Virus record (IMG/VR): IMGVR_UViG_3300044797_000396
Span: 1-64,000 of that record
Origin: a virus
Strand: one strand, 5' to 3'
DNA: 64,000 nucleotides
In this document: piece after piece, positions 1 to 64,000 of the stretch
Position numbering within the stretch: position 1 is the first letter of the stretch
Layout of the letters: every line of letters begins with the position of its first letter
The notes under the pieces: generated by a model
Database searches by the model: none
The model's input: the letters and a program-made list of their open reading frames with translations, nothing else
Told to the model about the DNA's origin: nothing
Made by a program: the position numbers and the translations under genes

Positions 1-1278
1 ACTTTGATCGCTTTCTTGAATACTGCTACTGCTACCTTAACTAGCAGTCAGGTGGATTTCAGCGATTTTGCAGCCATCACACAAGATTATAGATTACAAA
101 TCAATGGTTCTGTGGCTGTCAATCCTACTACTGGATTGAGTAACGATGGTCTCTATGATATTACTGGTTTCGATGCTATGACCAATACTCTTACTTTGGC
201 TATGGCTTTTGTTAGCTCCAGCGGTCTCAGATATGAAGTATTGGATCCAAGTGCTAGCGGCACCACCACTTATTTGATCCTGAACCAAAACGTGGTTCCT
301 AACGGTAACCAGCTGAGAGTGACCATCGTGGATCAAAGAGACGCAGCCTTCTTCGATGCGGGTTGGGTCAATGCTTTGGCCGCTTTGGAAACCGTGGAAT
401 GCGACATTGTGGTCCCTCTACCAAATCAAACCATCAGCGTTATTTTCCAAAACGCTCTCAGCCACTGTATCGCACAAAGCAATATTGTTAACAGACACGA
501 AAGAATTTTGTTTATCGGAGCCATCAATGGTTTGACTCCTGCCAACTTGACTGGTGCTCAACTAGCCGCAGTGGAAGATTTGGGTATCTTGGAAGGAATT
601 CCAAACAACGATATTACTAGTACTTTAGCTGGTAACATTCAAGACATCGCTAACTACTCAGTTCCCAATGCTTATGGCTTCACCTTCCGTTGCGTGTATT
701 TTTATCCCGACCAGATTGTGGTACAGGCCGGTGCTAACAACGTCTTGATTGATGGTTTCTACATCGCTGCTGCTGCCGCAGGTTACGCCAATGCAGACTT
801 GGCTCTCCAGAATCCATTCACCAATAAGGTGTTTAGCGGATTCACCATCCTCAATAACAAAATGTTTTCTAACACCGTACTTGAATCATTGGCTGCTGCG
901 GGTGTCACTACCCTCCAACCAGTGGCAGGCGGTGGTAGAGTGGTTTGGGGAATTACCACTACTCAATCTGGTTTCCCAGAAGAACAAGAAATCTCTGTCG
1001 TCTTTATTAGAGACAGAGTGGCCAAGGTACTTCGTGCCGGATTCGAGGGATTTGTAGGAACTCCTCAAACAGCAAGCACTGCAAACTCATTAAACACAGA
1101 AGCGGTTATTCTATTAAACTCCTTGATTGCGCAAGGATTAATAACGGCCTTTACTGGATTGACAGTAGTTCAGGATTCAGTAGATCCTCGTCAATGGGAT
1201 ATTTCAGTAATTATCCAACCAACATATCCAATTAACTGGATCTACATCACAGTTACCGTAGGTAATTTGGGAGCTTGA
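1..1278 (+). CDS. Tail sheath protein, 5'-truncated by window edge
   Basis: This is the contractile-tail sheath subunit, which polymerises around the tail tube and shortens during DNA delivery. The frame is open from base 1, so the true start is upstream; 425 residues are visible. The C-terminal part has the helix-like segment VVFIRDRVAKVLR followed by a strand-rich end (IYITVTVGN), the arrangement seen where sheath subunits exchange C-terminal arms. The tube gene follows after 26 bases behind an AGGAG ribosome site, the usual sheath-tube order of myophages. The identification rests on this pattern and gene order; no structure-level check was possible. Confidence 0.82.
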   Translation, partial: TLIAFLNTATATLTSSQVDFSDFAAITQDYRLQINGSVAVNPTTGLSNDGLYDITGFDAMTNTLTLAMAFVSSSGLRYEVLDPSASGTTTYLILNQNVVPNGNQLRVTIVDQRDAAFFDAGWVNALAALETVECDIVVPLPNQTISVIFQNALSHCIAQSNIVNRHERILFIGAINGLTPANLTGAQLAAVEDLGILEGIPNNDITSTLAGNIQDIANYSVPNAYGFTFRCVYFYPDQIVVQAGANNVLIDGFYIAAAAAGYANADLALQNPFTNKVFSGFTILNNKMFSNTVLESLAAAGVTTLQPVAGGGRVVWGITTTQSGFPEEQEISVVFIRDRVAKVLRAGFEGFVGTPQTASTANSLNTEAVILLNSLIAQGLITAFTGLTVVQDSVDPRQWDISVIIQPTYPINWIYITVTVGNLGA

Positions 1279-1304
1279 TATATATACTTAGGAGTTAAAA
1301 TAAT

Positions 1305-1988
1305 ATGACTACAGGCTATCCACAAACTGGTTCAATACTAAATCTAGGAGATGCATTCGGTACTAACACTACTGATACAGCAATTTCAACTAATATCTTG
1401 ATTGCTGTCAGAACTCCAACTGGTTATCAACCAGTTGGTGCAGTTCAATCTATGGCAATCTCTGAAAAGAGATCTATTAAGATGATCGATGAAGTTGGAA
1501 CAGATGGTCATATTGACTCTGTCCCTAATCAATCAACTAACATTACTGGCACTTGCCAAAGAGTTAGATTCCAAAAACTACGTGTTGCCGAAGCGTTTGA
1601 TAGAGGCTTCTTGCATGTGGCTGCCCAAGTGTATCCTTTTGATATTGTTATCTTTGACAAGCAAAAGTTTGCTGTCAATGCTCAGGTAACTACCATTATT
1701 AAGAACGTTTGGATTTCTGGCATTGATTATACTTACCAAGTCAGCGATTGGGTTATTACCGATAGCATGAGCTGGGAAGCGGAACAAATTTATAGCCAAG
1801 TTAACGGTGGTCCAGCTGCTACGGGTGGTCAAGACAACTTGCTCAAGCCGTTCGGTGGAGCTAACAATCCAACCTGGATCGAGTCTCAAACCGATATGGG
1901 TTCCAGTGGCAGAAGAGGTTCTTTGGATGCTGCCGGTCTTATCGATATTGGAAGTGCTCAGTACCCAGCTTCTGTTGGTATTTACTAA
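1305..1988 (+). CDS. Tail tube protein
   Basis: This 227-residue protein probably forms the stacked hexameric rings of the inner tail tube. It has the size and composition expected: beta-rich, with segments SMAISEKRSIKMIDEVGTDG and VWISGIDYTYQVSDWVITDS resembling the paired strands of tube folds, and a flexible Gly/Ser-rich end. It lies directly after the sheath gene, behind an AGGAG site about 8 bases from its ATG, and is followed by a strong terminator, so sheath and tube can form the end of a highly expressed transcript. The assignment depends mainly on gene order. Confidence 0.8.
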   Translation: MTTGYPQTGSILNLGDAFGTNTTDTAISTNILIAVRTPTGYQPVGAVQSMAISEKRSIKMIDEVGTDGHIDSVPNQSTNITGTCQRVRFQKLRVAEAFDRGFLHVAAQVYPFDIVIFDKQKFAVNAQVTTIIKNVWISGIDYTYQVSDWVITDSMSWEAEQIYSQVNGGPAATGGQDNLLKPFGGANNPTWIESQTDMGSSGRRGSLDAAGLIDIGSAQYPASVGIY

Positions 1989-2013
1989 TCATTACTAACA
2001 ATATAAAGTCTAT

Positions 2014-2045
2014 AAAACGCCTGGTCTTCGTGATCAGGCGTTTTT
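2014..2045 (+). terminator. Rho-independent terminator after sheath-tube genes
   Basis: A 13-pair stem (AAAACGCCTGGTC paired with GATCAGGCGTTTT, one G-T wobble) encloses the loop TTCGT and runs into TTTTT. It lies 25 bases after the tube stop codon and 30 bases before the chaperone gene. It would separate abundant sheath and tube mRNA from the less-needed chaperone and tape-measure genes. Confidence 0.9.
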
Positions 2046-2075
2046 GTTTGTTATATATTTAGTTAGGAGTTGTAA

Positions 2076-2762
2076 ATGCCAAAGTTCGAAAGCCCAATTA
2101 GTTCTAAACAAATCAATAGTCCTCCAATGAAGGATTTTAGAGTGCCAGATGAAAGTGGATTTAACCCACCTCCTCCGCCTCCACCACATCGTCATGTCCA
2201 AGAGACGCAACCACCACCTTTTGATCCAGTAGCTATGAGAGAGTTTGAGTCTTCTATGCAGCCTCAACGAGCGCCCCTCCCAATGAAGGAGATGAGCGAT
2301 GTAGAGAGGCAGATTTTCGAGGCTAAGAAGGCTAAGAGAGAGGGAAAAGAAAGATTGTCAGACGGTGCCAAACGTCGTATTGAGATGTTGATTGGTATGA
2401 CGCGTATGACCAAGACCGTTGACATCGAAGGTAATAATTTTAGCCTGCAAACATTACAAAATAGAGAGGCTCGAGAAGCCTTGGTAGCTGCGGCCGACTA
2501 TGATGGTACGGTACAATTTTCTTTTGAGTACTCTAAGCAATTACTGGCTCGCTCCCTAACACAAATAGCTGGCATCAGTTTCTCAGATTTTATCTCGTCC
2601 CATGATTTAGAAGATAAACTAAACTTTGTAGAGGACCTCCCACAAGCACTTTTCACCCGATTATATAATGAATATGTAGCGCTAGACGATGAATCAAGAG
2701 CTAAGTTTTCTCCTAAAACTGAAAATCAGGTGAAGGAGGTAGTAGAAGACCTAAAAAAATAA
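2076..2762 (+). CDS. Tail assembly chaperone, upstream (G-like) product
   Basis: A 228-residue protein between tube and tape measure, the position of the tail assembly chaperone that coats the tape measure during tail building. The N-terminus (about residues 1-75) is Pro-rich with a run of seven prolines and many Gln. Residues 76-228 are charged and helical and carry a compact domain around FEYSKQLLARSLTQIAGISF. The gene ends in CTA AAA AAA TAA, which makes a perfect slippery heptamer just before the stop. The ATG follows TTAGGAG. Function comes from gene order plus the frameshift architecture; the sequence itself was not recognised. Confidence 0.75.
   Translation: MPKFESPISSKQINSPPMKDFRVPDESGFNPPPPPPPHRHVQETQPPPFDPVAMREFESSMQPQRAPLPMKEMSDVERQIFEAKKAKREGKERLSDGAKRRIEMLIGMTRMTKTVDIEGNNFSLQTLQNREAREALVAAADYDGTVQFSFEYSKQLLARSLTQIAGISFSDFISSHDLEDKLNFVEDLPQALFTRLYNEYVALDDESRAKFSPKTENQVKEVVEDLKK
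2753..2759 (+). other. -1 programmed ribosomal frameshift slippery site
   Basis: The zero frame reads CTA AAA AAA TAA. The last seven sense bases are A AAA AAA, a canonical X XXY YYZ heptamer. Slipping back one base at 2759 enters a frame that stays open for 117 residues to 3112. That frame has no convincing start codon of its own: the first ATG is at 2843 and has no ribosome site. Tail-assembly chaperone genes of dsDNA phages are known to use such a site to make G and G-T proteins. Confidence 0.87.
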
Positions 2763-3112
2763 TAAATGAACCGGAACATCGTTTTACTTGGGAATTATGC
2801 AAGATTTACCGTAAGTTACCCAATGATCCATTCATTATAGATATGGACCCGGTTCTCAAATTATGGTTATACCATCATTGGTTAGGCGATCAAAGAGATG
2901 ATGCCGAACTAGCTAAAAATCACGCATATCTATTAGGATCTTTCTCGAATCCTGAGGCTGTCAAAGAAATGATGAATGATAATAAGCATGAATCTTCCGA
3001 TGAGGATATGGAAGAGTCGATGAAGATGGTAATGGAGACCGATGTACGTAAGCTGGAAGGCGGACAAACTCCTAAAAGAAGAAGACGCAGAAGAGCAACT
3101 TTGAAGGAATAA
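2759..3112 (+). CDS. Tail assembly chaperone frameshift extension (T-like part)
   Basis: This frame is translated as the C-terminal part of a 345-residue G-T-like fusion after a -1 shift at 2753-2759. The coding run starts INEPEHRFTWELCKIYRKLP and continues smoothly through the ATG at 2843, so conserved-looking sequence lies upstream of that ATG, as a frameshift extension predicts. The end is acidic with Met/Glu/Asp runs, then a very basic tail with six consecutive arginines. It stops 4 bases before the tape-measure ATG. An independent 89-residue protein from 2843 is possible but has no visible Shine-Dalgarno site. Confidence 0.78.
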   Translation: MINEPEHRFTWELCKIYRKLPNDPFIIDMDPVLKLWLYHHWLGDQRDDAELAKNHAYLLGSFSNPEAVKEMMNDNKHESSDEDMEESMKMVMETDVRKLEGGQTPKRRRRRRATLKE

Positions 3113-3115
3113 TAA

Positions 3116-5359
3116 ATGGCCGATCCCACCACAACACCCACAGATCCAACAGCGCCCGTTATGCCGGATGTGGCTGCTACACAGAATGCTACTGCCGCCT
3201 ACGAAGAGTATGGTAATGCTGCGCGCAAGGTAATTGAATATGAAAAGCAGCATCGAGACAGCTTGCATTTGAGTAGTACGGCTATGGGCTTTGCTACCAC
3301 CGCAGCGGTAGGTGCGGCTAGCGGATTCAATCAATTGGCTCACGTTGATATGTCCAGGGTTAATACTTATACCAAACAGTTCGATGAGCTTGGCAATATT
3401 TTAACTAAAAATGGAACTATTGTTAAACTTTCTGTTGATAGTATGAATACATTAAAAAATGCTGTTGGGGCTATAGGAGGCTCTACTGTTGCAGGAATGA
3501 CTGAAGCGATGAAAGGTGGAACTGAAGGATTGATTGCCTATGGCAAACAGTTAGCGGCAGTAGCCGATCAACAGGTTATAACGCGAGAATCTATGATTCA
3601 AACCATGGCTACCACAGGTGATTTGAGTGGATTGTATGCAAAAACTAAATATGATCTTTCTCAGCTCAACGCTATGTCGAAAAAAGTTACAGATTCTCAG
3701 ATACTAGCGGATGGTGTTACCAAAATAGGCATCGAAACTGCAAGAAATTGGCAAGCACAATTATTTACTATACCTGGCGTACAAAAGGAATTAATAGAAA
3801 ATACTGGTAGAATGACGGCAAAAACGGACTTTTTTACTAAGACTGTCCAATTCGCTAAGGGAGCCGGCCGAGATTACAGTACTATGATTCAAGACATGAC
3901 CGTAGCTACCAAAGAGATGGGTATGTCTCAAGAAAAGGCTTTCCAATATACGGCAAGAATGACTGAAGCTGCCGAAGTGATGGGAGTACCCGTGGATGAT
4001 CTACGTATGGCCATAAATTCCTCTGCCGATGCTTTTCAAGCCTATGCTTCTAGTGGCGAACATGGCGCTAATGTGACGGATGGTTTAACAGAATCCATGA
4101 CAGAATACATCAAGTCTCTTAAAGACTCTGGTGTTCCGATGGCAACCGCTATTAATCTAGGTAAAGAAATGGCTGGCACTTTGGGTAGTATGGGCTTAGC
4201 TCAAAAATCTTTTTTGTCTTCTTCCACTGGCGGCCCTGGTGGTATGATGGGTGCTTTCAAGATTGAAGAGATGCTCAAAAAGGGAGACATCCAAGGTGTG
4301 CTTAGAAAGCAAAGAGAGGCTATGGAAAAAATGTTGGGACCTATTGTTTCCACCGAAGAAGCTGCTAGCAGTGAAGCCTCTGCTCAGAAGATGACCAAGC
4401 AAATTATGCTACTCAGACAAGGACCTTTGGGTCAATATGCCAAAAGTGATGCTGAGGCGGAAGACCTCTTAGATGCTATGAAAACTGGGGGAGGCCTTAG
4501 TGCTCTTGGCAAAGGCAATGGCAAGGGTGGGACCGCATTAGGAGATGTCAACAACAACCTAACTTTGCAAAAAGCTATTGAACAAGGAAACAAGTTAGCC
4601 CAAACTACAGATACTAGTGTTTCTAAAATAGAGGCTATGGTTAGACAAGCTCAACTAAGAGCTGGCATGGATGTAGGGAATAAAATAGGTCAGTTTACGG
4701 CACGTTCTGCTACTCGTAGTGGAGCTGGGGAGGGTATTCATCCAGAGTTACAAGCAGATTTACGTCGAGGCATGTTAAATGCGGGGTCTTCTTCTGCTTT
4801 GTCTTCTGATCAAGCTCCTAAAGATTTGAAAAGCATTCCATCTTCTTTGGGTATTTTAGGTAGGGCGGTGACCGAAAGTGGTAACAGTAATAAAGCGACC
4901 AACAGTGCCGCATCTATGAATCAAGATCTCATTAATAGAAAAGAGGCTATCTCTAGTGCATCTAGCGCAGATATCCAAATGCCTAATAAGGCAGAAGGGA
5001 TGTTTGGGGCAGCCATACAAGATACAAGCAATTTAGCTAAAAATCCATCCGCTCCACAAAGCGGAGGAGATATTTTTGGTGGTGGTATCGGTCAAGGATA
5101 TACTCCAGCCGGAAGACAAGTAGGTCAAGCCGTTCAATCGCCCAAGGGAGACGAAGATACCTTCGGTGGTAAGGGATCTAAAGCTGGAGGCGCTACTGCC
5201 GCTTCCACCACGATGCAATCCAATCAACCTATACCAGTTATGTTAGCCGATGGCAGCAGCATCACAGTCAACTTTACAGGTAAGTGCCCACATTGCAACT
5301 GGAATATTCATTCTAGTGAATCTGCCAGAAGCGTAAGCCCACAATCTAGTAACGGATAA
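3116..5359 (+). CDS. Tape measure protein
   Basis: This 747-residue protein should set tail length and travel with DNA into the host. It is Ala/Gly/Met/Ser-rich and largely helical, lies directly after the chaperone pair, and shows repeated amphipathic blocks (for example EMGMSQEKAFQYTARMTEAA). The last 200 residues are Gly/Ser-rich and flexible. Using the known ratio of about 0.15 nm of tail per residue, the tail would be roughly 110 nm; that is an extrapolation. Oddly, the C-terminus carries a CPHC motif with a nearby His (about residues 723-732). No obvious peptidase or lysozyme domain is seen. Confidence 0.85.
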   Translation: MADPTTTPTDPTAPVMPDVAATQNATAAYEEYGNAARKVIEYEKQHRDSLHLSSTAMGFATTAAVGAASGFNQLAHVDMSRVNTYTKQFDELGNILTKNGTIVKLSVDSMNTLKNAVGAIGGSTVAGMTEAMKGGTEGLIAYGKQLAAVADQQVITRESMIQTMATTGDLSGLYAKTKYDLSQLNAMSKKVTDSQILADGVTKIGIETARNWQAQLFTIPGVQKELIENTGRMTAKTDFFTKTVQFAKGAGRDYSTMIQDMTVATKEMGMSQEKAFQYTARMTEAAEVMGVPVDDLRMAINSSADAFQAYASSGEHGANVTDGLTESMTEYIKSLKDSGVPMATAINLGKEMAGTLGSMGLAQKSFLSSSTGGPGGMMGAFKIEEMLKKGDIQGVLRKQREAMEKMLGPIVSTEEAASSEASAQKMTKQIMLLRQGPLGQYAKSDAEAEDLLDAMKTGGGLSALGKGNGKGGTALGDVNNNLTLQKAIEQGNKLAQTTDTSVSKIEAMVRQAQLRAGMDVGNKIGQFTARSATRSGAGEGIHPELQADLRRGMLNAGSSSALSSDQAPKDLKSIPSSLGILGRAVTESGNSNKATNSAASMNQDLINRKEAISSASSADIQMPNKAEGMFGAAIQDTSNLAKNPSAPQSGGDIFGGGIGQGYTPAGRQVGQAVQSPKGDEDTFGGKGSKAGGATAASTTMQSNQPIPVMLADGSSITVNFTGKCPHCNWNIHSSESARSVSPQSSNG

Positions 5360-5374
5360 AACAAGGATTTTCTT

Positions 5375-6313
5375 ATGGCTACCTTTTCTCTTAACTCAGC
5401 TACGCAAGGTACTAACAGTCTTGCTGCCTCTCTTAACTCAGCTGATCCTGTTACGCAAGCGCAACTTGCTTCTAGCGGATCTTTGGCCTCTTCTACGCCA
5501 GTAGGTAGCGGTAATGACTTGCCTTACGCACAAATTGTGCCAGGCGTCAATGCTCAAATTGTTAGAAACATCATTACTTGGTATGTTCCTCAATTTGGTA
5601 CCGTACAGATGTTTATCAATCCACAAAATATTACTTATAATCACAAAAAGCTAATCAACAAAGATAGAACTAAGGGCGGATATACTTTACAATATTGGGG
5701 AGAGGAATTGAGCACTCTCAATATCTCGGGAACCACAGGTAGTTCGGGTATTGAAGGCATTAATATGTTATATGAGATTTATCGTGCAGAACAATATGCT
5801 TTTGATGCGGTGGGTTTAACCTTGGCTGCCAATAACGCTGCTGCGGATGTTTCTAATAATATTTCAGTTGGTGTGGGCGGAGCCATAGGGCAAGTCTTTG
5901 GTGGTACTAATTTAGTGTCAGGATCCAATACCGCTGGTATTCTAGGTGGTATATTAGGATTGAACTCACCACTTAATACTTTGTCAGCTAGAAATATTCC
6001 TACTTTGGCTTCTTTGGCTTTTGCGGTGGAAATGTATTATAATGGCTGGGTGTATCGAGGATTTTTTGAGAGTATGACGGTCACGGAAAGAGCTGACAAC
6101 TTCTTACTAGATTACCAAATGCTCTTTACTGTTACTCAAAGAAGAGGATATAGGACTAATTACTTTCCTTGGTCGGAAAGTCCGGTCAGTGGAGCTAGCA
6201 GCTATACCACCCCCGGTTCTTTCAGTGGTTATACAGTTGCTAATACTAATACGGGTGTAAATATTGGTGTAGCCAATCAATCTTTGGCAAGTACATTAAT
6301 TGATTTATTGTAA
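5375..6313 (+). CDS. Tail/baseplate protein between tape measure and hub
   Basis: A 312-residue protein in the slot usually filled by a small baseplate hub-adjacent protein (XkdP- or gp53-like) in contractile tails. The first 50 residues are low-complexity Ser/Ala/Asn. A core with INPQNITYNHKKLINK and YTLQYWGEELSTLNISGTTG is followed by LAFAVEMYYNGWVYRGFFES and a conserved-looking FTVTQRRGYRTNYFPW. The pattern of strand-rich core, WG motif and aromatic YNGWVYRG segment resembles proteins that seal the tube tip to the hub, but I cannot name the family firmly. No LysM signature is visible. A spacing of 15 bases to each neighbour suggests co-expression. Confidence 0.55.
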   Translation: MATFSLNSATQGTNSLAASLNSADPVTQAQLASSGSLASSTPVGSGNDLPYAQIVPGVNAQIVRNIITWYVPQFGTVQMFINPQNITYNHKKLINKDRTKGGYTLQYWGEELSTLNISGTTGSSGIEGINMLYEIYRAEQYAFDAVGLTLAANNAAADVSNNISVGVGGAIGQVFGGTNLVSGSNTAGILGGILGLNSPLNTLSARNIPTLASLAFAVEMYYNGWVYRGFFESMTVTERADNFLLDYQMLFTVTQRRGYRTNYFPWSESPVSGASSYTTPGSFSGYTVANTNTGVNIGVANQSLASTLIDLL

Positions 6314-6327
6314 GGGGATATGTATAA

Positions 6328-9300
6328 ATGTCTGATTTTTTAGGTTTGTTAGGGAATGCTATAAGTTCTCAATTTGGATTAGCCACCAGTGATACCACTT
6401 CATTGAATGAGGTAATTGATGGGCAACAACTTAGCACTGGCAGTCTTGGTGGTATAGCTTCTCAATTCGATCAATCCATAGAACGTAGATATACAGAAGA
6501 AGGTTATTTACGCAGAGATCCTTATGAGACAGACCCTCGTTTATCCGAGGTTTTGTGGCAGCAGCCTAGTGCTACCGTCTTATTCAAGAAAAAGATGTTT
6601 TCTTCTATTGCAGAAAATTATCGCCCTGACTTTATGGATCAAGACGAAAAATTGTACTATAAGGCTATGTGCCTGCTCTTCCAAAACAAATGTACACAAA
6701 TTGCGGCTCTTGAACAATTGAGCAAAATTTCGCAAGTTACAGCTGCGGTGGGCAGCATCGCTCAACAATTATTGCCGGTCATTGTGACTTTGGCCGATCA
6801 AGCCAACAACGGTTATGCCACGGGCAGCGGAACTGGTTTATTTCCTAATGGCAATCCCTTTGCCCCATCAGATGCCACCAGTTTTTTCCAAACGGTAGAT
6901 AGACTGCGAGTGTTGCAAGCTTATAATTTTACCTCCTCCTACACTAGTTGGATTACCGATCCTACCGATCTATTTCAATCCACTTTTGGCCCCGGTACGG
7001 GTGTCATTGAAATAACTAATTTTACTAGCCTCAACACTACTACTAGTGTGGATATTTTAAGTCCAGGCGGTTTTACACTTTCTATTTCCGATCCCTATGA
7101 GTCAATGTTGATTACTGATTATGATATCGAAATAGCGCTTAGTGATGCCACTAATGCTTATTATAATAACCAAGCTATTTCACAGGGTGTAGTAGCGGCC
7201 AATCAAACTATTACTCAGCAACAAAATATGCTTAATCAGGCTCGTAGTTCTAGAAATGCCAGCCCTATTTCTTTCAATGTCGATCCTAATACTATTTTAG
7301 GGCAGCCTATTACTGCCATCATCGATAGTTTAGGTTTAGAGATACCTTTTACTTATAATGCATTTGGTGGTTTAATAGGTTCCAGCAGCGCAGTGTCGGT
7401 ACCAGCCGATTATTTGCGCGGTGGTAATTTGGCAGGATACAATGGCCTAGATGACGGTACATTGCCTATCGGCCCTGATAGCAATATCGTTCCGCTCTTT
7501 GGCAGTAGTGAATTGTCTTTGTTCAACGCTATTATTACTGCTACTTTCCAGCAACTGACTTTGTTGCAAAACACGTCCACTAACTATGTGGCACAAAATC
7601 AACTGACCAATTACGCCCGTAAAAAATTGCGTTTCAATTTTTCTGGTTTGCTAATCATTCAACCTATGGATACTGTACATATCTATATGAACTCACGTAG
7701 CCAATACGATGCCAAAGTTTTGTCAGGACTACAACAGATGTTTAGTGGTGTGGGTATTCTAGGCAATCTCAACGATATGGCTACCTCATTGGTTAATCAG
7801 GTTGATACTCTGCTTAATCCCTCTGGCAATATTGCTATGCAAGCTGAAAAATCTATTTATGTCGGCCCTGATTTTCCTAATTATTTGTGGGCTCTATTGC
7901 GAACACAATTCGTGACAGAAATAGAAGGCACTCATGTTTTTGCGGGCGTAGTGGAGCACGCTAATGACAACTGGGCAGATGGCAAATTCACCATGAACAT
8001 AGATGGCAAAGACAACACTGCCTACTTCGATCAAGGTAAAATCAATTTCAAGCCAGGCGTGGATGCATTCAATGGTTTGATTTTTGATCCGCTTACCCCT
8101 TTCAAGTCCAACTTTGATAGCTTCACGGGTAATGCTTCGGCTCCCGTCACTTCTCAGAATTCTTCTAACACGCCCCAGCTTTTAGATGAGAATATGTATC
8201 TCTTGTCGGAGACAGCTTCTGGTTCTCTGGTACGATATAAACAAGGGGCTTTGTTTGGAGAGAAAGCTACACAAGGTAACTATATCCAGGACCAAAATAT
8301 TGATCCAGCCACTGGACGTCTGACCAAGATCTTTTATGCTCCCGATGGGCTGGTTTATAAGTGGAAACAAGGTATTGGTATTTTTGCACAGTCCGGCAGC
8401 ACCGCCACTCTCAATGATCCCAATCTGGTAGGTAATCCTAATATTTTCAACGAGCCTTTTGCTGGCCTGGATGTAATGAATGTCCTATCCTTGTTAATTG
8501 CAGGCGTCCCTTATAATTATGCCACTTACTTCAAGGCCACTTCTAATTTCAATGGTTTCACTGGCGATCCGAACAGTAAACAATCCAACTCTAATTCCTT
8601 TATGGATTCTTTGAGACTTAATTTGGTGAAGACTAATACCTTGTGGGGAAATTTTATTCCCTTCAAGACTTTGACTATGAACGAGGCTGCTATCGCTCAG
8701 TCTATGCAAGCTCAATTCACCGCTACTCAAATCAATTCTGATTTGGACAAAAAGCTCCAACAATTTTCTAATTATCAAACTCAACTAGTAGCTTTGGGAG
8801 CCATCAACGCCCTATCCAATTCTAGAAATATTTCTACGCCAGCTGAGAGCGGTGTCCTAGCCCAACAAAAAAGCACTTTGCTAGCCCAGGTTACTAATTT
8901 ACAAACAAGTATTCAGGGGTCTATCCAAGCACTACAAGCCGCCTCCACTCAGTTTTCTAGCCAAACTGGGACGGGTCCTGCCGATGCCACTAATTATCTA
9001 ACCAATGGTACCAACGATCCTTCTGATAGCCAAGCTCGTAAAACCATTCGTCGAGAAATTAATTATTTGACCAGGCGTATGTCTTATGACGTTCGTGCTA
9101 ATGAAGACAAGAATCTTTTTATAGTGGACGATTATTATGATGTGGATTATGACATTGCTGCCTTCAACTCTTCTTTGACAGATGGCTTGAAATTGTATAG
9201 CAATACTTACACTAGTGCTCGTGAAAATATTCAGACAGCTGCCGACCTACTAAACTTAGAAGTTTTTGCTGACTCACAAGGGCATATTCGAGTCAGGCCA

Positions 9301-11388
9301 CCACAATATAATAGGATGCCTAGCTCCGTCTTTTATCGTATGTTATATCTCAAGCAAACTTTGGGTATTCAAGTTTTCCCAGACTTCCTCAATAACTTAT
9401 TGACTAATCAGTTGAGTAGCCTGCAAACACAGATAGAAATACTAGAAGATCAAATACGATTAGATTGTGCTATCTTGAATCAGTATCCTAGCTTGGATGT
9501 CACTGGTGACCAAGCAGCTCAAATATTTCTTGTCTCTTTCAATCCACAGGGTGCTACCTTTGGGTTCTTGTCCAACGGTGCTACCGATAGTATTGGTGAT
9601 ATCAACAATTTGGTGCAACAAGCTAACCAAGATGTGGCTAATGCTGGTGTTAGTCAGGGGCTAGGTGATTACAGTATTATCAAGGCGGCTGGCACTTCCA
9701 CCAAACAACTTTTTACTAACGCCGCTTCCTACACATATTTGCTGTCAGCTTTGACGGCACAAAACCAAGCACAGGGTGGCATCCAAGGCGGCACTAACGT
9801 CAATAACCAACCTACCACTGGCGTCTTCCAAAGCAGTTTGGTGCAAACATTGATTACTCGCATTAGCACTAAGTCTGGACAAACAGTTAGCAGCTCTGAC
9901 TACCTTACTGCCGCCGGCCCCAATCAACCGCTAGAAATAGCTACCGGACAAACCATCGATTTTTTCAAGGTGACCAGCCAACTGACTACCTATATGATGC
10001 AGTGGCAAACACAAGTTAAACTTTTTTATCATACTCTCAAAAATACCGCAGAATATCGTTCCCTGGATGATGACACCACTACCGGCAACACAATGCAGAA
10101 TGCAGGTATCTTCAACAATCAAAATATTCCAGAAGTTTATGAGCATATGATTGAAGACGAGACCTACGATGATTATGGACTCAATTCAGGTCAAAGATAT
10201 GTCATTAAAACCTCGCAAATCAAAAATCTTGCCATTGGACAGAATGCACCTCCTTGGACGACAGTACAGGTGGAAGGCACTCTCTCACCTCTCTTTGATC
10301 CTGCTTCAGGTGGTGGAGGCCCTGCTGGTTTCAATAATTTTCCAGGTGGTGGTAATGGATTAGTGACCGCTTTGGCCATCGATTACGATATGTGGCGTAA
10401 CTATGGTTTCAAGGATGCCAAAGTGATACGAGTTCCCTTCTTGACGGATCCAGTTACTCAATGTGGTCCTTATGCGGCTATGGTATTAGCTCGTAATCGT
10501 TCCAATATTTTGCAAGGCACTTGTACTATTTCTGGCAATGAGTTTATGCAAGTTGGAGAAGTAGTATATTTGGAAGATCGTAATCTGCTTTTCTACATCA
10601 AGTCAGTTAAACATAATTATACCGAGGGACAATCTTTCACCACGTCTTTGGATCTAATTTATGGTCACTCTATTGGTGAATATATTCCCACCTATTTGGA
10701 TACTGTAGGTAAATTGATCTATAAGAACCAAGACGTCACTAATACCGTTATTCAGCGACAAGACTCTTCGGCTAATGAAAAGAACTTGGGTATCATTCAG
10801 TTATCTGGACAGCAACCCACCGCCAATATTTTATACACTGGTAGTGAGGATGATAATATTAATTCTTATTCTGCTACCAATCAGACGGTAATCAATAATA
10901 TCTTGTATACTACTAATTATGTTATTAACTCTAATGGTCAGCCAGGTAATAACGTGACTGCCGCTATTGAACTTAGAATATACTATGATAGCAATACGCC
11001 CGTTAATAGTAATTTACAAAGTATGGCTCAACAAGTGCAATCTAATTTATTAGGAAGTTCGCAGGGTGTCCAAAGTCTCCCTACTACCAATCAACCTACG
11101 CAAAATCAAACTTTGCCAGCAGGCTCCGTGACGGTGGTGACCGTTAGTATGGACAGCCAAACCGAATATAGATCCCCGTCTCAGCAAGCCATTAATGCGG
11201 CCAGAAATCAAATGGCCAATACTAGCACTAATACGGGTCCGAGCACCCCTACTAGTTCTAGTTCGCTAACTGCCAATAATACTACCCTAAGAACTAATTT
11301 GTATAGTTATATCATTGATTGCTGGATTACTTTTACCCCAGTACCAGCTACCGTATCTAGTAGTAGCACTGCTAATCCAGTTGCCTAA
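6328..11388 (+). CDS. Giant baseplate hub protein
   Basis: This 1686-residue structural protein is probably the baseplate hub (gp27/gp44/XkdQ-like) with large insertions. The most telling part is the C-terminal third, around residues 1380-1475: LARNRSNILQGTCTISGNEF, then MQVGEVVYLEDRNLLFYIKS and YIPTYLD, the typical hub pattern of a barrel strand pair, a 'viewed as offset' Gly-Glu-Val segment and a return strand. Residues 430-620 hold another beta domain (FSGLLIIQPMDTVHIYMNS). Residues about 785-885 are Gln-rich and likely coiled coil. The spike gene follows immediately. The size is far above the usual 350-450 residues, so other functions may be fused in. Family identity is inferred from the C-terminus and gene order. 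Confidence 0.6.
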   Translation: MSDFLGLLGNAISSQFGLATSDTTSLNEVIDGQQLSTGSLGGIASQFDQSIERRYTEEGYLRRDPYETDPRLSEVLWQQPSATVLFKKKMFSSIAENYRPDFMDQDEKLYYKAMCLLFQNKCTQIAALEQLSKISQVTAAVGSIAQQLLPVIVTLADQANNGYATGSGTGLFPNGNPFAPSDATSFFQTVDRLRVLQAYNFTSSYTSWITDPTDLFQSTFGPGTGVIEITNFTSLNTTTSVDILSPGGFTLSISDPYESMLITDYDIEIALSDATNAYYNNQAISQGVVAANQTITQQQNMLNQARSSRNASPISFNVDPNTILGQPITAIIDSLGLEIPFTYNAFGGLIGSSSAVSVPADYLRGGNLAGYNGLDDGTLPIGPDSNIVPLFGSSELSLFNAIITATFQQLTLLQNTSTNYVAQNQLTNYARKKLRFNFSGLLIIQPMDTVHIYMNSRSQYDAKVLSGLQQMFSGVGILGNLNDMATSLVNQVDTLLNPSGNIAMQAEKSIYVGPDFPNYLWALLRTQFVTEIEGTHVFAGVVEHANDNWADGKFTMNIDGKDNTAYFDQGKINFKPGVDAFNGLIFDPLTPFKSNFDSFTGNASAPVTSQNSSNTPQLLDENMYLLSETASGSLVRYKQGALFGEKATQGNYIQDQNIDPATGRLTKIFYAPDGLVYKWKQGIGIFAQSGSTATLNDPNLVGNPNIFNEPFAGLDVMNVLSLLIAGVPYNYATYFKATSNFNGFTGDPNSKQSNSNSFMDSLRLNLVKTNTLWGNFIPFKTLTMNEAAIAQSMQAQFTATQINSDLDKKLQQFSNYQTQLVALGAINALSNSRNISTPAESGVLAQQKSTLLAQVTNLQTSIQGSIQALQAASTQFSSQTGTGPADATNYLTNGTNDPSDSQARKTIRREINYLTRRMSYDVRANEDKNLFIVDDYYDVDYDIAAFNSSLTDGLKLYSNTYTSARENIQTAADLLNLEVFADSQGHIRVRPPQYNRMPSSVFYRMLYLKQTLGIQVFPDFLNNLLTNQLSSLQTQIEILEDQIRLDCAILNQYPSLDVTGDQAAQIFLVSFNPQGATFGFLSNGATDSIGDINNLVQQANQDVANAGVSQGLGDYSIIKAAGTSTKQLFTNAASYTYLLSALTAQNQAQGGIQGGTNVNNQPTTGVFQSSLVQTLITRISTKSGQTVSSSDYLTAAGPNQPLEIATGQTIDFFKVTSQLTTYMMQWQTQVKLFYHTLKNTAEYRSLDDDTTTGNTMQNAGIFNNQNIPEVYEHMIEDETYDDYGLNSGQRYVIKTSQIKNLAIGQNAPPWTTVQVEGTLSPLFDPASGGGGPAGFNNFPGGGNGLVTALAIDYDMWRNYGFKDAKVIRVPFLTDPVTQCGPYAAMVLARNRSNILQGTCTISGNEFMQVGEVVYLEDRNLLFYIKSVKHNYTEGQSFTTSLDLIYGHSIGEYIPTYLDTVGKLIYKNQDVTNTVIQRQDSSANEKNLGIIQLSGQQPTANILYTGSEDDNINSYSATNQTVINNILYTTNYVINSNGQPGNNVTAAIELRIYYDSNTPVNSNLQSMAQQVQSNLLGSSQGVQSLPTTNQPTQNQTLPAGSVTVVTVSMDSQTEYRSPSQQAINAARNQMANTSTNTGPSTPTSSSSLTANNTTLRTNLYSYIIDCWITFTPVPATVSSSSTANPVA

Positions 11389-11399
11389 ATGAGGAGATA

Positions 11400-13523
11400 A
11401 TGCCTAACAATAGAGGAGTCAATTCTTTCGATCCACCAGCTAATATGATTAGGAATGGGACTATTGTCGGATATAATCCCACCACTAATACGCTACAGGT
11501 GCGTCTAACAGAAAACTCTTCTCTCAAGGGAAAGCCTATTCCTGTGTCGGTGCCTGCCTACTTTCCACTTTCGGATAGTAATGGCGCCTTTATTGGGACA
11601 CTGCCTGTCAAGGGAACTACCGTCACCCTTTCTCAAGCAGCTGGTGGTCAATTCTATATCGTCAATCACCAGCAAGAAAGTCTGAATAACATTCCAGATC
11701 TCACTCTGGGAGAAATGCTGCTATACACCACCGAAACATCATTTGTGTCTTTGGACATGGACAGCCATATCTATGCTGGCTCGGATACTAATAACATTCA
11801 TATTTTTGCGGGTAGTCAGCAATATCCTAAAACCAATTTTATCACCCTCAACTTTGAGAACGAAAACCATTTCAATCAAGCCTATCGTGAAGTGGGTGGT
11901 TTGGTCAAAAGAGATTTACGCCCTAATCCATTGGCCGCCTCCTACGATGGTAGTTCTAAATTAGCAGATGACTCTTACGACATTTTCTATTCTCTAATTG
12001 GTTTGGATCCTACTGCTACCGCTAACGATCTACCTATCGGCCCCACTAAAAATCCACCTTTGGTAGAGCATCGACAAATCGTCTATGAGTTTCAATACCA
12101 ATCGGATGTAGAATCTGATACTACCGAATCAAACAAATACACTTCCAATCCTCCTACTTCTCCTACTTATGTAACTCAAAATCGTCGTGCCAGTCGTGCC
12201 GATACTATGAGCCTCAGTTTAGTAGAGCCTAATTTTTTGATGGAAGAAGTTAAGGGAACTGTGGTAGATATCTTTGGCAACATTTTAGATCTCAATCGAG
12301 GTGGTTTGCCAGTGGGTCTTAGTGCCTCTACGACTTTACGCACCACAGGAACTACCGCTAGCACTAATGCTCAACAATCTTATCTCAATATTCGAGCTTT
12401 GGAGCGTAAGAGCATCGCTTATCATTTAGAGATTAATGCTCGTAAAGATCCAGCTCCCACTTTTCCTGGGGTGACGCAAATAGATCTCAGTATCAATGCC
12501 GATAATTACAATGCCAAATTGCTACGTAGTAGGTTTTCTCTCGATGTAGATAAGGAAGGTCAGTTCAAGCTCAATGTTCCCGCATCTAGTAACGTGGGCA
12601 ACATACCACTTCTAGTGCGCCCAGAAAATTATTCAACTTTTGCTACCACCGATAGCGGCAATCCAAATCAAACTTGGTTTACCCCCAGCCCCAATAATAC
12701 TGGGCAAGATATCTATGTTGATTCCTTTGCGGCTCCTATGACCACCATCAATAATACAGGAGTACCTACTTTCACCAATTCTTTCAATCACGGCTCGATT
12801 AAGCTGATAGATGGAGACACGGGCGCAGATCAGGGGCCGGTGGATCGTATTAGTCAGTTTGTGGATAACAACCCCTTCAACATTAGGCACGGCACTGTGT
12901 TTCACGATATTTTGCAGACTTGTTATTTAACCAGAGACAGTACAGAAGTATTGAGCTTCCCTACCGGAGGCGTTAACAACGTTCCTGTTACTTATCTCTC
13001 GACTGATATGGCAACTAACGCTGCGGTAGCCTCTCCCCAAATTATAGTGACGGGAGCAGGTGCTAATGCGGGAGGCCGTAGTGGGTCTATCAATTTTGAC
13101 GGCTCTATCGAAATGAATGTGGGCGCCAATACCATTGATCGACAATCACTGTGGCTGGACACCGCAGGAGGCGCTGTAGTCAATCTTGGTCGTGACACAC
13201 AACAACGTAGTTTAGTGATGGGGATGGACGGACACGCCTTCATACAAATTGGTGGCTATGGCATTTCTGGGGATGCCAGGTTCGATGCCTTGGGACAAGA
13301 CGGGTTAGTCAATGGCATTTTAGATCTTCGTATTTATAGCGGCGGTTTTGTGCATATGATTAGAATCGACTCTTTGGGTATGGTTTTGATGAGCCCCGGT
13401 CGTGTCGGTATTCACGCTGGACAAGGACTTACTCTCAGTTCTGATGGTGATATGGTAATAGATTGTGAAACCCTCACTGTACAACAAAGAGGCGTTAAGA
13501 AAGTTTTTGGAGGATCCTTATAA
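11400..13523 (+). CDS. Baseplate central spike-like protein with OB-fold
   Basis: This 707-residue protein probably forms the membrane-piercing spike under the hub (gp5/gpV class). Residues about 15-110 look like an OB-fold: IRNGTIVGYNPTTNTLQVRL, a Pro-rich crossover and VKGTTVTLSQAAGGQFYIVN. A second segment, EEVKGTVVDIFGNILDLNRG, is near residue 283. The last 200 residues are short regular Gly-rich strands (SINFDGSIEMNVG, WLDTAGGAVVNLG, DGHAFIQIGG), as in triple-stranded beta-helical spikes. No lysozyme domain is present. The downstream gene overlaps its stop codon. Confidence 0.66.
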   Translation: MPNNRGVNSFDPPANMIRNGTIVGYNPTTNTLQVRLTENSSLKGKPIPVSVPAYFPLSDSNGAFIGTLPVKGTTVTLSQAAGGQFYIVNHQQESLNNIPDLTLGEMLLYTTETSFVSLDMDSHIYAGSDTNNIHIFAGSQQYPKTNFITLNFENENHFNQAYREVGGLVKRDLRPNPLAASYDGSSKLADDSYDIFYSLIGLDPTATANDLPIGPTKNPPLVEHRQIVYEFQYQSDVESDTTESNKYTSNPPTSPTYVTQNRRASRADTMSLSLVEPNFLMEEVKGTVVDIFGNILDLNRGGLPVGLSASTTLRTTGTTASTNAQQSYLNIRALERKSIAYHLEINARKDPAPTFPGVTQIDLSINADNYNAKLLRSRFSLDVDKEGQFKLNVPASSNVGNIPLLVRPENYSTFATTDSGNPNQTWFTPSPNNTGQDIYVDSFAAPMTTINNTGVPTFTNSFNHGSIKLIDGDTGADQGPVDRISQFVDNNPFNIRHGTVFHDILQTCYLTRDSTEVLSFPTGGVNNVPVTYLSTDMATNAAVASPQIIVTGAGANAGGRSGSINFDGSIEMNVGANTIDRQSLWLDTAGGAVVNLGRDTQQRSLVMGMDGHAFIQIGGYGISGDARFDALGQDGLVNGILDLRIYSGGFVHMIRIDSLGMVLMSPGRVGIHAGQGLTLSSDGDMVIDCETLTVQQRGVKKVFGGSL

Positions 13524-13888
13524 TGGAGAACAATATGAAAAAATTGAATTCAGTAGTATATCAAAAGCTACTTTTGCAAGCGGAAGAAGCTAAGGACCAA
13601 GATATGGTCAAGCTATCCACAGGACTGCTCAATGCTTTGGGTCCCGTTCCCGAAGATGAGTTAGTTAGCTATAATTTCGAGGAATTACAGGGCGATATCT
13701 ATACTGGTTTATGGAAATTAGCTGCTTGCGTAATCAAATATCACGATTTAGATAGTGTAGACGCAGAAAAAGTGCATCAAGTATTAGAAATTTATTCCTC
13801 TAAATTAATTGAAGAGATAGAGCAGTCTTTGAGTGTGGATAATACTCAGGTAGGTCCTTTGGAAATTAAGGTACCTGGTCAAGAGTGA
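13523..13888 (+). CDS. Small acidic helical protein of the baseplate operon
   Basis: A 121-residue protein not recognised by sequence. It is acidic and predicted mostly helical (QKLLLQAEEAKDQDMVKLST, KVHQVLEIYSSKLIEEIEQS), with no signal peptide or Cys pair. The first ATG overlaps the preceding stop (TAATG) and has GGAGG 9 bases upstream. A second ATG at 13535, with GGAG 6 bases upstream, is an equally good start and would remove four residues. Lying between spike and a hydrophobic structural protein, it may be an assembly factor or baseplate component; that is inference only. Confidence 0.75.
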   Translation: MENNMKKLNSVVYQKLLLQAEEAKDQDMVKLSTGLLNALGPVPEDELVSYNFEELQGDIYTGLWKLAACVIKYHDLDSVDAEKVHQVLEIYSSKLIEEIEQSLSVDNTQVGPLEIKVPGQE

Positions 13889-13897
13889 TATATAATA
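13887..13897 (+). promoter_or_regulatory. Candidate late-promoter box (TATATAAT type)
   Basis: GATATATAATA directly follows a stop codon and is followed by AGGGATAGAAGG. It resembles both a -10 box and the T4-type late box TATAAATA, and the string ATATAATAAGGG recurs near 50932. It would start transcription just ahead of the hydrophobic baseplate protein gene. There is no -35 match. Confidence 0.3.
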
Positions 13898-13916
13898 AGG
13901 GATAGAAGGAAAATAA

Positions 13917-16058
13917 ATGTGTCCATGTAGCCCTAGTGATGTCTCTTTCCCAATTCCCCCTCCTGGACCGCCTGGTTTTCCGTTTTCGGAGCCTGCCTTC
14001 TCTTTACCATTCCCATCGGGCTTCCCCGAGGACCTTCTCTCTATCCTCAACCTATTAGAACTACTGGTACCTTCTGGCCCCCTAGTTCCTCAATTAAGCC
14101 TCAACTTTGGCAAAGATATTTTTGATGCCATTATGAAGTTGCTAGATCAATTTATGCCGTTTTTGATGTTATATAAATTTTTCTTACCTATTCTAGAACT
14201 TATTATTTGTATTATCGAAGTACTATGTTCTTTGATGAACCCCTTTGCTCTTATCGGTGCTTTGGATAGATTATTTACACAGTGTATTCCAAACTTCTTG
14301 AACTTATTTCCCATTTTTGCTTTGATCATAATGATTATCTCTTTGCTATTGTTACTATTAGCATTAATTGAATATATTATAGCTCAAATTCTGTTATTTG
14401 TAGAGGCTCTGCTTCGTAACATCAATGCTTTGGCTATTGCTTTTCAGATAGGTAACGCGGTAGGCGTTTTAGCCATTGTTAATAAATTAGGCACTTTGTT
14501 GTGTGTCTTCCAAAACCTCTTTGTCTTACTAGCTCTCTTTGGAATTATTGTCGGAGTTATTCAGGATATTCTGGGCATGATTTTTGCTATTCCGCCTTGT
14601 GAAGGTGGTGATAATAGTAATTGCTGCGGCCCACTAACCTGCCCTACTATCGTGCAAAATCCATACACCAATAATACGGGAACCCTACAATATCTTAACG
14701 AAGTAGATTTCAATACTGGTATCGCTATCGGACTCAATTTTTTGACTTCGGATTTGCGTGCGGAAAGCTGGCAATTGTATGATGTCAATCAAACCTTGCC
14801 ACAACAATTTTGGAACATTGTAGATGGTTATGATGTAATTGCAGATGGATACAATCCACCTCCTGTTTATTTCCCTACTACTTCTACTTTCACAGCCACT
14901 ACCGTGCCAGCACAAGCCGCTTACACCGTCAACCTTAGACTATTTTATAATCCAGCGCAATGGGGAAGGGCTGGAACACCAGAGTATATCAGATTTAATA
15001 ATTGCATTGTTTTAGCAGCTCCCACTCAAAATCTTGTCAATTACGATAATCAAAATGTCTCCGTTCCCAATGGCGTGCTGTACATAGCGGGTGGCGCTGG
15101 GTTTAAGGACGATAATAAGACGCAACTAAATGGTTATGCAGCTGATGGTTATACTCCACTTTCACCTTTCACGCAAGCCACCCTCAATAATTTCTTGCAT
15201 CAACCGGTAACCTTGACTAGCTCTACCTCTCTACCAAATGATGGGTACACTTTCTCTGATATCACTTACACTTTCACGCCTAACTTGCCAATTTTGATGC
15301 AGGCTAATTTGGTGACGGCCGGATGTCAGCCCCAGGTTATGATTTCTCGAGCCTTCGTTAACAATGTGATGTTTGCTAACATTTCTTCGCAAACAGCGGA
15401 GCTCAAAAACATTGTTAATAGTTCCAATTTCCCTGATCCTACTGGTGCCGAGCAATGTTTGTTGGCGGCTATTTCCGCTCTTCGTGCTAATATGACTACC
15501 AGTGGTGTAGCCGAATTTCAATCCACGGCTAGTATTTGTTTATCCACTTTGCAAAATAATACTCAAAATGCCTTGGCTTCTGTTATTGGAGTGGGTTTTA
15601 GTCCTTGCAATAGCAATTTCACTCTAACACCGGAAACACAATTTACCACGCAGCCCATAACTGTTACTGTTAATCTTAACGAGAATAATGGGCTACCACT
15701 AACCAAGGGTATCCCTGCCACCACTGCACAGGATTTGGCCTCCTTTATTATTGGTTATCCAACTTTCGGGAAACTAACTCAATTCTCTTACGATGGTTAT
15801 CAATCTTTTACTGCCTATTTGACTAGCACCGTCCCAGGAACTGGCAGTGTAATGGTAGCTTTCCAAAATCAAATTTTATGTACTAACACCTTACCAACTG
15901 ATGGTTCTACCCCAAGTCACACTTTACAATCTCTCGATTATCAATTTGTCTACGCCCCAGTGGCTGGAAACTTGCCTGGTACAGGTGAAGGTGATACTAC
16001 GGGTGAACCAAGAAGAGATGCTGGCGATTTATCCAGAGATAGTGTGGGAGTTAGTTAA
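13917..16058 (+). CDS. Structural protein with hydrophobic multi-helix N-terminal third
   Basis: A 713-residue protein of unknown family inside the baseplate operon. Residues 1-40 are Pro/Phe-rich; residues about 55-235 are extremely hydrophobic, with at least three candidate membrane segments (FLPILELIICIIEVLC, PIFALIIMIISLLLLLLALI, FVLLALFGIIVGVI). A Cys-rich patch follows (CEGGDNSNCCGPLTC), then about 460 residues of beta-rich, Asn/Thr-rich sequence with five Asp-Gly-Tyr motifs. The soluble half looks like other baseplate proteins nearby, so this may be a virion protein that inserts into the host membrane, or a membrane-tethered assembly factor. The stop codon overlaps the next ATG. Confidence 0.8.
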   Translation: MCPCSPSDVSFPIPPPGPPGFPFSEPAFSLPFPSGFPEDLLSILNLLELLVPSGPLVPQLSLNFGKDIFDAIMKLLDQFMPFLMLYKFFLPILELIICIIEVLCSLMNPFALIGALDRLFTQCIPNFLNLFPIFALIIMIISLLLLLLALIEYIIAQILLFVEALLRNINALAIAFQIGNAVGVLAIVNKLGTLLCVFQNLFVLLALFGIIVGVIQDILGMIFAIPPCEGGDNSNCCGPLTCPTIVQNPYTNNTGTLQYLNEVDFNTGIAIGLNFLTSDLRAESWQLYDVNQTLPQQFWNIVDGYDVIADGYNPPPVYFPTTSTFTATTVPAQAAYTVNLRLFYNPAQWGRAGTPEYIRFNNCIVLAAPTQNLVNYDNQNVSVPNGVLYIAGGAGFKDDNKTQLNGYAADGYTPLSPFTQATLNNFLHQPVTLTSSTSLPNDGYTFSDITYTFTPNLPILMQANLVTAGCQPQVMISRAFVNNVMFANISSQTAELKNIVNSSNFPDPTGAEQCLLAAISALRANMTTSGVAEFQSTASICLSTLQNNTQNALASVIGVGFSPCNSNFTLTPETQFTTQPITVTVNLNENNGLPLTKGIPATTAQDLASFIIGYPTFGKLTQFSYDGYQSFTAYLTSTVPGTGSVMVAFQNQILCTNTLPTDGSTPSHTLQSLDYQFVYAPVAGNLPGTGEGDTTGEPRRDAGDLSRDSVGVS

Positions 16059-17938
16059 TGACAACTACGACTAATACTAATAGCAACACTCCTCAAAGTA
16101 ATTATCAGAGTAATCAAAATTATGATGCTGATGTGGCCACTCTGTTCAAGCATTTTGTCACGGGTGGTAGTACGCCTAACGATAATGAGCCGGGAGAAAA
16201 TATTGGGATCGATGATATTCGTGCTCAAATTAGTCCTAGCGTCACTAGCACGGGCACCACTACTGCAAATCTAATTACCTCTCTCAATATCAATCCTAAT
16301 ACTAATGCTCCCGCTCCTACTCCTAATACCACCACCCCTGTATTGTTAGTACAAGAGAGTAGATGTCATGCTTTTTATCGTATTTTGGGTTTGCCAGTAG
16401 TTAGTGCTAATGCTTCTAATTTTTACAATCCAGGTTTTGATATTACTAAAAGATACTATCAACAACTCGGTTTAACACAATCTATCCCACTTAGTGAAAA
16501 AATTACTATCGCTAGTGCGGTCGGAAAACCTTTTGAGGCCATTTCCGCTGCTCGAGAAACTTGGGCAGCCACTACGTCTCAAATTTTCAGCTCTCCCACT
16601 TCGGTTGAGGCGGGTGTCCTGGCACTGACTTCTGGCACTTATGGAACGGGTGGCACTATTAATAAGCGCCTATTTAATGTCCTCCAAAAAGTGACTGGCC
16701 CTTTTGATTTTAATAGTGCTCATCAAACTTACGCTATTGCTAGCCTGACTAGCTTGGTGGGCGATTCTGAGCAGCTGTTAGCCACTTTCCAAGACGCTAA
16801 CGCCAACACTATTTTATCCGCCTATGTCAGCGGGACTGGCGCTTCCGCAGTTTTTAGTGCCAAGAGCCCTAGCACTACTTTTTTTACGCATCAACATATT
16901 ATCGCTCCTTTTATGGTGGATCCTAGAATTGATTTTAGTGTATGGAGCAACGAGTCCAAAACTTTCAATGGAATGTCTAAGAGAATAGCTGTCCCTTTCG
17001 TTCCAGATGCCAGTTTTTTGCAAGTGAGTAGTACTGCTAATGCCGAGCGCCCCGTTATTGAACAAATTATCCGAAAGAGAATGTATCAGGCTAACCAAGC
17101 TACTGAGGCTGGAGCCAATTTGGCTAATGCGCAAGCGTTCATACAAAACGATCCAACCATCGGAGCTATTCCTTTCATTGGTAGTGCTCCGTTAAGCAAT
17201 ATTTTTAGCAGTGCTGTGTTCGGATTATCACAACAGAATTCTTTTGCTGATACACTTTCCTATTTGCAGTCCCTTATAAAGAAATTAGTAGTCTCTTTGC
17301 AGAAAGTTCATTTGGCACAGGGAATTTATTATTGGCTTCCTATGCCTAATACTACTGGGCCAGAGGGCGGCTCTAATATTCGTGATGTGCCTCTTAACCA
17401 AAATTTTTCCAATAATCTAGTAACAGACGAAGACTTCAACATTATTTACAATCAAACACAGGTTTTATTCTCCAACATCACCGTGGCTGCTACCCAGGCT
17501 AACGCCATCCCAGATAGAGGTGGTTATGCTTTTGGGGGTAATTTTAGTTTCAACAAAGATACTACCGATGCTCAGGGAGATGTCAGCTCTAACACACAAA
17601 ATAACTTAGCCGCTAAGAGAAACAAAATACTAAATGATGCTAGTGATGCCCTGCAAATTATTGAAATGATTATGGGAGAGTTTAGTGGATTGGGCTTATG
17701 TGATATTTTGGCTGTTATTGGCGCTCTGTATACTATGCCAATGACTAACTTAGTAGGGTTTTTAGATGATGACGCCTACCTGCGTGCCAGTGTTTTGTTG
17801 GGGGCAGGATTACCAGCAAGAACCGGAATTAGTGATTCTATGACGGCTCTAATGCAGGGAGTAAGTGGATTTTATCAAATTATGGATCAGGTCTTTGTAG
17901 ATACGGTGGGCAATGGTTCTCTCAATCTAACCTCCTAA
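16058..17938 (+). CDS. Baseplate-region structural protein, unrecognised
   Basis: A 626-residue protein coupled by a TAATG overlap to the gene before it. Residues 1-95 are Asn/Thr/Pro/Gln-rich and probably disordered. The middle contains HAFYRILGLPVV and AVPFVPDASFLQV. The C-terminal 120 residues include a helical, moderately hydrophobic segment (GLCDILAVIGALYTMPMTNL). No catalytic motif is seen. Position between the spike group and the gp25/J wedge genes argues for a baseplate component. I cannot assign a family. Confidence 0.75.
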   Translation: MTTTTNTNSNTPQSNYQSNQNYDADVATLFKHFVTGGSTPNDNEPGENIGIDDIRAQISPSVTSTGTTTANLITSLNINPNTNAPAPTPNTTTPVLLVQESRCHAFYRILGLPVVSANASNFYNPGFDITKRYYQQLGLTQSIPLSEKITIASAVGKPFEAISAARETWAATTSQIFSSPTSVEAGVLALTSGTYGTGGTINKRLFNVLQKVTGPFDFNSAHQTYAIASLTSLVGDSEQLLATFQDANANTILSAYVSGTGASAVFSAKSPSTTFFTHQHIIAPFMVDPRIDFSVWSNESKTFNGMSKRIAVPFVPDASFLQVSSTANAERPVIEQIIRKRMYQANQATEAGANLANAQAFIQNDPTIGAIPFIGSAPLSNIFSSAVFGLSQQNSFADTLSYLQSLIKKLVVSLQKVHLAQGIYYWLPMPNTTGPEGGSNIRDVPLNQNFSNNLVTDEDFNIIYNQTQVLFSNITVAATQANAIPDRGGYAFGGNFSFNKDTTDAQGDVSSNTQNNLAAKRNKILNDASDALQIIEMIMGEFSGLGLCDILAVIGALYTMPMTNLVGFLDDDAYLRASVLLGAGLPARTGISDSMTALMQGVSGFYQIMDQVFVDTVGNGSLNLTS

Positions 17939-17965
17939 TATTTTTGCATTATGGGAAGGACGGAT

Positions 17966-18691
17966 ATGCCCACTACCAACTTGAAAAAATGTAAAACATG
18001 TGGATTAGCAAAATCCATTGATAACTTTTCTATTTGTTTAATAAAGAATGGTAATATCTATTATCGTGCCGAATGCAAAGAGTGTAGAAAGCCAAAACAA
18101 GACACATACAATCAAAAATATTATGAAGAAAACGGGGAAAAGCGCCGTACACAAGAACGAGAAAGATATCATAATGGTGGTAAGGAGGCTCGTAAAGCAT
18201 ATAATAAGAATTATGGCGCTATGTATCGTCAAAATCCAGAAAACAAAAAGAAAAATAGTAAACGTGTCAATGAGTGGAGCAAAAAGAAACGTAAAAATGA
18301 ACCTGGTTTTGCAATACGTCAAAATGTTTCGCGTGCCATTAATGCTACATTGCAATTAACCAGTAATACTAAAAATGGACAAAGTTTTTTACAGTTTGTT
18401 CCCTGGACATTGGGTGAGTTAAAGCAATATCTTGAACAACAATTCGAACCTTGGATGACCTGGGAAAACCGTGGAAATTATGTGAAATCTCGCTGGAATG
18501 ACCACGATCCTTCCACTTGGACATGGAATATCGATCACATTATCCCACAAAGTGATTTGCTTTATACTTCGATGACAGACGACAATTTTAAGAAATGCTG
18601 GGCGTTAGAAAACTTACGACCTTACTCAGCCAAACAAAATATAATAGATGGTACTACCAAAATACGACATAAAAAAGAAGGTGAAAAATGA
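17966..18691 (+). CDS. Free-standing HNH endonuclease, copy 1
   Basis: A 241-residue homing-type nuclease placed between two baseplate genes. Residues 9-40 form a zinc ribbon (C9, C12, C37, C40), the middle is Lys/Arg/Tyr-rich and probably DNA-binding, and the C-terminus carries the nuclease core WNIDHIIPQSDL ... WALENLRPYSAKQN. An in-frame ATG at 17951 would add five residues, but 17966 has AAGGA five bases upstream and matches the N-terminus of the paralogue at 50219. It overlaps the next gene by ATGA. It has no structural role in the tail; it is likely a selfish insertion. Confidence 0.87.
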   Translation: MPTTNLKKCKTCGLAKSIDNFSICLIKNGNIYYRAECKECRKPKQDTYNQKYYEENGEKRRTQERERYHNGGKEARKAYNKNYGAMYRQNPENKKKNSKRVNEWSKKKRKNEPGFAIRQNVSRAINATLQLTSNTKNGQSFLQFVPWTLGELKQYLEQQFEPWMTWENRGNYVKSRWNDHDPSTWTWNIDHIIPQSDLLYTSMTDDNFKKCWALENLRPYSAKQNIIDGTTKIRHKKEGEK

Positions 18692-19119
18692 GCTACGATC
18701 TCCAGCTCGTAAACGGTGATCTTGTGATTGGTCAAGGAGAATTACAAACTGTAACCGACTCCCAGAAGCTAATACAGGACATTCTAAAAATCTTACTAAC
18801 CGAAGTAGGGGCTGATCCTTTGCAACCTTCTTATGGCTCTTATTTGTCTCGCTCAGTCATTGGTAATGCTTTGCAAAACGGATCTATTGTCCAAATTGCT
18901 AAATCGCAAATCAATACTTGCTTAGTCAATTTGCAACAATTACAACAGTTGCAGGTCAAATCGATGCAAAAAGTTAGTGCAGATGAACAACTTGCAGCTA
19001 TTACTGGTATATCAGTAATTAGAAGCTCGTTTGATCCCAGATTGTTCAATATCAAAGTAAGTGGACTAACCAAGGGATATCAACCAATTAGTACAAGTTT
19101 TACGCTGAGTACCATATGA
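18688..19119 (+). CDS. Baseplate wedge protein, gp25-like
   Basis: A 143-residue protein of the gp25/GPW family, the conserved wedge subunit that joins baseplate to sheath start and has a lysozyme-like name but no enzyme activity in contractile tails. The N-terminal half matches the family layout: DLQLVNGDLVIGQGELQTV, then LIQDILKILLTEVGADPLQP and YGSYL. The EPR-type core common to this family is not obvious, so the end of the protein is divergent. It starts inside the stop of the HNH gene and precedes the J-like wedge gene, the standard order in myophages and contractile injection systems. Confidence 0.83.
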   Translation: MSYDLQLVNGDLVIGQGELQTVTDSQKLIQDILKILLTEVGADPLQPSYGSYLSRSVIGNALQNGSIVQIAKSQINTCLVNLQQLQQLQVKSMQKVSADEQLAAITGISVIRSSFDPRLFNIKVSGLTKGYQPISTSFTLSTI

Positions 19120-19172
19120 CAACTATCACCCTACAAGATATCTGTAAAAATAGACTAGAGAAGGCGGCCTAA
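19116..19172 (+). CDS. Possible 18-codon coupled minicistron
   Basis: A very short frame, MTTITLQDICKNRLEKAA, whose ATG overlaps the gp25-like stop (ATGA) and whose stop overlaps the next ATG (TAATG). Both junctions match the overlap style of genuine genes here, and the final codons supply GAGAAGG as the ribosome site of the downstream wedge gene. It may encode a real micropeptide, be a remnant of a larger gene, or serve only to carry ribosomes across. Nothing shows the peptide is made. Confidence 0.35.
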   Translation: MTTITLQDICKNRLEKAA

Positions 19173-22100
19173 TGGTTGTTATTAGGAGTGTATCGGAAAT
19201 AATTTCTAACTTGCTCAGTTTTTTTCAGCTTGCGCAGCCGAACCTAGATACTAAGCCTGGCACAGTGGCTCGTGACTTGATGATTGAGGGCCCTTCCGCC
19301 CAATTAGCTTTGCTTTACGATGAGTTACAGAGTGTTTCTAATTTGCAATCTCTCCGCTTATCTATTGGTACCGACTTGGATAAGTTGGCTAAAAACTATG
19401 GTTTGACCAGGAAGCAATCCACCCCTTCTACTGGTGTTGCGCTTCTTACCTTCTCTTCTCTTAATGCTACTATCGCTATCAACGCAGGAGCCCCAGTCTA
19501 TACGGCAGGAGGTTTAGGCTTCACCGTGGTCAACGGCATTTCCGTAGTTCCTTCTAACATCAATACGTATCGTTCCACGGCCACCAAATTTGCTGCTCAG
19601 CTAGCCTTTGTCGGCATTACCGATCAATATGCGGTAGAAGCGACAGTGATTGCTTCAGCTCCGGGCTCCGCAGGCAACATTGGACAATATACTATCACCA
19701 CGGTTAGTATCCCTGGCATTAGCAATGTTACTAATACGGTGGCTTTTTCCGGTGGTACCGATCAAGAGACCGATGCGGCTTTTAGAAACCGTATCCTAGC
19801 GGCTTTCAGCGGTTCCAGCGTTGGTACCTCCTTAGGTTATCTAAACGCGGCCTTGGGCGTTACAGGCGTCTTGGATGCTGTAGTTATTGGGCCAGGCAAT
19901 CCGCTGATGACTCGTGATGGCACTGTTTCGGAAGTCATCAATGGTGTCTTGACTGTAGTATCAGAGGGTTCGGGTGGCAAAGTTGATATAGTTGTTCTTG
20001 GAACAAACGATGTCTCCAATACGGATACTTTTATCTATGTTGATAAGAGTAATGATAATAATCCAGAAAGTCCAGCTAACAACTTTGTTTTAGGTCAATT
20101 AGCGTCTAACGCCAATATGAGTGTGAGCCAAAAGAGAGTTACTGATATCCAAAACGGACAGCTGCCCGCCCAACCCGTAGATTCTATTATTCAAGTTACC
20201 GGGTCTATTAGTGGTGCTAATTTTATTCCGTATAGCGTAGATGGTTATGGTCGTCCTTCTGGTAATTACCAGTTGGTTAAGGATACGGGTGTCTATCGTG
20301 GTAGCCCTTTTGGTTTCGATACTTTTGAGTGGACTAGCAACCAAATTGTATACCAAGAAGATTTGATCAAGGGACAAACTAATGGACAAGATGCTACCAC
20401 CTTTACCAGCGTGCTACAAATCACGGACGCCCAACAGCAATTAGGTATCACCAACGAAAATAGTATTGTCACTTCGGATCGTTCTATCATTCAACTATTG
20501 CACTATCCAGCTACTAACGTGACACGAGTATTTAATGTTAATACAGGCGAGCGTTATCTGATTACCAACCAAAATTACGATCAAACTACTCCTTTCAACA
20601 ATACTGGAAGAATCCAAATTTCTGGCAACACACTTCCTTCCCCTAGCAGTACCTTGCAGGTAGATTATACTTGGATTATAGACTACGATCGTTATTCTGA
20701 TTTCGATGGTTTAGTAGACACTCAAAATATCCGTTCCGTTACTAATAGCGTGGATTGGGGATACCCATCCGACATCCGAAATGAATTAGTAGAATTCGAT
20801 GTGCAAGCTGGTGACAATTTCTACATAGGTAACACTAGTCATCCTATCGATACGGTAGTAGATGTCAATCAATTTTTGCAAGTAGATGGTTATGTCCAAA
20901 CAGTGACTTCGGGTATTTTCATCAATCGTCTCTCCGTAGTGATTGGCAACTTACTTATCCCTTCTGTCAATGTCAGTTCCGTGACCTGGAAAAATAGCAA
21001 TGTGGAGTTGTTCAACACGGCCCAAGATAACGGTAGTTTTTCCAACGCTTCCGAAGTAGTTGGTATTCAGATACTCTATAATACTATTATTATTTTGCCG
21101 TCTGATACAGTGGCTCAAGTAGGGGATGAGGTTACCACTTATCTCAACGCTACCAATGTCTTTATGAATAGTGTGGCTCAAGGCAGCAGCAATGGTACAC
21201 AAATTACTATTCCTTCTTCTCTAATCAATACTACTGCGGATAGAATCAATCTTCGAGTCAATTACATTGCCAGCGTAGCCGATCTATTTTCTTCCGTTAT
21301 TACTTCCTTGCCAGCTAGTCGTATTGGTAACGGCTATATCCTCAACACCAATACTGGTTTCAATAATTTTAGTATTGTCAATATTTCTAGACGCGAAAAT
21401 CAAGTAGTTCAACTCAACATTAGCAATCAATATTACATCGAACTAAATTTGACCACCTCTGATTATACTTTGGTGCCAGAGAATGTCCTCTCCGTCACCA
21501 GATTATCAGATGGTAAAGAGTTATGGAATCCCGACAATTTAGGACAAATCATCAATGCTGCGGATGGTAATTATCAACTAATCCTAACAGGATATAATAC
21601 GCCAGCTTCTGCTGACCGAGTATTAGTTATTTATTATGCAGAGGATATCCGTCGTTTCCAGCCTTTCAGTTTTAGTAATGACATCATTAAAACGCGTATC
21701 GATACTTTGGGATTTGATTCTCTTACTAATAGTTTTACCGTTCCCTTGGTTAGTTTTACGGCCCAAGCCTCGAGTTTGAGTTTTGAGGTAGTAGAGATAA
21801 ACCAAGATACCGTTTTGTTTAGCGTGACCGATGGTTATCTTACCCCAGTAACTCCAACTACCGCTACTCTGAATAGTTTGTCTGTCAATTTCGACTCCCT
21901 AGCCGATCTAACTAATAAGCGCGTTAAGATTACGGGAGCTATCACTCCAAACAATGATGGATACTTTGATATTCAATCTTATGATGTGAGTAATAATAAT
22001 ATCACTATTACCCTCAACTTGAACCATATTACTACTGATCAGATTTCGGTAATTAGAGTATTGGATGGACAAGAACTTTGGGGCTATAATGGTACTATTG

Positions 22101-23278
22101 ATTTGACTAACAATAGATTGCTCATCCCACAAACTCCGAACGCTGTACTGGGAGACTTAGTTTATACTATGTTTTTCAATTATGATAATTTGCGTATGGC
22201 CCCTACTCGATTGATTGGTACTACTTTGGATCAAACGGTCAATACTGGTATTATGTCAATAGTTGGTACTACCATAGCGCTTGCGGAAAATATTGTTTTT
22301 ACCGCTACTACCACAGGCTTACAGCAAAATTTACAAGCTGCTTTGAGCACGGTGCTGGGCCTCAATGCTTCCACGCCTATCCCCAGCAATATCAGAATTG
22401 CTAAGATTGTTTCGGCACAAAAAGTTACTACCTATACTCCTGGCAGCAATATCGTATTAGAAACCTTAGTCAATTACGATGTTATTAACACTACTATTGC
22501 TAATAATTTATACTACGCTGACACTATGATTTCTAACGCCTCCCTAGATTTAGGGCCACTAGATTTTGTTTTGCCAAACACTGCCAACAACACACTAACG
22601 GGCGCTACCAATAATGTTCCTACGGTGGGAGATCAAATACAAATAACTTTCTATTATACAACTGATAATGTTATTGAAAATCTAAATTATACTAGAATTG
22701 GCTCGTTATATACTAACAATAGGTTTGCACTTATTAATCAAATATATGTAAGCAGCGGTTTTAAGTCTTCCAATGCTACTAAGTTTACGGCCACTTCTTT
22801 CACTAAGCCCAGTGTTGGCGCTCGCTATACAGTTTTCTATAACTATTTAGCTCCTCAACCAGACGAAAGAATTTTAATACAGTATAACTACAATCAGTTG
22901 ATTACTACGGCTACTTTTGCTATCGAAAATAGTCGTCCTCTCAATGCGGACGTATTGGTGAGGGCAGCTATCTTGGTGCAAGTCAATTTGACAATGAATG
23001 TTGTTATAGACCCAACGGTGATTTCGGCCGGCACACAGAATACGGTTCTCCAAAATCTCAACAACCAATTAGTAACCGCCCTTACTAGCACCACCCTAGG
23101 CGATACTATCACTCAAATTTCGTTGATCAACATTGCGCAGGGCATCCAAGGTATCGACCAAGCTAGAATACTAATTTTCAATGTGGTCGGTCAGCCAGGA
23201 CAAGTACTCACGCTAACAGCACAAGAAGATCAATATTTCCAGCCAAATAGCATTATAATAAACACAGAAGCAATATGA
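19172..23278 (+). CDS. Baseplate wedge protein, J/gp6-like, greatly extended
   Basis: A 1368-residue wedge protein. The first 230 residues follow the baseplate-J (Mu gp47 / T4 gp6) pattern: DTKPGTVARDLMIEGPSAQL, DKLAKNYGLTRKQ, a strand-rich segment, AGNIGQYTITTV and GGTDQETDAAFRNRIL. This family forms the wedge ring that contacts gp25 and the hub. The remaining 1100 residues are repeated beta-domains rich in Asn, Thr and Val, much longer than the usual 350-650 total. Four Asp-Gly-Tyr motifs occur there. The stop overlaps the next ATG. Confidence 0.8.
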   Translation: MVVIRSVSEIISNLLSFFQLAQPNLDTKPGTVARDLMIEGPSAQLALLYDELQSVSNLQSLRLSIGTDLDKLAKNYGLTRKQSTPSTGVALLTFSSLNATIAINAGAPVYTAGGLGFTVVNGISVVPSNINTYRSTATKFAAQLAFVGITDQYAVEATVIASAPGSAGNIGQYTITTVSIPGISNVTNTVAFSGGTDQETDAAFRNRILAAFSGSSVGTSLGYLNAALGVTGVLDAVVIGPGNPLMTRDGTVSEVINGVLTVVSEGSGGKVDIVVLGTNDVSNTDTFIYVDKSNDNNPESPANNFVLGQLASNANMSVSQKRVTDIQNGQLPAQPVDSIIQVTGSISGANFIPYSVDGYGRPSGNYQLVKDTGVYRGSPFGFDTFEWTSNQIVYQEDLIKGQTNGQDATTFTSVLQITDAQQQLGITNENSIVTSDRSIIQLLHYPATNVTRVFNVNTGERYLITNQNYDQTTPFNNTGRIQISGNTLPSPSSTLQVDYTWIIDYDRYSDFDGLVDTQNIRSVTNSVDWGYPSDIRNELVEFDVQAGDNFYIGNTSHPIDTVVDVNQFLQVDGYVQTVTSGIFINRLSVVIGNLLIPSVNVSSVTWKNSNVELFNTAQDNGSFSNASEVVGIQILYNTIIILPSDTVAQVGDEVTTYLNATNVFMNSVAQGSSNGTQITIPSSLINTTADRINLRVNYIASVADLFSSVITSLPASRIGNGYILNTNTGFNNFSIVNISRRENQVVQLNISNQYYIELNLTTSDYTLVPENVLSVTRLSDGKELWNPDNLGQIINAADGNYQLILTGYNTPASADRVLVIYYAEDIRRFQPFSFSNDIIKTRIDTLGFDSLTNSFTVPLVSFTAQASSLSFEVVEINQDTVLFSVTDGYLTPVTPTTATLNSLSVNFDSLADLTNKRVKITGAITPNNDGYFDIQSYDVSNNNITITLNLNHITTDQISVIRVLDGQELWGYNGTIDLTNNRLLIPQTPNAVLGDLVYTMFFNYDNLRMAPTRLIGTTLDQTVNTGIMSIVGTTIALAENIVFTATTTGLQQNLQAALSTVLGLNASTPIPSNIRIAKIVSAQKVTTYTPGSNIVLETLVNYDVINTTIANNLYYADTMISNASLDLGPLDFVLPNTANNTLTGATNNVPTVGDQIQITFYYTTDNVIENLNYTRIGSLYTNNRFALINQIYVSSGFKSSNATKFTATSFTKPSVGARYTVFYNYLAPQPDERILIQYNYNQLITTATFAIENSRPLNADVLVRAAILVQVNLTMNVVIDPTVISAGTQNTVLQNLNNQLVTALTSTTLGDTITQISLINIAQGIQGIDQARILIFNVVGQPGQVLTLTAQEDQYFQPNSIIINTEAI

Positions 23279-26200
23279 CCGCCATCCTTAGAATAGTCAA
23301 TGTAGTCATCGAAGATAGCTCCGATATCACCGTCACTTTTACAGAGGCGTTGACGCCTAATCTTGTGCCTACCAATGTCTCTATTTTATCGCAAACTGCC
23401 AATGTAGCCAATTCACAAGTATTGCAAGTGACAGTTAGTGGAAACACTTTGTCGATCATTTGTCAGCCACTGATCCCGTATGCGGCTTATTATTTACAAT
23501 TTCAATCCGTAGATAACTATCCTTTTATCTCAGTTAATGGTGATGCTAAAATCTCACAAGATGGTATCTCTAACCGATTTTTATTTACCGGTCCACTACC
23601 ATCTGATAATCCAGTGATGGACTATCTACAATCTTTTTACCAGAATAATATTTATCGAGCTGATGATCCTACTACCATCATCAATCAGTATCTCCAATCC
23701 ATAGCCATCAATTTTTCTCGAGCCCTGTATGATATAAGGCAGGCAGGCAATGAGAATTATTTGTCTTTTACGGTGGTGGATGAACTACACCAAAGAGGTC
23801 CCGGCCCTTATGATAGGCTTAATGAAGAAGGGGCTTACGATGTTTATAGAGTAGGGTTTGGCCCAACCAATTCTCCCGTTCCCTCTTCTATTGTTTTCGC
23901 CAACTTTCCTACTTTCCCAGTTACTTTACAACGACAACTTGCGACGGAAATTGTTAAACCATCTTCTAATAATGATGATGCTACTTTCAATGTTAATACT
24001 CTAACTTTTAATCTCAGTAACAATCCAGTTAGTAGAGTGGACAGCATCGTCTTTACTTTGACTACACAAAACCCAGTCTATACCTATAATATTCCTGAAT
24101 TGGGATATCAGTTGCTCAATTCTACTTTTGCCCAAGATTATGCTTCCAGCTATTTATTATTAAGTGATAATCAAGTCAAGATTAACGAAGCTGTCTTGCA
24201 AGATCCGTTATTTTCTTTGGATCAGATTTTTAGCATTACTATTCAATATGAATATCAAGGTTTAGGTATTCAAGTAGATCCAACATCGGTGGATGTCTAC
24301 ACTATTTTACAATCTATTAGAGAAGTTTTACCGCCTATTATCAATATTTTCAATTTGCAACACGCGCCTATTACCAACTCTTCTGGCAATACCGTTTTAA
24401 CGGGCGGTGTGGTGTTTATGGATCCCAATTCCAATACTGGCTCTCCACATCCAGCTTTTATTTCTGAGATCCCTTTCAGTCTTAGCGCCCTTCCAGCTAC
24501 ACCGGGTGTATATGCTATTGATTATCCTACTGGCACTGTGTATGTTTACGGAGCAGATGCCACTAACGATGGTACTGGACCTTCACCACCTTTGGCTACT
24601 TACTATTATCAATTCACTTACATCTCAGAAATCGATTATGTTTATGACCCAAGCTCATTAGAAATTGTAGCCCTTCCCCTGGGCAACCTAATCAACAATG
24701 CGGGAACTATTGACTTCAATTATGAACAGGTTTTGGTGCCTGGTGTAGACTACACGGCAGACACTCATATTGAGTCCATTAATGAAAATGTGGGTAATAA
24801 CCTTACTGCCCTCAACTCTTTGACAACGCAAAATTCCCCCATTACCAATGTTTTCCAAATCTATAATCAAACCTCGGGAGAAATTTATTTATTGGATAGG
24901 TGGGATAATAACATAGTGTATTTTAAGTACAATAGCCCCCCTCGTATTTTACAAGAAACGGGTGAAAATGTTACTTTCACCACTATCACTAACGAACTAC
25001 TGGGCATTAATACTACTAGCCTTAATATTAATAATATTACTATCTTCACCATTTTCTTGGCCAATAATACGATCATCGATTCCACACAAGATGGGATCGC
25101 CAGTTCTTTCAACACCAGCCTAATGTTTACTAATGGCAATGTTTTCGTTTCCGAGTTTTGGTATAACCAGGAATTTGATGCCCAAATTAATATTGATAGG
25201 CTAAGCGCCCCCGGACAATATACAGTAGACTACGATAATGGAATTGTTTATGTGGCCGTCTCTAATACGCAAAATGATGATATTGGTACAGCCACTTATA
25301 AGATGGATGCTATTCTTCCAGATTTCAATAATGTGGTTAGCGTAGATAATATTTACTACCGCATCAGTGTTCTCAATCCGATCAACAAACAGTTTTCTTA
25401 TCTCTCTTTCACCGGCGACTCAATTATCGTCACGGGATTAGATCCTTCGGATGAGGCGTACTTGAACGGCGTTAATACTTCACCTTATCAGTTAGTGCAA
25501 GGTCAAGTAGGAGCTTTTGTAGATAGCATTTTTGTACCCGGCGTTACTAATCAAATCAAGTTTATTAGGTCGGTGTTCGAGTATAACGATCTCACCAACA
25601 ATCCGTCTCCTATCAATTTTGCTTTTGTTAGCACTAGTAATAACTATAATATTACTGTCAATTCCATCAATAGACAATCTTTTGATAGTGTGCAGTTTAA
25701 TGGCACTAATTATTTTATCACTCTCAACGAAAACATTCCATATCTTTCGCCAGGCATTACCTATACTTTCAATTTAGTTAGGGTTTCCGATTCCAAGGTT
25801 CTCTCCGTAGCTACTGTTGTTCCTGGCAATCCATTAACTCTGATATTGTCTAATACCAACTCACCTCAACTGGGGGATTTAGTTAATGTAACTTACTCTT
25901 TTACTATTGTGCCACTAGAAAGAGTGGTAGTAGACTATAACAAGGGAGACTTCTTTGTGGACTATACTTATGTGGCAGATACCATTTTGGTTAGCTACGA
26001 GTATGGCGACAATGTCCTTGATTTTAGTCAGAGTTTCAGCTTGCCTACCGGCACTAATTACTATGTCTCCTACACGGTGGGGGCTTTGCGCGATGCCTTG
26101 CTCAAAAATTTCGGTACTCTGGTCAATGTTCCTGACTTAGCTACTTTTGATTTGAGCCTCAATCGAGAAAGATATCGTGAAGCTTTGCAAGCAGCCCTTA

Positions 26201-29200
26201 GTTCCTTCATCCAAGGCCCCACTATCGCGGCTATCAAAAATTTGGTGCAAATCATTACTCATGTGGAGCCACAAATCATTGAGTCCGCCTTCACCATTTG
26301 GTCACTGGGCAACGGACTACTCTTTCCTTTGGGAGTAGAGACCACGGGTGATTTCCAGTTGCTTCCCGCTCATTTTGGTAATGGTGTGTTAATCGATCAG
26401 CCCGGCCAAACCATCACGATGCCTGTCAATTCTAACTTGCGATTAGAAGAGGGAACTTTCGAGACTTGGATCCTGCCACAATGGAATGGTTTAGACAATG
26501 ATGCGGTCTTAACTTTCAATATCACAAGAGGCGGCTATGCCATCGCTCCTTATCGGGTGTTTATTGGGGCGGCAGAATATCATCCCACTATCGTTAATAA
26601 CAATTTTACTTTGGATAAAAATTCTAATGTCGTGGGTACACCTAACACCAACAAAGATGGCGTTTTTATTTATTATGATAATGATCCCAGTGGTACCTTT
26701 CAGCGTTGGTATGTGGAGGTAATTGATGGTTATGTGGCCCCTGACACTCATACTTACAAATTCAATATTACCTCCTCAGGTAAATTCTATGATACTAAAT
26801 CTCTTACTTATCCTCGCCCAGCAAACCTAACTACAATCACTAGCAATAGTAAAGTTAGTATGACCATTACTCCGCCAGCAGATGGATATGGCATCAATGA
26901 AGGACTGACTTTTATTTCTGACGTAGAACATTATTTGTTAGACTTTGGATTGCAAGTAGATGCCAATAGGTTATCTATTTACAAGGATGTCGGAGGTTAT
27001 ATGAACTTCCGCGTTTATGATAAAAATAAAAAAGCTTATTCGGTTAGCGCTGATGTTTCTGCTTGGCAGCCCAATGTAGCTCATATGGTAGCTGCTTCTT
27101 GGATGCTTAATACTCGAAATAACCGAGATGAGATGCACCTTTTTATTGATGGTTTGGAGGTGCCCAATATCATCAAATACGGTCAGGCACTCATACCATA
27201 TCCTCACGAAAAGTTTCGCACGGTGGATCCAGAAGAAATAGTGGGTCTCTCTAATCGTGATATCATAGGATCCGATGATTTGGTGACTACCATTAATACT
27301 CCTGTGGTCAGTTCCAGTATCAATTTTAGTCAGTATAATATTTTTGTTGGAAATACTATTTTTATTAATGAAACTGGTTTCTCTCCTGTGGGCTACACCA
27401 TTGAAGCCATAGATGGCCAAATATTAACACTTAACGAGAATATGCCGGGCACTCTTACCAACGGCAGATTTTCAGTTAATGAAACACAATTTTTCATTAC
27501 CTCCGAAATTAATATCTATCCTAATATTACCGTTAGTACCATTCATACTTTTATAACTGGTGATGATTTAGAAACTACTAGCGGACTAAATACCGTTTCT
27601 TCACCTAGCACTAATTTTACTACGGCCGGGGTGTTACCAGGATATTTACTTAGAGTTGATGCGGCTGGTTTCCCCTTAACTTACAATATTCTAAAAGTTA
27701 ATGGTCATACTTTGACTGTGACTGATCCAGCACCTACTAATCTAACAAATGCGATCTATCAGATATACTCCAATACGGAAAATGAGTTGCCAGGTGTCAG
27801 GGCTTTGGATCCAGATTATGCTATTAGTCAGGATATCAATTTTGATAATGTATTAACTATCTACAACGGTGTGTTCGCTAACGATCTAATTTTAGTTAGA
27901 ACTCTGGGTCTCAATTTCCAAGATGTTAGCAGGCAATATTATGTATGGAGTACAGGCGTTGAAAATGTTTTAATGACCCAGCTGCCACCACCTATTGATT
28001 TGGATCAGGCTAATATTACTAAAATTATTACCCCCACTGTCGCTATCGGTCCAGCCAACTCTACTTTGGTAGGCGGTGTTTTTGTATCCAACAATCTCAG
28101 CACCGCTGAGCCTTCTAACTCACAGAATGGTAGAACTATTGAAGCTACTATTAGTGGTACCAATATCAATTTTTCTACTCCGGTGCAAGTGACTATTAAT
28201 GGGGTTACGGGCGTTAGCACCATCAGTGAAACTATTACTTTTACTGATTATGGTACATTGTCTTTTGCTAATCCATATAACCAACTCAATTATGTACAAA
28301 TAAATGTACAACCAATTAATGCAAGTAGGAATGCATGCGCCCTAGGGGTGACTGAAAAATATCCAATTACTTATGGTGAGTTTAGTGATACGGTGCCCGT
28401 TATTAGATATAGTTATCCTATTACACAAGGATATAATCTGGCCTCGGATGGTTATGGTATAGTTGATGATCAATTCAACCTATTTAGCGGATTGGATATT
28501 GGTAACTGTTTATTTATTAGTTCGCCCTCCCCAGTGGCTGGATACTACACTATCGTTAGCCTTTCTGCCGATAGACACTCCATTGGTATACAGGCTACGT
28601 CAACTTCACCGCCTCTTCCGCTGCCAGCTTTTACCGGAGGAATTTATCAGGTTCTTTACACTACTGCTTATCGTAGCGGTTTGCAAAATGGTTTCTTTAC
28701 CTTGGAAGATAGTACGTTGCCAGGGCAACCTTACTACTTAAATCAAGGATTTTATCAAGTAGAATACGCCACCTATCTTAGTATCAAATTTGCTCCGCTG
28801 AATGATAATTTATTCTTTGGTAGTAATTTCTTGGGTTTTGATCAAGCAAATGCTATTCTCAACCAAGCTACTTTATATTCTGTAATGCTAACAGATACCA
28901 GAATTGGGGAAGTAGTTTCAGGCAATACTCTATCTGTTACCAAAGATTATAATTCTATTAATGCACCAGTGCCTAATGCCAATACTTTGGCCTTGGTTAG
29001 TTTCAATAGTTTTCCTTTTACTAATGCAGCCAGCTTGTATGCTAGCACTAATGACGATCATGTTCATTTCCAGTCAGATTGGGCGGTCAATGATAATTTT
29101 GGTCAAAGTTTAGTGTTCTTAAATCAACCTATTCTCCTCCCTAATACTGGTATTCTAGATACTCATAAGCAAGGAACTATTGAGTTTTGGATGAGCCCCT

Positions 29201-30426
29201 TGTTTGATACGGCTAATGATCCTAACTATCGATTTTATTTTGATGCTTATGGGGCGGTAGTAACACAAGTAGTGAGTAATAGTAATGTCACTGTCAAACT
29301 TTCCGCCCCCGCCAGCCAAATTTTGAGCGTTACTTTATCAGCGGGTGACCCCAGAATAGACTACTTTGCAGGCGGAAGGCTAGAAATTGATACGCAGAAT
29401 GCTATACAAGAAACGGACACCAGTGTGGGGGTGGGTTCCGTAGTGGCTCAACAAACCGTGCTTCAGGTCATTACCGTCAGAATTGTGGGAGACCTAACTA
29501 ATAAAGACTATTTCAATGGTGGTTCTGTTGGAGTGGATGGTAAAACTATTTACTTAGGTACTCCACTACCTGTTGGCAATATTCCAGTAATTGTTACCTA
29601 TCAAACCACGAATATCAATAATGCCCCGCTTAATACTCAAATAATTAGGCTCAATAGACAGTTGCCTGCCCAAAATTGCACCGTTACTGTTAAGTATATT
29701 CCTAGTGGTTTGCAAGGAGATCGTATCTCCGTCTATAAAGACCAGTACGGCTACATCAATTTTTCTATCACTGCCTCTGGAACTGATTACATTATTAGGG
29801 GGCCTACTCGCTGGGCTCAAAACACTTGGCATCGTGTTAAAGCTAGCTACATGATCAACGGTGGTTTGGGCAACGATCAAATGAGATTGTTTTTGGATGG
29901 ATATCAATATACGGACGTTTTGTTTGGCACGGATTTGATTGCAGGTCAGTTCCCAATGGTTATGGGAGCCGTAACTATTGGAGATGGTTATGGTTTGATT
30001 GCTGGTATCAATTTTACCGATCCTATCAATGACTTATGGATTGGCACCGATTATGCACAAAATAATCCTATCTTTACTTTGCTTAATAATTTCCGTATCA
30101 GCAATTTGTCTCGACCTATCTATGCCCCTTACGGAGAGCCAATTGATGTCAATTATAGCAGTAATCTGAGTACCGTCTTTCCAGTAACCAGTGATCTTTA
30201 TACAACTTACCTTATGAATTCCGGCACTTTGGTCAGTTTGATCACTAATTTTGCTACCTTAGTAGATCGAGATAGTGGCGCCTTTGATTTCATTGTCAAC
30301 ATATTTGATAGTTTTGGCATAGTTGCCAGTAGTACCCAAGTCCAACAAATATTGGAAAACTTGATAAATACGCTAACGCCAGCTAACTGTCAGGGTTTCA
30401 TCAAATATATTCCACCACTAATCTGA
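23275..30426 (+). CDS. Giant baseplate/tail protein with two LamG-like domains
   Basis: A 2383-residue virion protein following the J-like wedge, the place of T4 gp7 or a tail-tip protein. The N-terminus has an Ig/Big-like strand domain, then YLQSFYQNNIYRADDPTTII. Two lectin-like (LamG/ConA) regions can be seen: about residues 1055-1310 (GTFETWILPQWNG ... RLSIYKDVGGYMNFRVYD ... EMHLFIDGLEVPN) and about 1960-2290 (GTIEFWMSPLFDT ... RISVYKDQYGYINFSI ... QMRLFLDGYQYTD). They share wording closely enough to be an internal duplication. These domains often bind glycans, so host-surface binding is a fair inference. The C-terminus LINTLTPANCQGFIKYIPP resembles wedge or tail-protein I ends. Confidence 0.72.
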   Translation: MTAILRIVNVVIEDSSDITVTFTEALTPNLVPTNVSILSQTANVANSQVLQVTVSGNTLSIICQPLIPYAAYYLQFQSVDNYPFISVNGDAKISQDGISNRFLFTGPLPSDNPVMDYLQSFYQNNIYRADDPTTIINQYLQSIAINFSRALYDIRQAGNENYLSFTVVDELHQRGPGPYDRLNEEGAYDVYRVGFGPTNSPVPSSIVFANFPTFPVTLQRQLATEIVKPSSNNDDATFNVNTLTFNLSNNPVSRVDSIVFTLTTQNPVYTYNIPELGYQLLNSTFAQDYASSYLLLSDNQVKINEAVLQDPLFSLDQIFSITIQYEYQGLGIQVDPTSVDVYTILQSIREVLPPIINIFNLQHAPITNSSGNTVLTGGVVFMDPNSNTGSPHPAFISEIPFSLSALPATPGVYAIDYPTGTVYVYGADATNDGTGPSPPLATYYYQFTYISEIDYVYDPSSLEIVALPLGNLINNAGTIDFNYEQVLVPGVDYTADTHIESINENVGNNLTALNSLTTQNSPITNVFQIYNQTSGEIYLLDRWDNNIVYFKYNSPPRILQETGENVTFTTITNELLGINTTSLNINNITIFTIFLANNTIIDSTQDGIASSFNTSLMFTNGNVFVSEFWYNQEFDAQINIDRLSAPGQYTVDYDNGIVYVAVSNTQNDDIGTATYKMDAILPDFNNVVSVDNIYYRISVLNPINKQFSYLSFTGDSIIVTGLDPSDEAYLNGVNTSPYQLVQGQVGAFVDSIFVPGVTNQIKFIRSVFEYNDLTNNPSPINFAFVSTSNNYNITVNSINRQSFDSVQFNGTNYFITLNENIPYLSPGITYTFNLVRVSDSKVLSVATVVPGNPLTLILSNTNSPQLGDLVNVTYSFTIVPLERVVVDYNKGDFFVDYTYVADTILVSYEYGDNVLDFSQSFSLPTGTNYYVSYTVGALRDALLKNFGTLVNVPDLATFDLSLNRERYREALQAALSSFIQGPTIAAIKNLVQIITHVEPQIIESAFTIWSLGNGLLFPLGVETTGDFQLLPAHFGNGVLIDQPGQTITMPVNSNLRLEEGTFETWILPQWNGLDNDAVLTFNITRGGYAIAPYRVFIGAAEYHPTIVNNNFTLDKNSNVVGTPNTNKDGVFIYYDNDPSGTFQRWYVEVIDGYVAPDTHTYKFNITSSGKFYDTKSLTYPRPANLTTITSNSKVSMTITPPADGYGINEGLTFISDVEHYLLDFGLQVDANRLSIYKDVGGYMNFRVYDKNKKAYSVSADVSAWQPNVAHMVAASWMLNTRNNRDEMHLFIDGLEVPNIIKYGQALIPYPHEKFRTVDPEEIVGLSNRDIIGSDDLVTTINTPVVSSSINFSQYNIFVGNTIFINETGFSPVGYTIEAIDGQILTLNENMPGTLTNGRFSVNETQFFITSEINIYPNITVSTIHTFITGDDLETTSGLNTVSSPSTNFTTAGVLPGYLLRVDAAGFPLTYNILKVNGHTLTVTDPAPTNLTNAIYQIYSNTENELPGVRALDPDYAISQDINFDNVLTIYNGVFANDLILVRTLGLNFQDVSRQYYVWSTGVENVLMTQLPPPIDLDQANITKIITPTVAIGPANSTLVGGVFVSNNLSTAEPSNSQNGRTIEATISGTNINFSTPVQVTINGVTGVSTISETITFTDYGTLSFANPYNQLNYVQINVQPINASRNACALGVTEKYPITYGEFSDTVPVIRYSYPITQGYNLASDGYGIVDDQFNLFSGLDIGNCLFISSPSPVAGYYTIVSLSADRHSIGIQATSTSPPLPLPAFTGGIYQVLYTTAYRSGLQNGFFTLEDSTLPGQPYYLNQGFYQVEYATYLSIKFAPLNDNLFFGSNFLGFDQANAILNQATLYSVMLTDTRIGEVVSGNTLSVTKDYNSINAPVPNANTLALVSFNSFPFTNAASLYASTNDDHVHFQSDWAVNDNFGQSLVFLNQPILLPNTGILDTHKQGTIEFWMSPLFDTANDPNYRFYFDAYGAVVTQVVSNSNVTVKLSAPASQILSVTLSAGDPRIDYFAGGRLEIDTQNAIQETDTSVGVGSVVAQQTVLQVITVRIVGDLTNKDYFNGGSVGVDGKTIYLGTPLPVGNIPVIVTYQTTNINNAPLNTQIIRLNRQLPAQNCTVTVKYIPSGLQGDRISVYKDQYGYINFSITASGTDYIIRGPTRWAQNTWHRVKASYMINGGLGNDQMRLFLDGYQYTDVLFGTDLIAGQFPMVMGAVTIGDGYGLIAGINFTDPINDLWIGTDYAQNNPIFTLLNNFRISNLSRPIYAPYGEPIDVNYSSNLSTVFPVTSDLYTTYLMNSGTLVSLITNFATLVDRDSGAFDFIVNIFDSFGIVASSTQVQQILENLINTLTPANCQGFIKYIPPLI

Positions 30427-30433
30427 TATATAG
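30425..30433 (+). promoter_or_regulatory. Candidate late-promoter box
   Basis: GATATATAG overlaps the stop codon of the giant LamG gene and lies about 45 bases before the next long gene. It belongs to a recurrent GATATA-type set described in the findings. A 7-codon frame (30452-30475, MKKFGDR) with AAGGA upstream ends two bases before the downstream ATG. Confidence 0.25.
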
Positions 30434-30476
30434 TCTAACGAAGGAATATCAATGAAGAAGTTTGGAGATAGATAAT

Positions 30477-33400
30477 ATGGTTAATAGAGCTCCGGTATCT
30501 GTACAAAGACCCATTTGGTACGACTCTCAGCAAGTCGATGAGACGGATCTTACTTCCGAGCAACAAGCCAATGAAACCATTGAGGCTTCTATCATCGACA
30601 ATCATGTGGGCGATGGTGTTTTGCCCGAAGTTTTGGTGCAAAATGTTATCTATAATTCTGCCGTAGCTATCGGATATCAAGACGGATTACCCATCCTTGC
30701 GCAGTCCCAGCCCACTGATACTAATCTAGGCAATCAGCTTTCTATTAGTTTGATCGGCTCTACGGCTTCTGGCAAGCGTCAAATCAAGGTATGTGTTATT
30801 GGATTAGATTTTCAGAGCAATTTACAATACGAAGTTTTTTATTTTGAGCGAAATGAAGTGCAGGTGGGCGCCCAACATTTTACAAAAGTATTATTGTTAT
30901 TGTTCAACGATTTTATTGGTAATCCAACCCTATCTTTCAATCTAGGTGGAGAAATAGTTATCACGGAAGCTAACCCAATGACACTCTCCCGAGATGTTAT
31001 TATGGTGGCGCAAGACCAACAACCTAGTTTATTTTGGAGAGATTTTTTCCTCGATCCTTCTGTTAGTCAGTTATCCGTGCAGGCAATGTTACAAGCCGCT
31101 TTGCCCACCTACAATGTAGCGGATCTCAATATCTACACTGCCCCTTTGGATAATTTAGCTTTATTGAGTGGCGATGTGACCACCCAAATTGGAGAAAAAT
31201 TTATTGCCACCACTAACAATGTGCAAAAAGCCACACTATTATTGTCAGTGCAAAACCTAGCGGTGGGACAGCAAAATAATTTAGTATGGACAGGAGATCT
31301 TGTCGTCAGTATTTATCCATTGCAAACTACCTTAGGTTGCCCTACTGATTTTGTGCCTAACCTACCTATTGATTTTTCGCCCAGTGGTATCCCGCTAGCG
31401 CAAATTAGTTATAACTATACGAGTTTGATGGCAGCGGGTTATGTCTTGAATTCAGTTCCACAACCCATTGATTTTGTATTTAGCAATAGCCCTATTGCCA
31501 ACGGTAGTTTGATGGTACCAGGACAATATTACGCCCTTACTGTTAAAAGATCTGGTGCAGCTAACCAATGTAATATTTTAGTAGCGGTAGGTGGATCTAT
31601 CATTCCCAATTCCTGGGTTACTACTTTCGCTAGCACTCTGTGGGTAGATATTACTACGGAACAATTGTGGTTTCGTGTTTGGACAGATGCCGCTAAACTA
31701 TCTGATGGCCAAGCTTATGATGCAGGTAATGGCGTTATCATTCCTAAAACTACCACCGATCCTACTACTCAGGCTACGGTAGACTATTCTTTTGGTAACC
31801 AACAGTTTGTGGGCAATGACGTTTTTAGTGCTGTTATGGCGGCTGTAACCCAAGACTCCGTTCCAGTTCCTTCCCAGGCCACTGGTAATCCTGTCAATTC
31901 TCGTCAGCAATTCGTGCCACAGCTCAATTTGTTAGATACTATTGATTTAACTAATTTAGAGGCCACTTCCTCTCCCTTGGTATTGGGAGCCATTAGCGAT
32001 AAAAACATTAAGTCTTTTAACCCTGGTGCCGGCGTTATCACCGCTCCTCTTTTTAGTGCCACTATGGCTGCCGATGAATTATTGATTAGAGTGGTGACCG
32101 ATCCTACTGATACGGTTAGATACAATACCTTAGTGACGGCATTAGCTAGTTATTTGCTTAATGGTGCTTTGGTCAGCGCTCAAATTACACCAGATACGGG
32201 CGGAGCCCCTTTCACTAACTATCGTGTTGCTAGCGCTCAACTATGTTCAATGATTGTGGGTGATGTGGATGGTAATGGTATTATTGATGAGAATGACTTA
32301 GCACTTCTCAATACTTACATTGGATATAATCTCAATGTGGGATTACCAGATCAAACGATTATTAATACAGACGGCTATAATACTTCTTTTATTAATGGTT
32401 ATCAAACTTTAATTCAACCTTTTGCCAATCTATATAATGTTAGTTTCCAGTTAGTAGATCCTAATACTACCACCGTTATTGCAGATGGTTATGATGGTGT
32501 TTTGGTGGCTAACCCAGCTATTCCAGGTTCAGCTCAATTTACCAGCGCTTCGGTAACCTTCAACACTATTATTGGACTTAGTAGCTACAATTTGGTAGTG
32601 CTAAGTAATGGGGCTAATTCCGCCGACTTGGGAGGCTGGGCTATTTCTAGTTTGGACTCGGAAGCTGATGTCATCACCATTACTAAAATCTATTTGACGG
32701 GCGATGTTATTGCTCAAATGTTGCGAGCCGATATTGATGGAGATTTTGCCATTACCTATGCTGATGGTTATTTGCTTAATAACTACATCGAAAGATTACC
32801 TACTTCTACGATCCCGCCTGCTACCTATCCAGCCCCCTCTACTAATCCATATACTAAAATTGGTACTCGTTTTAATGTTATTAGATTGCGAGTAGAAGAG
32901 TTCATTGATAGGGCGGATGATTATGATGCTAATCCTAATACTCGTGCCCTATCTGTGCATCCACCACAAGATATTTTCAATAGTGATGGTTATCTATCCG
33001 GTCATAATTTCTATACTTTTCCAATCCAAATGTCTTTCAATCAAGAATTGGTATGGGATCCATCCTTGGTAATAACTTCTGCTCAACCTAAGTTAGTGTC
33101 AGCTGTCTTTGAGACGGAGTCTGGTTTCGTGCAAAATTCCTGTGTTATTGATGGGGTGCAATGCAATATTTATCCCGTTCCCACTCCTTTTGATCCAGGT
33201 CGCAATGACTTCTTCATTCCTAATAATCTTATTATAGGTGAGGGTGGGGAGCTACAAAGACCAGATGGAGATTTCTACAAGGTAGATTTCGAGGTAGGAA
33301 CTATTACCTTAGAAATACCAGATGGGTTGTTTGGTTCTGAACGAACTATCGATATTCTAAATGACTTCATTGCGGATTATACAGGTAATGGCGCTACTCG

Positions 33401-34031
33401 TTTGGGTTTTCCTTCTATGAGATTTGCTGATTGTTCTTTCGTATCGACTAATGCTATTGTAAATGATCAAATTATCTTCTCCGTTTCCGTCCAATCATTC
33501 TCTCCTAATACTAATGGTCTCAGTACCGATGGTTATTATGGAGCTATTGTAGATGGTACAATGGGTGTTAGTTTAGATCCTAGCACCGGCCTCTTGACCT
33601 TGAATTTTAGCAACCTTTATCAAGACCCTGTCCTACAAACTTTAAGCACCAAAGTATTAATTAGCGTCTTCTTAAAGAAGGGTGGTTTCAATAACCAACC
33701 TCTCTTCGTGGATTCGACCAAAGTGCAAAATATGCTCAGTCTAATTAGCGTATTCAGTGGAGCTAATGAGGGCGGTCCCTCTGCCCTAGTACAACTCGGT
33801 AATGATGTCACTGGTATTTTACCAATTCTCAATGGTGGTACTGGCCTAAATGGAGTAGGTGCTTTCGGAACCGTGCTAACCAGCACCGGCAGCGGTGTTA
33901 GTTATCAGTTCGTTACTTCTGCCTCTATCGCTTATGTTCCGGCTGTCTTGGCCAATTGGAGTGGCACTGCCCCTACTTCTATCGCTAATGCTTTGGATCG
34001 TATCGTTGCTCATCTTGGACCAATTCCATAA
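30477..34031 (+). CDS. Fibre-like virion protein with split dockerin-type calcium loops
   Basis: A 1184-residue, beta-rich virion protein. The ATG at 30477 is preferred because GGAG lies 9 bases upstream; a TTG at 30462 would add five residues. Two 12-residue EF-type loops typical of dockerins are seen: DVDGNGIIDEND (residues 596-607, followed by LALLNTYIG) and DIDGDFAITYAD (752-763, followed by YLLNNYI). Each has D/N at loop positions 1, 3, 5 and 12, but they are 156 residues apart, separated by a beta-domain. The C-terminus (GILPILNGGTGLNGVG, FGTVLTSTGSG) has the repeat style of tail fibres. Five Asp-Gly-Tyr motifs occur. Likely a fibre, wedge pin or adaptor. Confidence 0.7.
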   Translation: MVNRAPVSVQRPIWYDSQQVDETDLTSEQQANETIEASIIDNHVGDGVLPEVLVQNVIYNSAVAIGYQDGLPILAQSQPTDTNLGNQLSISLIGSTASGKRQIKVCVIGLDFQSNLQYEVFYFERNEVQVGAQHFTKVLLLLFNDFIGNPTLSFNLGGEIVITEANPMTLSRDVIMVAQDQQPSLFWRDFFLDPSVSQLSVQAMLQAALPTYNVADLNIYTAPLDNLALLSGDVTTQIGEKFIATTNNVQKATLLLSVQNLAVGQQNNLVWTGDLVVSIYPLQTTLGCPTDFVPNLPIDFSPSGIPLAQISYNYTSLMAAGYVLNSVPQPIDFVFSNSPIANGSLMVPGQYYALTVKRSGAANQCNILVAVGGSIIPNSWVTTFASTLWVDITTEQLWFRVWTDAAKLSDGQAYDAGNGVIIPKTTTDPTTQATVDYSFGNQQFVGNDVFSAVMAAVTQDSVPVPSQATGNPVNSRQQFVPQLNLLDTIDLTNLEATSSPLVLGAISDKNIKSFNPGAGVITAPLFSATMAADELLIRVVTDPTDTVRYNTLVTALASYLLNGALVSAQITPDTGGAPFTNYRVASAQLCSMIVGDVDGNGIIDENDLALLNTYIGYNLNVGLPDQTIINTDGYNTSFINGYQTLIQPFANLYNVSFQLVDPNTTTVIADGYDGVLVANPAIPGSAQFTSASVTFNTIIGLSSYNLVVLSNGANSADLGGWAISSLDSEADVITITKIYLTGDVIAQMLRADIDGDFAITYADGYLLNNYIERLPTSTIPPATYPAPSTNPYTKIGTRFNVIRLRVEEFIDRADDYDANPNTRALSVHPPQDIFNSDGYLSGHNFYTFPIQMSFNQELVWDPSLVITSAQPKLVSAVFETESGFVQNSCVIDGVQCNIYPVPTPFDPGRNDFFIPNNLIIGEGGELQRPDGDFYKVDFEVGTITLEIPDGLFGSERTIDILNDFIADYTGNGATRLGFPSMRFADCSFVSTNAIVNDQIIFSVSVQSFSPNTNGLSTDGYYGAIVDGTMGVSLDPSTGLLTLNFSNLYQDPVLQTLSTKVLISVFLKKGGFNNQPLFVDSTKVQNMLSLISVFSGANEGGPSALVQLGNDVTGILPILNGGTGLNGVGAFGTVLTSTGSGVSYQFVTSASIAYVPAVLANWSGTAPTSIANALDRIVAHLGPIP

Positions 34032-34039
34032 TTGAGCCC

Positions 34040-34067
34040 TTGACATCCTAATTTTTGTAATTACGAT
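34040..34067 (+). promoter_or_regulatory. Candidate sigma70-type promoter, possibly leaderless
   Basis: TTGACA (34040-34045) is followed after 16 bases by TACGAT (34062-34067), a 4/6 match to the -10 consensus. A start site about 7 bases further on would fall at the A of the ATG at 34074, giving an mRNA with no leader; no ribosome site precedes that ATG. It would open the glycosylation region after the tail module. Confidence 0.35.
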
Positions 34068-34073
34068 GTTCGT

Positions 34074-34745
34074 ATGCGGATACTAAAAAAATTATTGAAA
34101 TTACCAAGCCCAAAGGATTTGGGTTGGTCCAACGATAATGCTTTGCCATCGCGAGATTTTTCTCCTAATGCTATTGGAAAAACTTGGGAGGATTGGGATG
34201 AAAAAGTTAAGACGGACTATCCTGTTCGCTATTTTTTTGTGGAACAACTATATCCCTGGTTCCTGAGAAAATATCGGAGATTAGTCAAAGATCCTATTTA
34301 TTATCTAAAATGTCATTTACTCCCCAAACACAAATATCACTTGATCGATATCAGAGAGCCGAATGGTTATCGTTTTGGTTGGATTGATGCGGATCATAAA
34401 ATGATCTTAGCCCTTTTCACTATCCTCAATGATTTTGTCAAAGAGGAGATGCCACAAATGTATTGCCCTAGCGAAGAAGAAATACAAGTGGATCCTCATT
34501 TGTTGAAGCAGCGCAATGCCTATTTAGAGATCAAAGCCATTCACTATTGGTGGAACATTGAGCGTCTCCGTCAAGAAAAAGCTCATGACGATTTGTTGAG
34601 TGCTTGGTCTGCCGCTAAGCATTCTCAGGATCCCGCAGAGCATCAAATGTGGATCGATTTACAAAAAATACGAGAAGCCAACGAGGCCAAAACTGAGGAA
34701 ATGATTGAGCGATTATTAAAAATTAGACGCCACTTATGGACTTGA
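34074..34745 (+). CDS. Conserved-looking phage protein of unknown function
   Basis: A 223-residue protein rich in Trp, Tyr, Lys and His, not assigned to a function. The middle reads DYPVRYFFVEQLYPWFLRKY, KYHLIDIREPNGYRFGWIDA and MILALFTILNDFVKEEMP; this style recurs in hypothetical proteins of many large phages. The C-terminal 80 residues are strongly charged and probably a long helix (EHQMWIDLQKIREANEAKTE). There is no signal peptide and no catalytic signature. The ATG has no Shine-Dalgarno sequence; it is embedded in a short ACGA-TGT-TCGT inverted repeat. Confidence 0.72.
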   Translation: MRILKKLLKLPSPKDLGWSNDNALPSRDFSPNAIGKTWEDWDEKVKTDYPVRYFFVEQLYPWFLRKYRRLVKDPIYYLKCHLLPKHKYHLIDIREPNGYRFGWIDADHKMILALFTILNDFVKEEMPQMYCPSEEEIQVDPHLLKQRNAYLEIKAIHYWWNIERLRQEKAHDDLLSAWSAAKHSQDPAEHQMWIDLQKIREANEAKTEEMIERLLKIRRHLWT

Positions 34746-34780
34746 TGATATAGATTGGATATAGCAAACATGCGCGTATT

Positions 34781-34800
34781 TGTGCATTTTTGCACATTTT
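34781..34800 (+). promoter_or_regulatory. Small hairpin with T-run in glycosyltransferase leader
   Basis: TGTGCA-TTTT-TGCACA forms a perfect 6-pair stem with a 4-base loop and is followed by TTTT. It ends five bases before the ATG of the glycosyltransferase and lies inside a 12-codon frame (34770-34808) whose stop overlaps that ATG. It could be a weak terminator or attenuator, or block ribosome access. Confidence 0.3.
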
Positions 34801-34804
34801 ATTT

Positions 34805-35929
34805 ATGAAAATACTAATCCGTCAATTTTTGGGAAAGAACCACTCATGGTGTGTGGTTGGATGGGGTATCGCCAATGCCTTGATAGAACAAGGTCATGAT
34901 GTTCATTTGTTTTCCACTGATGGTATAAAACAACTACCTAAAAAATTACAACCCAATCTTATTGGGTATGTTGAGGAAAATGAAAAAAAACTTTTTGGTA
35001 GATTACCAGATAAAGAATATGATTGCCAAATTAGTTATACGGCATTAAAAAATTTTCCAGCTTATCTTAGCAACGGTTCTAAAAATAAATTTGGTATATG
35101 GTGCTATGAGTGGTCTGGCCCCAATGTTCTACCATTTGGTTTCGCCAAACATTATCAATCTTGTGATTATTTGTGCGCCCCATCAGAATGGCAAAAAAAA
35201 GAATTTATGAATTCTGGTATTCCAGAAGAAAAAATAAAAGTAATACCACATGGCATATGTGCTGCACAATACAAACAAAACACAACTATGGTTCTACCAA
35301 CCAAAAAGCGTTTTAAGATTTTAGCCAATATTGCGCAAAATCATTTAAGAAAAAATATTCCCGGCTTGCTGGATGCTTATGGCAAAGCATTTACTGAAAA
35401 AGACGATGTTTGTTTAGTTTTGAAGGCCAAAGACAAACCAATTGCAGCATTATTTGAGGTATCTTTAAACGAATGTTTGAATACTTTTAATCGCAAGTAT
35501 CCAAAACATGCCGAAGTAAAAATTTTATCGTCTTTTATAGACGATATGTCGATGTTGTATCGTAGCGTAGATGCAACATTTACTATGAGTTTAGGTGAAG
35601 GGTTTTATTTTCCTGGGCTTGAAAGTATTGCTGCTGGAAAATTAGCAATTGCACCAAATAATGGTGGTCATATGGATTTTCTTAATGGCAGCAATGCGTT
35701 GTTAATTGCGGGTAAAGAGGAAAGGGCTAATCCCAAAAGCATGTATTGGGGTGCAAATCCCAACGCAATGTGGTATCGACCCGACATAGATGATGCTGTT
35801 GATAAACTCAGATTTGCCTATGAAAAATACGAAACATTAAATAAAAAAATTGATGAACAGAGGATGAGTGTATACAATGAGTACGACTGGGGCGTGGTTG
35901 CTTCCAAATTTATTTCACTTTGCAAATGA
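34805..35929 (+). CDS. Glycosyltransferase, GT4-like (GT-B fold)
   Basis: A 374-residue retaining-type glycosyltransferase. The N-terminal Rossmann half starts MKILIRQFLGKNHSWCVVGW; the middle has CAPSEWQKKEFMNSGIPEEK and VIPHGI, typical of GT4 enzymes; the C-terminal half has SLGEGFYFPGLESIAAGK, the EGF-x(6)-E nucleotide-sugar site. The ATG at 34805 is chosen (a TTG 15 bases earlier is less likely); no ribosome site is visible, but it overlaps the stop of a 12-codon leader frame. The next glycosyltransferase overlaps its stop. Substrate and acceptor unknown; virion, host-surface or DNA glycosylation are all possible. Confidence 0.88.
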   Translation: MKILIRQFLGKNHSWCVVGWGIANALIEQGHDVHLFSTDGIKQLPKKLQPNLIGYVEENEKKLFGRLPDKEYDCQISYTALKNFPAYLSNGSKNKFGIWCYEWSGPNVLPFGFAKHYQSCDYLCAPSEWQKKEFMNSGIPEEKIKVIPHGICAAQYKQNTTMVLPTKKRFKILANIAQNHLRKNIPGLLDAYGKAFTEKDDVCLVLKAKDKPIAALFEVSLNECLNTFNRKYPKHAEVKILSSFIDDMSMLYRSVDATFTMSLGEGFYFPGLESIAAGKLAIAPNNGGHMDFLNGSNALLIAGKEERANPKSMYWGANPNAMWYRPDIDDAVDKLRFAYEKYETLNKKIDEQRMSVYNEYDWGVVASKFISLCK

Positions 35930-36648
35930 ATAAAGTATTGAGTATTATTATTCCAGTTTGGAATAAATCGCACTTCACTAAAACTTGTATTCAAGACTTA
36001 TCTTTACTACCAGCGGATCACGAGATCATTTTAGTTGATAACGGTAGTACTGATGATACTGAAACAATATTCCGAAATCTAAAATTGAAAACTACTGCGC
36101 CTGAGTTTCGATACGTGCGCAATATTACTAATTTAGGTTTTGCTTGTGCCTGTAATATTGGTTATGAGGAAGCTATTGCCCATAATGTTTTGTTCCTTAA
36201 TAATGACATCAAAGTGCGCGATCATTTTACTGATTGGACTAGTTCTTTAATAGAGCATTGTGTTACTTCTTTGGTTGGACCTACCATGGGGCAACTTAAT
36301 AATGAATTGGCCTTTGTCAAAGAAGCCAACCAAGAATTGCCTGGTAAATCCTATATGTCTGGTTGGTGTCTTGCCTCGTCCAAAGAAATATTCAAGAAAT
36401 TGGAAATTCCCAGACCTCTTTGTATCTACGACCACATTCCAGCACCTCAAATATTTTCCGAAGAATTTGGGAAGGCTTATTTTGAGGATACCGACTTATC
36501 TTTCCGAGCCAGACAATTGGGTATTCCATTCAAGGTAGTAAATATTCCAGTGGTTCATTTTGGAAAACAGACCAGCTCGCAACTCAATACACACAAATTA
36601 TATTCCGAAGCTAGGCAAATCTTTATTAAGAAGTGGGCTAAGAAATGA
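35926..36648 (+). CDS. Glycosyltransferase family 2
   Basis: A 240-residue GT-A enzyme. It starts MNKVLSIIIPVWNKS, followed by the nucleotide-sugar site VDNGSTDDT, the metal site FLNNDIKV and a late FEDTDLSFRARQLGIPFKV motif holding the ED catalytic base region. The length is that of a single-domain GT2. The ATG overlaps the previous stop (ATGA), and the end overlaps the next gene, so the two glycosyltransferases are translated together. The acceptor is unknown. Confidence 0.9.
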   Translation: MNKVLSIIIPVWNKSHFTKTCIQDLSLLPADHEIILVDNGSTDDTETIFRNLKLKTTAPEFRYVRNITNLGFACACNIGYEEAIAHNVLFLNNDIKVRDHFTDWTSSLIEHCVTSLVGPTMGQLNNELAFVKEANQELPGKSYMSGWCLASSKEIFKKLEIPRPLCIYDHIPAPQIFSEEFGKAYFEDTDLSFRARQLGIPFKVVNIPVVHFGKQTSSQLNTHKLYSEARQIFIKKWAKK

Positions 36649-36962
36649 AGTATTTTTCGCATGAACTAAGTGATTGGACTTGGTTTGATAGAAATCTTTA
36701 TAGGACAAATGATCAAAAAGGTGACAAGCAGTTTTTGATCGGGTTGGTATGCCTCGATAAACCCAAGCCTATTCAGAATACACATGAGCTTTGGCGAGTA
36801 GATGTTTTAGATTGGGGGGGCAATCTACAGTATCATACTATTTCTTTACTCAAAGAAGCGGGTTTATATCGTAAAGAGTATTCTTATAGCGAATTGGATC
36901 AAGCTAGAAAAGAATTAGATAATTTTATTATTCGAGTTGATAAACTGAAACTATTTATATAG
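36645..36962 (+). CDS. Small protein with KLKLFI C-terminus
   Basis: A 105-residue protein of unknown family, rich in aromatic residues at the N-terminus (HELSDWTWFDRNLYR), with a strand-turn-strand middle (LWRVDVLDWGGNLQYHTISL) and a helical end. The last nine residues, RVDKLKLFI, match the recurrent R-x-x-K-L-K-A-F-[ILVW] ending of seven other small proteins in the window, with A replaced by L. It begins inside the glycosyltransferase stop and precedes the DNA glycosylase by 16 bases. Confidence 0.75.
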   Translation: MKYFSHELSDWTWFDRNLYRTNDQKGDKQFLIGLVCLDKPKPIQNTHELWRVDVLDWGGNLQYHTISLLKEAGLYRKEYSYSELDQARKELDNFIIRVDKLKLFI

Positions 36963-36978
36963 AGAAAGAACGTGTATT

Positions 36979-37818
36979 ATGCCGGAAGGAGTCGAGGTCA
37001 AACTAAGTGCAGAAGTAATTAAGCCATTAGTAAAAGACAAACGAGTTCTCAGTGTTTCATTAGGAGCTAATAGTAGATACAAGTCACAACCTCCTGAGGG
37101 GTTAAATAAGTTTATTGAGGCTACATGTGCTGAAATAATAAAAGTAAATGATGTCCAAACTAAGGGTAAGTTTATGTATTGGACACTATCTCACGATTGG
37201 CATATGTTCTGCACGTTTGGTATGTCTGGTCAATGGAGCCCCAACAAAGGCAAACATCCTTGCTTGGGTATATTTTTGGGCGAAAACCATTTGACACATC
37301 CCGTAGAAAATATTTATTTTAATGATCCGCGCCATTTTGGAACTATCAAATTTACTAATAATCCAAAAGACTTGACAGATAAAATAAAAGAATTAGGTTG
37401 GGATCCATTGCAAATGTTATTATCCAACAATTTACCTTGGATTACGGCTCGGCTTGCAAGAACCAAAAAGCCTATTGCCGAGGTGTTGATGGATCAAAAA
37501 ATCTTTGCTGGCGTTGGCAACTATATAAAATGTGAAGGTCTTTACAGGGCAAAACTTTCCCCATGGAGAGCTAGTCCATCTCTGAATAACGCAGAGATAC
37601 AACTTTTATGTCAGTCTATTGTGGATGTAATGAACGAGTCGTATCAGCATCAGGGTGCCACCATACAAACTTATAAAACTGTGTACGGTGAAGAAGGAAG
37701 ATATTCAACACTTTTCAGGGTGTATGGTAAAAAAGTGGATCCTAATGGAAACAAAATAATTAGCGAAATAACGCCAGATAAGAGGAACACGCATTGGTGT
37801 CCCATTATCCAAAAATAG
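36979..37818 (+). CDS. Formamidopyrimidine/endonuclease VIII-type DNA glycosylase, zincless
   Basis: A 279-residue base-excision glycosylase and AP-lyase. The N-terminus is MPEGVEV, giving the catalytic Pro2 and Glu3 once Met is removed. KGKFMYW holds the conserved lysine, NDPRHFGT is the conserved DPR loop, and IFAGVGNYIKCEGLYRAKLS is the helix-two-turn-helix. The terminal zinc finger is present in outline (TYKTVYGEEG, VYGKKVDPNG, THWCPI), but only one of the four cysteines remains, as in zincless NEIL1-type enzymes. Lying inside a glycosylation cluster is unusual. Repair of oxidised or modified phage DNA is the likely role. Confidence 0.9.
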   Translation: MPEGVEVKLSAEVIKPLVKDKRVLSVSLGANSRYKSQPPEGLNKFIEATCAEIIKVNDVQTKGKFMYWTLSHDWHMFCTFGMSGQWSPNKGKHPCLGIFLGENHLTHPVENIYFNDPRHFGTIKFTNNPKDLTDKIKELGWDPLQMLLSNNLPWITARLARTKKPIAEVLMDQKIFAGVGNYIKCEGLYRAKLSPWRASPSLNNAEIQLLCQSIVDVMNESYQHQGATIQTYKTVYGEEGRYSTLFRVYGKKVDPNGNKIISEITPDKRNTHWCPIIQK

Positions 37819-37828
37819 TGTGCCCATC

Positions 37829-37836
37829 GATATAAT
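37829..37836 (+). promoter_or_regulatory. Candidate promoter -10 box
   Basis: GATATAAT contains a perfect TATAAT (37831-37836). An ATG at 37844 would sit at the expected start site, but its 31-codon frame is not convincing as a gene. A transcript from here would express the membrane protein at 37923. No TTGACA-like box is present 16-18 bases upstream. Confidence 0.33.
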
Positions 37837-37922
37837 AGTGTGTATGAAGAAGCGCACCAGCACAAATATAATTTACAAAATTACCGCTATAACTAGAATT
37901 ATAAAAAAGTTAGGAAACAAAA

Positions 37923-38909
37923 ATGACAATAGTGAATAAAATTTTGATTATATGTTGTGTTTTACTTGGTGTTGGATTAGTATCATATATGATCTACAAC
38001 CAAGAAGTGATTAAAAAACAAAATACGCAACTGCAATCTCAGATTGTTGCGCAACAACAACTAGTGGATGGCATCGTTCGTAGTCAAAGTCAGTATGCCT
38101 CCGCAGCGGATTTGGCTAAGTTTGCCGCTGACAATGATATCAATCTGAAAGCCATCCAAACTAATTTGCAAAGCCTTAACTCACAACTATCTTCTATCAA
38201 TGTTATTACCGCAGATAGTTCTGGTCAAACAGTTACCAATGTTAGCAGCACTAGCACTGGCCCAGCCAATCCCAATCCAGTAGCAGCGGGCACTTCCGAT
38301 CCTTCCGGCTATATGAAAAATGAGCAACAGCTAGCTCTCAACGAAGACTTTGGCACTCTCAAAGTGCCCTTTGGCACGGTAGGCTTCTCTGCCTGGCAAG
38401 CAGCTCCTTGGAATATCAATATTCTTCCAAGGGAGTATAATGTAGATACCGTAGTGGGAGTGGATGCTAACGAGAGACAAACTTTCTACAATAAATTTAC
38501 GGTAGATATCGGTGGCAAAACTTATGACATTCCAATCAAGAAAGCTACCACCGAGCAGCGGCTACCTAAGGCAACTTTTAGCTGGTGGAACCCGAAATTG
38601 TTCTTGACCGCAGGAGGTGGGCTCAACATTACTAGCTTGCCAGTCAATGGTTCCTTCAATGTGGGCGCGACTATGGAAATAATGTCATACGGAATATATC
38701 AAACAAGTCCCACTCTCTCTATCTTGCAATTAGGAGCGGGTTATCAGTCTAACAAAAACCAATTTACTGCTATTATTAACCCCATCAACTACAATGTGGG
38801 TAAACTTGTTCCAGGTAATCTTGCGAACAATACCTACTTGGGGCCTTCCATTCAGTTTTCACCCAACGGGAATGTATTTGCTGGATTGAATATTAGTATG
38901 GGATTTTGA
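37923..38909 (+). CDS. Membrane-anchored protein with beta-barrel-like C-terminus
   Basis: A 328-residue protein of unknown family. Residues 6-25 form a transmembrane or signal-anchor helix (KILIICCVLLGVGLVSYMIY) with little charge, followed by a Gln-rich coiled-coil region (about 28-95) and a Ser/Thr/Pro linker. Residues about 225-328 look like alternating amphipathic strands (LFLTAGGGLNI, FNVGATMEIMSYGIYQ, ILQLGAGYQSNK), and the protein ends VFAGLNISMGF, the pattern of an outer-membrane barrel signal with terminal Phe. It could span both membranes of a Gram-negative host or be a fibre-like adhesin. ATG preceded by TAGGAAAC. The next glycosyltransferase overlaps by TGATG. Confidence 0.78.
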   Translation: MTIVNKILIICCVLLGVGLVSYMIYNQEVIKKQNTQLQSQIVAQQQLVDGIVRSQSQYASAADLAKFAADNDINLKAIQTNLQSLNSQLSSINVITADSSGQTVTNVSSTSTGPANPNPVAAGTSDPSGYMKNEQQLALNEDFGTLKVPFGTVGFSAWQAAPWNINILPREYNVDTVVGVDANERQTFYNKFTVDIGGKTYDIPIKKATTEQRLPKATFSWWNPKLFLTAGGGLNITSLPVNGSFNVGATMEIMSYGIYQTSPTLSILQLGAGYQSNKNQFTAIINPINYNVGKLVPGNLANNTYLGPSIQFSPNGNVFAGLNISMGF

Positions 38910-39745
38910 TGAGCAAAGTCCATCTATTAACTCTCACTTGGAATGGTTTAGACAAACTAACTACACTACATAATTCATTGGCACCAGCACTAGCTGATCT
39001 GGATTATCATTGGTGGATCAAAGACAATGCCTCCAAAGATGATACGGTAGCAGTGGCCTCCACTTGGGAGAAGACTACGGTTCTTCCCTACAAAGATAAT
39101 ACGCAAAACTTTTCACAGGGTTGCAATGTTCTTTTTCGAGAAGCTTCTCCGAAAGATCAAGACTATGTGATGTTGCTCAACAACGACATTATCTTTAATG
39201 ATACTGTTTCTATTAAGAATATGCTCTCTATTATAGAAAAAGATATTACGGTGGGAATGGTGGGAGCTCGATTACTTTACACTAATACTGATAAGATACA
39301 GCACGCTGGTGTAGTTTTCGTTCCTAAGTATAATACTCCGATGCATTTTCGTGCGGGGCAACAAACAGACCACGATGCCCAACGCAATCGTCTTTTTCAG
39401 GCCATTACGGGAGCGGTCGCTATTACCAAGGCAGAATATTATCGTAATATTTGCACCACCAACAAATCAGGGATTAATGGGGCGGATGAACAATTCAGAT
39501 GGGCCTTTGATGATACTGATATGTGCCTTTCTATCAAATATAATATGGGCAAGAAAATCGTTTATTGTGGCAACACCAATATTTTCCATGAAGAAAGTGC
39601 TTCTCTCAAAAAGAACCCCACCAACAAATTGTTTCTAAATCATAACCTTACATATTTGTTCAAGAAATGGAAAGGTCGCTACCAGATAGATATAGAGACT
39701 TATACCAAGGATCCTAAACATAACTTGTATATGGCGGGTAAATGA
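38909..39745 (+). CDS. Glycosyltransferase family 2, second copy
   Basis: A 278-residue GT-A glycosyltransferase. Motifs in order: LLTLTWNGLDKL at the N-terminus, KDNASKDDT for the nucleotide-sugar loop, MLLNNDIIF for the metal site, and FDDTDMCLSIKYNMGKKIVY for the acceptor/base region. It resembles the first GT2 gene in layout but is not a close copy. The ATG at 38909 overlaps the preceding stop (TGATG). Its end overlaps the dehydratase gene, so sugar-nucleotide synthesis and transfer are probably co-expressed. Confidence 0.88.
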   Translation: MSKVHLLTLTWNGLDKLTTLHNSLAPALADLDYHWWIKDNASKDDTVAVASTWEKTTVLPYKDNTQNFSQGCNVLFREASPKDQDYVMLLNNDIIFNDTVSIKNMLSIIEKDITVGMVGARLLYTNTDKIQHAGVVFVPKYNTPMHFRAGQQTDHDAQRNRLFQAITGAVAITKAEYYRNICTTNKSGINGADEQFRWAFDDTDMCLSIKYNMGKKIVYCGNTNIFHEESASLKKNPTNKLFLNHNLTYLFKKWKGRYQIDIETYTKDPKHNLYMAGK

Positions 39746-40710
39746 AGAAAATACTTATTACTGGAAGCAATGGATTTTTAGTTTCTAATTTTCTTCGTAA
39801 AGTGATTTACGAGCAAAATCAAAAGAAACCACAAGATCGTCTTTACAAATTTGCCAGCATAGATAGGATGACGACTAATAATAACAATATGTATTGGAAT
39901 ACAAGTCATAGTTTTTATTTAGCAGATATTTGTGATGCTCACATTGTGGATCGCATTTTTCAGTTTGAGAAGCCAGATATCGTTATTCATAGTGCAGCAG
40001 AAAGTCATGTCGATACCTCTCTAAAAGATCCAAATGTTTTTATTAATTCTAATGTTTTAGGCACTCAGGTAATCATTAATAACTGCTTAAAATATAAAAC
40101 GGAAAAACTGATTTATACTAGTTCGGATGAAATTTATGGACAACTAACCAACGAAAATGATCCGTCCTGGACGGAAGATGCTCCGTTGGCTCCTCGTTCT
40201 CCCTATTCGGCGAGTAAAGCGGCTGGGGAGCTCTTGGTTAAAGCGGCTCATGCGAGCTACGGGTTAATTTATAATATTACCCGAAGCTCTAATTGCTATG
40301 GACCATACCAACTCTCCGAAAAATTGATACCGAAAGCTATAAAATGCATTATCGAGGGACAGAAAATTCCCATTTACGGGAAAGGTTTGCAAATTCGAGA
40401 CTGGACTTATGTAACAGATAATTGTTCTGCTGTCATGACCATCTTGGAAAAAGGTGGTCCTAATGAAACTTACAATATTTCTGCTCACCAAGAATTTACT
40501 AACATTGAAACCATTCAAGAAGTGTGTAATGCTATGGGCAAAGGCCATGAGTTAGTCTCGTTCGTTAATGAAAGGCCCGGACACGATTTTCGATATTCCG
40601 TCAATACCGATAAATTGCAAGCTTTGGGCTGGAAACCTTCCATCAAATTCAGAGAGGGTATTGTTAAAACATGCGAATGGTATAATATGAATCAATGGAT
40701 CCTTCGATAA
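39742..40710 (+). CDS. dTDP-glucose 4,6-dehydratase-like SDR enzyme
   Basis: A 322-residue extended short-chain dehydrogenase. The NAD site is ITGSNGFLVSN (family usual GxxGFIGS), followed by DIVIHSAAESHVD, YTSSDEIYG (Asp-Glu pair of 4,6-dehydratases), the catalytic YSASK at about residues 153-157, and NCYGPYQ, RDWTYVTD and RPGHDFRYS, all characteristic of RmlB-type enzymes. It would make a 4-keto-6-deoxy sugar nucleotide for the adjacent transferases. A related dehydratase specificity cannot be excluded. It starts in the stop of the GT2 gene and is the last gene before an intergenic promoter region. Confidence 0.87.
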   Translation: MKKILITGSNGFLVSNFLRKVIYEQNQKKPQDRLYKFASIDRMTTNNNNMYWNTSHSFYLADICDAHIVDRIFQFEKPDIVIHSAAESHVDTSLKDPNVFINSNVLGTQVIINNCLKYKTEKLIYTSSDEIYGQLTNENDPSWTEDAPLAPRSPYSASKAAGELLVKAAHASYGLIYNITRSSNCYGPYQLSEKLIPKAIKCIIEGQKIPIYGKGLQIRDWTYVTDNCSAVMTILEKGGPNETYNISAHQEFTNIETIQEVCNAMGKGHELVSFVNERPGHDFRYSVNTDKLQALGWKPSIKFREGIVKTCEWYNMNQWILR

Positions 40711-40764
40711 ATCTATACCTCAGAAATAAAAATAATAATTCGACCATCTCAAAATTAGACAAGC

Positions 40765-40774
40765 GATATAAATA
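40765..40774 (+). promoter_or_regulatory. T4-type late promoter box TATAAATA
   Basis: GATATAAATA contains an exact TATAAATA, the consensus late promoter of T4-like phages, in an 84-base gap between the dehydratase and the tubulin-like gene. It lies 20 bases before the ATG and ahead of the AAGGAG ribosome site. The phage encodes a small sigma factor (53447) that could read it; that link is inference. Confidence 0.45.
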
Positions 40775-40794
40775 CGAACACAAGGAGCATAATA

Positions 40795-42156
40795 ATGCCA
40801 GCTACGAGCACAACCGAACAAGGAACAAAAGAAATAATTACGGACAATGTATCTAATACGGAAATCCGTCATCCAGAAGTAGTAGATCTCGGCAAATTGG
40901 CCGCCCTCAAAGCACAAAGCCAAGCCAAGCAAAATCAGGAGAATAAAATGGCAGCTAAGATAGTGTCAAAGAAAGAACGAAGTATCGTATTAGGGGTACT
41001 AGGATCAGGTCAGGCCGGTTCTAGAATTGCCGAGGCTTTTTACAAACTGGGATACGATGCGGTGGTATGCAACACTTGTATGGCCGATCTAAAATTTTTA
41101 GATATTCCAGATAGTAATAAACTTTTATTGGAGTATGGGGTTGGTGGCGCCAGCAAAGAGTTAGAAATCGGTCGTCAAGCAGCCGAAACTCATAGAGGAG
41201 AAATTTTACAATTAGTGAATGGAAAACTATCGGGATCTCAGGTTAATATTTTGTGTTTTTCTTTGGGCGGTGGATCGGGTGCAGGTTCATGTGAAACATT
41301 AGTAGAAATTATGTCCAACTTAGGTAAGCCGTTGGTGGTCATTACTGTTCTTCCGATGGATACCGATGATGCACAGACGAAATCAAATTCATTAGAAACT
41401 TTATCTAAATTGGCCGCTTTCGCTAGAACGAAAAAAATAAATAATCTTATTGTGATTGATAACGCAAAAATCGAAAGTATTTATCACAATGCCAATCAAT
41501 TTGATTTCTTCAATTTGGCTAATAAATCAATAGTAGAAACTTTCGATTCATTCAACACTATGTCGTCGTTGCCTTCGGCAATCAAAGCTCTTGACCCAAT
41601 GGAATGGTCAAAAATCTTGATGGATGGTGAAGGATTAAGTGTGTATGGTGAATTTATAGTAAATAATTATGTTGAAGATGTGGCTATTGCTCAGGCGGTA
41701 GTGGAAAATCTCAGCAATAATTTGTTGGCAAGTGGTTTTGATCTAAAAGGCGCTAAATATGTTGGATTTATTGTATCCGCCAATAAAGATGTTTGGGCAA
41801 AAATACCTGCGTCTAGCATTAATTATGCAACATCAATGGTTAATGATCTAACGCCAGGAGCTAAAGGCGTATTCAAGGGCATCTATACAGTAGAAAATCA
41901 AGATGATTTCGTTAAAGTGTATTCTTTTTTCTCGGGTCTCTCGTTGCCAACTGCGAGAATTGAGCAACTTAAAAATGACACGCTAGAATTGCAATCCAAA
42001 ATAAAAATTAAGGATGAAGAGCGTAATCTTTCGCTACAGTTAAATGTTGGCTCCAATGAAACAATTAGTGACGCGCAAAAGATTAAAAATAAAATTGCAG
42101 CAAAAAGCTCTACCTTTGGAAAATTTGTAAGTGGAACAGTCGATCGTAGGAAATAA
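40795..42156 (+). CDS. Tubulin/FtsZ-family GTPase
   Basis: A 453-residue phage tubulin-superfamily protein. After a 60-residue charged N-terminal extension come the nucleotide-binding elements: GVLGSGQAGSR (about 67-77, first loop), YGVGGASKELEIGR, and the tubulin signature SLGGGSGAGS (about 146-155), then VVITVLPMDTDD and VIDNAKI. ALDPMEWSKIL fits the FtsZ T7 catalytic loop with Asp and Glu present, so it may hydrolyse GTP as a polymer. The C-terminal domain and a Lys-rich tail follow. Known phage tubulins (PhuZ type) centre or move the phage nucleus or DNA. The ATG has AAGGAG 9 bases upstream. Confidence 0.87.
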   Translation: MPATSTTEQGTKEIITDNVSNTEIRHPEVVDLGKLAALKAQSQAKQNQENKMAAKIVSKKERSIVLGVLGSGQAGSRIAEAFYKLGYDAVVCNTCMADLKFLDIPDSNKLLLEYGVGGASKELEIGRQAAETHRGEILQLVNGKLSGSQVNILCFSLGGGSGAGSCETLVEIMSNLGKPLVVITVLPMDTDDAQTKSNSLETLSKLAAFARTKKINNLIVIDNAKIESIYHNANQFDFFNLANKSIVETFDSFNTMSSLPSAIKALDPMEWSKILMDGEGLSVYGEFIVNNYVEDVAIAQAVVENLSNNLLASGFDLKGAKYVGFIVSANKDVWAKIPASSINYATSMVNDLTPGAKGVFKGIYTVENQDDFVKVYSFFSGLSLPTARIEQLKNDTLELQSKIKIKDEERNLSLQLNVGSNETISDAQKIKNKIAAKSSTFGKFVSGTVDRRK

Positions 42157-42518
42157 TGGTTAAGATACGCGATATTAATTTGTCGTCTTTCACGTATTCA
42201 CAAATCAATAAAAGAGATGATGGCACCATTATTTCCCATTGTGAATTTGTAAAATCTAATATGGTAGCTAATATAGAGGCTTTCCATAACAAAAATTATG
42301 ATCAGTCAGACGCCATCTTTCTGTGTTGTCGAGAGAAGATTGAAAACTCCGATGATTATAGATATACGATGTGCACCATTCCTACAACTGGATATGATGC
42401 CGAAGTAACGAACGTTCGATTAGACAGTTTTAGTAGGCTGCCCACAATTATATTATATAGTAGATCAAACATAGCCGATGTTATAAAAAGAGTATTGAAC
42501 AATCTAATTTTTTCCTAA
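42156..42518 (+). CDS. Small protein, first of a tandem diverged pair
   Basis: A 120-residue protein, unrecognised, whose ATG overlaps the tubulin-like stop (TAATG). It shares with the protein at 42548 a central CxREK motif, YRYTMCTIPTTGYD, LPTIILYS and the ending RVLNNLIFS. Predicted mixed alpha/beta. Translational coupling to the tubulin-like gene suggests a partner or regulator role, but nothing in the sequence proves it. Confidence 0.75.
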   Translation: MVKIRDINLSSFTYSQINKRDDGTIISHCEFVKSNMVANIEAFHNKNYDQSDAIFLCCREKIENSDDYRYTMCTIPTTGYDAEVTNVRLDSFSRLPTIILYSRSNIADVIKRVLNNLIFS

Positions 42519-42547
42519 TTAACCTATTTCCCCATTCGAGAATAACA

Positions 42548-42901
42548 ATGAGAACCGCAACAATAGTTTCTAATCCTTTTCGCCAACATCCCAAAGAGGG
42601 CGAAACCCCTAAAACACCAACCGAGATGATGAAGGCTAGCGTATCTGAAAGTTTGGATGTGTTTGATGGTAACAATCTTGAAACCGCAGACAGGGATTGT
42701 ATTTGTATCTGTGCCCGAGAAAAAACTGAGTTAGGCGAATATCGATACAGCACCATAACCATTCCTACCAAAGAATATTCTACTAACCTAGTCAATGTGG
42801 TGTTAGCTAATTTCAAGAAGATGCCTACTATCATTTTGGATGATAAAGCGGACACCGTAGAAACAGTGCGCAGGGTGCTAACTAATCTTAATTTTTCGTG
42901 A
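42548..42901 (+). CDS. Small protein, second of a tandem diverged pair
   Basis: A 117-residue paralogue of the preceding gene: CICAREKTELGEYRYSTITI, PTKEY, MPTIILDD and the ending RVLTNLNFS align with the first copy, while the N-terminal 35 residues are Pro/Thr-rich and unrelated. The ATG follows GAGAATAAC. It looks like a tandem duplication followed by heavy divergence. No function can be assigned. Confidence 0.75.
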   Translation: MRTATIVSNPFRQHPKEGETPKTPTEMMKASVSESLDVFDGNNLETADRDCICICAREKTELGEYRYSTITIPTKEYSTNLVNVVLANFKKMPTIILDDKADTVETVRRVLTNLNFS

Positions 42902-42907
42902 GGAATA

Positions 42908-43207
42908 ATGGAGCTGGATATCCTCAAACATTTTATTGGAATGAATGTAGAAGTGCTGGTGGCGGGTGTCTGGATGGAGGGAAACCTCAAACCCATTGTC
43001 AAGGGCGTGGTAGTTTTACAGCCCATTGGCGAGATGATGCAATTCTATGGACCCTCCTCTATGAAAGCGGATGTTATCCAAGCTATTAGGCAAGTCAAGA
43101 AATTGTCAACTACCCCACAGCCACCTCTACCCTCCCCAGACAGCACTAAAGTTGTGTCTAGTTTCGAGCAGTCCTCTCCCACCAAACGTTTTGTTGTAGT
43201 TAAGTGA
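42908..43207 (+). CDS. Small Sm/SH3-like barrel protein
   Basis: A 99-residue protein. Residues about 10-65 give five short strands in the Sm/SH3 barrel style: NVEVLVAGVWMEGNLKPI, GVVVLQPI, MQFYGPSSMKADVIQAIRQV. The same layout, including the FGP or YGP step and final isoleucine-rich strand, recurs in the 83-residue protein at 43426. The C-terminus is Pro/Ser-rich and disordered. The ATG has GAGGA five bases upstream. RNA- or protein-binding is possible; function unproven. Confidence 0.7.
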   Translation: MELDILKHFIGMNVEVLVAGVWMEGNLKPIVKGVVVLQPIGEMMQFYGPSSMKADVIQAIRQVKKLSTTPQPPLPSPDSTKVVSSFEQSSPTKRFVVVK

Positions 43208-43214
43208 GATAAAA

Positions 43215-43436
43215 ATGAAAAAACATAAAATAACCAAGAAGCAGAAAAAAGCAGCTAAGAAAATTGCCGACCAACAAAGGGCAGAGCGAAATAAATTAGA
43301 GCGCAAGCCTGTCACAAGCACCTCAATACTAACCTTGACGCAATATTTGCAAAAGCAGGCGGAAAAGAAATATCTCAAAGAATTACATCGTGAGGAGAAG
43401 AGGCACGTTAAATTAGGAAAAGATCATGTTCATTGA
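43215..43436 (+). CDS. Small highly basic helical protein
   Basis: A 73-residue Lys/Arg/Gln-rich protein with no recognised family. The N-terminal half (KKQKKAAKKIADQQRAERNK) and C-terminal half (YLQKQAEKKYLKELHREEKR) are both strongly helical and charged, separated by a Ser/Thr patch. Nucleic-acid or protein-scaffold binding would fit. Its end overlaps the start of the next gene. Confidence 0.7.
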   Translation: MKKHKITKKQKKAAKKIADQQRAERNKLERKPVTSTSILTLTQYLQKQAEKKYLKELHREEKRHVKLGKDHVH

Positions 43437-43677
43437 TATTTTAGATGATTTTTCAGATCTAAGTGTAGAGATAACGACTGCCAATGGCAAGTCTTTTACT
43501 GGAACACTCAAACATCAAACGAGCAAAGGTTTAGTTATTATCACTCCCACTGATAAATATCATCGTTTCGGCCCCGCTTACATTGCAGATAGTGAAGTTA
43601 TAACTATTCGTGAGGTCTTACCACGTATTCATGAAGAAAAATATGAAGTGGAAGACGGTGGTGATGAAAAAACCTAA
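43426..43677 (+). CDS. Small Sm/SH3-like barrel protein, paralogue
   Basis: An 83-residue protein with the same predicted barrel as the 42908 gene: LSVEITTANGKSFTGTLKHQ, GLVIITPT, YHRFGPAYIADSEVITIREV. The tail is acidic. The ATG lies inside the preceding gene. With the gene at 47642 it makes a set of three such proteins in this window, two flanking a basic protein. I infer an Lsm-type fold from strand pattern only. Confidence 0.7.
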   Translation: MFIDILDDFSDLSVEITTANGKSFTGTLKHQTSKGLVIITPTDKYHRFGPAYIADSEVITIREVLPRIHEEKYEVEDGGDEKT

Positions 43678-43742
43678 ATAAAATATCACGGCACTTTGAC
43701 ACATATGAATGAGGCTTTTAAGAAACAGAAATAAGGTAGTAT

Positions 43743-44639
43743 ATGGCAGATTTGATCAAGGGAATAGATATTTCTTCTTTACAAGGGACAATAGATTTTG
43801 CAGCGGTAGCTGCTACTGGTGTGCAATTTGTGATCTGCCGATGTGGCGTAGGTAATAACGGTAAAGATAGTATGTATGGTCAAAATATGGCTAATGCTCA
43901 GGCCGCTGGTCTCCAAGTGGCTGCTTATAATTTTATCTTCCCACTTCCAACTATTCCATCAGAACCATTGAGAGATCCTGTCAAGCAGGCTAAATTGCAT
44001 GCAGGATGGACTGGCAATGTTTCTGTGGTGTGCTGCGATTTAGAGTGGCCCGCTACCCAAGACTGGACTAAGTGGGGTTGTAGTGCTGCCCAAATTGTAG
44101 AATGGACACTTACTTATTTGCAAGCTTATGAGGCCGCTACTGGTGTTAGACCTATTGTCTATACTTACCCATATTTTGCTCAGTCCATCAATCTGCCAGC
44201 TAGTTTTGCGCAAACTTATAAGTTATGGATTGCTAGTTATGAGGTCTCTCCTGCTATCCCTGCTCCTTGGACTGATTGGGTGATTTGGCAAAATTCAGGC
44301 GGAACCACTACCAAACTTCCCAATGGCAGCCCGGTAGATACAGATTTCGTCAAAGATTTATCTTTGTGGGGCGCCTCACCAGCAGTTCCGGCCCCGCCTG
44401 CCTTTCCGGTAATTTATAATCAAGTCCCAGCGGTGGTAACGCCCGCTCCTGTGGTTACCCCTGCCCCTGTTGTAGTAACCCCAGATCCGGCCCCAGCCCC
44501 GGTAGAAGTCTCGCCAGTTGTTTCGGCTCCCGCTGATCCTGTTTCCGCACCTATTGAGGATATAGAAACTGGTGCAAGTTCTATCGTCTTGACTATTCTA
44601 AAGTTTATTATGGATCTCTTCAAGAAGCCGCAACTCTAA
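43743..44639 (+). CDS. GH25 lysozyme (endolysin) with C-terminal amphipathic helix
   Basis: A 298-residue cell-wall muramidase of glycoside hydrolase family 25. The N-terminus KGIDISSLQGTIDF holds the conserved Asp9, and CCDLEWP holds the Asp99-x-Glu101 catalytic pair; PIVYTYPYF, LWIASYE and WVIWQNSG complete the barrel. Residues about 208-270 are a Pro/Ala/Val-rich linker. The last 23 residues (SSIVLTILKFIMDLFKKPQL) form a hydrophobic helix with a Lys-Lys-Pro end, perhaps a membrane anchor or membrane-disrupting tail. No N-terminal signal peptide or adjacent holin was recognised. Confidence 0.86.
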   Translation: MADLIKGIDISSLQGTIDFAAVAATGVQFVICRCGVGNNGKDSMYGQNMANAQAAGLQVAAYNFIFPLPTIPSEPLRDPVKQAKLHAGWTGNVSVVCCDLEWPATQDWTKWGCSAAQIVEWTLTYLQAYEAATGVRPIVYTYPYFAQSINLPASFAQTYKLWIASYEVSPAIPAPWTDWVIWQNSGGTTTKLPNGSPVDTDFVKDLSLWGASPAVPAPPAFPVIYNQVPAVVTPAPVVTPAPVVVTPDPAPAPVEVSPVVSAPADPVSAPIEDIETGASSIVLTILKFIMDLFKKPQL

Positions 44640-44701
44640 TTCTTGTAGAATAAGTTTTGTCGAGAAAAAAGTGCCAGCCATGTATGGTGCTATGAGGCTC
44701 T

Positions 44702-46165
44702 ATGAGCAAGATAATTATATTGGACAATAAAAAATGCCGGATTATATCCGATGATGCCGATATGCTCAAAGAGCTGCATCAATATTTGTCCTTCAAGCTA
44801 ACCGGTATTGAATACACTCCCGCTTACCAAAATGGTTGGAGTGGTATTACCTATTTACTCAGCAAAACCAATAAGTTTAATTACGGATTGCTACACAAGG
44901 TAGAGTGTTTTCTACAAGATAGGGAAGTTATCTATACAGTAGAGGATAAGCGCGCCCCCAAAGTTATGGTCCCTGAATTAAGCATACAAGATAGTCTCCA
45001 AAAACATCACCTCATTCCCAGAGACCATCAAGAAAGAATTTGTCAGGCCGCCCTAGCTACCGACAGGGGAATTATCAGGGCCGTGACTGGTTCAGGCAAA
45101 ACATTATGCACCGCCCTGATTACTGCTAAGCTAAACAAACCGACTATTATTTATGTGATTGGTTTAGATTTATTAGATCAGTTTTACAAACTGTATTCTA
45201 AGTTGTTTGACGAGCCTATCGGATACATTGGCAATGGTGTGTGTCGTATCGAGAGGATCAATATCGCTTCTATTTGGACGATTGGGCGTTCTCTAAAACT
45301 TGATATCAAAGATATTATCAATGACGATAGTGATGGTGGCGAGCAGGAATTGGATGAAAGCAATCAAACCAAGATCATTAATTTATTAGCGAAAACTAAG
45401 TTGCATATTTTTGATGAAAGCCACGTAGTAACAACCACCACCATCACTGAAATTTATAAAAATATAGACCCCGAATATTTGTATGGTTTTAGCGGCACCC
45501 CCTTCCGAGATGATAATTCCGATTTGCAAATCAATGGTATTCTGGGAGAACAAATTATCTATGTTTCTGCTTCCGAATTGATCGATAAAGGTTTGTTGGC
45601 AGCCCCCTTGATCAAGTTTTACACCGTGCCTAAGATGTCGGTTTCGAGCAACACCTATCCCACTGTTTATAAAGAATATATTGTTGAAAATGAAATTAGA
45701 AATAATTTAATCGTCAAATTATCCAAAGAATTAATTGACAAGAAATATACGCCACTTCTGCTATTCAAGCAAATCAAGCACGGTGACATTCTCTTAGAAA
45801 AATTAGAAGACGCCAATATCAAGTGCGCTATGTTGTATGGCAATGATACTTTGGATAAAAGAAATGAAGTCAAAGAGCAACTTGTCAATAAGAAAATACA
45901 CCTAATTTTAGCCAGCACTATTTTCGACTTAGGTTTAGATTTGCCCGAACTCAACGCCCTAGTCTTGTGTGGCGGAGGTAAAAGTAGTATTCGAGCTTTA
46001 CAGCGAATAGGTCGCGTAATTAGAATGCACGGAAATAAGAAATTTGCTGCCGTGGTAGATTTTTATGACCAGGTCAGATTTCTCAAAAAACATTCTATGA
46101 CCAGGTATAGTATTTATTCTTTGGAAAAAGGTTTCAAGGTAATCAAGTCAAAGGAAATGAAATAA
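44702..46165 (+). CDS. UvsW-like SF2 DNA/RNA helicase
   Basis: A 487-residue superfamily-2 helicase of the UvsW type, which unwinds branched DNA and R-loops during recombination-dependent replication. The first 85 residues match the small N-terminal domain position. Then: RDHQ (Q-like, 107-110), AVTGSGKT (127-134, Walker A), FDESH (DExH), GFSGTP (motif III), LASTIFDLGLDLP and QRIGRVIR (motif VI). Length and order agree with T4 UvsW. The ATG follows a 62-base gap after the endolysin. It opens the replication region. Confidence 0.9.
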   Translation: MSKIIILDNKKCRIISDDADMLKELHQYLSFKLTGIEYTPAYQNGWSGITYLLSKTNKFNYGLLHKVECFLQDREVIYTVEDKRAPKVMVPELSIQDSLQKHHLIPRDHQERICQAALATDRGIIRAVTGSGKTLCTALITAKLNKPTIIYVIGLDLLDQFYKLYSKLFDEPIGYIGNGVCRIERINIASIWTIGRSLKLDIKDIINDDSDGGEQELDESNQTKIINLLAKTKLHIFDESHVVTTTTITEIYKNIDPEYLYGFSGTPFRDDNSDLQINGILGEQIIYVSASELIDKGLLAAPLIKFYTVPKMSVSSNTYPTVYKEYIVENEIRNNLIVKLSKELIDKKYTPLLLFKQIKHGDILLEKLEDANIKCAMLYGNDTLDKRNEVKEQLVNKKIHLILASTIFDLGLDLPELNALVLCGGGKSSIRALQRIGRVIRMHGNKKFAAVVDFYDQVRFLKKHSMTRYSIYSLEKGFKVIKSKEMK

Positions 46166-46166
46166 G

Positions 46167-46433
46167 ATGCGTCGATTTTGGAAATTTTTTATCAATGAGA
46201 TAAGTTTTGTTTATCAGAACAAAAAATATGTATTGGAAGTTGGGTATGTCAATACCCATCCAGGATTATATATGAGATTGTATGATCAGGATGGTCAGCG
46301 GCTGGCGGGCAGCTGGGTTTCCAAGGTCGAAGAAAAAGTTAGAGATAGTAGTTTTGATTTTGTGGATAAAAAAATAGTGGATATTTGCGTAGCACAAGCT
46401 CGTCGCATAGAAAAATTGAAAGCATTCGTATGA
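46167..46433 (+). CDS. Small protein with KLKAFV C-terminus
   Basis: An 88-residue protein, unrecognised. The N-terminus is basic/aromatic (RRFWKFFINEISFVYQNKKY), the middle strand-rich, and the last 25 residues helical, ending RIEKLKAFV, part of the recurrent C-terminal peptide. Its last codons carry a purine-rich ribosome site, and its TGA overlaps the next ATG (GTATGA). Function unknown. Confidence 0.75.
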   Translation: MRRFWKFFINEISFVYQNKKYVLEVGYVNTHPGLYMRLYDQDGQRLAGSWVSKVEEKVRDSSFDFVDKKIVDICVAQARRIEKLKAFV

Positions 46434-47035
46434 TAGATAAATTAGAAGAAACAGGCGGGGAACTAACCGCTATTCCCAACGACAAGTATCGTAAGTTCTT
46501 TGACAAGTTTGCCGAGATCGAAACGCTAGATGTTTCGCAGTGGAAAGTGGCACATTTATTGGGCTATTTCTGCAAAAGATACAAGGAAGCATTAGGAACG
46601 GATTATGCTTGGAAGTTCAACAATCCCAGCCCCACCAAATGTTTTGAGGTATGGCAAGCCAATACCCTGGCTGCAAAACTCTCTGCTAATCCTAAAATCC
46701 TCAAAGACTACATTGATTGGGCGTTTGACACTTTGGTTAAGGGTAAGAAATACAAGCCGCGTTCCATTTCCTTCCTCACCAAAGAAGAAGTGGTTATCCC
46801 TTATAAGATGAATGTTTTGTTGGCTGGACAAAGAAACTCCAATGTGGATCGTTCTGCTTCCCTGCCAACTATCTACCAAGATATTCTACAACAAACGGCT
46901 GGTATTACTATTAGCACGTATGGTGATTTAGCTTTTATCTCACAAGCCGAGCCATTACCAGACAACATCATATTAGCGTTGGATCGAATGGTGGAGGCAG
47001 GATTTGATCGAGAAGTATTGAAGAGAATAGTATGA
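46430..47035 (+). CDS. Replication-region protein of unknown function
   Basis: A 201-residue protein. The true start is the ATG at 46430, which overlaps the previous stop; longer in-frame starts run through the upstream gene. Sequence includes YRKFFDKFAEIETLDVSQWK and LLGYFCKRYKEALGTDYAWK in a helical N-terminal half, and KPRSISFLTKEEVVIPYK. It lies among UvsW-like, helicase loader and DnaB-like genes. Helix content and position would suit a replication accessory protein, but no motif supports a specific role. Confidence 0.75.
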   Translation: MIDKLEETGGELTAIPNDKYRKFFDKFAEIETLDVSQWKVAHLLGYFCKRYKEALGTDYAWKFNNPSPTKCFEVWQANTLAAKLSANPKILKDYIDWAFDTLVKGKKYKPRSISFLTKEEVVIPYKMNVLLAGQRNSNVDRSASLPTIYQDILQQTAGITISTYGDLAFISQAEPLPDNIILALDRMVEAGFDREVLKRIV

Positions 47036-47343
47036 TAGTTATTAAAAAACGAAAACTTAATTTTCTTGTGGGTGGCACAAACCCCGGAAGAATGACGCTT
47101 GATGTATTGAAGATATTTCGTCTTCCATACAATCTAACATTTATTCCCGATGAAGATAACATTTTAGAATTTGCTGTTAAACAGGCTCAAAATCTTAATT
47201 GGGATCCTGACACAACTTTGTGTGTCTGGACTAATAAGTCGCCTGCTCCGTATCCGCGTGTCTCTTTGTTTATTAAAGACATGACTGTTGAGAGACTGAT
47301 TAGTGCTACCGATAGAGTGGCAAAATTAAAGGCATTCATATGA
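47032..47343 (+). CDS. Small protein with KLKAFI C-terminus, tandem pair first copy
   Basis: A 103-residue protein whose ATG overlaps the previous stop. It aligns with the next gene: I-x-K-x-R-K at the N-terminus, a central LNWDPDTTL, PRVSLFIKDMTVERLISA and the ending DRVAKLKAFI. Predicted alpha/beta. The terminal codons TTA AAG GCA also form the AAGG ribosome site for the gene downstream. Function unknown. Confidence 0.75.
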   Translation: MIVIKKRKLNFLVGGTNPGRMTLDVLKIFRLPYNLTFIPDEDNILEFAVKQAQNLNWDPDTTLCVWTNKSPAPYPRVSLFIKDMTVERLISATDRVAKLKAFI

Positions 47344-47645
47344 TGATTATTAAGCCAAGAAAATTTCGAGCCCGCACAAAATGGCAGGAACATAGCATAG
47401 GTATATTTGATATTTTAGATGCGCTTCATATCCAACATATTGAGATGGAAGCTCCATATGATATTGATGTTTTAGAAACTTATAAGCAAAATATTTTATC
47501 AATGAATTGGGATATTAATAAAGCCATGGTAATGCCTGTAAAAGCTCCTGGTAGAAGGCGTCTTGCATTGATTATCAATGATATAACTTTTGAGAAACTT
47601 GTGGATGCCATCAATAGGGCGGTAAAATTAAAGGCGTTTTTATGA
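47340..47645 (+). CDS. Small protein with KLKAFL C-terminus, tandem pair second copy
   Basis: A 101-residue paralogue of the preceding gene: IIKPRKFRA at the start, MNWDINKAM, RRLALIINDITFEKLVDAIN and the ending RAVKLKAFL. The N-terminal third has diverged. Start and stop both overlap neighbours as TATGA. It may have arisen by tandem duplication. No function can be assigned. Confidence 0.75.
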   Translation: MMIIKPRKFRARTKWQEHSIGIFDILDALHIQHIEMEAPYDIDVLETYKQNILSMNWDINKAMVMPVKAPGRRRLALIINDITFEKLVDAINRAVKLKAFL

Positions 47646-48106
47646 CAGACATAAAAATTGGAAAGCACGTTAAATATTTTTTGCGCAATGGAATGGTATT
47701 GGAAGGTTTTGTCGAAAAAGACACTCCCTCCGAATGCATATTAAAATCAATAGATGGTAAAAATCTATTGATTGTGCATCGTCCAACCGAGGATATATTG
47801 CTGACGAAGGTGCTGCTAGAAGAGCCTGAAATTGTAGAAGAAAAAGTTATTGAAACTCCTAAAAAATTGACAGAAACTCAACAAGAAGTCAGAGATAAGT
47901 TGCAGCAAGTTATACGGCCCACGGGCGAACCAGAGCTTGATAAACTAAATATCAAACAGCTACGTGTGCTGGTGCAAGAGCAAGATAAACAAATCATCGC
48001 TCAGAAAAAGAAGGAGCACTTTGGAAGTCCAGGGGCTGCCAAACGAGCCGTACCATATAGCACACCGAAATCAGCATATATGCCCGGCAAACTGCCAAGG
48101 ATGTAA
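47642..48106 (+). CDS. Sm-like domain protein with helical C-terminus
   Basis: A 154-residue protein. The first 60 residues resemble an Sm/SH3 barrel: GKHVKYFLRNGMVLEGFVEK, SECILKSIDGKNLLIV, HRPTEDILLTKV. Residues 65-125 are charged and helical (TETQQEVRDKLQQVI, KQLRVLVQEQDKQIIAQKKK). The tail is basic with Pro/Tyr (YSTPKSAYMPGKLPRM). It lies just before the helicase loader and overlaps the previous stop. RNA or protein binding is possible. Confidence 0.68.
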   Translation: MTDIKIGKHVKYFLRNGMVLEGFVEKDTPSECILKSIDGKNLLIVHRPTEDILLTKVLLEEPEIVEEKVIETPKKLTETQQEVRDKLQQVIRPTGEPELDKLNIKQLRVLVQEQDKQIIAQKKKEHFGSPGAAKRAVPYSTPKSAYMPGKLPRM

Positions 48107-48108
48107 GT

Positions 48109-48813
48109 ATGGAACCGTTAAACTTTGTTCGCTCATCAGCATTAAATAATATTCCAACTAAAAAACTACAAGATAAGCTAACTGCCATACAAGAAGGGGA
48201 AGATGCTCAGGAAGCTAAGATTATCAAGCTAATCGCTATCAATCGTTATGCTGAGAGTAATATTCCTATTGAGTATTGGGGATTGTCGATGGAAAAAGAT
48301 TTCACTGGGGATCCTCGCCTCAAACAGAAGTATGATGAATATGTGGTGGACGTCAAGAATTCTTACATTACTGGCAACTCTCTGTGTTTAGCAGGAGCGC
48401 ATGGTCTGGGCAAAACTATGACGGTCACTTGTATGCTTAAAAAGGCTGCTCAAAAAGGATACACTTGCCTCTACACTAATTTGAGTGATATCGTTTCAGT
48501 GATGACGCAAGCTAGTAGTGAAGATAAGTTTCTATCTAGACGAGAATTGGTGTTGGTAGATTTTTTAGTGATTGATGAATTCGATCCTAGATTTATGGCA
48601 ACGGAGAATGCGGCTGATTTATATGCTAGAAGTTTAGAGGGCGTGTTCCGCACTCGTAGTCAGAATAAACTACCTACTTTGATGTGCACTAATAGCCCCA
48701 ATGTAGTAGAAAGTTTTAGCGGCCCACTCCGAGCTAGTATTGACAGTTTGATGAAGGGGTATATGAAAGTCTTCTCCGTATTAGGCGATGATTTTAGAAA
48801 GAAGGGTAAATGA
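48109..48813 (+). CDS. DnaC-like AAA+ helicase loader
   Basis: A 234-residue AAA+ ATPase. AGAHGLGKT (95-103) is Walker A, FLVIDEFDPRF is Walker B, and PTLMCTNSPN is sensor 1. Size and layout match DnaC/DnaI-type loaders that place the replicative helicase on single-stranded DNA. The DnaB-like gene starts inside its stop codon, which supports the pairing. The N-terminal 60 residues, with no zinc motif, could be the helicase-binding part. Confidence 0.88.
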   Translation: MEPLNFVRSSALNNIPTKKLQDKLTAIQEGEDAQEAKIIKLIAINRYAESNIPIEYWGLSMEKDFTGDPRLKQKYDEYVVDVKNSYITGNSLCLAGAHGLGKTMTVTCMLKKAAQKGYTCLYTNLSDIVSVMTQASSEDKFLSRRELVLVDFLVIDEFDPRFMATENAADLYARSLEGVFRTRSQNKLPTLMCTNSPNVVESFSGPLRASIDSLMKGYMKVFSVLGDDFRKKGK

Positions 48814-50219
48814 GCTTTAACGCGTTAGATTTAACAGTTCTCAAAAGTATCATTTCCAATAAAAAGCACGGTCTAGATTTCGCCAATGATAGCGATGCTA
48901 AAATCTTTTCTCCCGAAGTATGGAATTTTGCCAATGTAGTAGTGGGATACATCCGCACTCACAAAGAGCTTCCGACCTTACGAGTGATCTCGGAAAAATT
49001 ATCCAAAGGCAATAACGATAAGTTGGTAGAAAATATCAAAATTATCTGGGCGGAATTAGATAAAATTACGGCCAACGAACACGAGTATAAACACGACCTA
49101 GAAAAAGTCAAGCAACGCTTTGCCGAAAAACAACTCCTCAACACACGAGATGCACTGGTCAAGTTAGAGCCGGGCAGCATAGATGTCAATAAGTCCATTC
49201 TAGAATTGCAAAAAACAATTCAATCTGTCAAGTCGTTGCACCAAGTTCGTTCTTATGAACGCAAAACCTTGAAGGAAGCAGTCACTGGCTTCCGTGATGA
49301 ATACAATGCCAAATTGCAAGATCCCAATTTTGACGCTGGTATCCAAACAGGATATTCCTATTTAGACTATGTGACGGGTGGACTACGACCTGGTGAATTA
49401 CTTCTCATTGGTGGTGAGAGCGGATCTGGTAAAAGTATGTTACTGATGAATATGGCTATTCAGATTTGGTTGCAAAATAATAAACCAGAAGTGCAGCCGG
49501 CATATCTACCTGGAAAAAATGTCCTTTATTTTTCATTGGAAATGCCTTTCAAGCCCTGTCTCAACCGCGTGTTAGGAAGACTGTCCTCTAGCCCAACTAA
49601 ACTAATTCGTCAGGCTAAACTTAATCAAATGGACGCAGAAAACCTTAAAAAAGTGCTGAGATTTATTAATGCGTACCCTTATCACTTTGAGATTGTGGAT
49701 ATTCCTCGTGGAGCTACCATAGAAAGTTTGGAGTTGATATATGAGGAAGCCAAGGCCATTTATAATCCTGACATCGTGGTCATCGATTATTTAGGTTTGA
49801 TGGATTATCAAGGAGGCAAAGATTTGGATGATTGGCTGAAACTTGGTAAAATCAGCGAGGCATGCCACGAATTTTCCAGGGTACATAATTGCACCACGTT
49901 AAGCGCAGTGCAACTCAATCGCCCAAAAAGCAACAAAGAAGAGGATAAAATTGGATTGCATCGTATTGGTCGTTCAGGGTTGATTATGACTAATGCTAAT
50001 ATTGCTATTCAAATTGAAAATCGTCATAATGAAAAAAGTTTTCCAGATATGAAGTATCACATAATTAAAATGAGGGATGGTGAGCTTGGTTCTGCCACCC
50101 TCATCAAAGATTTGGCACGAGGTTCTTTGCTCGACAATCCAATAGAAGAAGACACCACTACTTTTGAGCTGCGTGATATAGATGACATATCAGAAAAGAT
50201 CGAGCGACTGGACATATAG
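48810..50219 (+). CDS. DnaB-like replicative DNA helicase
   Basis: A 469-residue RecA-fold helicase. The N-terminal 160 residues are helical; TGYSYLDYVTGGLRPGELLL leads into Walker A GESGSGKS (202-209); YFSLEMPFKPCLNRVLG is the H1a-type segment; DIVVIDYLGLMDY is Walker B and LSAVQLNRP is the H3 segment; SGLIMTNANIAIQI follows. This matches the DnaB/gp41 class. It forms a pair with the loader just upstream (ATGA overlap). A HNH nuclease gene begins exactly at its TAG (TAGTG). Confidence 0.92.
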   Translation: MSFNALDLTVLKSIISNKKHGLDFANDSDAKIFSPEVWNFANVVVGYIRTHKELPTLRVISEKLSKGNNDKLVENIKIIWAELDKITANEHEYKHDLEKVKQRFAEKQLLNTRDALVKLEPGSIDVNKSILELQKTIQSVKSLHQVRSYERKTLKEAVTGFRDEYNAKLQDPNFDAGIQTGYSYLDYVTGGLRPGELLLIGGESGSGKSMLLMNMAIQIWLQNNKPEVQPAYLPGKNVLYFSLEMPFKPCLNRVLGRLSSSPTKLIRQAKLNQMDAENLKKVLRFINAYPYHFEIVDIPRGATIESLELIYEEAKAIYNPDIVVIDYLGLMDYQGGKDLDDWLKLGKISEACHEFSRVHNCTTLSAVQLNRPKSNKEEDKIGLHRIGRSGLIMTNANIAIQIENRHNEKSFPDMKYHIIKMRDGELGSATLIKDLARGSLLDNPIEEDTTTFELRDIDDISEKIERLDI

Positions 50220-50926
50220 TGAAAAAAGTGTGCATTAGATGTGGAGTTGAAAAAGATACAGACAATAGTGATTTTTCCTTCATAAAAAAGACTCAAAAAT
50301 ACGATAACACTTGTAGACAGTGCAACAGAGAATACCAAGAGAACTATCGTGAAGAAAACAAACAAGTATTGTTATCTGATAAAAAACTATACTATCAAAA
50401 TAATAGGGTGAGTATAAGGGCCAAGCAAAAACTCTACAGGCAACAAAATCTTGACGCGTATAAGATACGAGACAAAAAGTATTATGAAAACAATAAGGAT
50501 ACAATAATTTTCAAGAAGCGTGCTTATAAAAAGAAACGACGAGAAACAGACCCAGTTTTCAATTTGAGAAACACGATATCAAGAGCTATAACTTTAATGA
50601 TTTCTTCCCAAGGTGCCATAAAACATAGGAAATCTTGTTTGAAACATCTACCATACACCATTCAAGAATTAAAAGATCACTTGGAAAAACAATTTGAGCC
50701 GTGGATGAATTGGGATAATCACGGAGTATATGTCAGTAATCAGTGGGATAATAATGATTCATCTACTTGGTTTTGGCAGCTTGATCATATTGTGCCGCAA
50801 TCTGACTTGTCTTATTCATCAATGGAAGATGATAATTTTAAGAAGTGTTGGGCATTAGAGAATTTACGACCTCTCAGCGCTAAACAAAACCATCTGGATG
50901 GTGTCAATAGAACGAGACATAAATAA
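50219..50926 (+). CDS. Free-standing HNH endonuclease, copy 2
   Basis: A 235-residue nuclease with a GTG start overlapping the helicase stop. The zinc ribbon is CIRCG and CRQC near residues 5-38; the middle is very basic and Tyr-rich; the C-terminal core is FWQLDHIVPQSDLSY ... WALENLRPLSAKQN. It is a clear paralogue of the gene at 17966, with near-identical blocks such as DDNFKKCWALENLRP. Location next to the conserved helicase gene fits a homing element that favours conserved targets. Confidence 0.88.
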   Translation: MKKVCIRCGVEKDTDNSDFSFIKKTQKYDNTCRQCNREYQENYREENKQVLLSDKKLYYQNNRVSIRAKQKLYRQQNLDAYKIRDKKYYENNKDTIIFKKRAYKKKRRETDPVFNLRNTISRAITLMISSQGAIKHRKSCLKHLPYTIQELKDHLEKQFEPWMNWDNHGVYVSNQWDNNDSSTWFWQLDHIVPQSDLSYSSMEDDNFKKCWALENLRPLSAKQNHLDGVNRTRHK

Positions 50927-50931
50927 GCATA

Positions 50932-50941
50932 TAATAAGGGT
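50932..50941 (+). promoter_or_regulatory. Candidate promoter box ahead of small-gene cluster
   Basis: ATATAATAAG contains TATAATAA and continues into GGGTTAAA just before the ATG at 50946. The string ATATAATAAGGG is also found after 13888. It could act both as promoter and, through AAGGG, as ribosome site. Evidence is only sequence resemblance and recurrence. Confidence 0.25.
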
Positions 50942-50945
50942 TAAA

Positions 50946-51122
50946 ATGAAACCAGATGAAGAAGTTGTCGGGGAGGCAGTCAGAGTAGAATATACGGAAC
51001 ACGATGGTAAACTATTTTTAGTCTTTGAGATAACGAACGAAAAATATAAACAAGATATCAAGTTAAATTGGATAAAAGATTTAGAATACAAAATTGTGGA
51101 TAAGTCTTTGGTAAAAAAATGA
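50946..51122 (+). CDS. Small acidic/basic protein of unknown function
   Basis: A 58-residue protein. The ATG at 50946 is preferred because AAGGG lies 6-10 bases upstream; an upstream in-frame GTG would run into the HNH gene. Strand-rich: VVGEAVRVEYTEHDGKLFLV followed by KLNWIKDLEYKIVDKSLVKK. No family recognised. It overlaps the next start. Confidence 0.65.
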   Translation: MKPDEEVVGEAVRVEYTEHDGKLFLVFEITNEKYKQDIKLNWIKDLEYKIVDKSLVKK

Positions 51123-51472
51123 ATGATATAGAATATAACAATCTCATATTGTTGGCAGAAAATTACAAACACATATGCATCAATATGTCCGAATATACTG
51201 GTATAATTACTGGACAATACTGGAAGCTAATGTCTCTAATTACAGAACAAAAAATTATACAAGCTGGTTTATACGGAACTCTTTTTAGCGCCAAACTTTG
51301 GGTGGGAAAACATATTGCCCCTAGTTATGTTTCGGTATCTAATAATGGTACCATAACCAGCATTGAAGAAATATGGTTAAATGAGGAGGAACTTAGTAAG
51401 TGGTCGGATCAGTGCCCACTAAAATTAGCTAACGAGATGGAACGAGCACTGAAACTGAAAGCTTTTTGGTAA
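51119..51472 (+). CDS. Small protein with KLKAFW C-terminus
   Basis: A 117-residue protein of unknown family, N-terminal helix then strands (SYVSVSNNGTITSIEEIWLN) and a terminal helix ending EMERALKLKAFW. The same EMERL-x-K/R-LKAF ending is found in the zinc-ribbon pair at 61564 and 61830. The ATG overlaps the previous stop. The next gene begins one base after the stop. Confidence 0.75.
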   Translation: MNDIEYNNLILLAENYKHICINMSEYTGIITGQYWKLMSLITEQKIIQAGLYGTLFSAKLWVGKHIAPSYVSVSNNGTITSIEEIWLNEEELSKWSDQCPLKLANEMERALKLKAFW

Positions 51473-51473
51473 A

Positions 51474-51626
51474 ATGATTGAACTAACTTATTATTTTTGT
51501 GAGCCTTGTGGCCACGAATGGAAAAACAAAAGTGATTTTGTCCAACAATGTCCGAATTGCCAGTCCGATAATATCTACATTTCTGAATTAACAGATACGC
51601 AGCCAGAGGGTATAAAGGAAGAATAA
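51474..51626 (+). CDS. Zinc-ribbon microprotein, 50 residues
   Basis: A complete 50-residue frame with two zinc knuckles: FCEPCGHEW (C9, C12) and QQCPNCQSD (C26, C29), spacing typical of rubredoxin-like or FmdB-type ribbons. The start lies one base after the preceding stop, with GAAAGC and a purine-rich run upstream, and it ends two bases before the next ATG. The tight fit between neighbours and intact ribbon argue that it is real. Confidence 0.72.
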   Translation: MIELTYYFCEPCGHEWKNKSDFVQQCPNCQSDNIYISELTDTQPEGIKEE

Positions 51627-51627
51627 A

Positions 51628-51819
51628 ATGAGTTTATGGTGCTTTACAGATCAACCAATAAAAATTGGCGATGAGTATCAGGGATATTTAGTAGTTAATA
51701 TCCAGCAAAAAATAATGCCATCAGTTTTGATGTATAACTATCACGCTCGCTTGCAAAATCTACCAGAGCAACCAGAGATAATGAAACAATGTATCCAACT
51801 TTCAAGCAAGGAAAAATAA
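51628..51819 (+). CDS. Small protein of unknown function
   Basis: A 63-residue protein, unrecognised: DEYQGYLVVNIQQKIMPSVL suggests two strands, followed by a helical end (QPEIMKQCIQLSSKEK). The ATG lies one base after the zinc-ribbon stop, behind AAGGAAGAA, a strong ribosome site. It is followed by a 63-base AT-rich gap with an imperfect inverted repeat. Confidence 0.6.
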   Translation: MSLWCFTDQPIKIGDEYQGYLVVNIQQKIMPSVLMYNYHARLQNLPEQPEIMKQCIQLSSKEK

Positions 51820-51845
51820 ATTCCTTCTGATAGGCAATTACGTTA

Positions 51846-51880
51846 TTAACATAATACTTATCAATATAAGTGTATTAATA
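51846..51880 (+). promoter_or_regulatory. Imperfect hairpin ahead of homing endonuclease
   Basis: TAATACTTAT and ATAAGTGTATTA, separated by about 4 bases, form an imperfect AT-rich stem just before the ATG at 51883. Free-standing homing nuclease genes of T4 are known to have leader hairpins that limit early translation; a similar role here is inference. No clear Shine-Dalgarno site is visible. Confidence 0.3.
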
Positions 51881-51882
51881 TT

Positions 51883-52698
51883 ATGACAATTTTATCTATT
51901 AAAGAAATCCCAATATTGCCTTCTGGCAAATATAAACACAGAGAGATATTATTAAAATGTGATGAGTGTGGAATAGAATATACCAGACCACATAGTAAAA
52001 ATAGGGATTTAAAAAGCGAATTACATTTTTGTTCTAAACGGTGTAGCGATAAATCAATAACTGATGGTGCATTAAGGCAAAAATCAGTTAATACAATGAA
52101 TGTAAAGTATGGCTCGTCATATGTTAAAACTAAAAAATTTAAAGTTGAACGGGAAGAAACATTTTTACGTAAGTACGGGGTTAAAAGTATACTTAATTCT
52201 CCTGAAATAAAACAAAAGATCAGAAAAAGTAATTTAGAAAAGTATGGTCAGGAAGTTTATGCCGGCAGTGATGATTGGGAGTCGAAATTAGATCGTATTG
52301 AAATCGCCCGTAAAGCGTGGCTTACCAAAATTGAAAATGGCACTTGCTCTAAATCGGCTCCTGAGGAAAAATTATTTTTGCTATTAGAAAGTGTTTTTGG
52401 TAAAAGTGATATAAAAAGGCAAGTTCGTGTTATTAGACGGTGGATAGATTTTTATATAATTTCTATAGATTTATATATCCAAGTAGATGGGGTCTATTGG
52501 CACGGGCTCAACAGAAACATTGAGCTAATTAAACTAGGAAAAACATCACAAGATAGGAAAATATATAAACAAATATTAAGAGATCAAAAACTTAATCAAT
52601 ATATGAAAGATAATAATTTTAGGTTAGTCAGATTAACTGATGAACAAATTAAAACTTATTTACCAGAAGATATCATTGCTATATTAAAAGGAACGTAA
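51883..52698 (+). CDS. Homing endonuclease, Vsr-like EDxHD type
   Basis: A 271-residue nuclease. The N-terminus has a zinc module (KCDECG ... FCSKRC), followed by modules of the NUMOD style (NVKYGSSYVKT, KYGVKSILNSPEIKQKI). The C-terminal 110 residues fit the EDxHD fold related to Vsr: Glu in SAPEEKLF, Asp in RWIDFY, His in GVYWHG, Asp in ILRDQKLNQYM, then FRLVRLTDEQI. Base composition is more AT-rich than its neighbours, which suggests separate origin. It interrupts a run of small genes. Confidence 0.82.
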   Translation: MTILSIKEIPILPSGKYKHREILLKCDECGIEYTRPHSKNRDLKSELHFCSKRCSDKSITDGALRQKSVNTMNVKYGSSYVKTKKFKVEREETFLRKYGVKSILNSPEIKQKIRKSNLEKYGQEVYAGSDDWESKLDRIEIARKAWLTKIENGTCSKSAPEEKLFLLLESVFGKSDIKRQVRVIRRWIDFYIISIDLYIQVDGVYWHGLNRNIELIKLGKTSQDRKIYKQILRDQKLNQYMKDNNFRLVRLTDEQIKTYLPEDIIAILKGT

Positions 52699-52699
52699 A

Positions 52700-53020
52700 A
52701 TGCCACATTATGAATATGAATGTCCCGAACACGGAATATTTGAGGAGTTTCATTCTATACTTCTAAAATTAGAAAATTGTCCGCGATGCAAAGAGACGGG
52801 CAAAGAGCAGCCCATCAAACGACTAATTTCTCTTGGTGGCAAAGGAGTAGTGGAGCTCTACGGAAATGAATTGGTAGAGAAGTGCAAAGATGATGCCCAG
52901 AAACTCAAAAAGGAAGCTGCCAAAGACGAAAAGGTATATGCTAATCTTTTAGGAGAAGAGAAATATCAAAGTATGCAAACTAGAATGGATCAACAAAAGA
53001 GAATACGAAGAAGCAAGTGA
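52700..53020 (+). CDS. FmdB-type zinc-ribbon protein with helical tail
   Basis: A 106-residue protein beginning MPHYEYECPEHGIFEEFHSI, the start typical of FmdB regulatory-type ribbons, with the second cysteine replaced by His (CPEH). NCPRCKETGK is the second knuckle and IKRLISLGGKG follows as in the family. The C-terminal 50 residues are a charged helix. It starts one base after the homing-nuclease stop and has a shorter paralogue next door. Confidence 0.75.
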   Translation: MPHYEYECPEHGIFEEFHSILLKLENCPRCKETGKEQPIKRLISLGGKGVVELYGNELVEKCKDDAQKLKKEAAKDEKVYANLLGEEKYQSMQTRMDQQKRIRRSK

Positions 53021-53023
53021 ATT

Positions 53024-53215
53024 ATGCCAAACTACTTATATGAATGTCCAATCCACGGAGAATTTGAGCACGAACATTCCATTACAGAACAATTAGAGTT
53101 TTGCCCTACTTGCCCTGACTTGGGTGGTCGTCCAAAAGTTAAACGACTAATTGCTAGTGGCACCAACTTTATTTTAGGTGGTAGTGGCTGGGCCAGAGAG
53201 GGATATTCCAAGTGA
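53024..53215 (+). CDS. FmdB-type zinc-ribbon protein
   Basis: A 63-residue protein, MPNYLYECPIHGEFEHEHSI ... FCPTCPDLGG ... VKRLIASGT, ending in the family's usual NFILGGSGWAREGY. It is the tandem partner of the previous gene, sharing the CPxHG variant of the first knuckle. Such ribbons are found in bacterial FmdB and in many phages, with unknown function. Its stop overlaps a GTG start (GTGA). Confidence 0.78.
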   Translation: MPNYLYECPIHGEFEHEHSITEQLEFCPTCPDLGGRPKVKRLIASGTNFILGGSGWAREGYSK

Positions 53216-53352
53216 GCCAAGACAGAGATAATAGCAAGCTAAAAAACATCGTTGAGCTACTACAATTTGCTTTATCTTTGGACGATGAAGAAATTATTAG
53301 AACGACTATTGAAAGTGTTATTGAATTATTGCAAGAAGAAATCACCAAATAA
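53212..53352 (+). CDS. 46-residue helical microprotein, GTG start
   Basis: A short frame starting with GTG inside the preceding stop (GTGA). The product, SQDRDNSKLKNIVELLQFAL and onward to LLQEEITK, is acidic and strongly heptad-like, so a helical hairpin or dimer is plausible. It ends before a 94-base non-coding gap. GTG start and short length make the call tentative. Confidence 0.5.
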   Translation: MSQDRDNSKLKNIVELLQFALSLDDEEIIRTTIESVIELLQEEITK

Positions 53353-53407
53353 ATACGTTATGTTATGACGCTGATGCGCTATATTTTCAAGCCCCAATGC
53401 ATAACAA

Positions 53408-53420
53408 GATATACTATTAC
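53408..53420 (+). promoter_or_regulatory. Candidate promoter box before sigma factor
   Basis: GATATACTATTAC lies in a 94-base gap, 27 bases before the sigma-factor ATG. It shares the GATATA core with other candidate boxes in the window. It may drive the sigma factor and ribonucleotide reductase genes. Confidence 0.3.
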
Positions 53421-53446
53421 TTTCGAGCCGAAGAGAGAAAATAAAC

Positions 53447-54076
53447 ATGTTGACAGAACTAGAAGCGCATGACCTAATGACTAAGTTGATTGATCTCAGG
53501 ACGAGGTTTGCAGAAACCAACGACACCAAGATTGAGGCTGAATTGAAGCGTCATGAAAAAGAATGTATTGAAAAGTTTAAGTATCTTGTGACGATGAGGA
53601 CTGTCCGTTATAAGTCTTTTAGTAATTACGAAGATCTCAATCAAGAAGGTTTTGAGGCCCTAATCAAAGCTATGAAAACCTTTAAGCCTAACAAGGGTAA
53701 TTTCTTTGCTTGGGCGCATAATTATATTGGCACTCGTATTTCGAGAAGCGCTAATTTGCACACTACTATTCGTTTTCCGTTGAAGGTGGCCAAAGCGCAC
53801 ACTCCACATAAGGAAGCGATTATGCCGTTGCAAATTGAAGAGCGTTTTTGCCCAGATAAAGAGTTAGAAGAGTCACAAACCACCCACGCTATTCATAAGG
53901 CCTTGTCTGTTCTCTCTAAAGAACAACGAGAAATTATTAGTTTGGCGTATGGGTTTGATGGTGACAAGCCAATGTCAATTAATAAAATATGTAAAAAACT
54001 CAATATCTCTCGATTGAACTATATCAAAACAATCAGTAGTTCCCTTTCTTATATGAAAGAGAACATAAAAATATAA
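53447..54076 (+). CDS. Phage RNA polymerase sigma factor, sigma-70 family
   Basis: A 209-residue sigma factor. Region 2 is seen at about residues 40-105: SNYEDLNQEGFEALIKAMKT, FKPNKGNFFAWAHNYIGTRI. Region 4 occupies about 145-205: LSKEQREIISLAYGFDG then INKICKKLNISRLNYIKTI, a helix-turn-helix. Region 3 is short. The size is like T4 gp55 or other minimal sigmas that direct middle/late promoters. GAAGAGAG is the likely ribosome site. It probably reads the TATA-like boxes noted in this window, although that is not shown. Confidence 0.87.
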   Translation: MLTELEAHDLMTKLIDLRTRFAETNDTKIEAELKRHEKECIEKFKYLVTMRTVRYKSFSNYEDLNQEGFEALIKAMKTFKPNKGNFFAWAHNYIGTRISRSANLHTTIRFPLKVAKAHTPHKEAIMPLQIEERFCPDKELEESQTTHAIHKALSVLSKEQREIISLAYGFDGDKPMSINKICKKLNISRLNYIKTISSSLSYMKENIKI

Positions 54077-54158
54077 CGCGTTGTAACATAGGACGCACCT
54101 CATGCTTAACCTTAACAATTAAGTAGCTGGATACTTTTTACCTTATTTCAGGACACAT

Positions 54159-55124
54159 ATGACTTTACTAACGCCCCGAGTTTCTTACGCCCCCTTCGAA
54201 TATCAAAAAGCTTACCAGTACTGGGAACTACAACAACAATCACATTGGCTGCATACCGAAGTATCCATGGCATCCGATATTAATGATTGGAAAATGAAGC
54301 TAAATGAAACAGAAAAAAATATCATCGGACATATTCTAAAAGGTTTTACTCAATCAGAAGTATTCATTCAAGAATATTGGGGGCAAATGGTGGGCAAGTG
54401 GTTTAAGAAGCCAGAAATCCAAATGATGGCTGCCACTTTTTCTTCTTTTGAGAGCATTCATGCCGTCTCTTATGCTTATCTAAATCAGTCATTGGGCATT
54501 GAAGACTTTGAGGCTTTTCTCCATGAACCGACCGCCAAAGCCAAGATTGATCGTTTGATCGCTGCCAAAGGAAAAAGTAAGGAAGAGATTGCTCGTAGTT
54601 TGGCGATCTTTTCTGCTTTCAACGAAGGCGTTAATCTTTTTTCTTCTTTTGCCGTGCTCCTCAACTTCTCTCGATTCAATAAGCTGAAAGGCGTGGGGCA
54701 AATTATTGCTTTCTCTATTAAAGATGAGAGCTTGCACTCCGAAGCTGGCTGTTGGTTATTTAGAACGTTGATTAGCGAGTTTCCTGAGATTATGACCGAT
54801 ACTCTCAAAGAAGAAATTTATGATGCCGCTCGTCTGACCGTAGAGTTAGAAGATGCTTTTATTTCCAAGGCCTTTGAGTATGGCTCCGTGGAAGGATTGG
54901 ATTTTCACGACCTCAAAACTTTTATTCGTTTCCGCACTAATACTAAGTTGGGCGATTTGGGCCTTGGTAAGCTGTGGAAAAATATTGACAAACAAGCTAT
55001 GGAAAGAATGGCGTGGTTTGATATTATGTCAGCTGGCACTTCACATGACGACTTTTTTGCTAGCCGTGTAAATTCATACGCCAAAGGAACTATGGACTTT
55101 TCTCACGTATGGGATGTAGCATGA
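54159..55124 (+). CDS. nrdB: Ribonucleotide reductase small subunit, class I
   Basis: A 321-residue radical-generating subunit. Metal ligands can be read as E67, E98, H101 (FESIHAVSY) and the later KDESLHSEAG pair; Y105 stands four residues after H101, as does the radical Tyr of E. coli NrdB, so a tyrosyl-radical enzyme is likely. The sequence is a little shorter than cellular forms (about 375). The ATG has AGGA upstream. It precedes and overlaps the large-subunit gene, the reverse of the usual A-B order. Confidence 0.93.
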   Translation: MTLLTPRVSYAPFEYQKAYQYWELQQQSHWLHTEVSMASDINDWKMKLNETEKNIIGHILKGFTQSEVFIQEYWGQMVGKWFKKPEIQMMAATFSSFESIHAVSYAYLNQSLGIEDFEAFLHEPTAKAKIDRLIAAKGKSKEEIARSLAIFSAFNEGVNLFSSFAVLLNFSRFNKLKGVGQIIAFSIKDESLHSEAGCWLFRTLISEFPEIMTDTLKEEIYDAARLTVELEDAFISKAFEYGSVEGLDFHDLKTFIRFRTNTKLGDLGLGKLWKNIDKQAMERMAWFDIMSAGTSHDDFFASRVNSYAKGTMDFSHVWDVA

Positions 55125-56815
55125 ACTTGGAAGAGCTAAAACAAGCAGGAGAGGCTCCAAATTGGTTGACAGAAGAAGGATATCGCACATTGAGTGGCGG
55201 CTATTTGCTCACCAACGAAACTCCCCGTCAAATGTACACGCGCATTGCACAAGCAGCCGCTTCTTATTACGAGGACTCTGAGAAATGGCAAGACAAATTC
55301 TTCAATGCGTTGTGGAAGAATTGGTTATGTCCTGCCTCTCCGGTAGCTGCTAATTTAGGTGCGGATCGAGGTCTCCCTATTTCCTGCAATACTGTTCATG
55401 TGGATGATAGTGTTGACTCTATCTTTATGAAGAATTATGAATTTGCTGTTCTCTCTAAAAACGGAGCGGGTGTTGGAATTTACTTTGGGGATATCAGAGG
55501 CAGAGGCACCCCTATCAAAGGCAATGGCGTTAGTGAAGGCGTTATTCCGTGGGCCAAAATATTTGATACAACGACCGTGTCAATCAGTCAAGGAAGTACT
55601 CGTAGAGGTGCTTCGGCTATCTATTTGCCTATTGAGCATCCTGATATTCAGGAATTCATTAATATTAGGCGCCCCACGGGAGACGCCAATCGTAGATGTC
55701 TAAATATTAATCATGGTGTTTGTATTAGTGATGCTTGGATGCAATCTATGCAAGCTGGTGATAAAGAGAAACGACAAATTTGGATGGAAATCTTGAAGGC
55801 TCGCGTGGAAACCGGTGAACCTTATTTGTTTTTTACTGATAATGTTAATAACAATAACCCAGAGTGTTATGTCAAAAATAATCTAACGGTCAAGAGTTCT
55901 AATATTTGTTCAGAAATTACTTTACATACTGATCCTAATCACAGTTTTGTATGTTGCTTATCTTCCCTTAACCTAGTGCGTTGGGAAGAATGGAGAGAGA
56001 CAGATACCGTCAATGTGGCAGTCAGATTTTTAGATGCGGTGTTGTCAGAATACATTAAGAAGACGGAACATATTAAAGGTATGGAAGCTTCCCGAGCCTC
56101 CGCTATCAAGGGTAGGGCTATTGGTCTGGGTGTTCTGGGCTGGCATACTATGTTGCAGGAGAAGGGTATTGCTTTTGAGAGCTTCGATGCTATGCAGTTG
56201 AACGCTCAAATCTTTCGTTCCATTCGTGCCAAAGCAGAAGAAGAAACTAAATTGTTAGCGGAAGAGTTGGGAGAGCCAGAGTGGTGTCAAGGGTTCGGTA
56301 GACGCAATACCCACCTATTGTCCGTGGCTCCAACAGTTTCTAATTCTACTATTTCGGGAGGCCATAGCGCGGGTATCGAGCCGATCTCCGCTAACGTTTT
56401 TACTCAGAAGTCAGCTAAGGGTACTTTTATTCGCAAAAATATTACTTTGGAAAAGCTATTGGCCACCAAAGAAAAAAATACTCCCGAGGTTTGGAAGTCT
56501 ATTAATGAGCAAAATGGTAGTGTTCAGCACCTTTCCTGCTTGACAGAGCAGGAAAAGCAAGTCTTTCTAACAGCTCGTGAAATCAATCAGTTTGCCGTTA
56601 TCAAATTAGCAGTACAGCGACAGAAGTGGATTGATCAAGCACAGTCAGTTAATTTATTTTTTGCCATGAACTCTGACCCTAAATATATACACGAAGTACA
56701 TATTGCAGCCTGGAAAGGCGGATTAAAGACACTATACTATTTCCGTAGTGATGGTGTAATCAAGAGTGATTTAGCTTCTAGAAGTGAAGATGATTGTAAA
56801 GCTTGTGAGGCCTAA
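55121..56815 (+). CDS. nrdA: Ribonucleotide reductase large subunit, class I, no ATP-cone
   Basis: A 564-residue catalytic subunit reducing ribonucleotides for phage DNA synthesis. ATG 55121 overlaps the nrdB stop (ATGA); an ATG 12 bases earlier is possible. Key residues: C89 (PISCN) and C278 or C279 as the redox pair, N261-C263-E265 (NICSE) as the active site, the YY pair in LKTLYYF for radical transfer, and the C-terminal C559-x-x-C562. It lacks the N-terminal ATP-cone of about 100 residues, so dATP activity control is absent, and it is much shorter than E. coli NrdA (about 760). Confidence 0.92.
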   Translation: MNLEELKQAGEAPNWLTEEGYRTLSGGYLLTNETPRQMYTRIAQAAASYYEDSEKWQDKFFNALWKNWLCPASPVAANLGADRGLPISCNTVHVDDSVDSIFMKNYEFAVLSKNGAGVGIYFGDIRGRGTPIKGNGVSEGVIPWAKIFDTTTVSISQGSTRRGASAIYLPIEHPDIQEFINIRRPTGDANRRCLNINHGVCISDAWMQSMQAGDKEKRQIWMEILKARVETGEPYLFFTDNVNNNNPECYVKNNLTVKSSNICSEITLHTDPNHSFVCCLSSLNLVRWEEWRETDTVNVAVRFLDAVLSEYIKKTEHIKGMEASRASAIKGRAIGLGVLGWHTMLQEKGIAFESFDAMQLNAQIFRSIRAKAEEETKLLAEELGEPEWCQGFGRRNTHLLSVAPTVSNSTISGGHSAGIEPISANVFTQKSAKGTFIRKNITLEKLLATKEKNTPEVWKSINEQNGSVQHLSCLTEQEKQVFLTAREINQFAVIKLAVQRQKWIDQAQSVNLFFAMNSDPKYIHEVHIAAWKGGLKTLYYFRSDGVIKSDLASRSEDDCKACEA

Positions 56816-56839
56816 TACTAAAATGGTATTACTAGTGAA

Positions 56840-57241
56840 ATGAAAGGTACAATACTTCTCAGTCATGATGAGGACACCCACCGAATAGAGGAGGAAGAAA
56901 AAGCACGTTTTATTCGAGGATTTCTAGAACAATGTTTCGAAGGCGCCCCCGAAGTAGCTGCCCAAATTAACTCAATTTGGAATGTGGATGGGCCTTTGCC
57001 AGCTTCCCAAAAAGTAAAATTGAGAGGCCTTCTCACCACCTTTGGTATCCAAATTATAGATAATCTTGATGGGCACATGCAGATATATTTAGAAAATGAA
57101 CTGCAAGCTGAATGGTTCAAGTGTACTTACAAATTGAAAAAAGATCTACGTGTTATTGATCCACGCAAGCGTATTTACCTTGAAATGGAAGTAAGTTGTT
57201 GGAGCGTATTCGATTCACCAGAAGAAAAACAAGAGACCTAA
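56840..57241 (+). CDS. Unrecognised protein after nrdA
   Basis: A 133-residue protein. The N-terminal half is acidic and helical (DEDTHRIEEEEKARFIRGFL), then a Pro-Leu-Pro loop, a helix (QKVKLRGLLTTFGIQIIDNL) and strands (HMQIYLENELQAEW, RIYLEMEVSCWSVF). No family recognised. The stop codon overlaps the ATG of the following homing-type nuclease (TAATG). Confidence 0.72.
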   Translation: MKGTILLSHDEDTHRIEEEEKARFIRGFLEQCFEGAPEVAAQINSIWNVDGPLPASQKVKLRGLLTTFGIQIIDNLDGHMQIYLENELQAEWFKCTYKLKKDLRVIDPRKRIYLEMEVSCWSVFDSPEEKQET

Positions 57242-58158
57242 TGAGAAAAAGAAGGCCAAATTTTACTACAGAAAGTTTCGTGCGTGAGTCGATGATAATT
57301 CACGGTAATGTTTATGATTATTCTTTAACTAAATTTATGGCAATCAAAAAACCTGTTGAAATTATTTGTGATAAACACGGAGTATTTACGCAGAGCCCCG
57401 AAGTTCATCTAAGGGGACATGGTTGTTTTAATTGTGGAATAGAAAAAACCGCCAATCACATTAAAAGTAATTCTCAATCGTTCATCGAAAAATCAATCCA
57501 AATACATGGAAATTTATATTTATATGAATTGGTTGATTATTCAAATAACAATAAAGCAGTAAAAATAATTTGCAGATCACATGGTGAATTTTCGCAGACT
57601 CCAGCCTCACATTTAGTTGGAAGAGGCTGCCCACATTGTGCAAAGGAAAAAATCAACAAAGATAAGCTGCTCACTCTAGAAGAGTTTGTTGCCAGATCTA
57701 AATCTATTCATAATGATAAATACAGTTATGATGAGGTAATTTACCAAACTGAAGATATTCCGGTAATTATTATATGTAAAGTGCATGGTAAATTTTTACA
57801 AACGCCAAGGGTGCATTTACGAGGATCAGGTTGTCGCAAATGTGTAGGAACTATCTCTAAAATGGAAACTATGTGGCTTGATAGTCTAAATGTTGATTTA
57901 GATAATAGGCAAAAGACCCTGAAAATAGGGGATAAACGTTTTTTAGTAGACGCTTATGATCCTACTACAGATACCATTTATGAATTTTATGGTGACTATT
58001 GGCATGGTAATCCTGAGGTATATGCTCCACAAAAAATTAACGCAATAAATAAAAAGACTTTTGAAGAATTATATTGTAAGACAATTGAGAAAGAAAGCAC
58101 TCTAAAAAATGCTGGTTATAATGTAATTAGCATTTGGGAAAGCGATTTCAATGCCTAA
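57241..58158 (+). CDS. Homing endonuclease with three zinc repeats and EDxHD domain
   Basis: A 305-residue nuclease with an ATG at 57241 overlapping the previous stop. Three repeats of about 60 residues each end in a zinc knuckle: HLRGHGCFNCG, HLVGRGCPHC, HLRGSGCRKC, each preceded by IIC-x-x-HG and a FxQTP/FTQSP strand, the DUF723-like DNA-binding unit. The C-terminal 110 residues hold an EDxHD nuclease: KMETMW, FLVDAYD, YWHGNPE and a later acidic residue, then NVISIWESDF. It lies between two unrelated phage genes; a selfish element is most likely. Confidence 0.82.
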   Translation: MRKRRPNFTTESFVRESMIIHGNVYDYSLTKFMAIKKPVEIICDKHGVFTQSPEVHLRGHGCFNCGIEKTANHIKSNSQSFIEKSIQIHGNLYLYELVDYSNNNKAVKIICRSHGEFSQTPASHLVGRGCPHCAKEKINKDKLLTLEEFVARSKSIHNDKYSYDEVIYQTEDIPVIIICKVHGKFLQTPRVHLRGSGCRKCVGTISKMETMWLDSLNVDLDNRQKTLKIGDKRFLVDAYDPTTDTIYEFYGDYWHGNPEVYAPQKINAINKKTFEELYCKTIEKESTLKNAGYNVISIWESDFNA

Positions 58159-59461
58159 AACTTATGTTCTTGATACTAGTGTTCTTATTTATGATCCTGC
58201 TGCGTGGAGATGCTTTCCGAATGCTATGTGTTTGGTGCCCATTGCCGTCCTTAATGAACTAGACAATCTGAAAAAAGGCCCTGCGGAAGCTGGTAAAAAT
58301 GCCAGAGTAGCCATTAGATTGCTAGATGATATTTGCGACCAAGGCGATATCAGCACTGGTATATTGTTAGACAATGATATTCTACTTAAAATAGATGCTA
58401 CTTACCGTAATTGTGCCTTGCCGCCCTATGATGGATTAGGCGATGCTACTTACGGCGATACGCACATTTTAGCCTGTCTTTGTGAAACTTGGCACAACCA
58501 TCCCGAACGTGATGTTACCTTGGTTAGTAACGATATCAATTTGCGTGTTAAGGCCAAGTCTCGTGGTATTGATGCAGAAGCTCACGAAGGAAAAAGATAT
58601 TCTCTTAGTGATTTATATGCTGGCAATCAAATTGTTGTCCATGAAGATGCCGGTATGGATTTACAACAAAATGGCTTCATTGATCCGAGAGTGTACGGCC
58701 TAAATCTAGCGCCTCATGAGTGCGTGCTGTTTCAAGCCGACAATGGCGATGGCATTACTATGGGCCGTCAAGTAGCCCCGGATAAAGTCAAAGTGGTTCG
58801 CAAGCAATACCCTTGGGATCTTGCTAGTCGTAACAAAGAACAAAGCTACGCTATTGATTTAATTATGGATAAAAATATCGACTTGGTAACCCTTATTGGT
58901 CAAGCTGGTACTGGCAAAAGCTTAATAGTATTAGCCTGTGCCTTGGAATTGGTTTTAAGTCGTAAAGAATATGATAAATTTATTATCTATCGCCCTATTC
59001 AGCCAGTAGGTAATGATATTGGTTATTTGCCAGGCACTATGGAAGAGAAATTAGCTCCTTGGTTTGGTGCTATTATGGATAATTTTGAGCTTCTTTTCTC
59101 TAATAAAAATAATGGAGATTGGAAGAGGGAATTAGAAATGTATCAAAAGAAAGGCAAGATTGAAATGGAGGCTATTACCTACATCAGAGGTCGTAGTATT
59201 CCTAATACTATTATTTTGGTAGATGAATGTCAAAACCTCAGTAAGGGAGAAGTGAAAACTATTCTCACTCGTGCCGGAGAAAATACTAAAATAATTTTGA
59301 CGGGAGACCTAGATCAAATTGACAATTCTGGGCTGGATGCTGTTAACAATGGGCTAACTAATGTTATAGAGAAGTTTAGAACCTCTGAGTTGGCCGGTCA
59401 TATTACCTTCACTCAGGGAGAACGTAGTAAGTTGGCTTCCAAAGCCGCCGAGATTTTGTAA
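58151..59461 (+). CDS. phoH: PIN-PhoH ATPase (PhoH2-type)
   Basis: A 436-residue fusion of a PIN RNase domain and a PhoH ATPase. PIN acidic residues D8, E36, D103 and D128 are in place (YVLDTS, LNELD, YGDTH, SNDINL). The ATPase starts near 220 with Walker A GQAGTGKS (250-257); IYRPIQPVGNDIGYLPGTME is the PhoH signature, IILVDECQN is Walker B, and ILTGDLDQID is the sensor. Such proteins unwind and cleave RNA; in phages the role is unsettled. The ATG overlaps the nuclease gene by 8 bases. Confidence 0.92.
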   Translation: MPKTYVLDTSVLIYDPAAWRCFPNAMCLVPIAVLNELDNLKKGPAEAGKNARVAIRLLDDICDQGDISTGILLDNDILLKIDATYRNCALPPYDGLGDATYGDTHILACLCETWHNHPERDVTLVSNDINLRVKAKSRGIDAEAHEGKRYSLSDLYAGNQIVVHEDAGMDLQQNGFIDPRVYGLNLAPHECVLFQADNGDGITMGRQVAPDKVKVVRKQYPWDLASRNKEQSYAIDLIMDKNIDLVTLIGQAGTGKSLIVLACALELVLSRKEYDKFIIYRPIQPVGNDIGYLPGTMEEKLAPWFGAIMDNFELLFSNKNNGDWKRELEMYQKKGKIEMEAITYIRGRSIPNTIILVDECQNLSKGEVKTILTRAGENTKIILTGDLDQIDNSGLDAVNNGLTNVIEKFRTSELAGHITFTQGERSKLASKAAEIL

Positions 59462-59470
59462 GGAGTTTTC

Positions 59471-59857
59471 ATGTCCAAAGATAAAAAACGTAATCCGCAG
59501 CCAGTGGTCCCAGGAGTAGCTGTAACCCCTGATGCTGCCCCAGTTGTTGATAATGTTCCACCACCAGTAGTTGTGCCAGTTCCCGCCGTGGTAGCTCCTG
59601 TTCCAGTGGCACCACCCACCCCAAAGTTGATGGATGTGGATAAGATGGCTTTGGATTTGGCCAAAGAGCGCAGACAAACTGCCTTGGCAGAGGCTAAGAC
59701 TGCTTTGGCTAAGAACGAGAATGCCGAGCTTGGTTTCAAGTATATTGTTCTACAACTATATATGAAATATGGGCTTTCTTCTTCCGACGCTATCGGAGAA
59801 GATGGAACGATTGTTATTGGTGGGGCTGCTCAGGTAGCTCAGCAACAAGGCCAGTAA
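59471..59857 (+). CDS. Protein with Pro/Val-rich N-terminus and helical core
   Basis: A 128-residue protein, unrecognised. Residues 10-52 are Pro/Val/Ala-rich, much like the linker of the GH25 endolysin; residues 54-105 are a charged helix (LALDLAKERRQTALAEAKTAL...), and the end is Gly/Gln-rich. AAGGAG precedes the ATG by 6 bases. Its stop overlaps the next ATG (TAATG). A structural or scaffold role would fit, but this is not shown. Confidence 0.68.
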   Translation: MSKDKKRNPQPVVPGVAVTPDAAPVVDNVPPPVVVPVPAVVAPVPVAPPTPKLMDVDKMALDLAKERRQTALAEAKTALAKNENAELGFKYIVLQLYMKYGLSSSDAIGEDGTIVIGGAAQVAQQQGQ

Positions 59858-60114
59858 TGGAGTTCGCTGATCTCTCCCTTACTGATTTAATTGCCATTAG
59901 GCAGTATGTGGTCAATTCCACGGCCTTACCCGCTATTGACAGAAAAACGGTCAACGAGCTCAATGGTATTCTTTTGCTTTTGGACGAAAAAATTATCAGT
60001 ATCTTGACAGGCCCCGCCTTCAAGGCTTACATTGGCTATGCGGATGTCCAAGAAGCTAAATTGAGGGCTGCTAATATTACTAATATTTATTCTGGAATTA
60101 AAGGAAGAAAGTAA
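59857..60114 (+). CDS. Small helical protein
   Basis: An 85-residue protein coupled by overlap to the gene before. It is predicted all-helical: LSLTDLIAIRQYVVNSTALP, VNELNGILLLLDEKIISILT, DVQEAKLRAANITNIYSGIK. No known family. It ends 9 bases before the aminopeptidase gene and may be co-regulated with it. Confidence 0.7.
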   Translation: MEFADLSLTDLIAIRQYVVNSTALPAIDRKTVNELNGILLLLDEKIISILTGPAFKAYIGYADVQEAKLRAANITNIYSGIKGRK

Positions 60115-60123
60115 GTCAAAACC

Positions 60124-60933
60124 ATGAGAACGAACATTCCCAAAGGATCGTTCAGCGATAATAATTTAGTGCGTCTCAAAAATGAAGATTGGTTGCAAAA
60201 ACAAAGGGTTGCTGGCAAAATTGCTGCTAGCGCCCTTTTGCTATTGGACAACGAAGTCAAGCAAGGTACCACTAAAACATTATTAGAGTTGGACAAATTA
60301 GCAGAAACTTACATTAGAGATAATGGTGGTATACCTACTTTTTTGATGTATAAAGGATTTCCCAATTCTGTTTGTGTAAGCGTGAATAAACAATTAGTTC
60401 ACGGTATACCTACCGATTATGTTTTGCAAGAAGGGGACATAGTTAGTTTTGATCTAGGAGTGACGGTTGAAGGAGGAGCTATTGCCGATACTGCTATTAC
60501 TTGCCTTTTTGGTAAGCCTAAATCAGAAAAACATATTCAGTTAATCAAAGATACAGAAGAAGCCTTGATGCGTGGTATTCGAGCTATTAAGGTGGGCGAT
60601 AGGCTAGGTGTTATTGGAGAGGCTATTTATAAATATAGCCGTAAACATAATTATGGGGTCATCAATAATTATGGTGGTCATGGCTTAGATTGGAATATTC
60701 CGCACGCCTCGCCATTTGTGGAAAACAAATCAGATCATACCAAGGGAATGAGAATTCAACCAGGACTTACCATAGCCATCGAACCAATGTTTACCTTAGG
60801 TTCTACCACCACTACCACCGCCGAGGATGGTTGGACGGTGGTAACGCCCGATCTGAGTGCGCACTTTGAGCATTCTATTTTTGTCCACGACACTCATGTA
60901 GAGATTATTACTGATAGGAGTAATTTGTGCTAA
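60124..60933 (+). CDS. map: Methionine aminopeptidase, type I-like
   Basis: A 269-residue metalloprotease that removes N-terminal Met from new proteins. The pita-bread fold is clear: H93 (LVHGIP), D110 (FDLG), D122 (GAIADTA), the H in GGHGLDWNIPH, E in AIEPMF and E in HFEHSI make the full set of metal and catalytic residues. The length matches bacterial MetAP (about 264). It carries no SH3 or zinc N-terminal extension. Finding an intact enzyme in a phage is unusual. The next gene starts at GTG inside its end. Confidence 0.93.
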   Translation: MRTNIPKGSFSDNNLVRLKNEDWLQKQRVAGKIAASALLLLDNEVKQGTTKTLLELDKLAETYIRDNGGIPTFLMYKGFPNSVCVSVNKQLVHGIPTDYVLQEGDIVSFDLGVTVEGGAIADTAITCLFGKPKSEKHIQLIKDTEEALMRGIRAIKVGDRLGVIGEAIYKYSRKHNYGVINNYGGHGLDWNIPHASPFVENKSDHTKGMRIQPGLTIAIEPMFTLGSTTTTTAEDGWTVVTPDLSAHFEHSIFVHDTHVEIITDRSNLC

Positions 60934-61184
60934 CTATTCGAGATTGTAATATAAGTATGAGCGCGGCTCGCCAAGATCCTCTGATCTCTGAAGAAGACAA
61001 TGGTGATATTATTCTAGATAAACTTATAATTCACGATCTGGATTACGTTATACGGCTAGAACAAGAATTCGGTGTCAAACTAAAGTTCAAGCTAATGTTG
61101 GCGGTGGATGAGCCGGGCGGTCCCACTGGCTATTATGATGAAAATGATATTCGCAAGGTATTAAGCAACAAGGCGTTTTGGTGA
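60927..61184 (+). CDS. Small acidic protein, GTG start, ending KAFW
   Basis: An 85-residue protein. GTG at 60927 has AGGAG six bases upstream and overlaps the aminopeptidase end; the first internal ATG is ten codons later with no such site. Sequence includes DIILDKLIIHDLDYVIRLEQ, KLKFKLMLAVDE and the ending IRKVLSNKAFW, close to the recurrent KLKAF tail. Function unknown. Confidence 0.7.
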   Translation: MLTIRDCNISMSAARQDPLISEEDNGDIILDKLIIHDLDYVIRLEQEFGVKLKFKLMLAVDEPGGPTGYYDENDIRKVLSNKAFW

Positions 61185-61188
61185 TTAA

Positions 61189-61404
61189 ATGAGTGTCGTA
61201 ATCGCAGATGTAGCTGATAGTAATATCCTTCTAATTGCTGATGGTATTTCCAAAGGAATATCAGAGAAAGAAATAATTGAGGCGTATATTATCGTTGGGT
61301 TCGGGATGGCGGATATTACACTATTATTAGCGGCCGCAAAATTACTATGCACGGATCGTAAAAACGTTCAACCCACCAAAAAATTATTTAAGAGGGTAGT
61401 ATGA
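61189..61404 (+). CDS. Small hydrophobic helical protein
   Basis: A 71-residue protein, mainly helical: SNILLIADGISKGISEKEII, AYIIVGFGMADITLLLAAAK. The second helix is fairly hydrophobic but broken by Asp and Thr, so a membrane location is uncertain. The stop overlaps the next ATG (GTATGA). No family recognised. Confidence 0.65.
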   Translation: MSVVIADVADSNILLIADGISKGISEKEIIEAYIIVGFGMADITLLLAAAKLLCTDRKNVQPTKKLFKRVV

Positions 61405-61577
61405 AAATAATTTTCGAGGATAAATCATTTGTGGAGTGCGCCAAATCCAATACCCCTGGCAAAGTAGTTATTACTATTAGTGCGAAAGATGGCACAGACC
61501 CCCTTAAAAAAATTATCAATGCCGTAGAGATTACCGAAAAAGAATTCCAAAGACTGATTAGCGATGTCCAAGCCTAA
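61401..61577 (+). CDS. 58-residue small protein
   Basis: A short frame with ATG overlapping the previous stop and its own end overlapping the next gene by 14 bases. It has strands (MKIIFEDKSFVEC, GKVVITISAK) and a terminal helix (EITEKEFQRLISDVQA). The layout resembles the small proteins that end in KLKAF, without that tail. Position and coupling support it as a true gene. Confidence 0.6.
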   Translation: MKIIFEDKSFVECAKSNTPGKVVITISAKDGTDPLKKIINAVEITEKEFQRLISDVQA

Positions 61578-61833
61578 AAACTCAATCTGCCCAATGTGCA
61601 AAGAATGGATGATTGATTGGGCAGATGGTAGCCAGTGTGGACAGTGTGGTATTGTATATTGGTCAGCATCAAGCATTGAAGCTCAAATAGGCATTAGGTC
61701 TTCCAATACAAAATCGGAATGGTCGCAGATACCTTTACCTGTCGATCAGCCATATTATTATTTTATAGAGCACGAAAAATTTTATACCGTCTCAGAGATG
61801 GAAAGATTATGTCGTCTGAAAGCATTCCTATGA
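61564..61833 (+). CDS. Zinc-ribbon protein with KLKAF-type tail, pair first copy
   Basis: An 89-residue protein with two knuckles, CPMC (9-12 region) and CGQCGIVYWS, a variable middle, then DQPYYYFIEHEKFYTVSEME and the ending RLCRLKAFL. It aligns closely with the next gene. The TGA overlaps the following ATG (CTATGA). The N-terminal ribbon and C-terminal helix could be two separate functional modules. Function unknown. Confidence 0.78.
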   Translation: MSKPKNSICPMCKEWMIDWADGSQCGQCGIVYWSASSIEAQIGIRSSNTKSEWSQIPLPVDQPYYYFIEHEKFYTVSEMERLCRLKAFL

Positions 61834-62084
61834 ACCATATCTGCCCTATGTGTAAGCAAGAAATGGATGTGGCCGGTCGATGTATGAAATGTGATATCAT
61901 ATACTGGTCACTTGAAGAGCTGGAAGAATTACAAAGTAAAAATGGTGATATCTTTGCTACTGAGCCGTGGTCAAAAATACGTCTCAATCCCATCGATCAA
62001 TCATATTATTATTTTTTTAAACACGGAAAATTTTATACCGTTCCAGAAATGGAACGTCTTACAAAATTGAAGGCATTTCTATGA
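61830..62084 (+). CDS. Zinc-ribbon protein with KLKAF tail, pair second copy
   Basis: An 84-residue paralogue of the preceding gene: ICPMCKQEMDV, CMKCDIIYWS, DQSYYYFFKHGKFYTVPEME and the ending RLTKLKAFL. The true start is the ATG at 61830, which overlaps the previous stop; longer readings run into the upstream gene in another frame. Its final codons give the GAAGG ribosome site for the kinase-like gene. Confidence 0.78.
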   Translation: MNHICPMCKQEMDVAGRCMKCDIIYWSLEELEELQSKNGDIFATEPWSKIRLNPIDQSYYYFFKHGKFYTVPEMERLTKLKAFL

Positions 62085-62632
62085 AAGTTTATTTTATTGG
62101 ATCTCACGCAACAGGAAAAAGTACACTTGCTAGGTATACTTCCCAGAAATACAATCTCCCTATGATTTCCGAAACTGCCAGAGCAATTCTCTCGGAGCAG
62201 GAGATGCAAATAGACACTTTACGATACGATCTAGATACGGCGGATAAATATCAACAACAAGTTTTCGATCGTCAAATATCAGAAGAACAGAAACACTCTT
62301 CTTTTGTATCCGATCGTAGTGTGATAGATATTCTTGCTTATTCGGGACAACACGCCCGTATTTTACCCCAGTTGATGCGGGCATCGGAGTTGGAGCCCTA
62401 CTTGTCAATTTTACGCGAGCCAGGCTCATTTATTTTCTTCGTCAAACCTTCTAAGGCCACTCTGAAAGCTGACGGAGTACGAGAGAGCCTAAATTGGGAC
62501 GGAGTGGTGGCCATCGATGCCATGTGCAAATTTATGCTCAATATGTGGAATTTGCCGCATTTCCAAATTAATATGGATAATATGCAAGAGCGTGTTAGAT
62601 TGATCGACTCCGTTCTTCGACCTAAATCCTAA
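62081..62632 (+). CDS. P-loop NTPase, NadR/AAA_28-like kinase
   Basis: A 183-residue small-molecule kinase-like protein. GSHATGKS (7-14) is Walker A, SETARAIL follows as in NadR-type and deoxynucleotide kinases, FVSDRSVIDILAY is the DR-x-x-x-D region, and FFVKPSKATLKADGVRE is the lid. Substrate (nucleoside, nucleotide or nicotinamide riboside) cannot be told. Following the ribonucleotide reductase region, a nucleotide-metabolism role is most likely. Confidence 0.8.
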   Translation: MKVYFIGSHATGKSTLARYTSQKYNLPMISETARAILSEQEMQIDTLRYDLDTADKYQQQVFDRQISEEQKHSSFVSDRSVIDILAYSGQHARILPQLMRASELEPYLSILREPGSFIFFVKPSKATLKADGVRESLNWDGVVAIDAMCKFMLNMWNLPHFQINMDNMQERVRLIDSVLRPKS

Positions 62633-62651
62633 CCCGAAATAGCCATATTAC

Positions 62652-62659
62652 GATATAGT
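62652..62659 (+). promoter_or_regulatory. Candidate promoter box before tail fibre
   Basis: GATATAGT lies just three bases before the fibre ATG, in the loop of an inverted repeat ACGA-TATAG-TCGT. If it works as a -10 box the mRNA would start at or inside the ATG, so the transcript would be leaderless. No ribosome site is seen upstream of this ATG. Confidence 0.3.
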
Positions 62660-62662
62660 CGT

Positions 62663-64000
62663 ATGGCAAACGTAATAACCCCAGGTTTCATTTTTTGGGA
62701 TGGTTTTAAGTATATCACTACTCCCGTTGTCCCACCAGGTGGTAATAGTATCACTACTTTGGATGGAGATGTGCTTGCTGCTGGCCCAGGCCCAGCCGAA
62801 GCCACTGTGGTGGGCATTAGAGACATTACAGTGCCCGTCCCCTCTAGTAACTTTACCGTTCTACAATATAATAACGGGGCTTATTCTTGGGCTGCCGTGG
62901 GCGCTAGTGGTATCACCGCCCTAACAGGGGATGTTAGTGCATCCGGTTCAGGTTCGGTTGCTGCTGTCGTGGAAGGCCTGAAAAACATTGCTGTGCCCAC
63001 ACCGTCCGGCACCAATACAGTCCTACAATACAATAGCGGAGCTTATTCTTGGGCTACCGTGACCCTTGCGCCAGGAACTCCTGGCCAAGTGCTAATGACC
63101 AATGGTAGTTCGGCCACTACCTGGACCACATTATCAGGAGATGTGACGGTCAGTGCTACGGGCGTTACCACGGTCGGCAAAATACAGGGCGTAACTATTT
63201 CTGGCACCCCTTCTGCTGGTGAAGTGTTAGTTGCTACCTCTTCTACCGCAGCTGATTGGGCCATTATCAGTCGTGCCTATAGTAATGTTCTCTATGTTTC
63301 TCAAACTGGAAACGACACTACGGGCAATGGTTCGTTCAACCTTCCGTTTGCCACCTATAGTAAGGCGTCAACCGTCGCCACTACAGGCGGGGCTACCGCT
63401 GGCAATCTGTATTGCGTCTTTTTTGGTCCGGGATCTTACTCAGAAAACATCGTCTTAGCTCCGTGGGTAGATCTTTGCGGAATGGACAATGGAGAATCCA
63501 CCATTCTTAGCGGAAACATGAACATCTCTTCTGCTTGGTCTGGTATCTCTGGATTTACCGCTATTGTCTCTAATTGTGATGTAGGAGGAACTGTTGATAT
63601 CGATGCTCTGGCATTCAGCGCTGGCGGAAATTCTAGCATACAGTTTGGCAATTGCTACATCGAATGTCCAGGCAATTTCAGCGCAAAGGGCTGGGGACCA
63701 ACTCCTGGTGCGGGATCTGAATTTCAGATTCTCATTTTTAACAGCACTGTTGATTGTCATGTGACAGTCAGCGACATTTTGTTGGTTCTCCTTAACGCCG
63801 ATTTCTACGATGATGGGCGAACATTCCTTGCCATGACCGCTCCCACTTATGGAGGAACACTAGATAGCCTTGGTGGTGGAATTGGCTGTGACGTTACTGT
63901 TGATGGCTATTCTGGAAATACTATGTCTGTGGCTTTGACGGGCACCAGTGTTAGCGGACTACTCACTCTCAATGGCACGTTGGCTACCTATACCTCTACG
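62663..64000 (+). CDS. Tail fibre protein, 3'-truncated by window edge
   Basis: A frame open from the ATG at 62663 to the last base (446 codons). Residues 1-180 contain fibre-type repeats: VLQYNNGAYSWAAVG and VLQYNSGAYSWATV, with the linked LTGDVSAS and LSGDVTVS, and GQVLMTNG and GEVLVATS. From about residue 210, short Gly/Asn-rich turns (YVSQTGNDTTGNGSFNLPFA, FGPGSYSENIVLAPWVDLCG) suggest a parallel beta-helix like pectate-lyase-type fibre shafts. The repeats and beta-helix point to host recognition. It probably belongs to a second tail-fibre cluster beyond this window. Confidence 0.85.
   Translation, partial: MANVITPGFIFWDGFKYITTPVVPPGGNSITTLDGDVLAAGPGPAEATVVGIRDITVPVPSSNFTVLQYNNGAYSWAAVGASGITALTGDVSASGSGSVAAVVEGLKNIAVPTPSGTNTVLQYNSGAYSWATVTLAPGTPGQVLMTNGSSATTWTTLSGDVTVSATGVTTVGKIQGVTISGTPSAGEVLVATSSTAADWAIISRAYSNVLYVSQTGNDTTGNGSFNLPFATYSKASTVATTGGATAGNLYCVFFGPGSYSENIVLAPWVDLCGMDNGESTILSGNMNISSAWSGISGFTAIVSNCDVGGTVDIDALAFSAGGNSSIQFGNCYIECPGNFSAKGWGPTPGAGSEFQILIFNSTVDCHVTVSDILLVLLNADFYDDGRTFLAMTAPTYGGTLDSLGGGIGCDVTVDGYSGNTMSVALTGTSVSGLLTLNGTLATYTST

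Follow-up and report, generated by a model that had tools for sequence, protein, structure and literature searches.

A short C-terminal peptide as a genome-wide tag on small proteins of one group of huge phages

The presence of almost the same C-terminal peptide on eight small proteins of one viral DNA raises the question of what this tail is and what keeps it in place. The window analysed is a stretch of 64,000 nucleotides from a 90.5-kb fragment that belongs to a huge-phage clade, with relatives of 361–481 kb. The eight genes of the earlier note are where it had placed them and end as it described (Table 1). Its claim that the tail is confined to protein ends also stands: each LKAF in window ORFs of at least 30 aa lies one residue from the C-terminus, and across the whole record the strict pattern [LMI][KR][AS]F[LIVW]* closes 12 proteins, against 0.002–0.003 expected, with one internal occurrence. 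The count of eight was an underestimate. At least 10 further tailed genes lie in the remaining 26 kb beyond the window, and the KLKAF[LIVW] ends are accompanied by a second subtype (...LxFS, or ...[LIV]xFS/A), so that the tail is found on about 20 of the 103 proteins of the fragment. Its consensus is [KR](-9)-Phi(-8)-x-K(-6)-L(-5)-x-[AVST](-3)-F(-2)-[LISTW](-1). Apart from two related pairs, both recognised before and marked in Table 1, the bodies of the tailed window proteins gave no mutual matches with phmmer.

Table 1. Genes with the C-terminal tail in the window and in the rest of the 90.5-kb fragment.
Position	Strand	Length (aa)	C-terminal end	Remarks
36645..36962	+	105	RVDKLKLFI	tail codons 36930-36959; PSSM score 15.4
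42156..42518	+	120	KRVLNNLIFS	FS subtype; PSSM score 11.1
42548..42901	+	117	RRVLTNLNFS	weak FS-subtype tail; PSSM score 7.2, at threshold
46167..46433	+	88	RIEKLKAFV	tail codons 46401-46430
47032..47343	+	103	RVAKLKAFI	paralogue of 47340..47645
47340..47645	+	101	RAVKLKAFL	paralogue of 47032..47343
51119..51472	+	117	RALKLKAFW	stop TAA, without overlap to next gene
60927..61184	+	85	RKVLSNKAFW	
61564..61833	+	89	RLCRLKAFL	zinc-ribbon-like; related to 61830..62084
61830..62084	+	84	RLTKLKAFL	zinc-ribbon-like; probable start 61830, overlapping the stop of the preceding gene; listed ORF start 61719
71723-72091	+			outside window
75557-76558	-			outside window, four genes
76214-76558				outside window, FS/A subtype
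80069-80538	-			outside window, two genes
81853-82578	-			outside window, two genes
87180-87833				outside window, FS/A subtype
87830-88345	-			outside window
89909-90550				outside window, FS/A subtype

The tail extends well beyond this fragment. In the five records counted, of which two (G022 and G009) had been left out of training, it occurs on 119/765, 69/620, 40/630, 30/702 and 20/103 proteins, with at most 0.2 expected in each; the highest count is that of a 448-kb relative (0.2 expected). Counts so far above expectation rule out a chance origin. F is found at -2 in 97% of the tails, L at -5 in 70% and a hydrophobic residue at -8 in 93%, and in tail-rich genomes the position is C-terminal, not internal. 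In the named phages and bacterial genomes checked, the tail did not exceed chance; bacterial and archaeal genomes gave 13 pattern matches, about the chance level, of which a single one closes a possible ORF. Searches of named phages by tblastn, with the tail and with a whole tailed protein as queries, returned no convincing match, and the open-licence PMC literature gave neither KLKAFW or HREDGPA nor a description of a tail of this kind in jumbo or huge phages. In one group of huge phages the tail is a tag found across the whole genome, on up to about one-sixth of the proteins.

Such a tail could be kept for its peptide or for its nucleotides, the latter as a ribosome site with an ATGA start–stop overlap for the next gene or as a site of cassette recombination. 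The earlier note argued for selection on protein from the synonymous variation of the codons, and all tail codons do vary in this way. The comparison with relatives that it proposed as a check agrees. Homologues found regardless of the tail mostly retain it, intact or degenerate, as do the genes in the same slots of relatives; for homologues with body identity below 45%, tail identity is 0.70 against 0.23 in the control, in a set that was chosen for its tails and is biased to that extent. Two window genes illustrate this in the relative G005, in which the homologue of 46167..46433 (31% identity) ends in RMEKMKAFT and that of 51119..51472 (24.6% identity) in RVLQLKAFW. These observations support the view that selection acts on the tail peptide. 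An effect of the nucleotides would fit the 43 of 185 strict tails that have an ATGA overlap, the frequent position of cassettes at ATGA junctions and the commonness at -1 of codons with a final A (TTA, CTA, ATA), which the overlap may explain. Against it, 52 of the 185 tails lack an ATG gene on the same strand within 15 nt, AAA outnumbers AAG three to one at -4, and the W subtype cannot form ATGA, its last codon being TGG; gene 75557 is tailed although its downstream neighbour is convergent. We rejected the ribosome site and overlap as the cause of the tail on account of the synonymous variation and of the tails that lack a downstream gene, and the recombination site on account of the synonymous variation. 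The nucleotide-level explanation is thus largely refuted, and its probability is negligible; the ribosome site and TATGA overlap, which the earlier note suggested as a possible part of the effect, are a side effect at most.

The proteins that carry the tail are small (nearly all below 220 aa), soluble and mostly lineage-specific. In the relative G010 they make up 99 of 376 lineage-specific proteins against 3 of 146 universal ones. None of 251 TM-like proteins is tailed, against 91 of 1843 proteins. In three of four genomes the bodies of the carriers are mildly acidic; they form about 110 (~112) sequence clusters, which include Zn-ribbons and MORN-like repeats. From one relative to another, a given slot between core genes is occupied by different tailed genes. 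The slot of 36645..36962 has tailed genes also in G010 and G022, and that of 60927..61184 in G001, G005, G010, G018 and G022, while the slot of 47032..47343 is empty in nine relatives and holds tailed pairs in others. PHROGs and Pfam searches with the KLKAF bodies tried gave no convincing family, the sole exception being a sub-threshold DUF6745 match of the MORN-like repeats. PHROGs without assigned function were matched by a few longer candidates, whose ends are of other F-x types. A fold search of the PDB with the MORN-like model gave weak matches, some of them to MORN proteins. The carriers have the look of small binding modules, not of enzymes.

The tail might act in cis, as the last stretch of a C-terminal helix packed against the body, in which case the carriers would share a remote fold or ancestor and the rest would have diverged. 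Remote homology can indeed escape single-sequence searches, positions -16 to -3 bear a helix signature, and several families show a beta-hairpin followed by this helix. Yet folds as plainly distinct as the CxxC Zn-ribbon and MORN-like repeats occur among the bodies, and packing in cis would not require the exact C-terminal position. AF2 models of two proteins have a folded body and a loose tip, with the last 2–3 residues outside the helix at low confidence; that of 61830..62084 has a C-terminal helix and a loose AFL end. The most conserved residues are predicted to lie outside the helix, at low pLDDT. In phage Atu_ph07, MORN-like proteins possess a similar helix but no tail, which implies that the fold does not need the tail. 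We consider a role in cis improbable. The same helix, being basic and hydrophobic, could also target membranes, as in MinD or FtsA, but membrane helices vary freely in sequence, whereas the residue order is conserved here (F at -2, L at -5), and the end of the FS subtype is weakly basic; this explanation is very improbable.

We favour, with a probability of roughly 0.6, a C-terminal tag that is read by a common receptor, like the capsid-targeting sequence (CTS) of phage T4. The helix involved would be short and amphipathic (about -16 to -4), and the free C-terminus K-L-x-[AVST]-F-[L/I/W/S/T] that it presents would be read in trans by a common receptor. The bearers of the tag are accessory proteins, small, soluble, numerous and rapidly changing, and their genes are gained and lost as cassettes, while the slots between the core genes stay fixed. 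The tag probably singles these proteins out for one shared partner or destination, and in the leading version it would act in cargo loading or sorting and bring the hypervariable set to one place. The T4 CTS is N-terminal and occurs on a handful of proteins, whereas the tail is C-terminal, unrelated in sequence and present on up to 119 proteins, whose packaging is hypothetical. Two differences were counted against the comparison: the tagged proteins are far more numerous than the few internal proteins of T4, and their bodies are slightly acidic in three genomes out of four, whereas T4 internal proteins are lysine-rich. The likeness is that diverse small accessory proteins have a short terminal peptide alone in common and go to one destination, which for the tail we infer; in T-even phages, the internal proteins are diverse and the targeting sequence alone is conserved (PMC3012670). 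The variable -1 residue and the FS subtype may point to more than one receptor. A search for the receptor by phyletic profile gave 26 families that are common to four tail-richer genomes and absent from the tail-poor G033, none of them an obvious candidate.

Other known systems resemble the tail in part. Encapsulin cargo-loading peptides are likewise C-terminal and common to unrelated proteins, the cargo of an HK97-fold shell, but differ in sequence, and contact with a shell is hypothetical here. The PIP box of sliding-clamp partners (Q-x-x-h-x-x-F-h) has a similar h-x-x-F-h spacing and sometimes lies at the extreme C-terminus; the tail lacks the starting Q and has its hydrophobic -8 instead, and the carriers are not the replication and repair proteins that a PIP box would lead one to expect, given the 3 tailed among 146 universal G010 proteins; the replication proteins belong to the core set, in which the tail is rare. 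In the poxvirus ankyrin/F-box (PRANC) proteins, too, many paralogues join a variable repeat body to a docking element that is short, constant and C-terminal. They serve the eukaryotic ubiquitin system and have no sequence relation to the tail, whose bodies span many families.

The main rival to the targeting tag is docking to a Clp-type protease. The tail would then be either a C-degron that times removal or the constant end of adaptors, whose variable bodies catch host proteins while the tail reaches a ClpX-like unfoldase; carriers that resemble binding modules speak for it. ClpX recognises C-degrons via the free C-terminus, which recognition of the tail would also need, and both the C-degrons (ssrA and MuA type) and the ClpX-docking tail of SspB are short, basic and hydrophobic C-terminal peptides, although their sequences differ from that of the tail. 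The clade encodes a tandem ClpP pair, one member without the usual serine motif, but the pair is found in all five large genomes, including the tail-poor G033, so its presence does not track the number of tails, and Mx1 has a ClpP-like gene and no tails. Jumbo phages are known to encode ClpP or a ClpS adaptor (PMC7824862). We rate Clp docking as rather unlikely.

The earlier note's proposal of a targeting, docking or degradation signal holds as the leading type of explanation, and the tail may be any of these. Nothing directly supports its phage-compartment version: tails of this kind are absent from phiKZ, which forms a nucleus, and the clade has a gene at 53447 that is sigma-factor-like by sequence. 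The phage nucleus of Chimalliviridae goes with the shell protein chimallin and phage RNA polymerases. As regards this comparison, a PhuZ/FtsZ-like tubulin is present.

A wider form of the targeting tag, which we put forward tentatively and at somewhat less than even odds, is a proteome-wide C-terminal address code: more than 100 sequence clusters in slot cassettes would share one dedicated receptor, and renewed binding modules would plug into one fixed machine, whether virion loading, a protease or another assembly. If true, modular adaptor arsenals would have a counterpart among the viruses of prokaryotes. Most huge-phage genes lack both homologues and a known function, and the tail offers a handle on such featureless proteins, as it unites about a quarter of the lineage-specific G010 proteins into one class. 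In further genomes of the clade, the tag could serve to list candidates for accessory or counter-defence proteins. Should the receptor be the capsid, a protease or a host hub, it would show how accessory proteins are renewed while their docking end is held fixed.

The eight protein ends singled out in the earlier note (genes ending at 36962, 46433, 47343, 47645, 51472, 61184, 61833 and 62084) are all present exactly there, and the terminal placement it described holds as well: in window ORFs of at least 30 aa, LKAF always lies one residue from the C-terminus. The window covers bases 1-64000 of a 90,550-bp IMG/VR record, the remainder of which holds at least 10 further tails. The strict tail pattern ends 12 proteins across the record, where composition or internal occurrences would predict 0.002-0.003. 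KAF starting at position -4 (-1 being the last residue) is the most frequent C-terminal tripeptide (13 proteins); in the Myxococcus phage Mx1, taken for comparison, no C-terminal tripeptide occurs in more than 3 proteins.

We trained a PSSM covering the ten C-terminal residues on this record and its relatives G001, G010 and G018, leaving out the MORN-like proteins. Its consensus is [KR](-9), a hydrophobic residue (-8), K(-6), L(-5), A/V/S/T(-3), F(-2, 97%) and L/I/S/T/W(-1). It matches 20/103 proteins of the record, 119/765 of G010 and 69/620 of G018 and, outside the training genomes, 40/630 of G022, 30/702 of G009 and 6/507 of the tail-poor relative G033; internal 10-mers give an expectation of at most 0.2 per genome. 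KLKAF[LIVW] is therefore one subtype of this broader motif; the earlier observation is both confirmed and enlarged. The share of all proteins with F at -2 is 16-25% in the record, G001, G003, G010 and G018 versus a background of about 4%, which is the level found in G033. A second subtype, E[KR][LIV]K[TL][LY]xxF[SAT], is grouped at 400-415 kb of G009 and also present in G019 and G001. Five tandem small paralogues end in DPKLKAFA/T variants, with a small rather than a hydrophobic residue at -1. One protein of G018 carries the tail plus two extra residues (LKMKAFW-NE), possibly a lost or altered tag.

Scans of IMG/VR DNA found KLKAFL* (with the upstream R) in 12 stretches and KLKAFW* in 70, strongly clustered in a few contigs. 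Per whole record, the tail pattern occurs 20 times in G003, 18 in G010, 9 in G001, 7 in G009 and 6 in G018; the reversed pattern, a control, gave one match across all 21 records. Among named phages, the pattern has no match in Atu_ph07, Phosso, phiKZ, T4 or Mx1 and one in phage G, and the PSSM has none in 200 kb of Atu_ph07, 100 kb of phiKZ or the 1083 ORFs of Mx1 and one in 100 kb of phage G. R-x-x-KLKAFW* has 13 matches among 84,980 species of bacteria and archaea, which is of the order of chance expectation, and only one of them ends a possible ORF. No earlier description of such a tail was found in the open PMC literature.

The core genes comprise baseplate-like giants, a DnaB-type helicase, a helicase loader, RNR, a PhoH-like protein, an FtsZ/PhuZ-like tubulin and a sigma-like protein, the helicase and tubulin being named from family matches and the others from homologue annotation or sequence inspection. 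Their homologues are largely syntenic, mostly 45-85% identical, and lie in contigs of 481 kb (G009), 448 kb (G010), 394 kb (G018) and 359 kb (G016), as well as in smaller ones (G019, 210 kb; G001, 55 kb; G005, 48 kb). Since these contigs reach 481 kb, the record is a piece of a huge-phage genome. No named phage was matched by megablast with window positions 36000-60000. The RNR genes are 76% and 67% identical to those of Mx1, the best named match for RNR (67%), and little else is common to the two phages; gene transfer is likely, and the likeness is perhaps a hint at the host. A promoter-like motif, GATATATAG, precedes structural genes and is also found at window positions 1277, 13887 and 30425; another, TTCCCATTTA, is found in G018 (stretches L131-L133), where about 30 genes in a region of small genes without tails have it 20-40 bp upstream.

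Five window gaps between core genes hold tailed genes in the relatives too, and these usually have no detectable homologue among those of the window. The gap at 46385-47642 is shut in nine genomes or contigs, where the core genes overlap by 4 bp, and holds paired tailed genes in the record, G001, G010, G018, G022 and the stretch L200. Two contigs whose tubulin gene is 73% identical (L010 and L011) are without the window's tailed genes. With the same gaps holding different tailed occupants or none, the tailed genes behave as exchangeable cassettes, which endonuclease-like genes near the variable slots may help to move.

Coordinates of features in the window, its record and related DNA stretches
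Feature	Location	Strand	Basis or remark
FtsZ/PhuZ-like tubulin	window 40795-42156	+	Pfam Tubulin 2.6e-13, PHROG PhuZ 2.8e-9; clade-conserved
RNR genes	window 54159-56815	+	
Endonuclease-like genes (HNH, GIY-YIG, others)	window 50219-50926, 51883-52698, 57196-58158		sequence and homologues
Endonuclease-like genes (HNH, GIY-YIG, others)	own record 69321-69557, 77620-78339, 89055-89912		sequence and homologues
Four consecutive genes, all tailed	own record, outside window, 75557-76558	-	
Five tandem small paralogues	L129 5650-6713	-	
Protein ending LKMKAFW-NE	L136 (G018) 6309-6569	-	48810/52700 slot
ClpP-like tandem pair	L145 7779-8946	-	in 5/5 large genomes compared
ClpP-like tandem pair	L160 1802-2981	+	in 5/5 large genomes compared

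Clustering of 247 non-redundant tailed proteins without their last 12 residues (phmmer E<1e-3) gave about 112 groups, a count in which single-sequence searches may miss remote homology and the loose pattern brings some chance members. The biggest of these, with 33 members in G003, consists of MORN-like HREDGPA-repeat proteins and is followed by several CxxC zinc-ribbon families. The MORN-like paralogues form dense arrays, with 33 tailed in G003 (L110-L114) and 16 in G004 (L181-L182), and almost all array tails are KLKAFW or KLKALW. In G010, only 2/119 carriers reach 220 aa, 30/50 proteins with an N-terminal CxxC are tailed, and tails end 99/376 proteins without homologues in four other large genomes versus 3/146 of those present in all. 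A TM-like stretch occurs in 0/251 tailed versus 91/1843 other small proteins.

In homologue pairs with body identity below 45%, the last nine residues are 70% identical versus 23% in non-tailed controls, with MORN-like proteins set aside and the tailed set picked for having tails. A homologue search ignoring the tail returned 139 tailed and 49 apparently tail-less proteins, many of the latter with degenerate ends (KLTAFL, KISAFA, KLQALW, KMKAFT). Synonymous variation, which the earlier note had pointed out, is seen at all tail codons. Selection acts on the peptide, as that note had proposed. The spacing of hydrophobic (-15, -12, -11, -8, -5), acidic (-16) and basic (-9, -6, -4) positions, and the absence of G and P from -15 on, indicate an amphipathic helix. 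For a tailed MORN-like protein, AF2 with 44 sequences gave one model with mean pLDDT 94 and four with 74-76; a helix at 58-69 is followed by a loose FW end. The model of a window zinc-ribbon protein (17 sequences; pLDDT 80) has a helix at 71-81 and a loose AFL end. The tail is dispensable for the MORN-like fold, because the MORN-like proteins of Atu_ph07 have a similar terminal stretch and no tail.

Because the peptide is C-terminally fixed on unrelated, fast-replaced, soluble proteins, recognition in trans accounts for it best, and we assign a probability of about 0.6 to its being a docking or targeting tag for a putative partner. The shared targeting, docking or degradation signal proposed earlier is supported in kind, though in no specific form. 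The main rival, that the tail docks on a Clp system as a degron or adaptor, draws on the two tandem ClpP genes encoded by the clade genomes (one seemingly without the usual catalytic-serine motif, ClpR-like) and on the known use of ClpP or ClpS by jumbo phages (PMC7824862), but tail-poor G033 and tail-less Mx1 have ClpP as well, and we regard this reading as rather unlikely. The leading version of a tag read in trans would be cargo-type sorting. Its nearest precedent is the capsid-targeting sequence of T4, where diverse proteins likewise share one short sequence: the internal proteins of T-even phages are described as highly diverse, with the targeting sequence alone conserved (PMC3012670).
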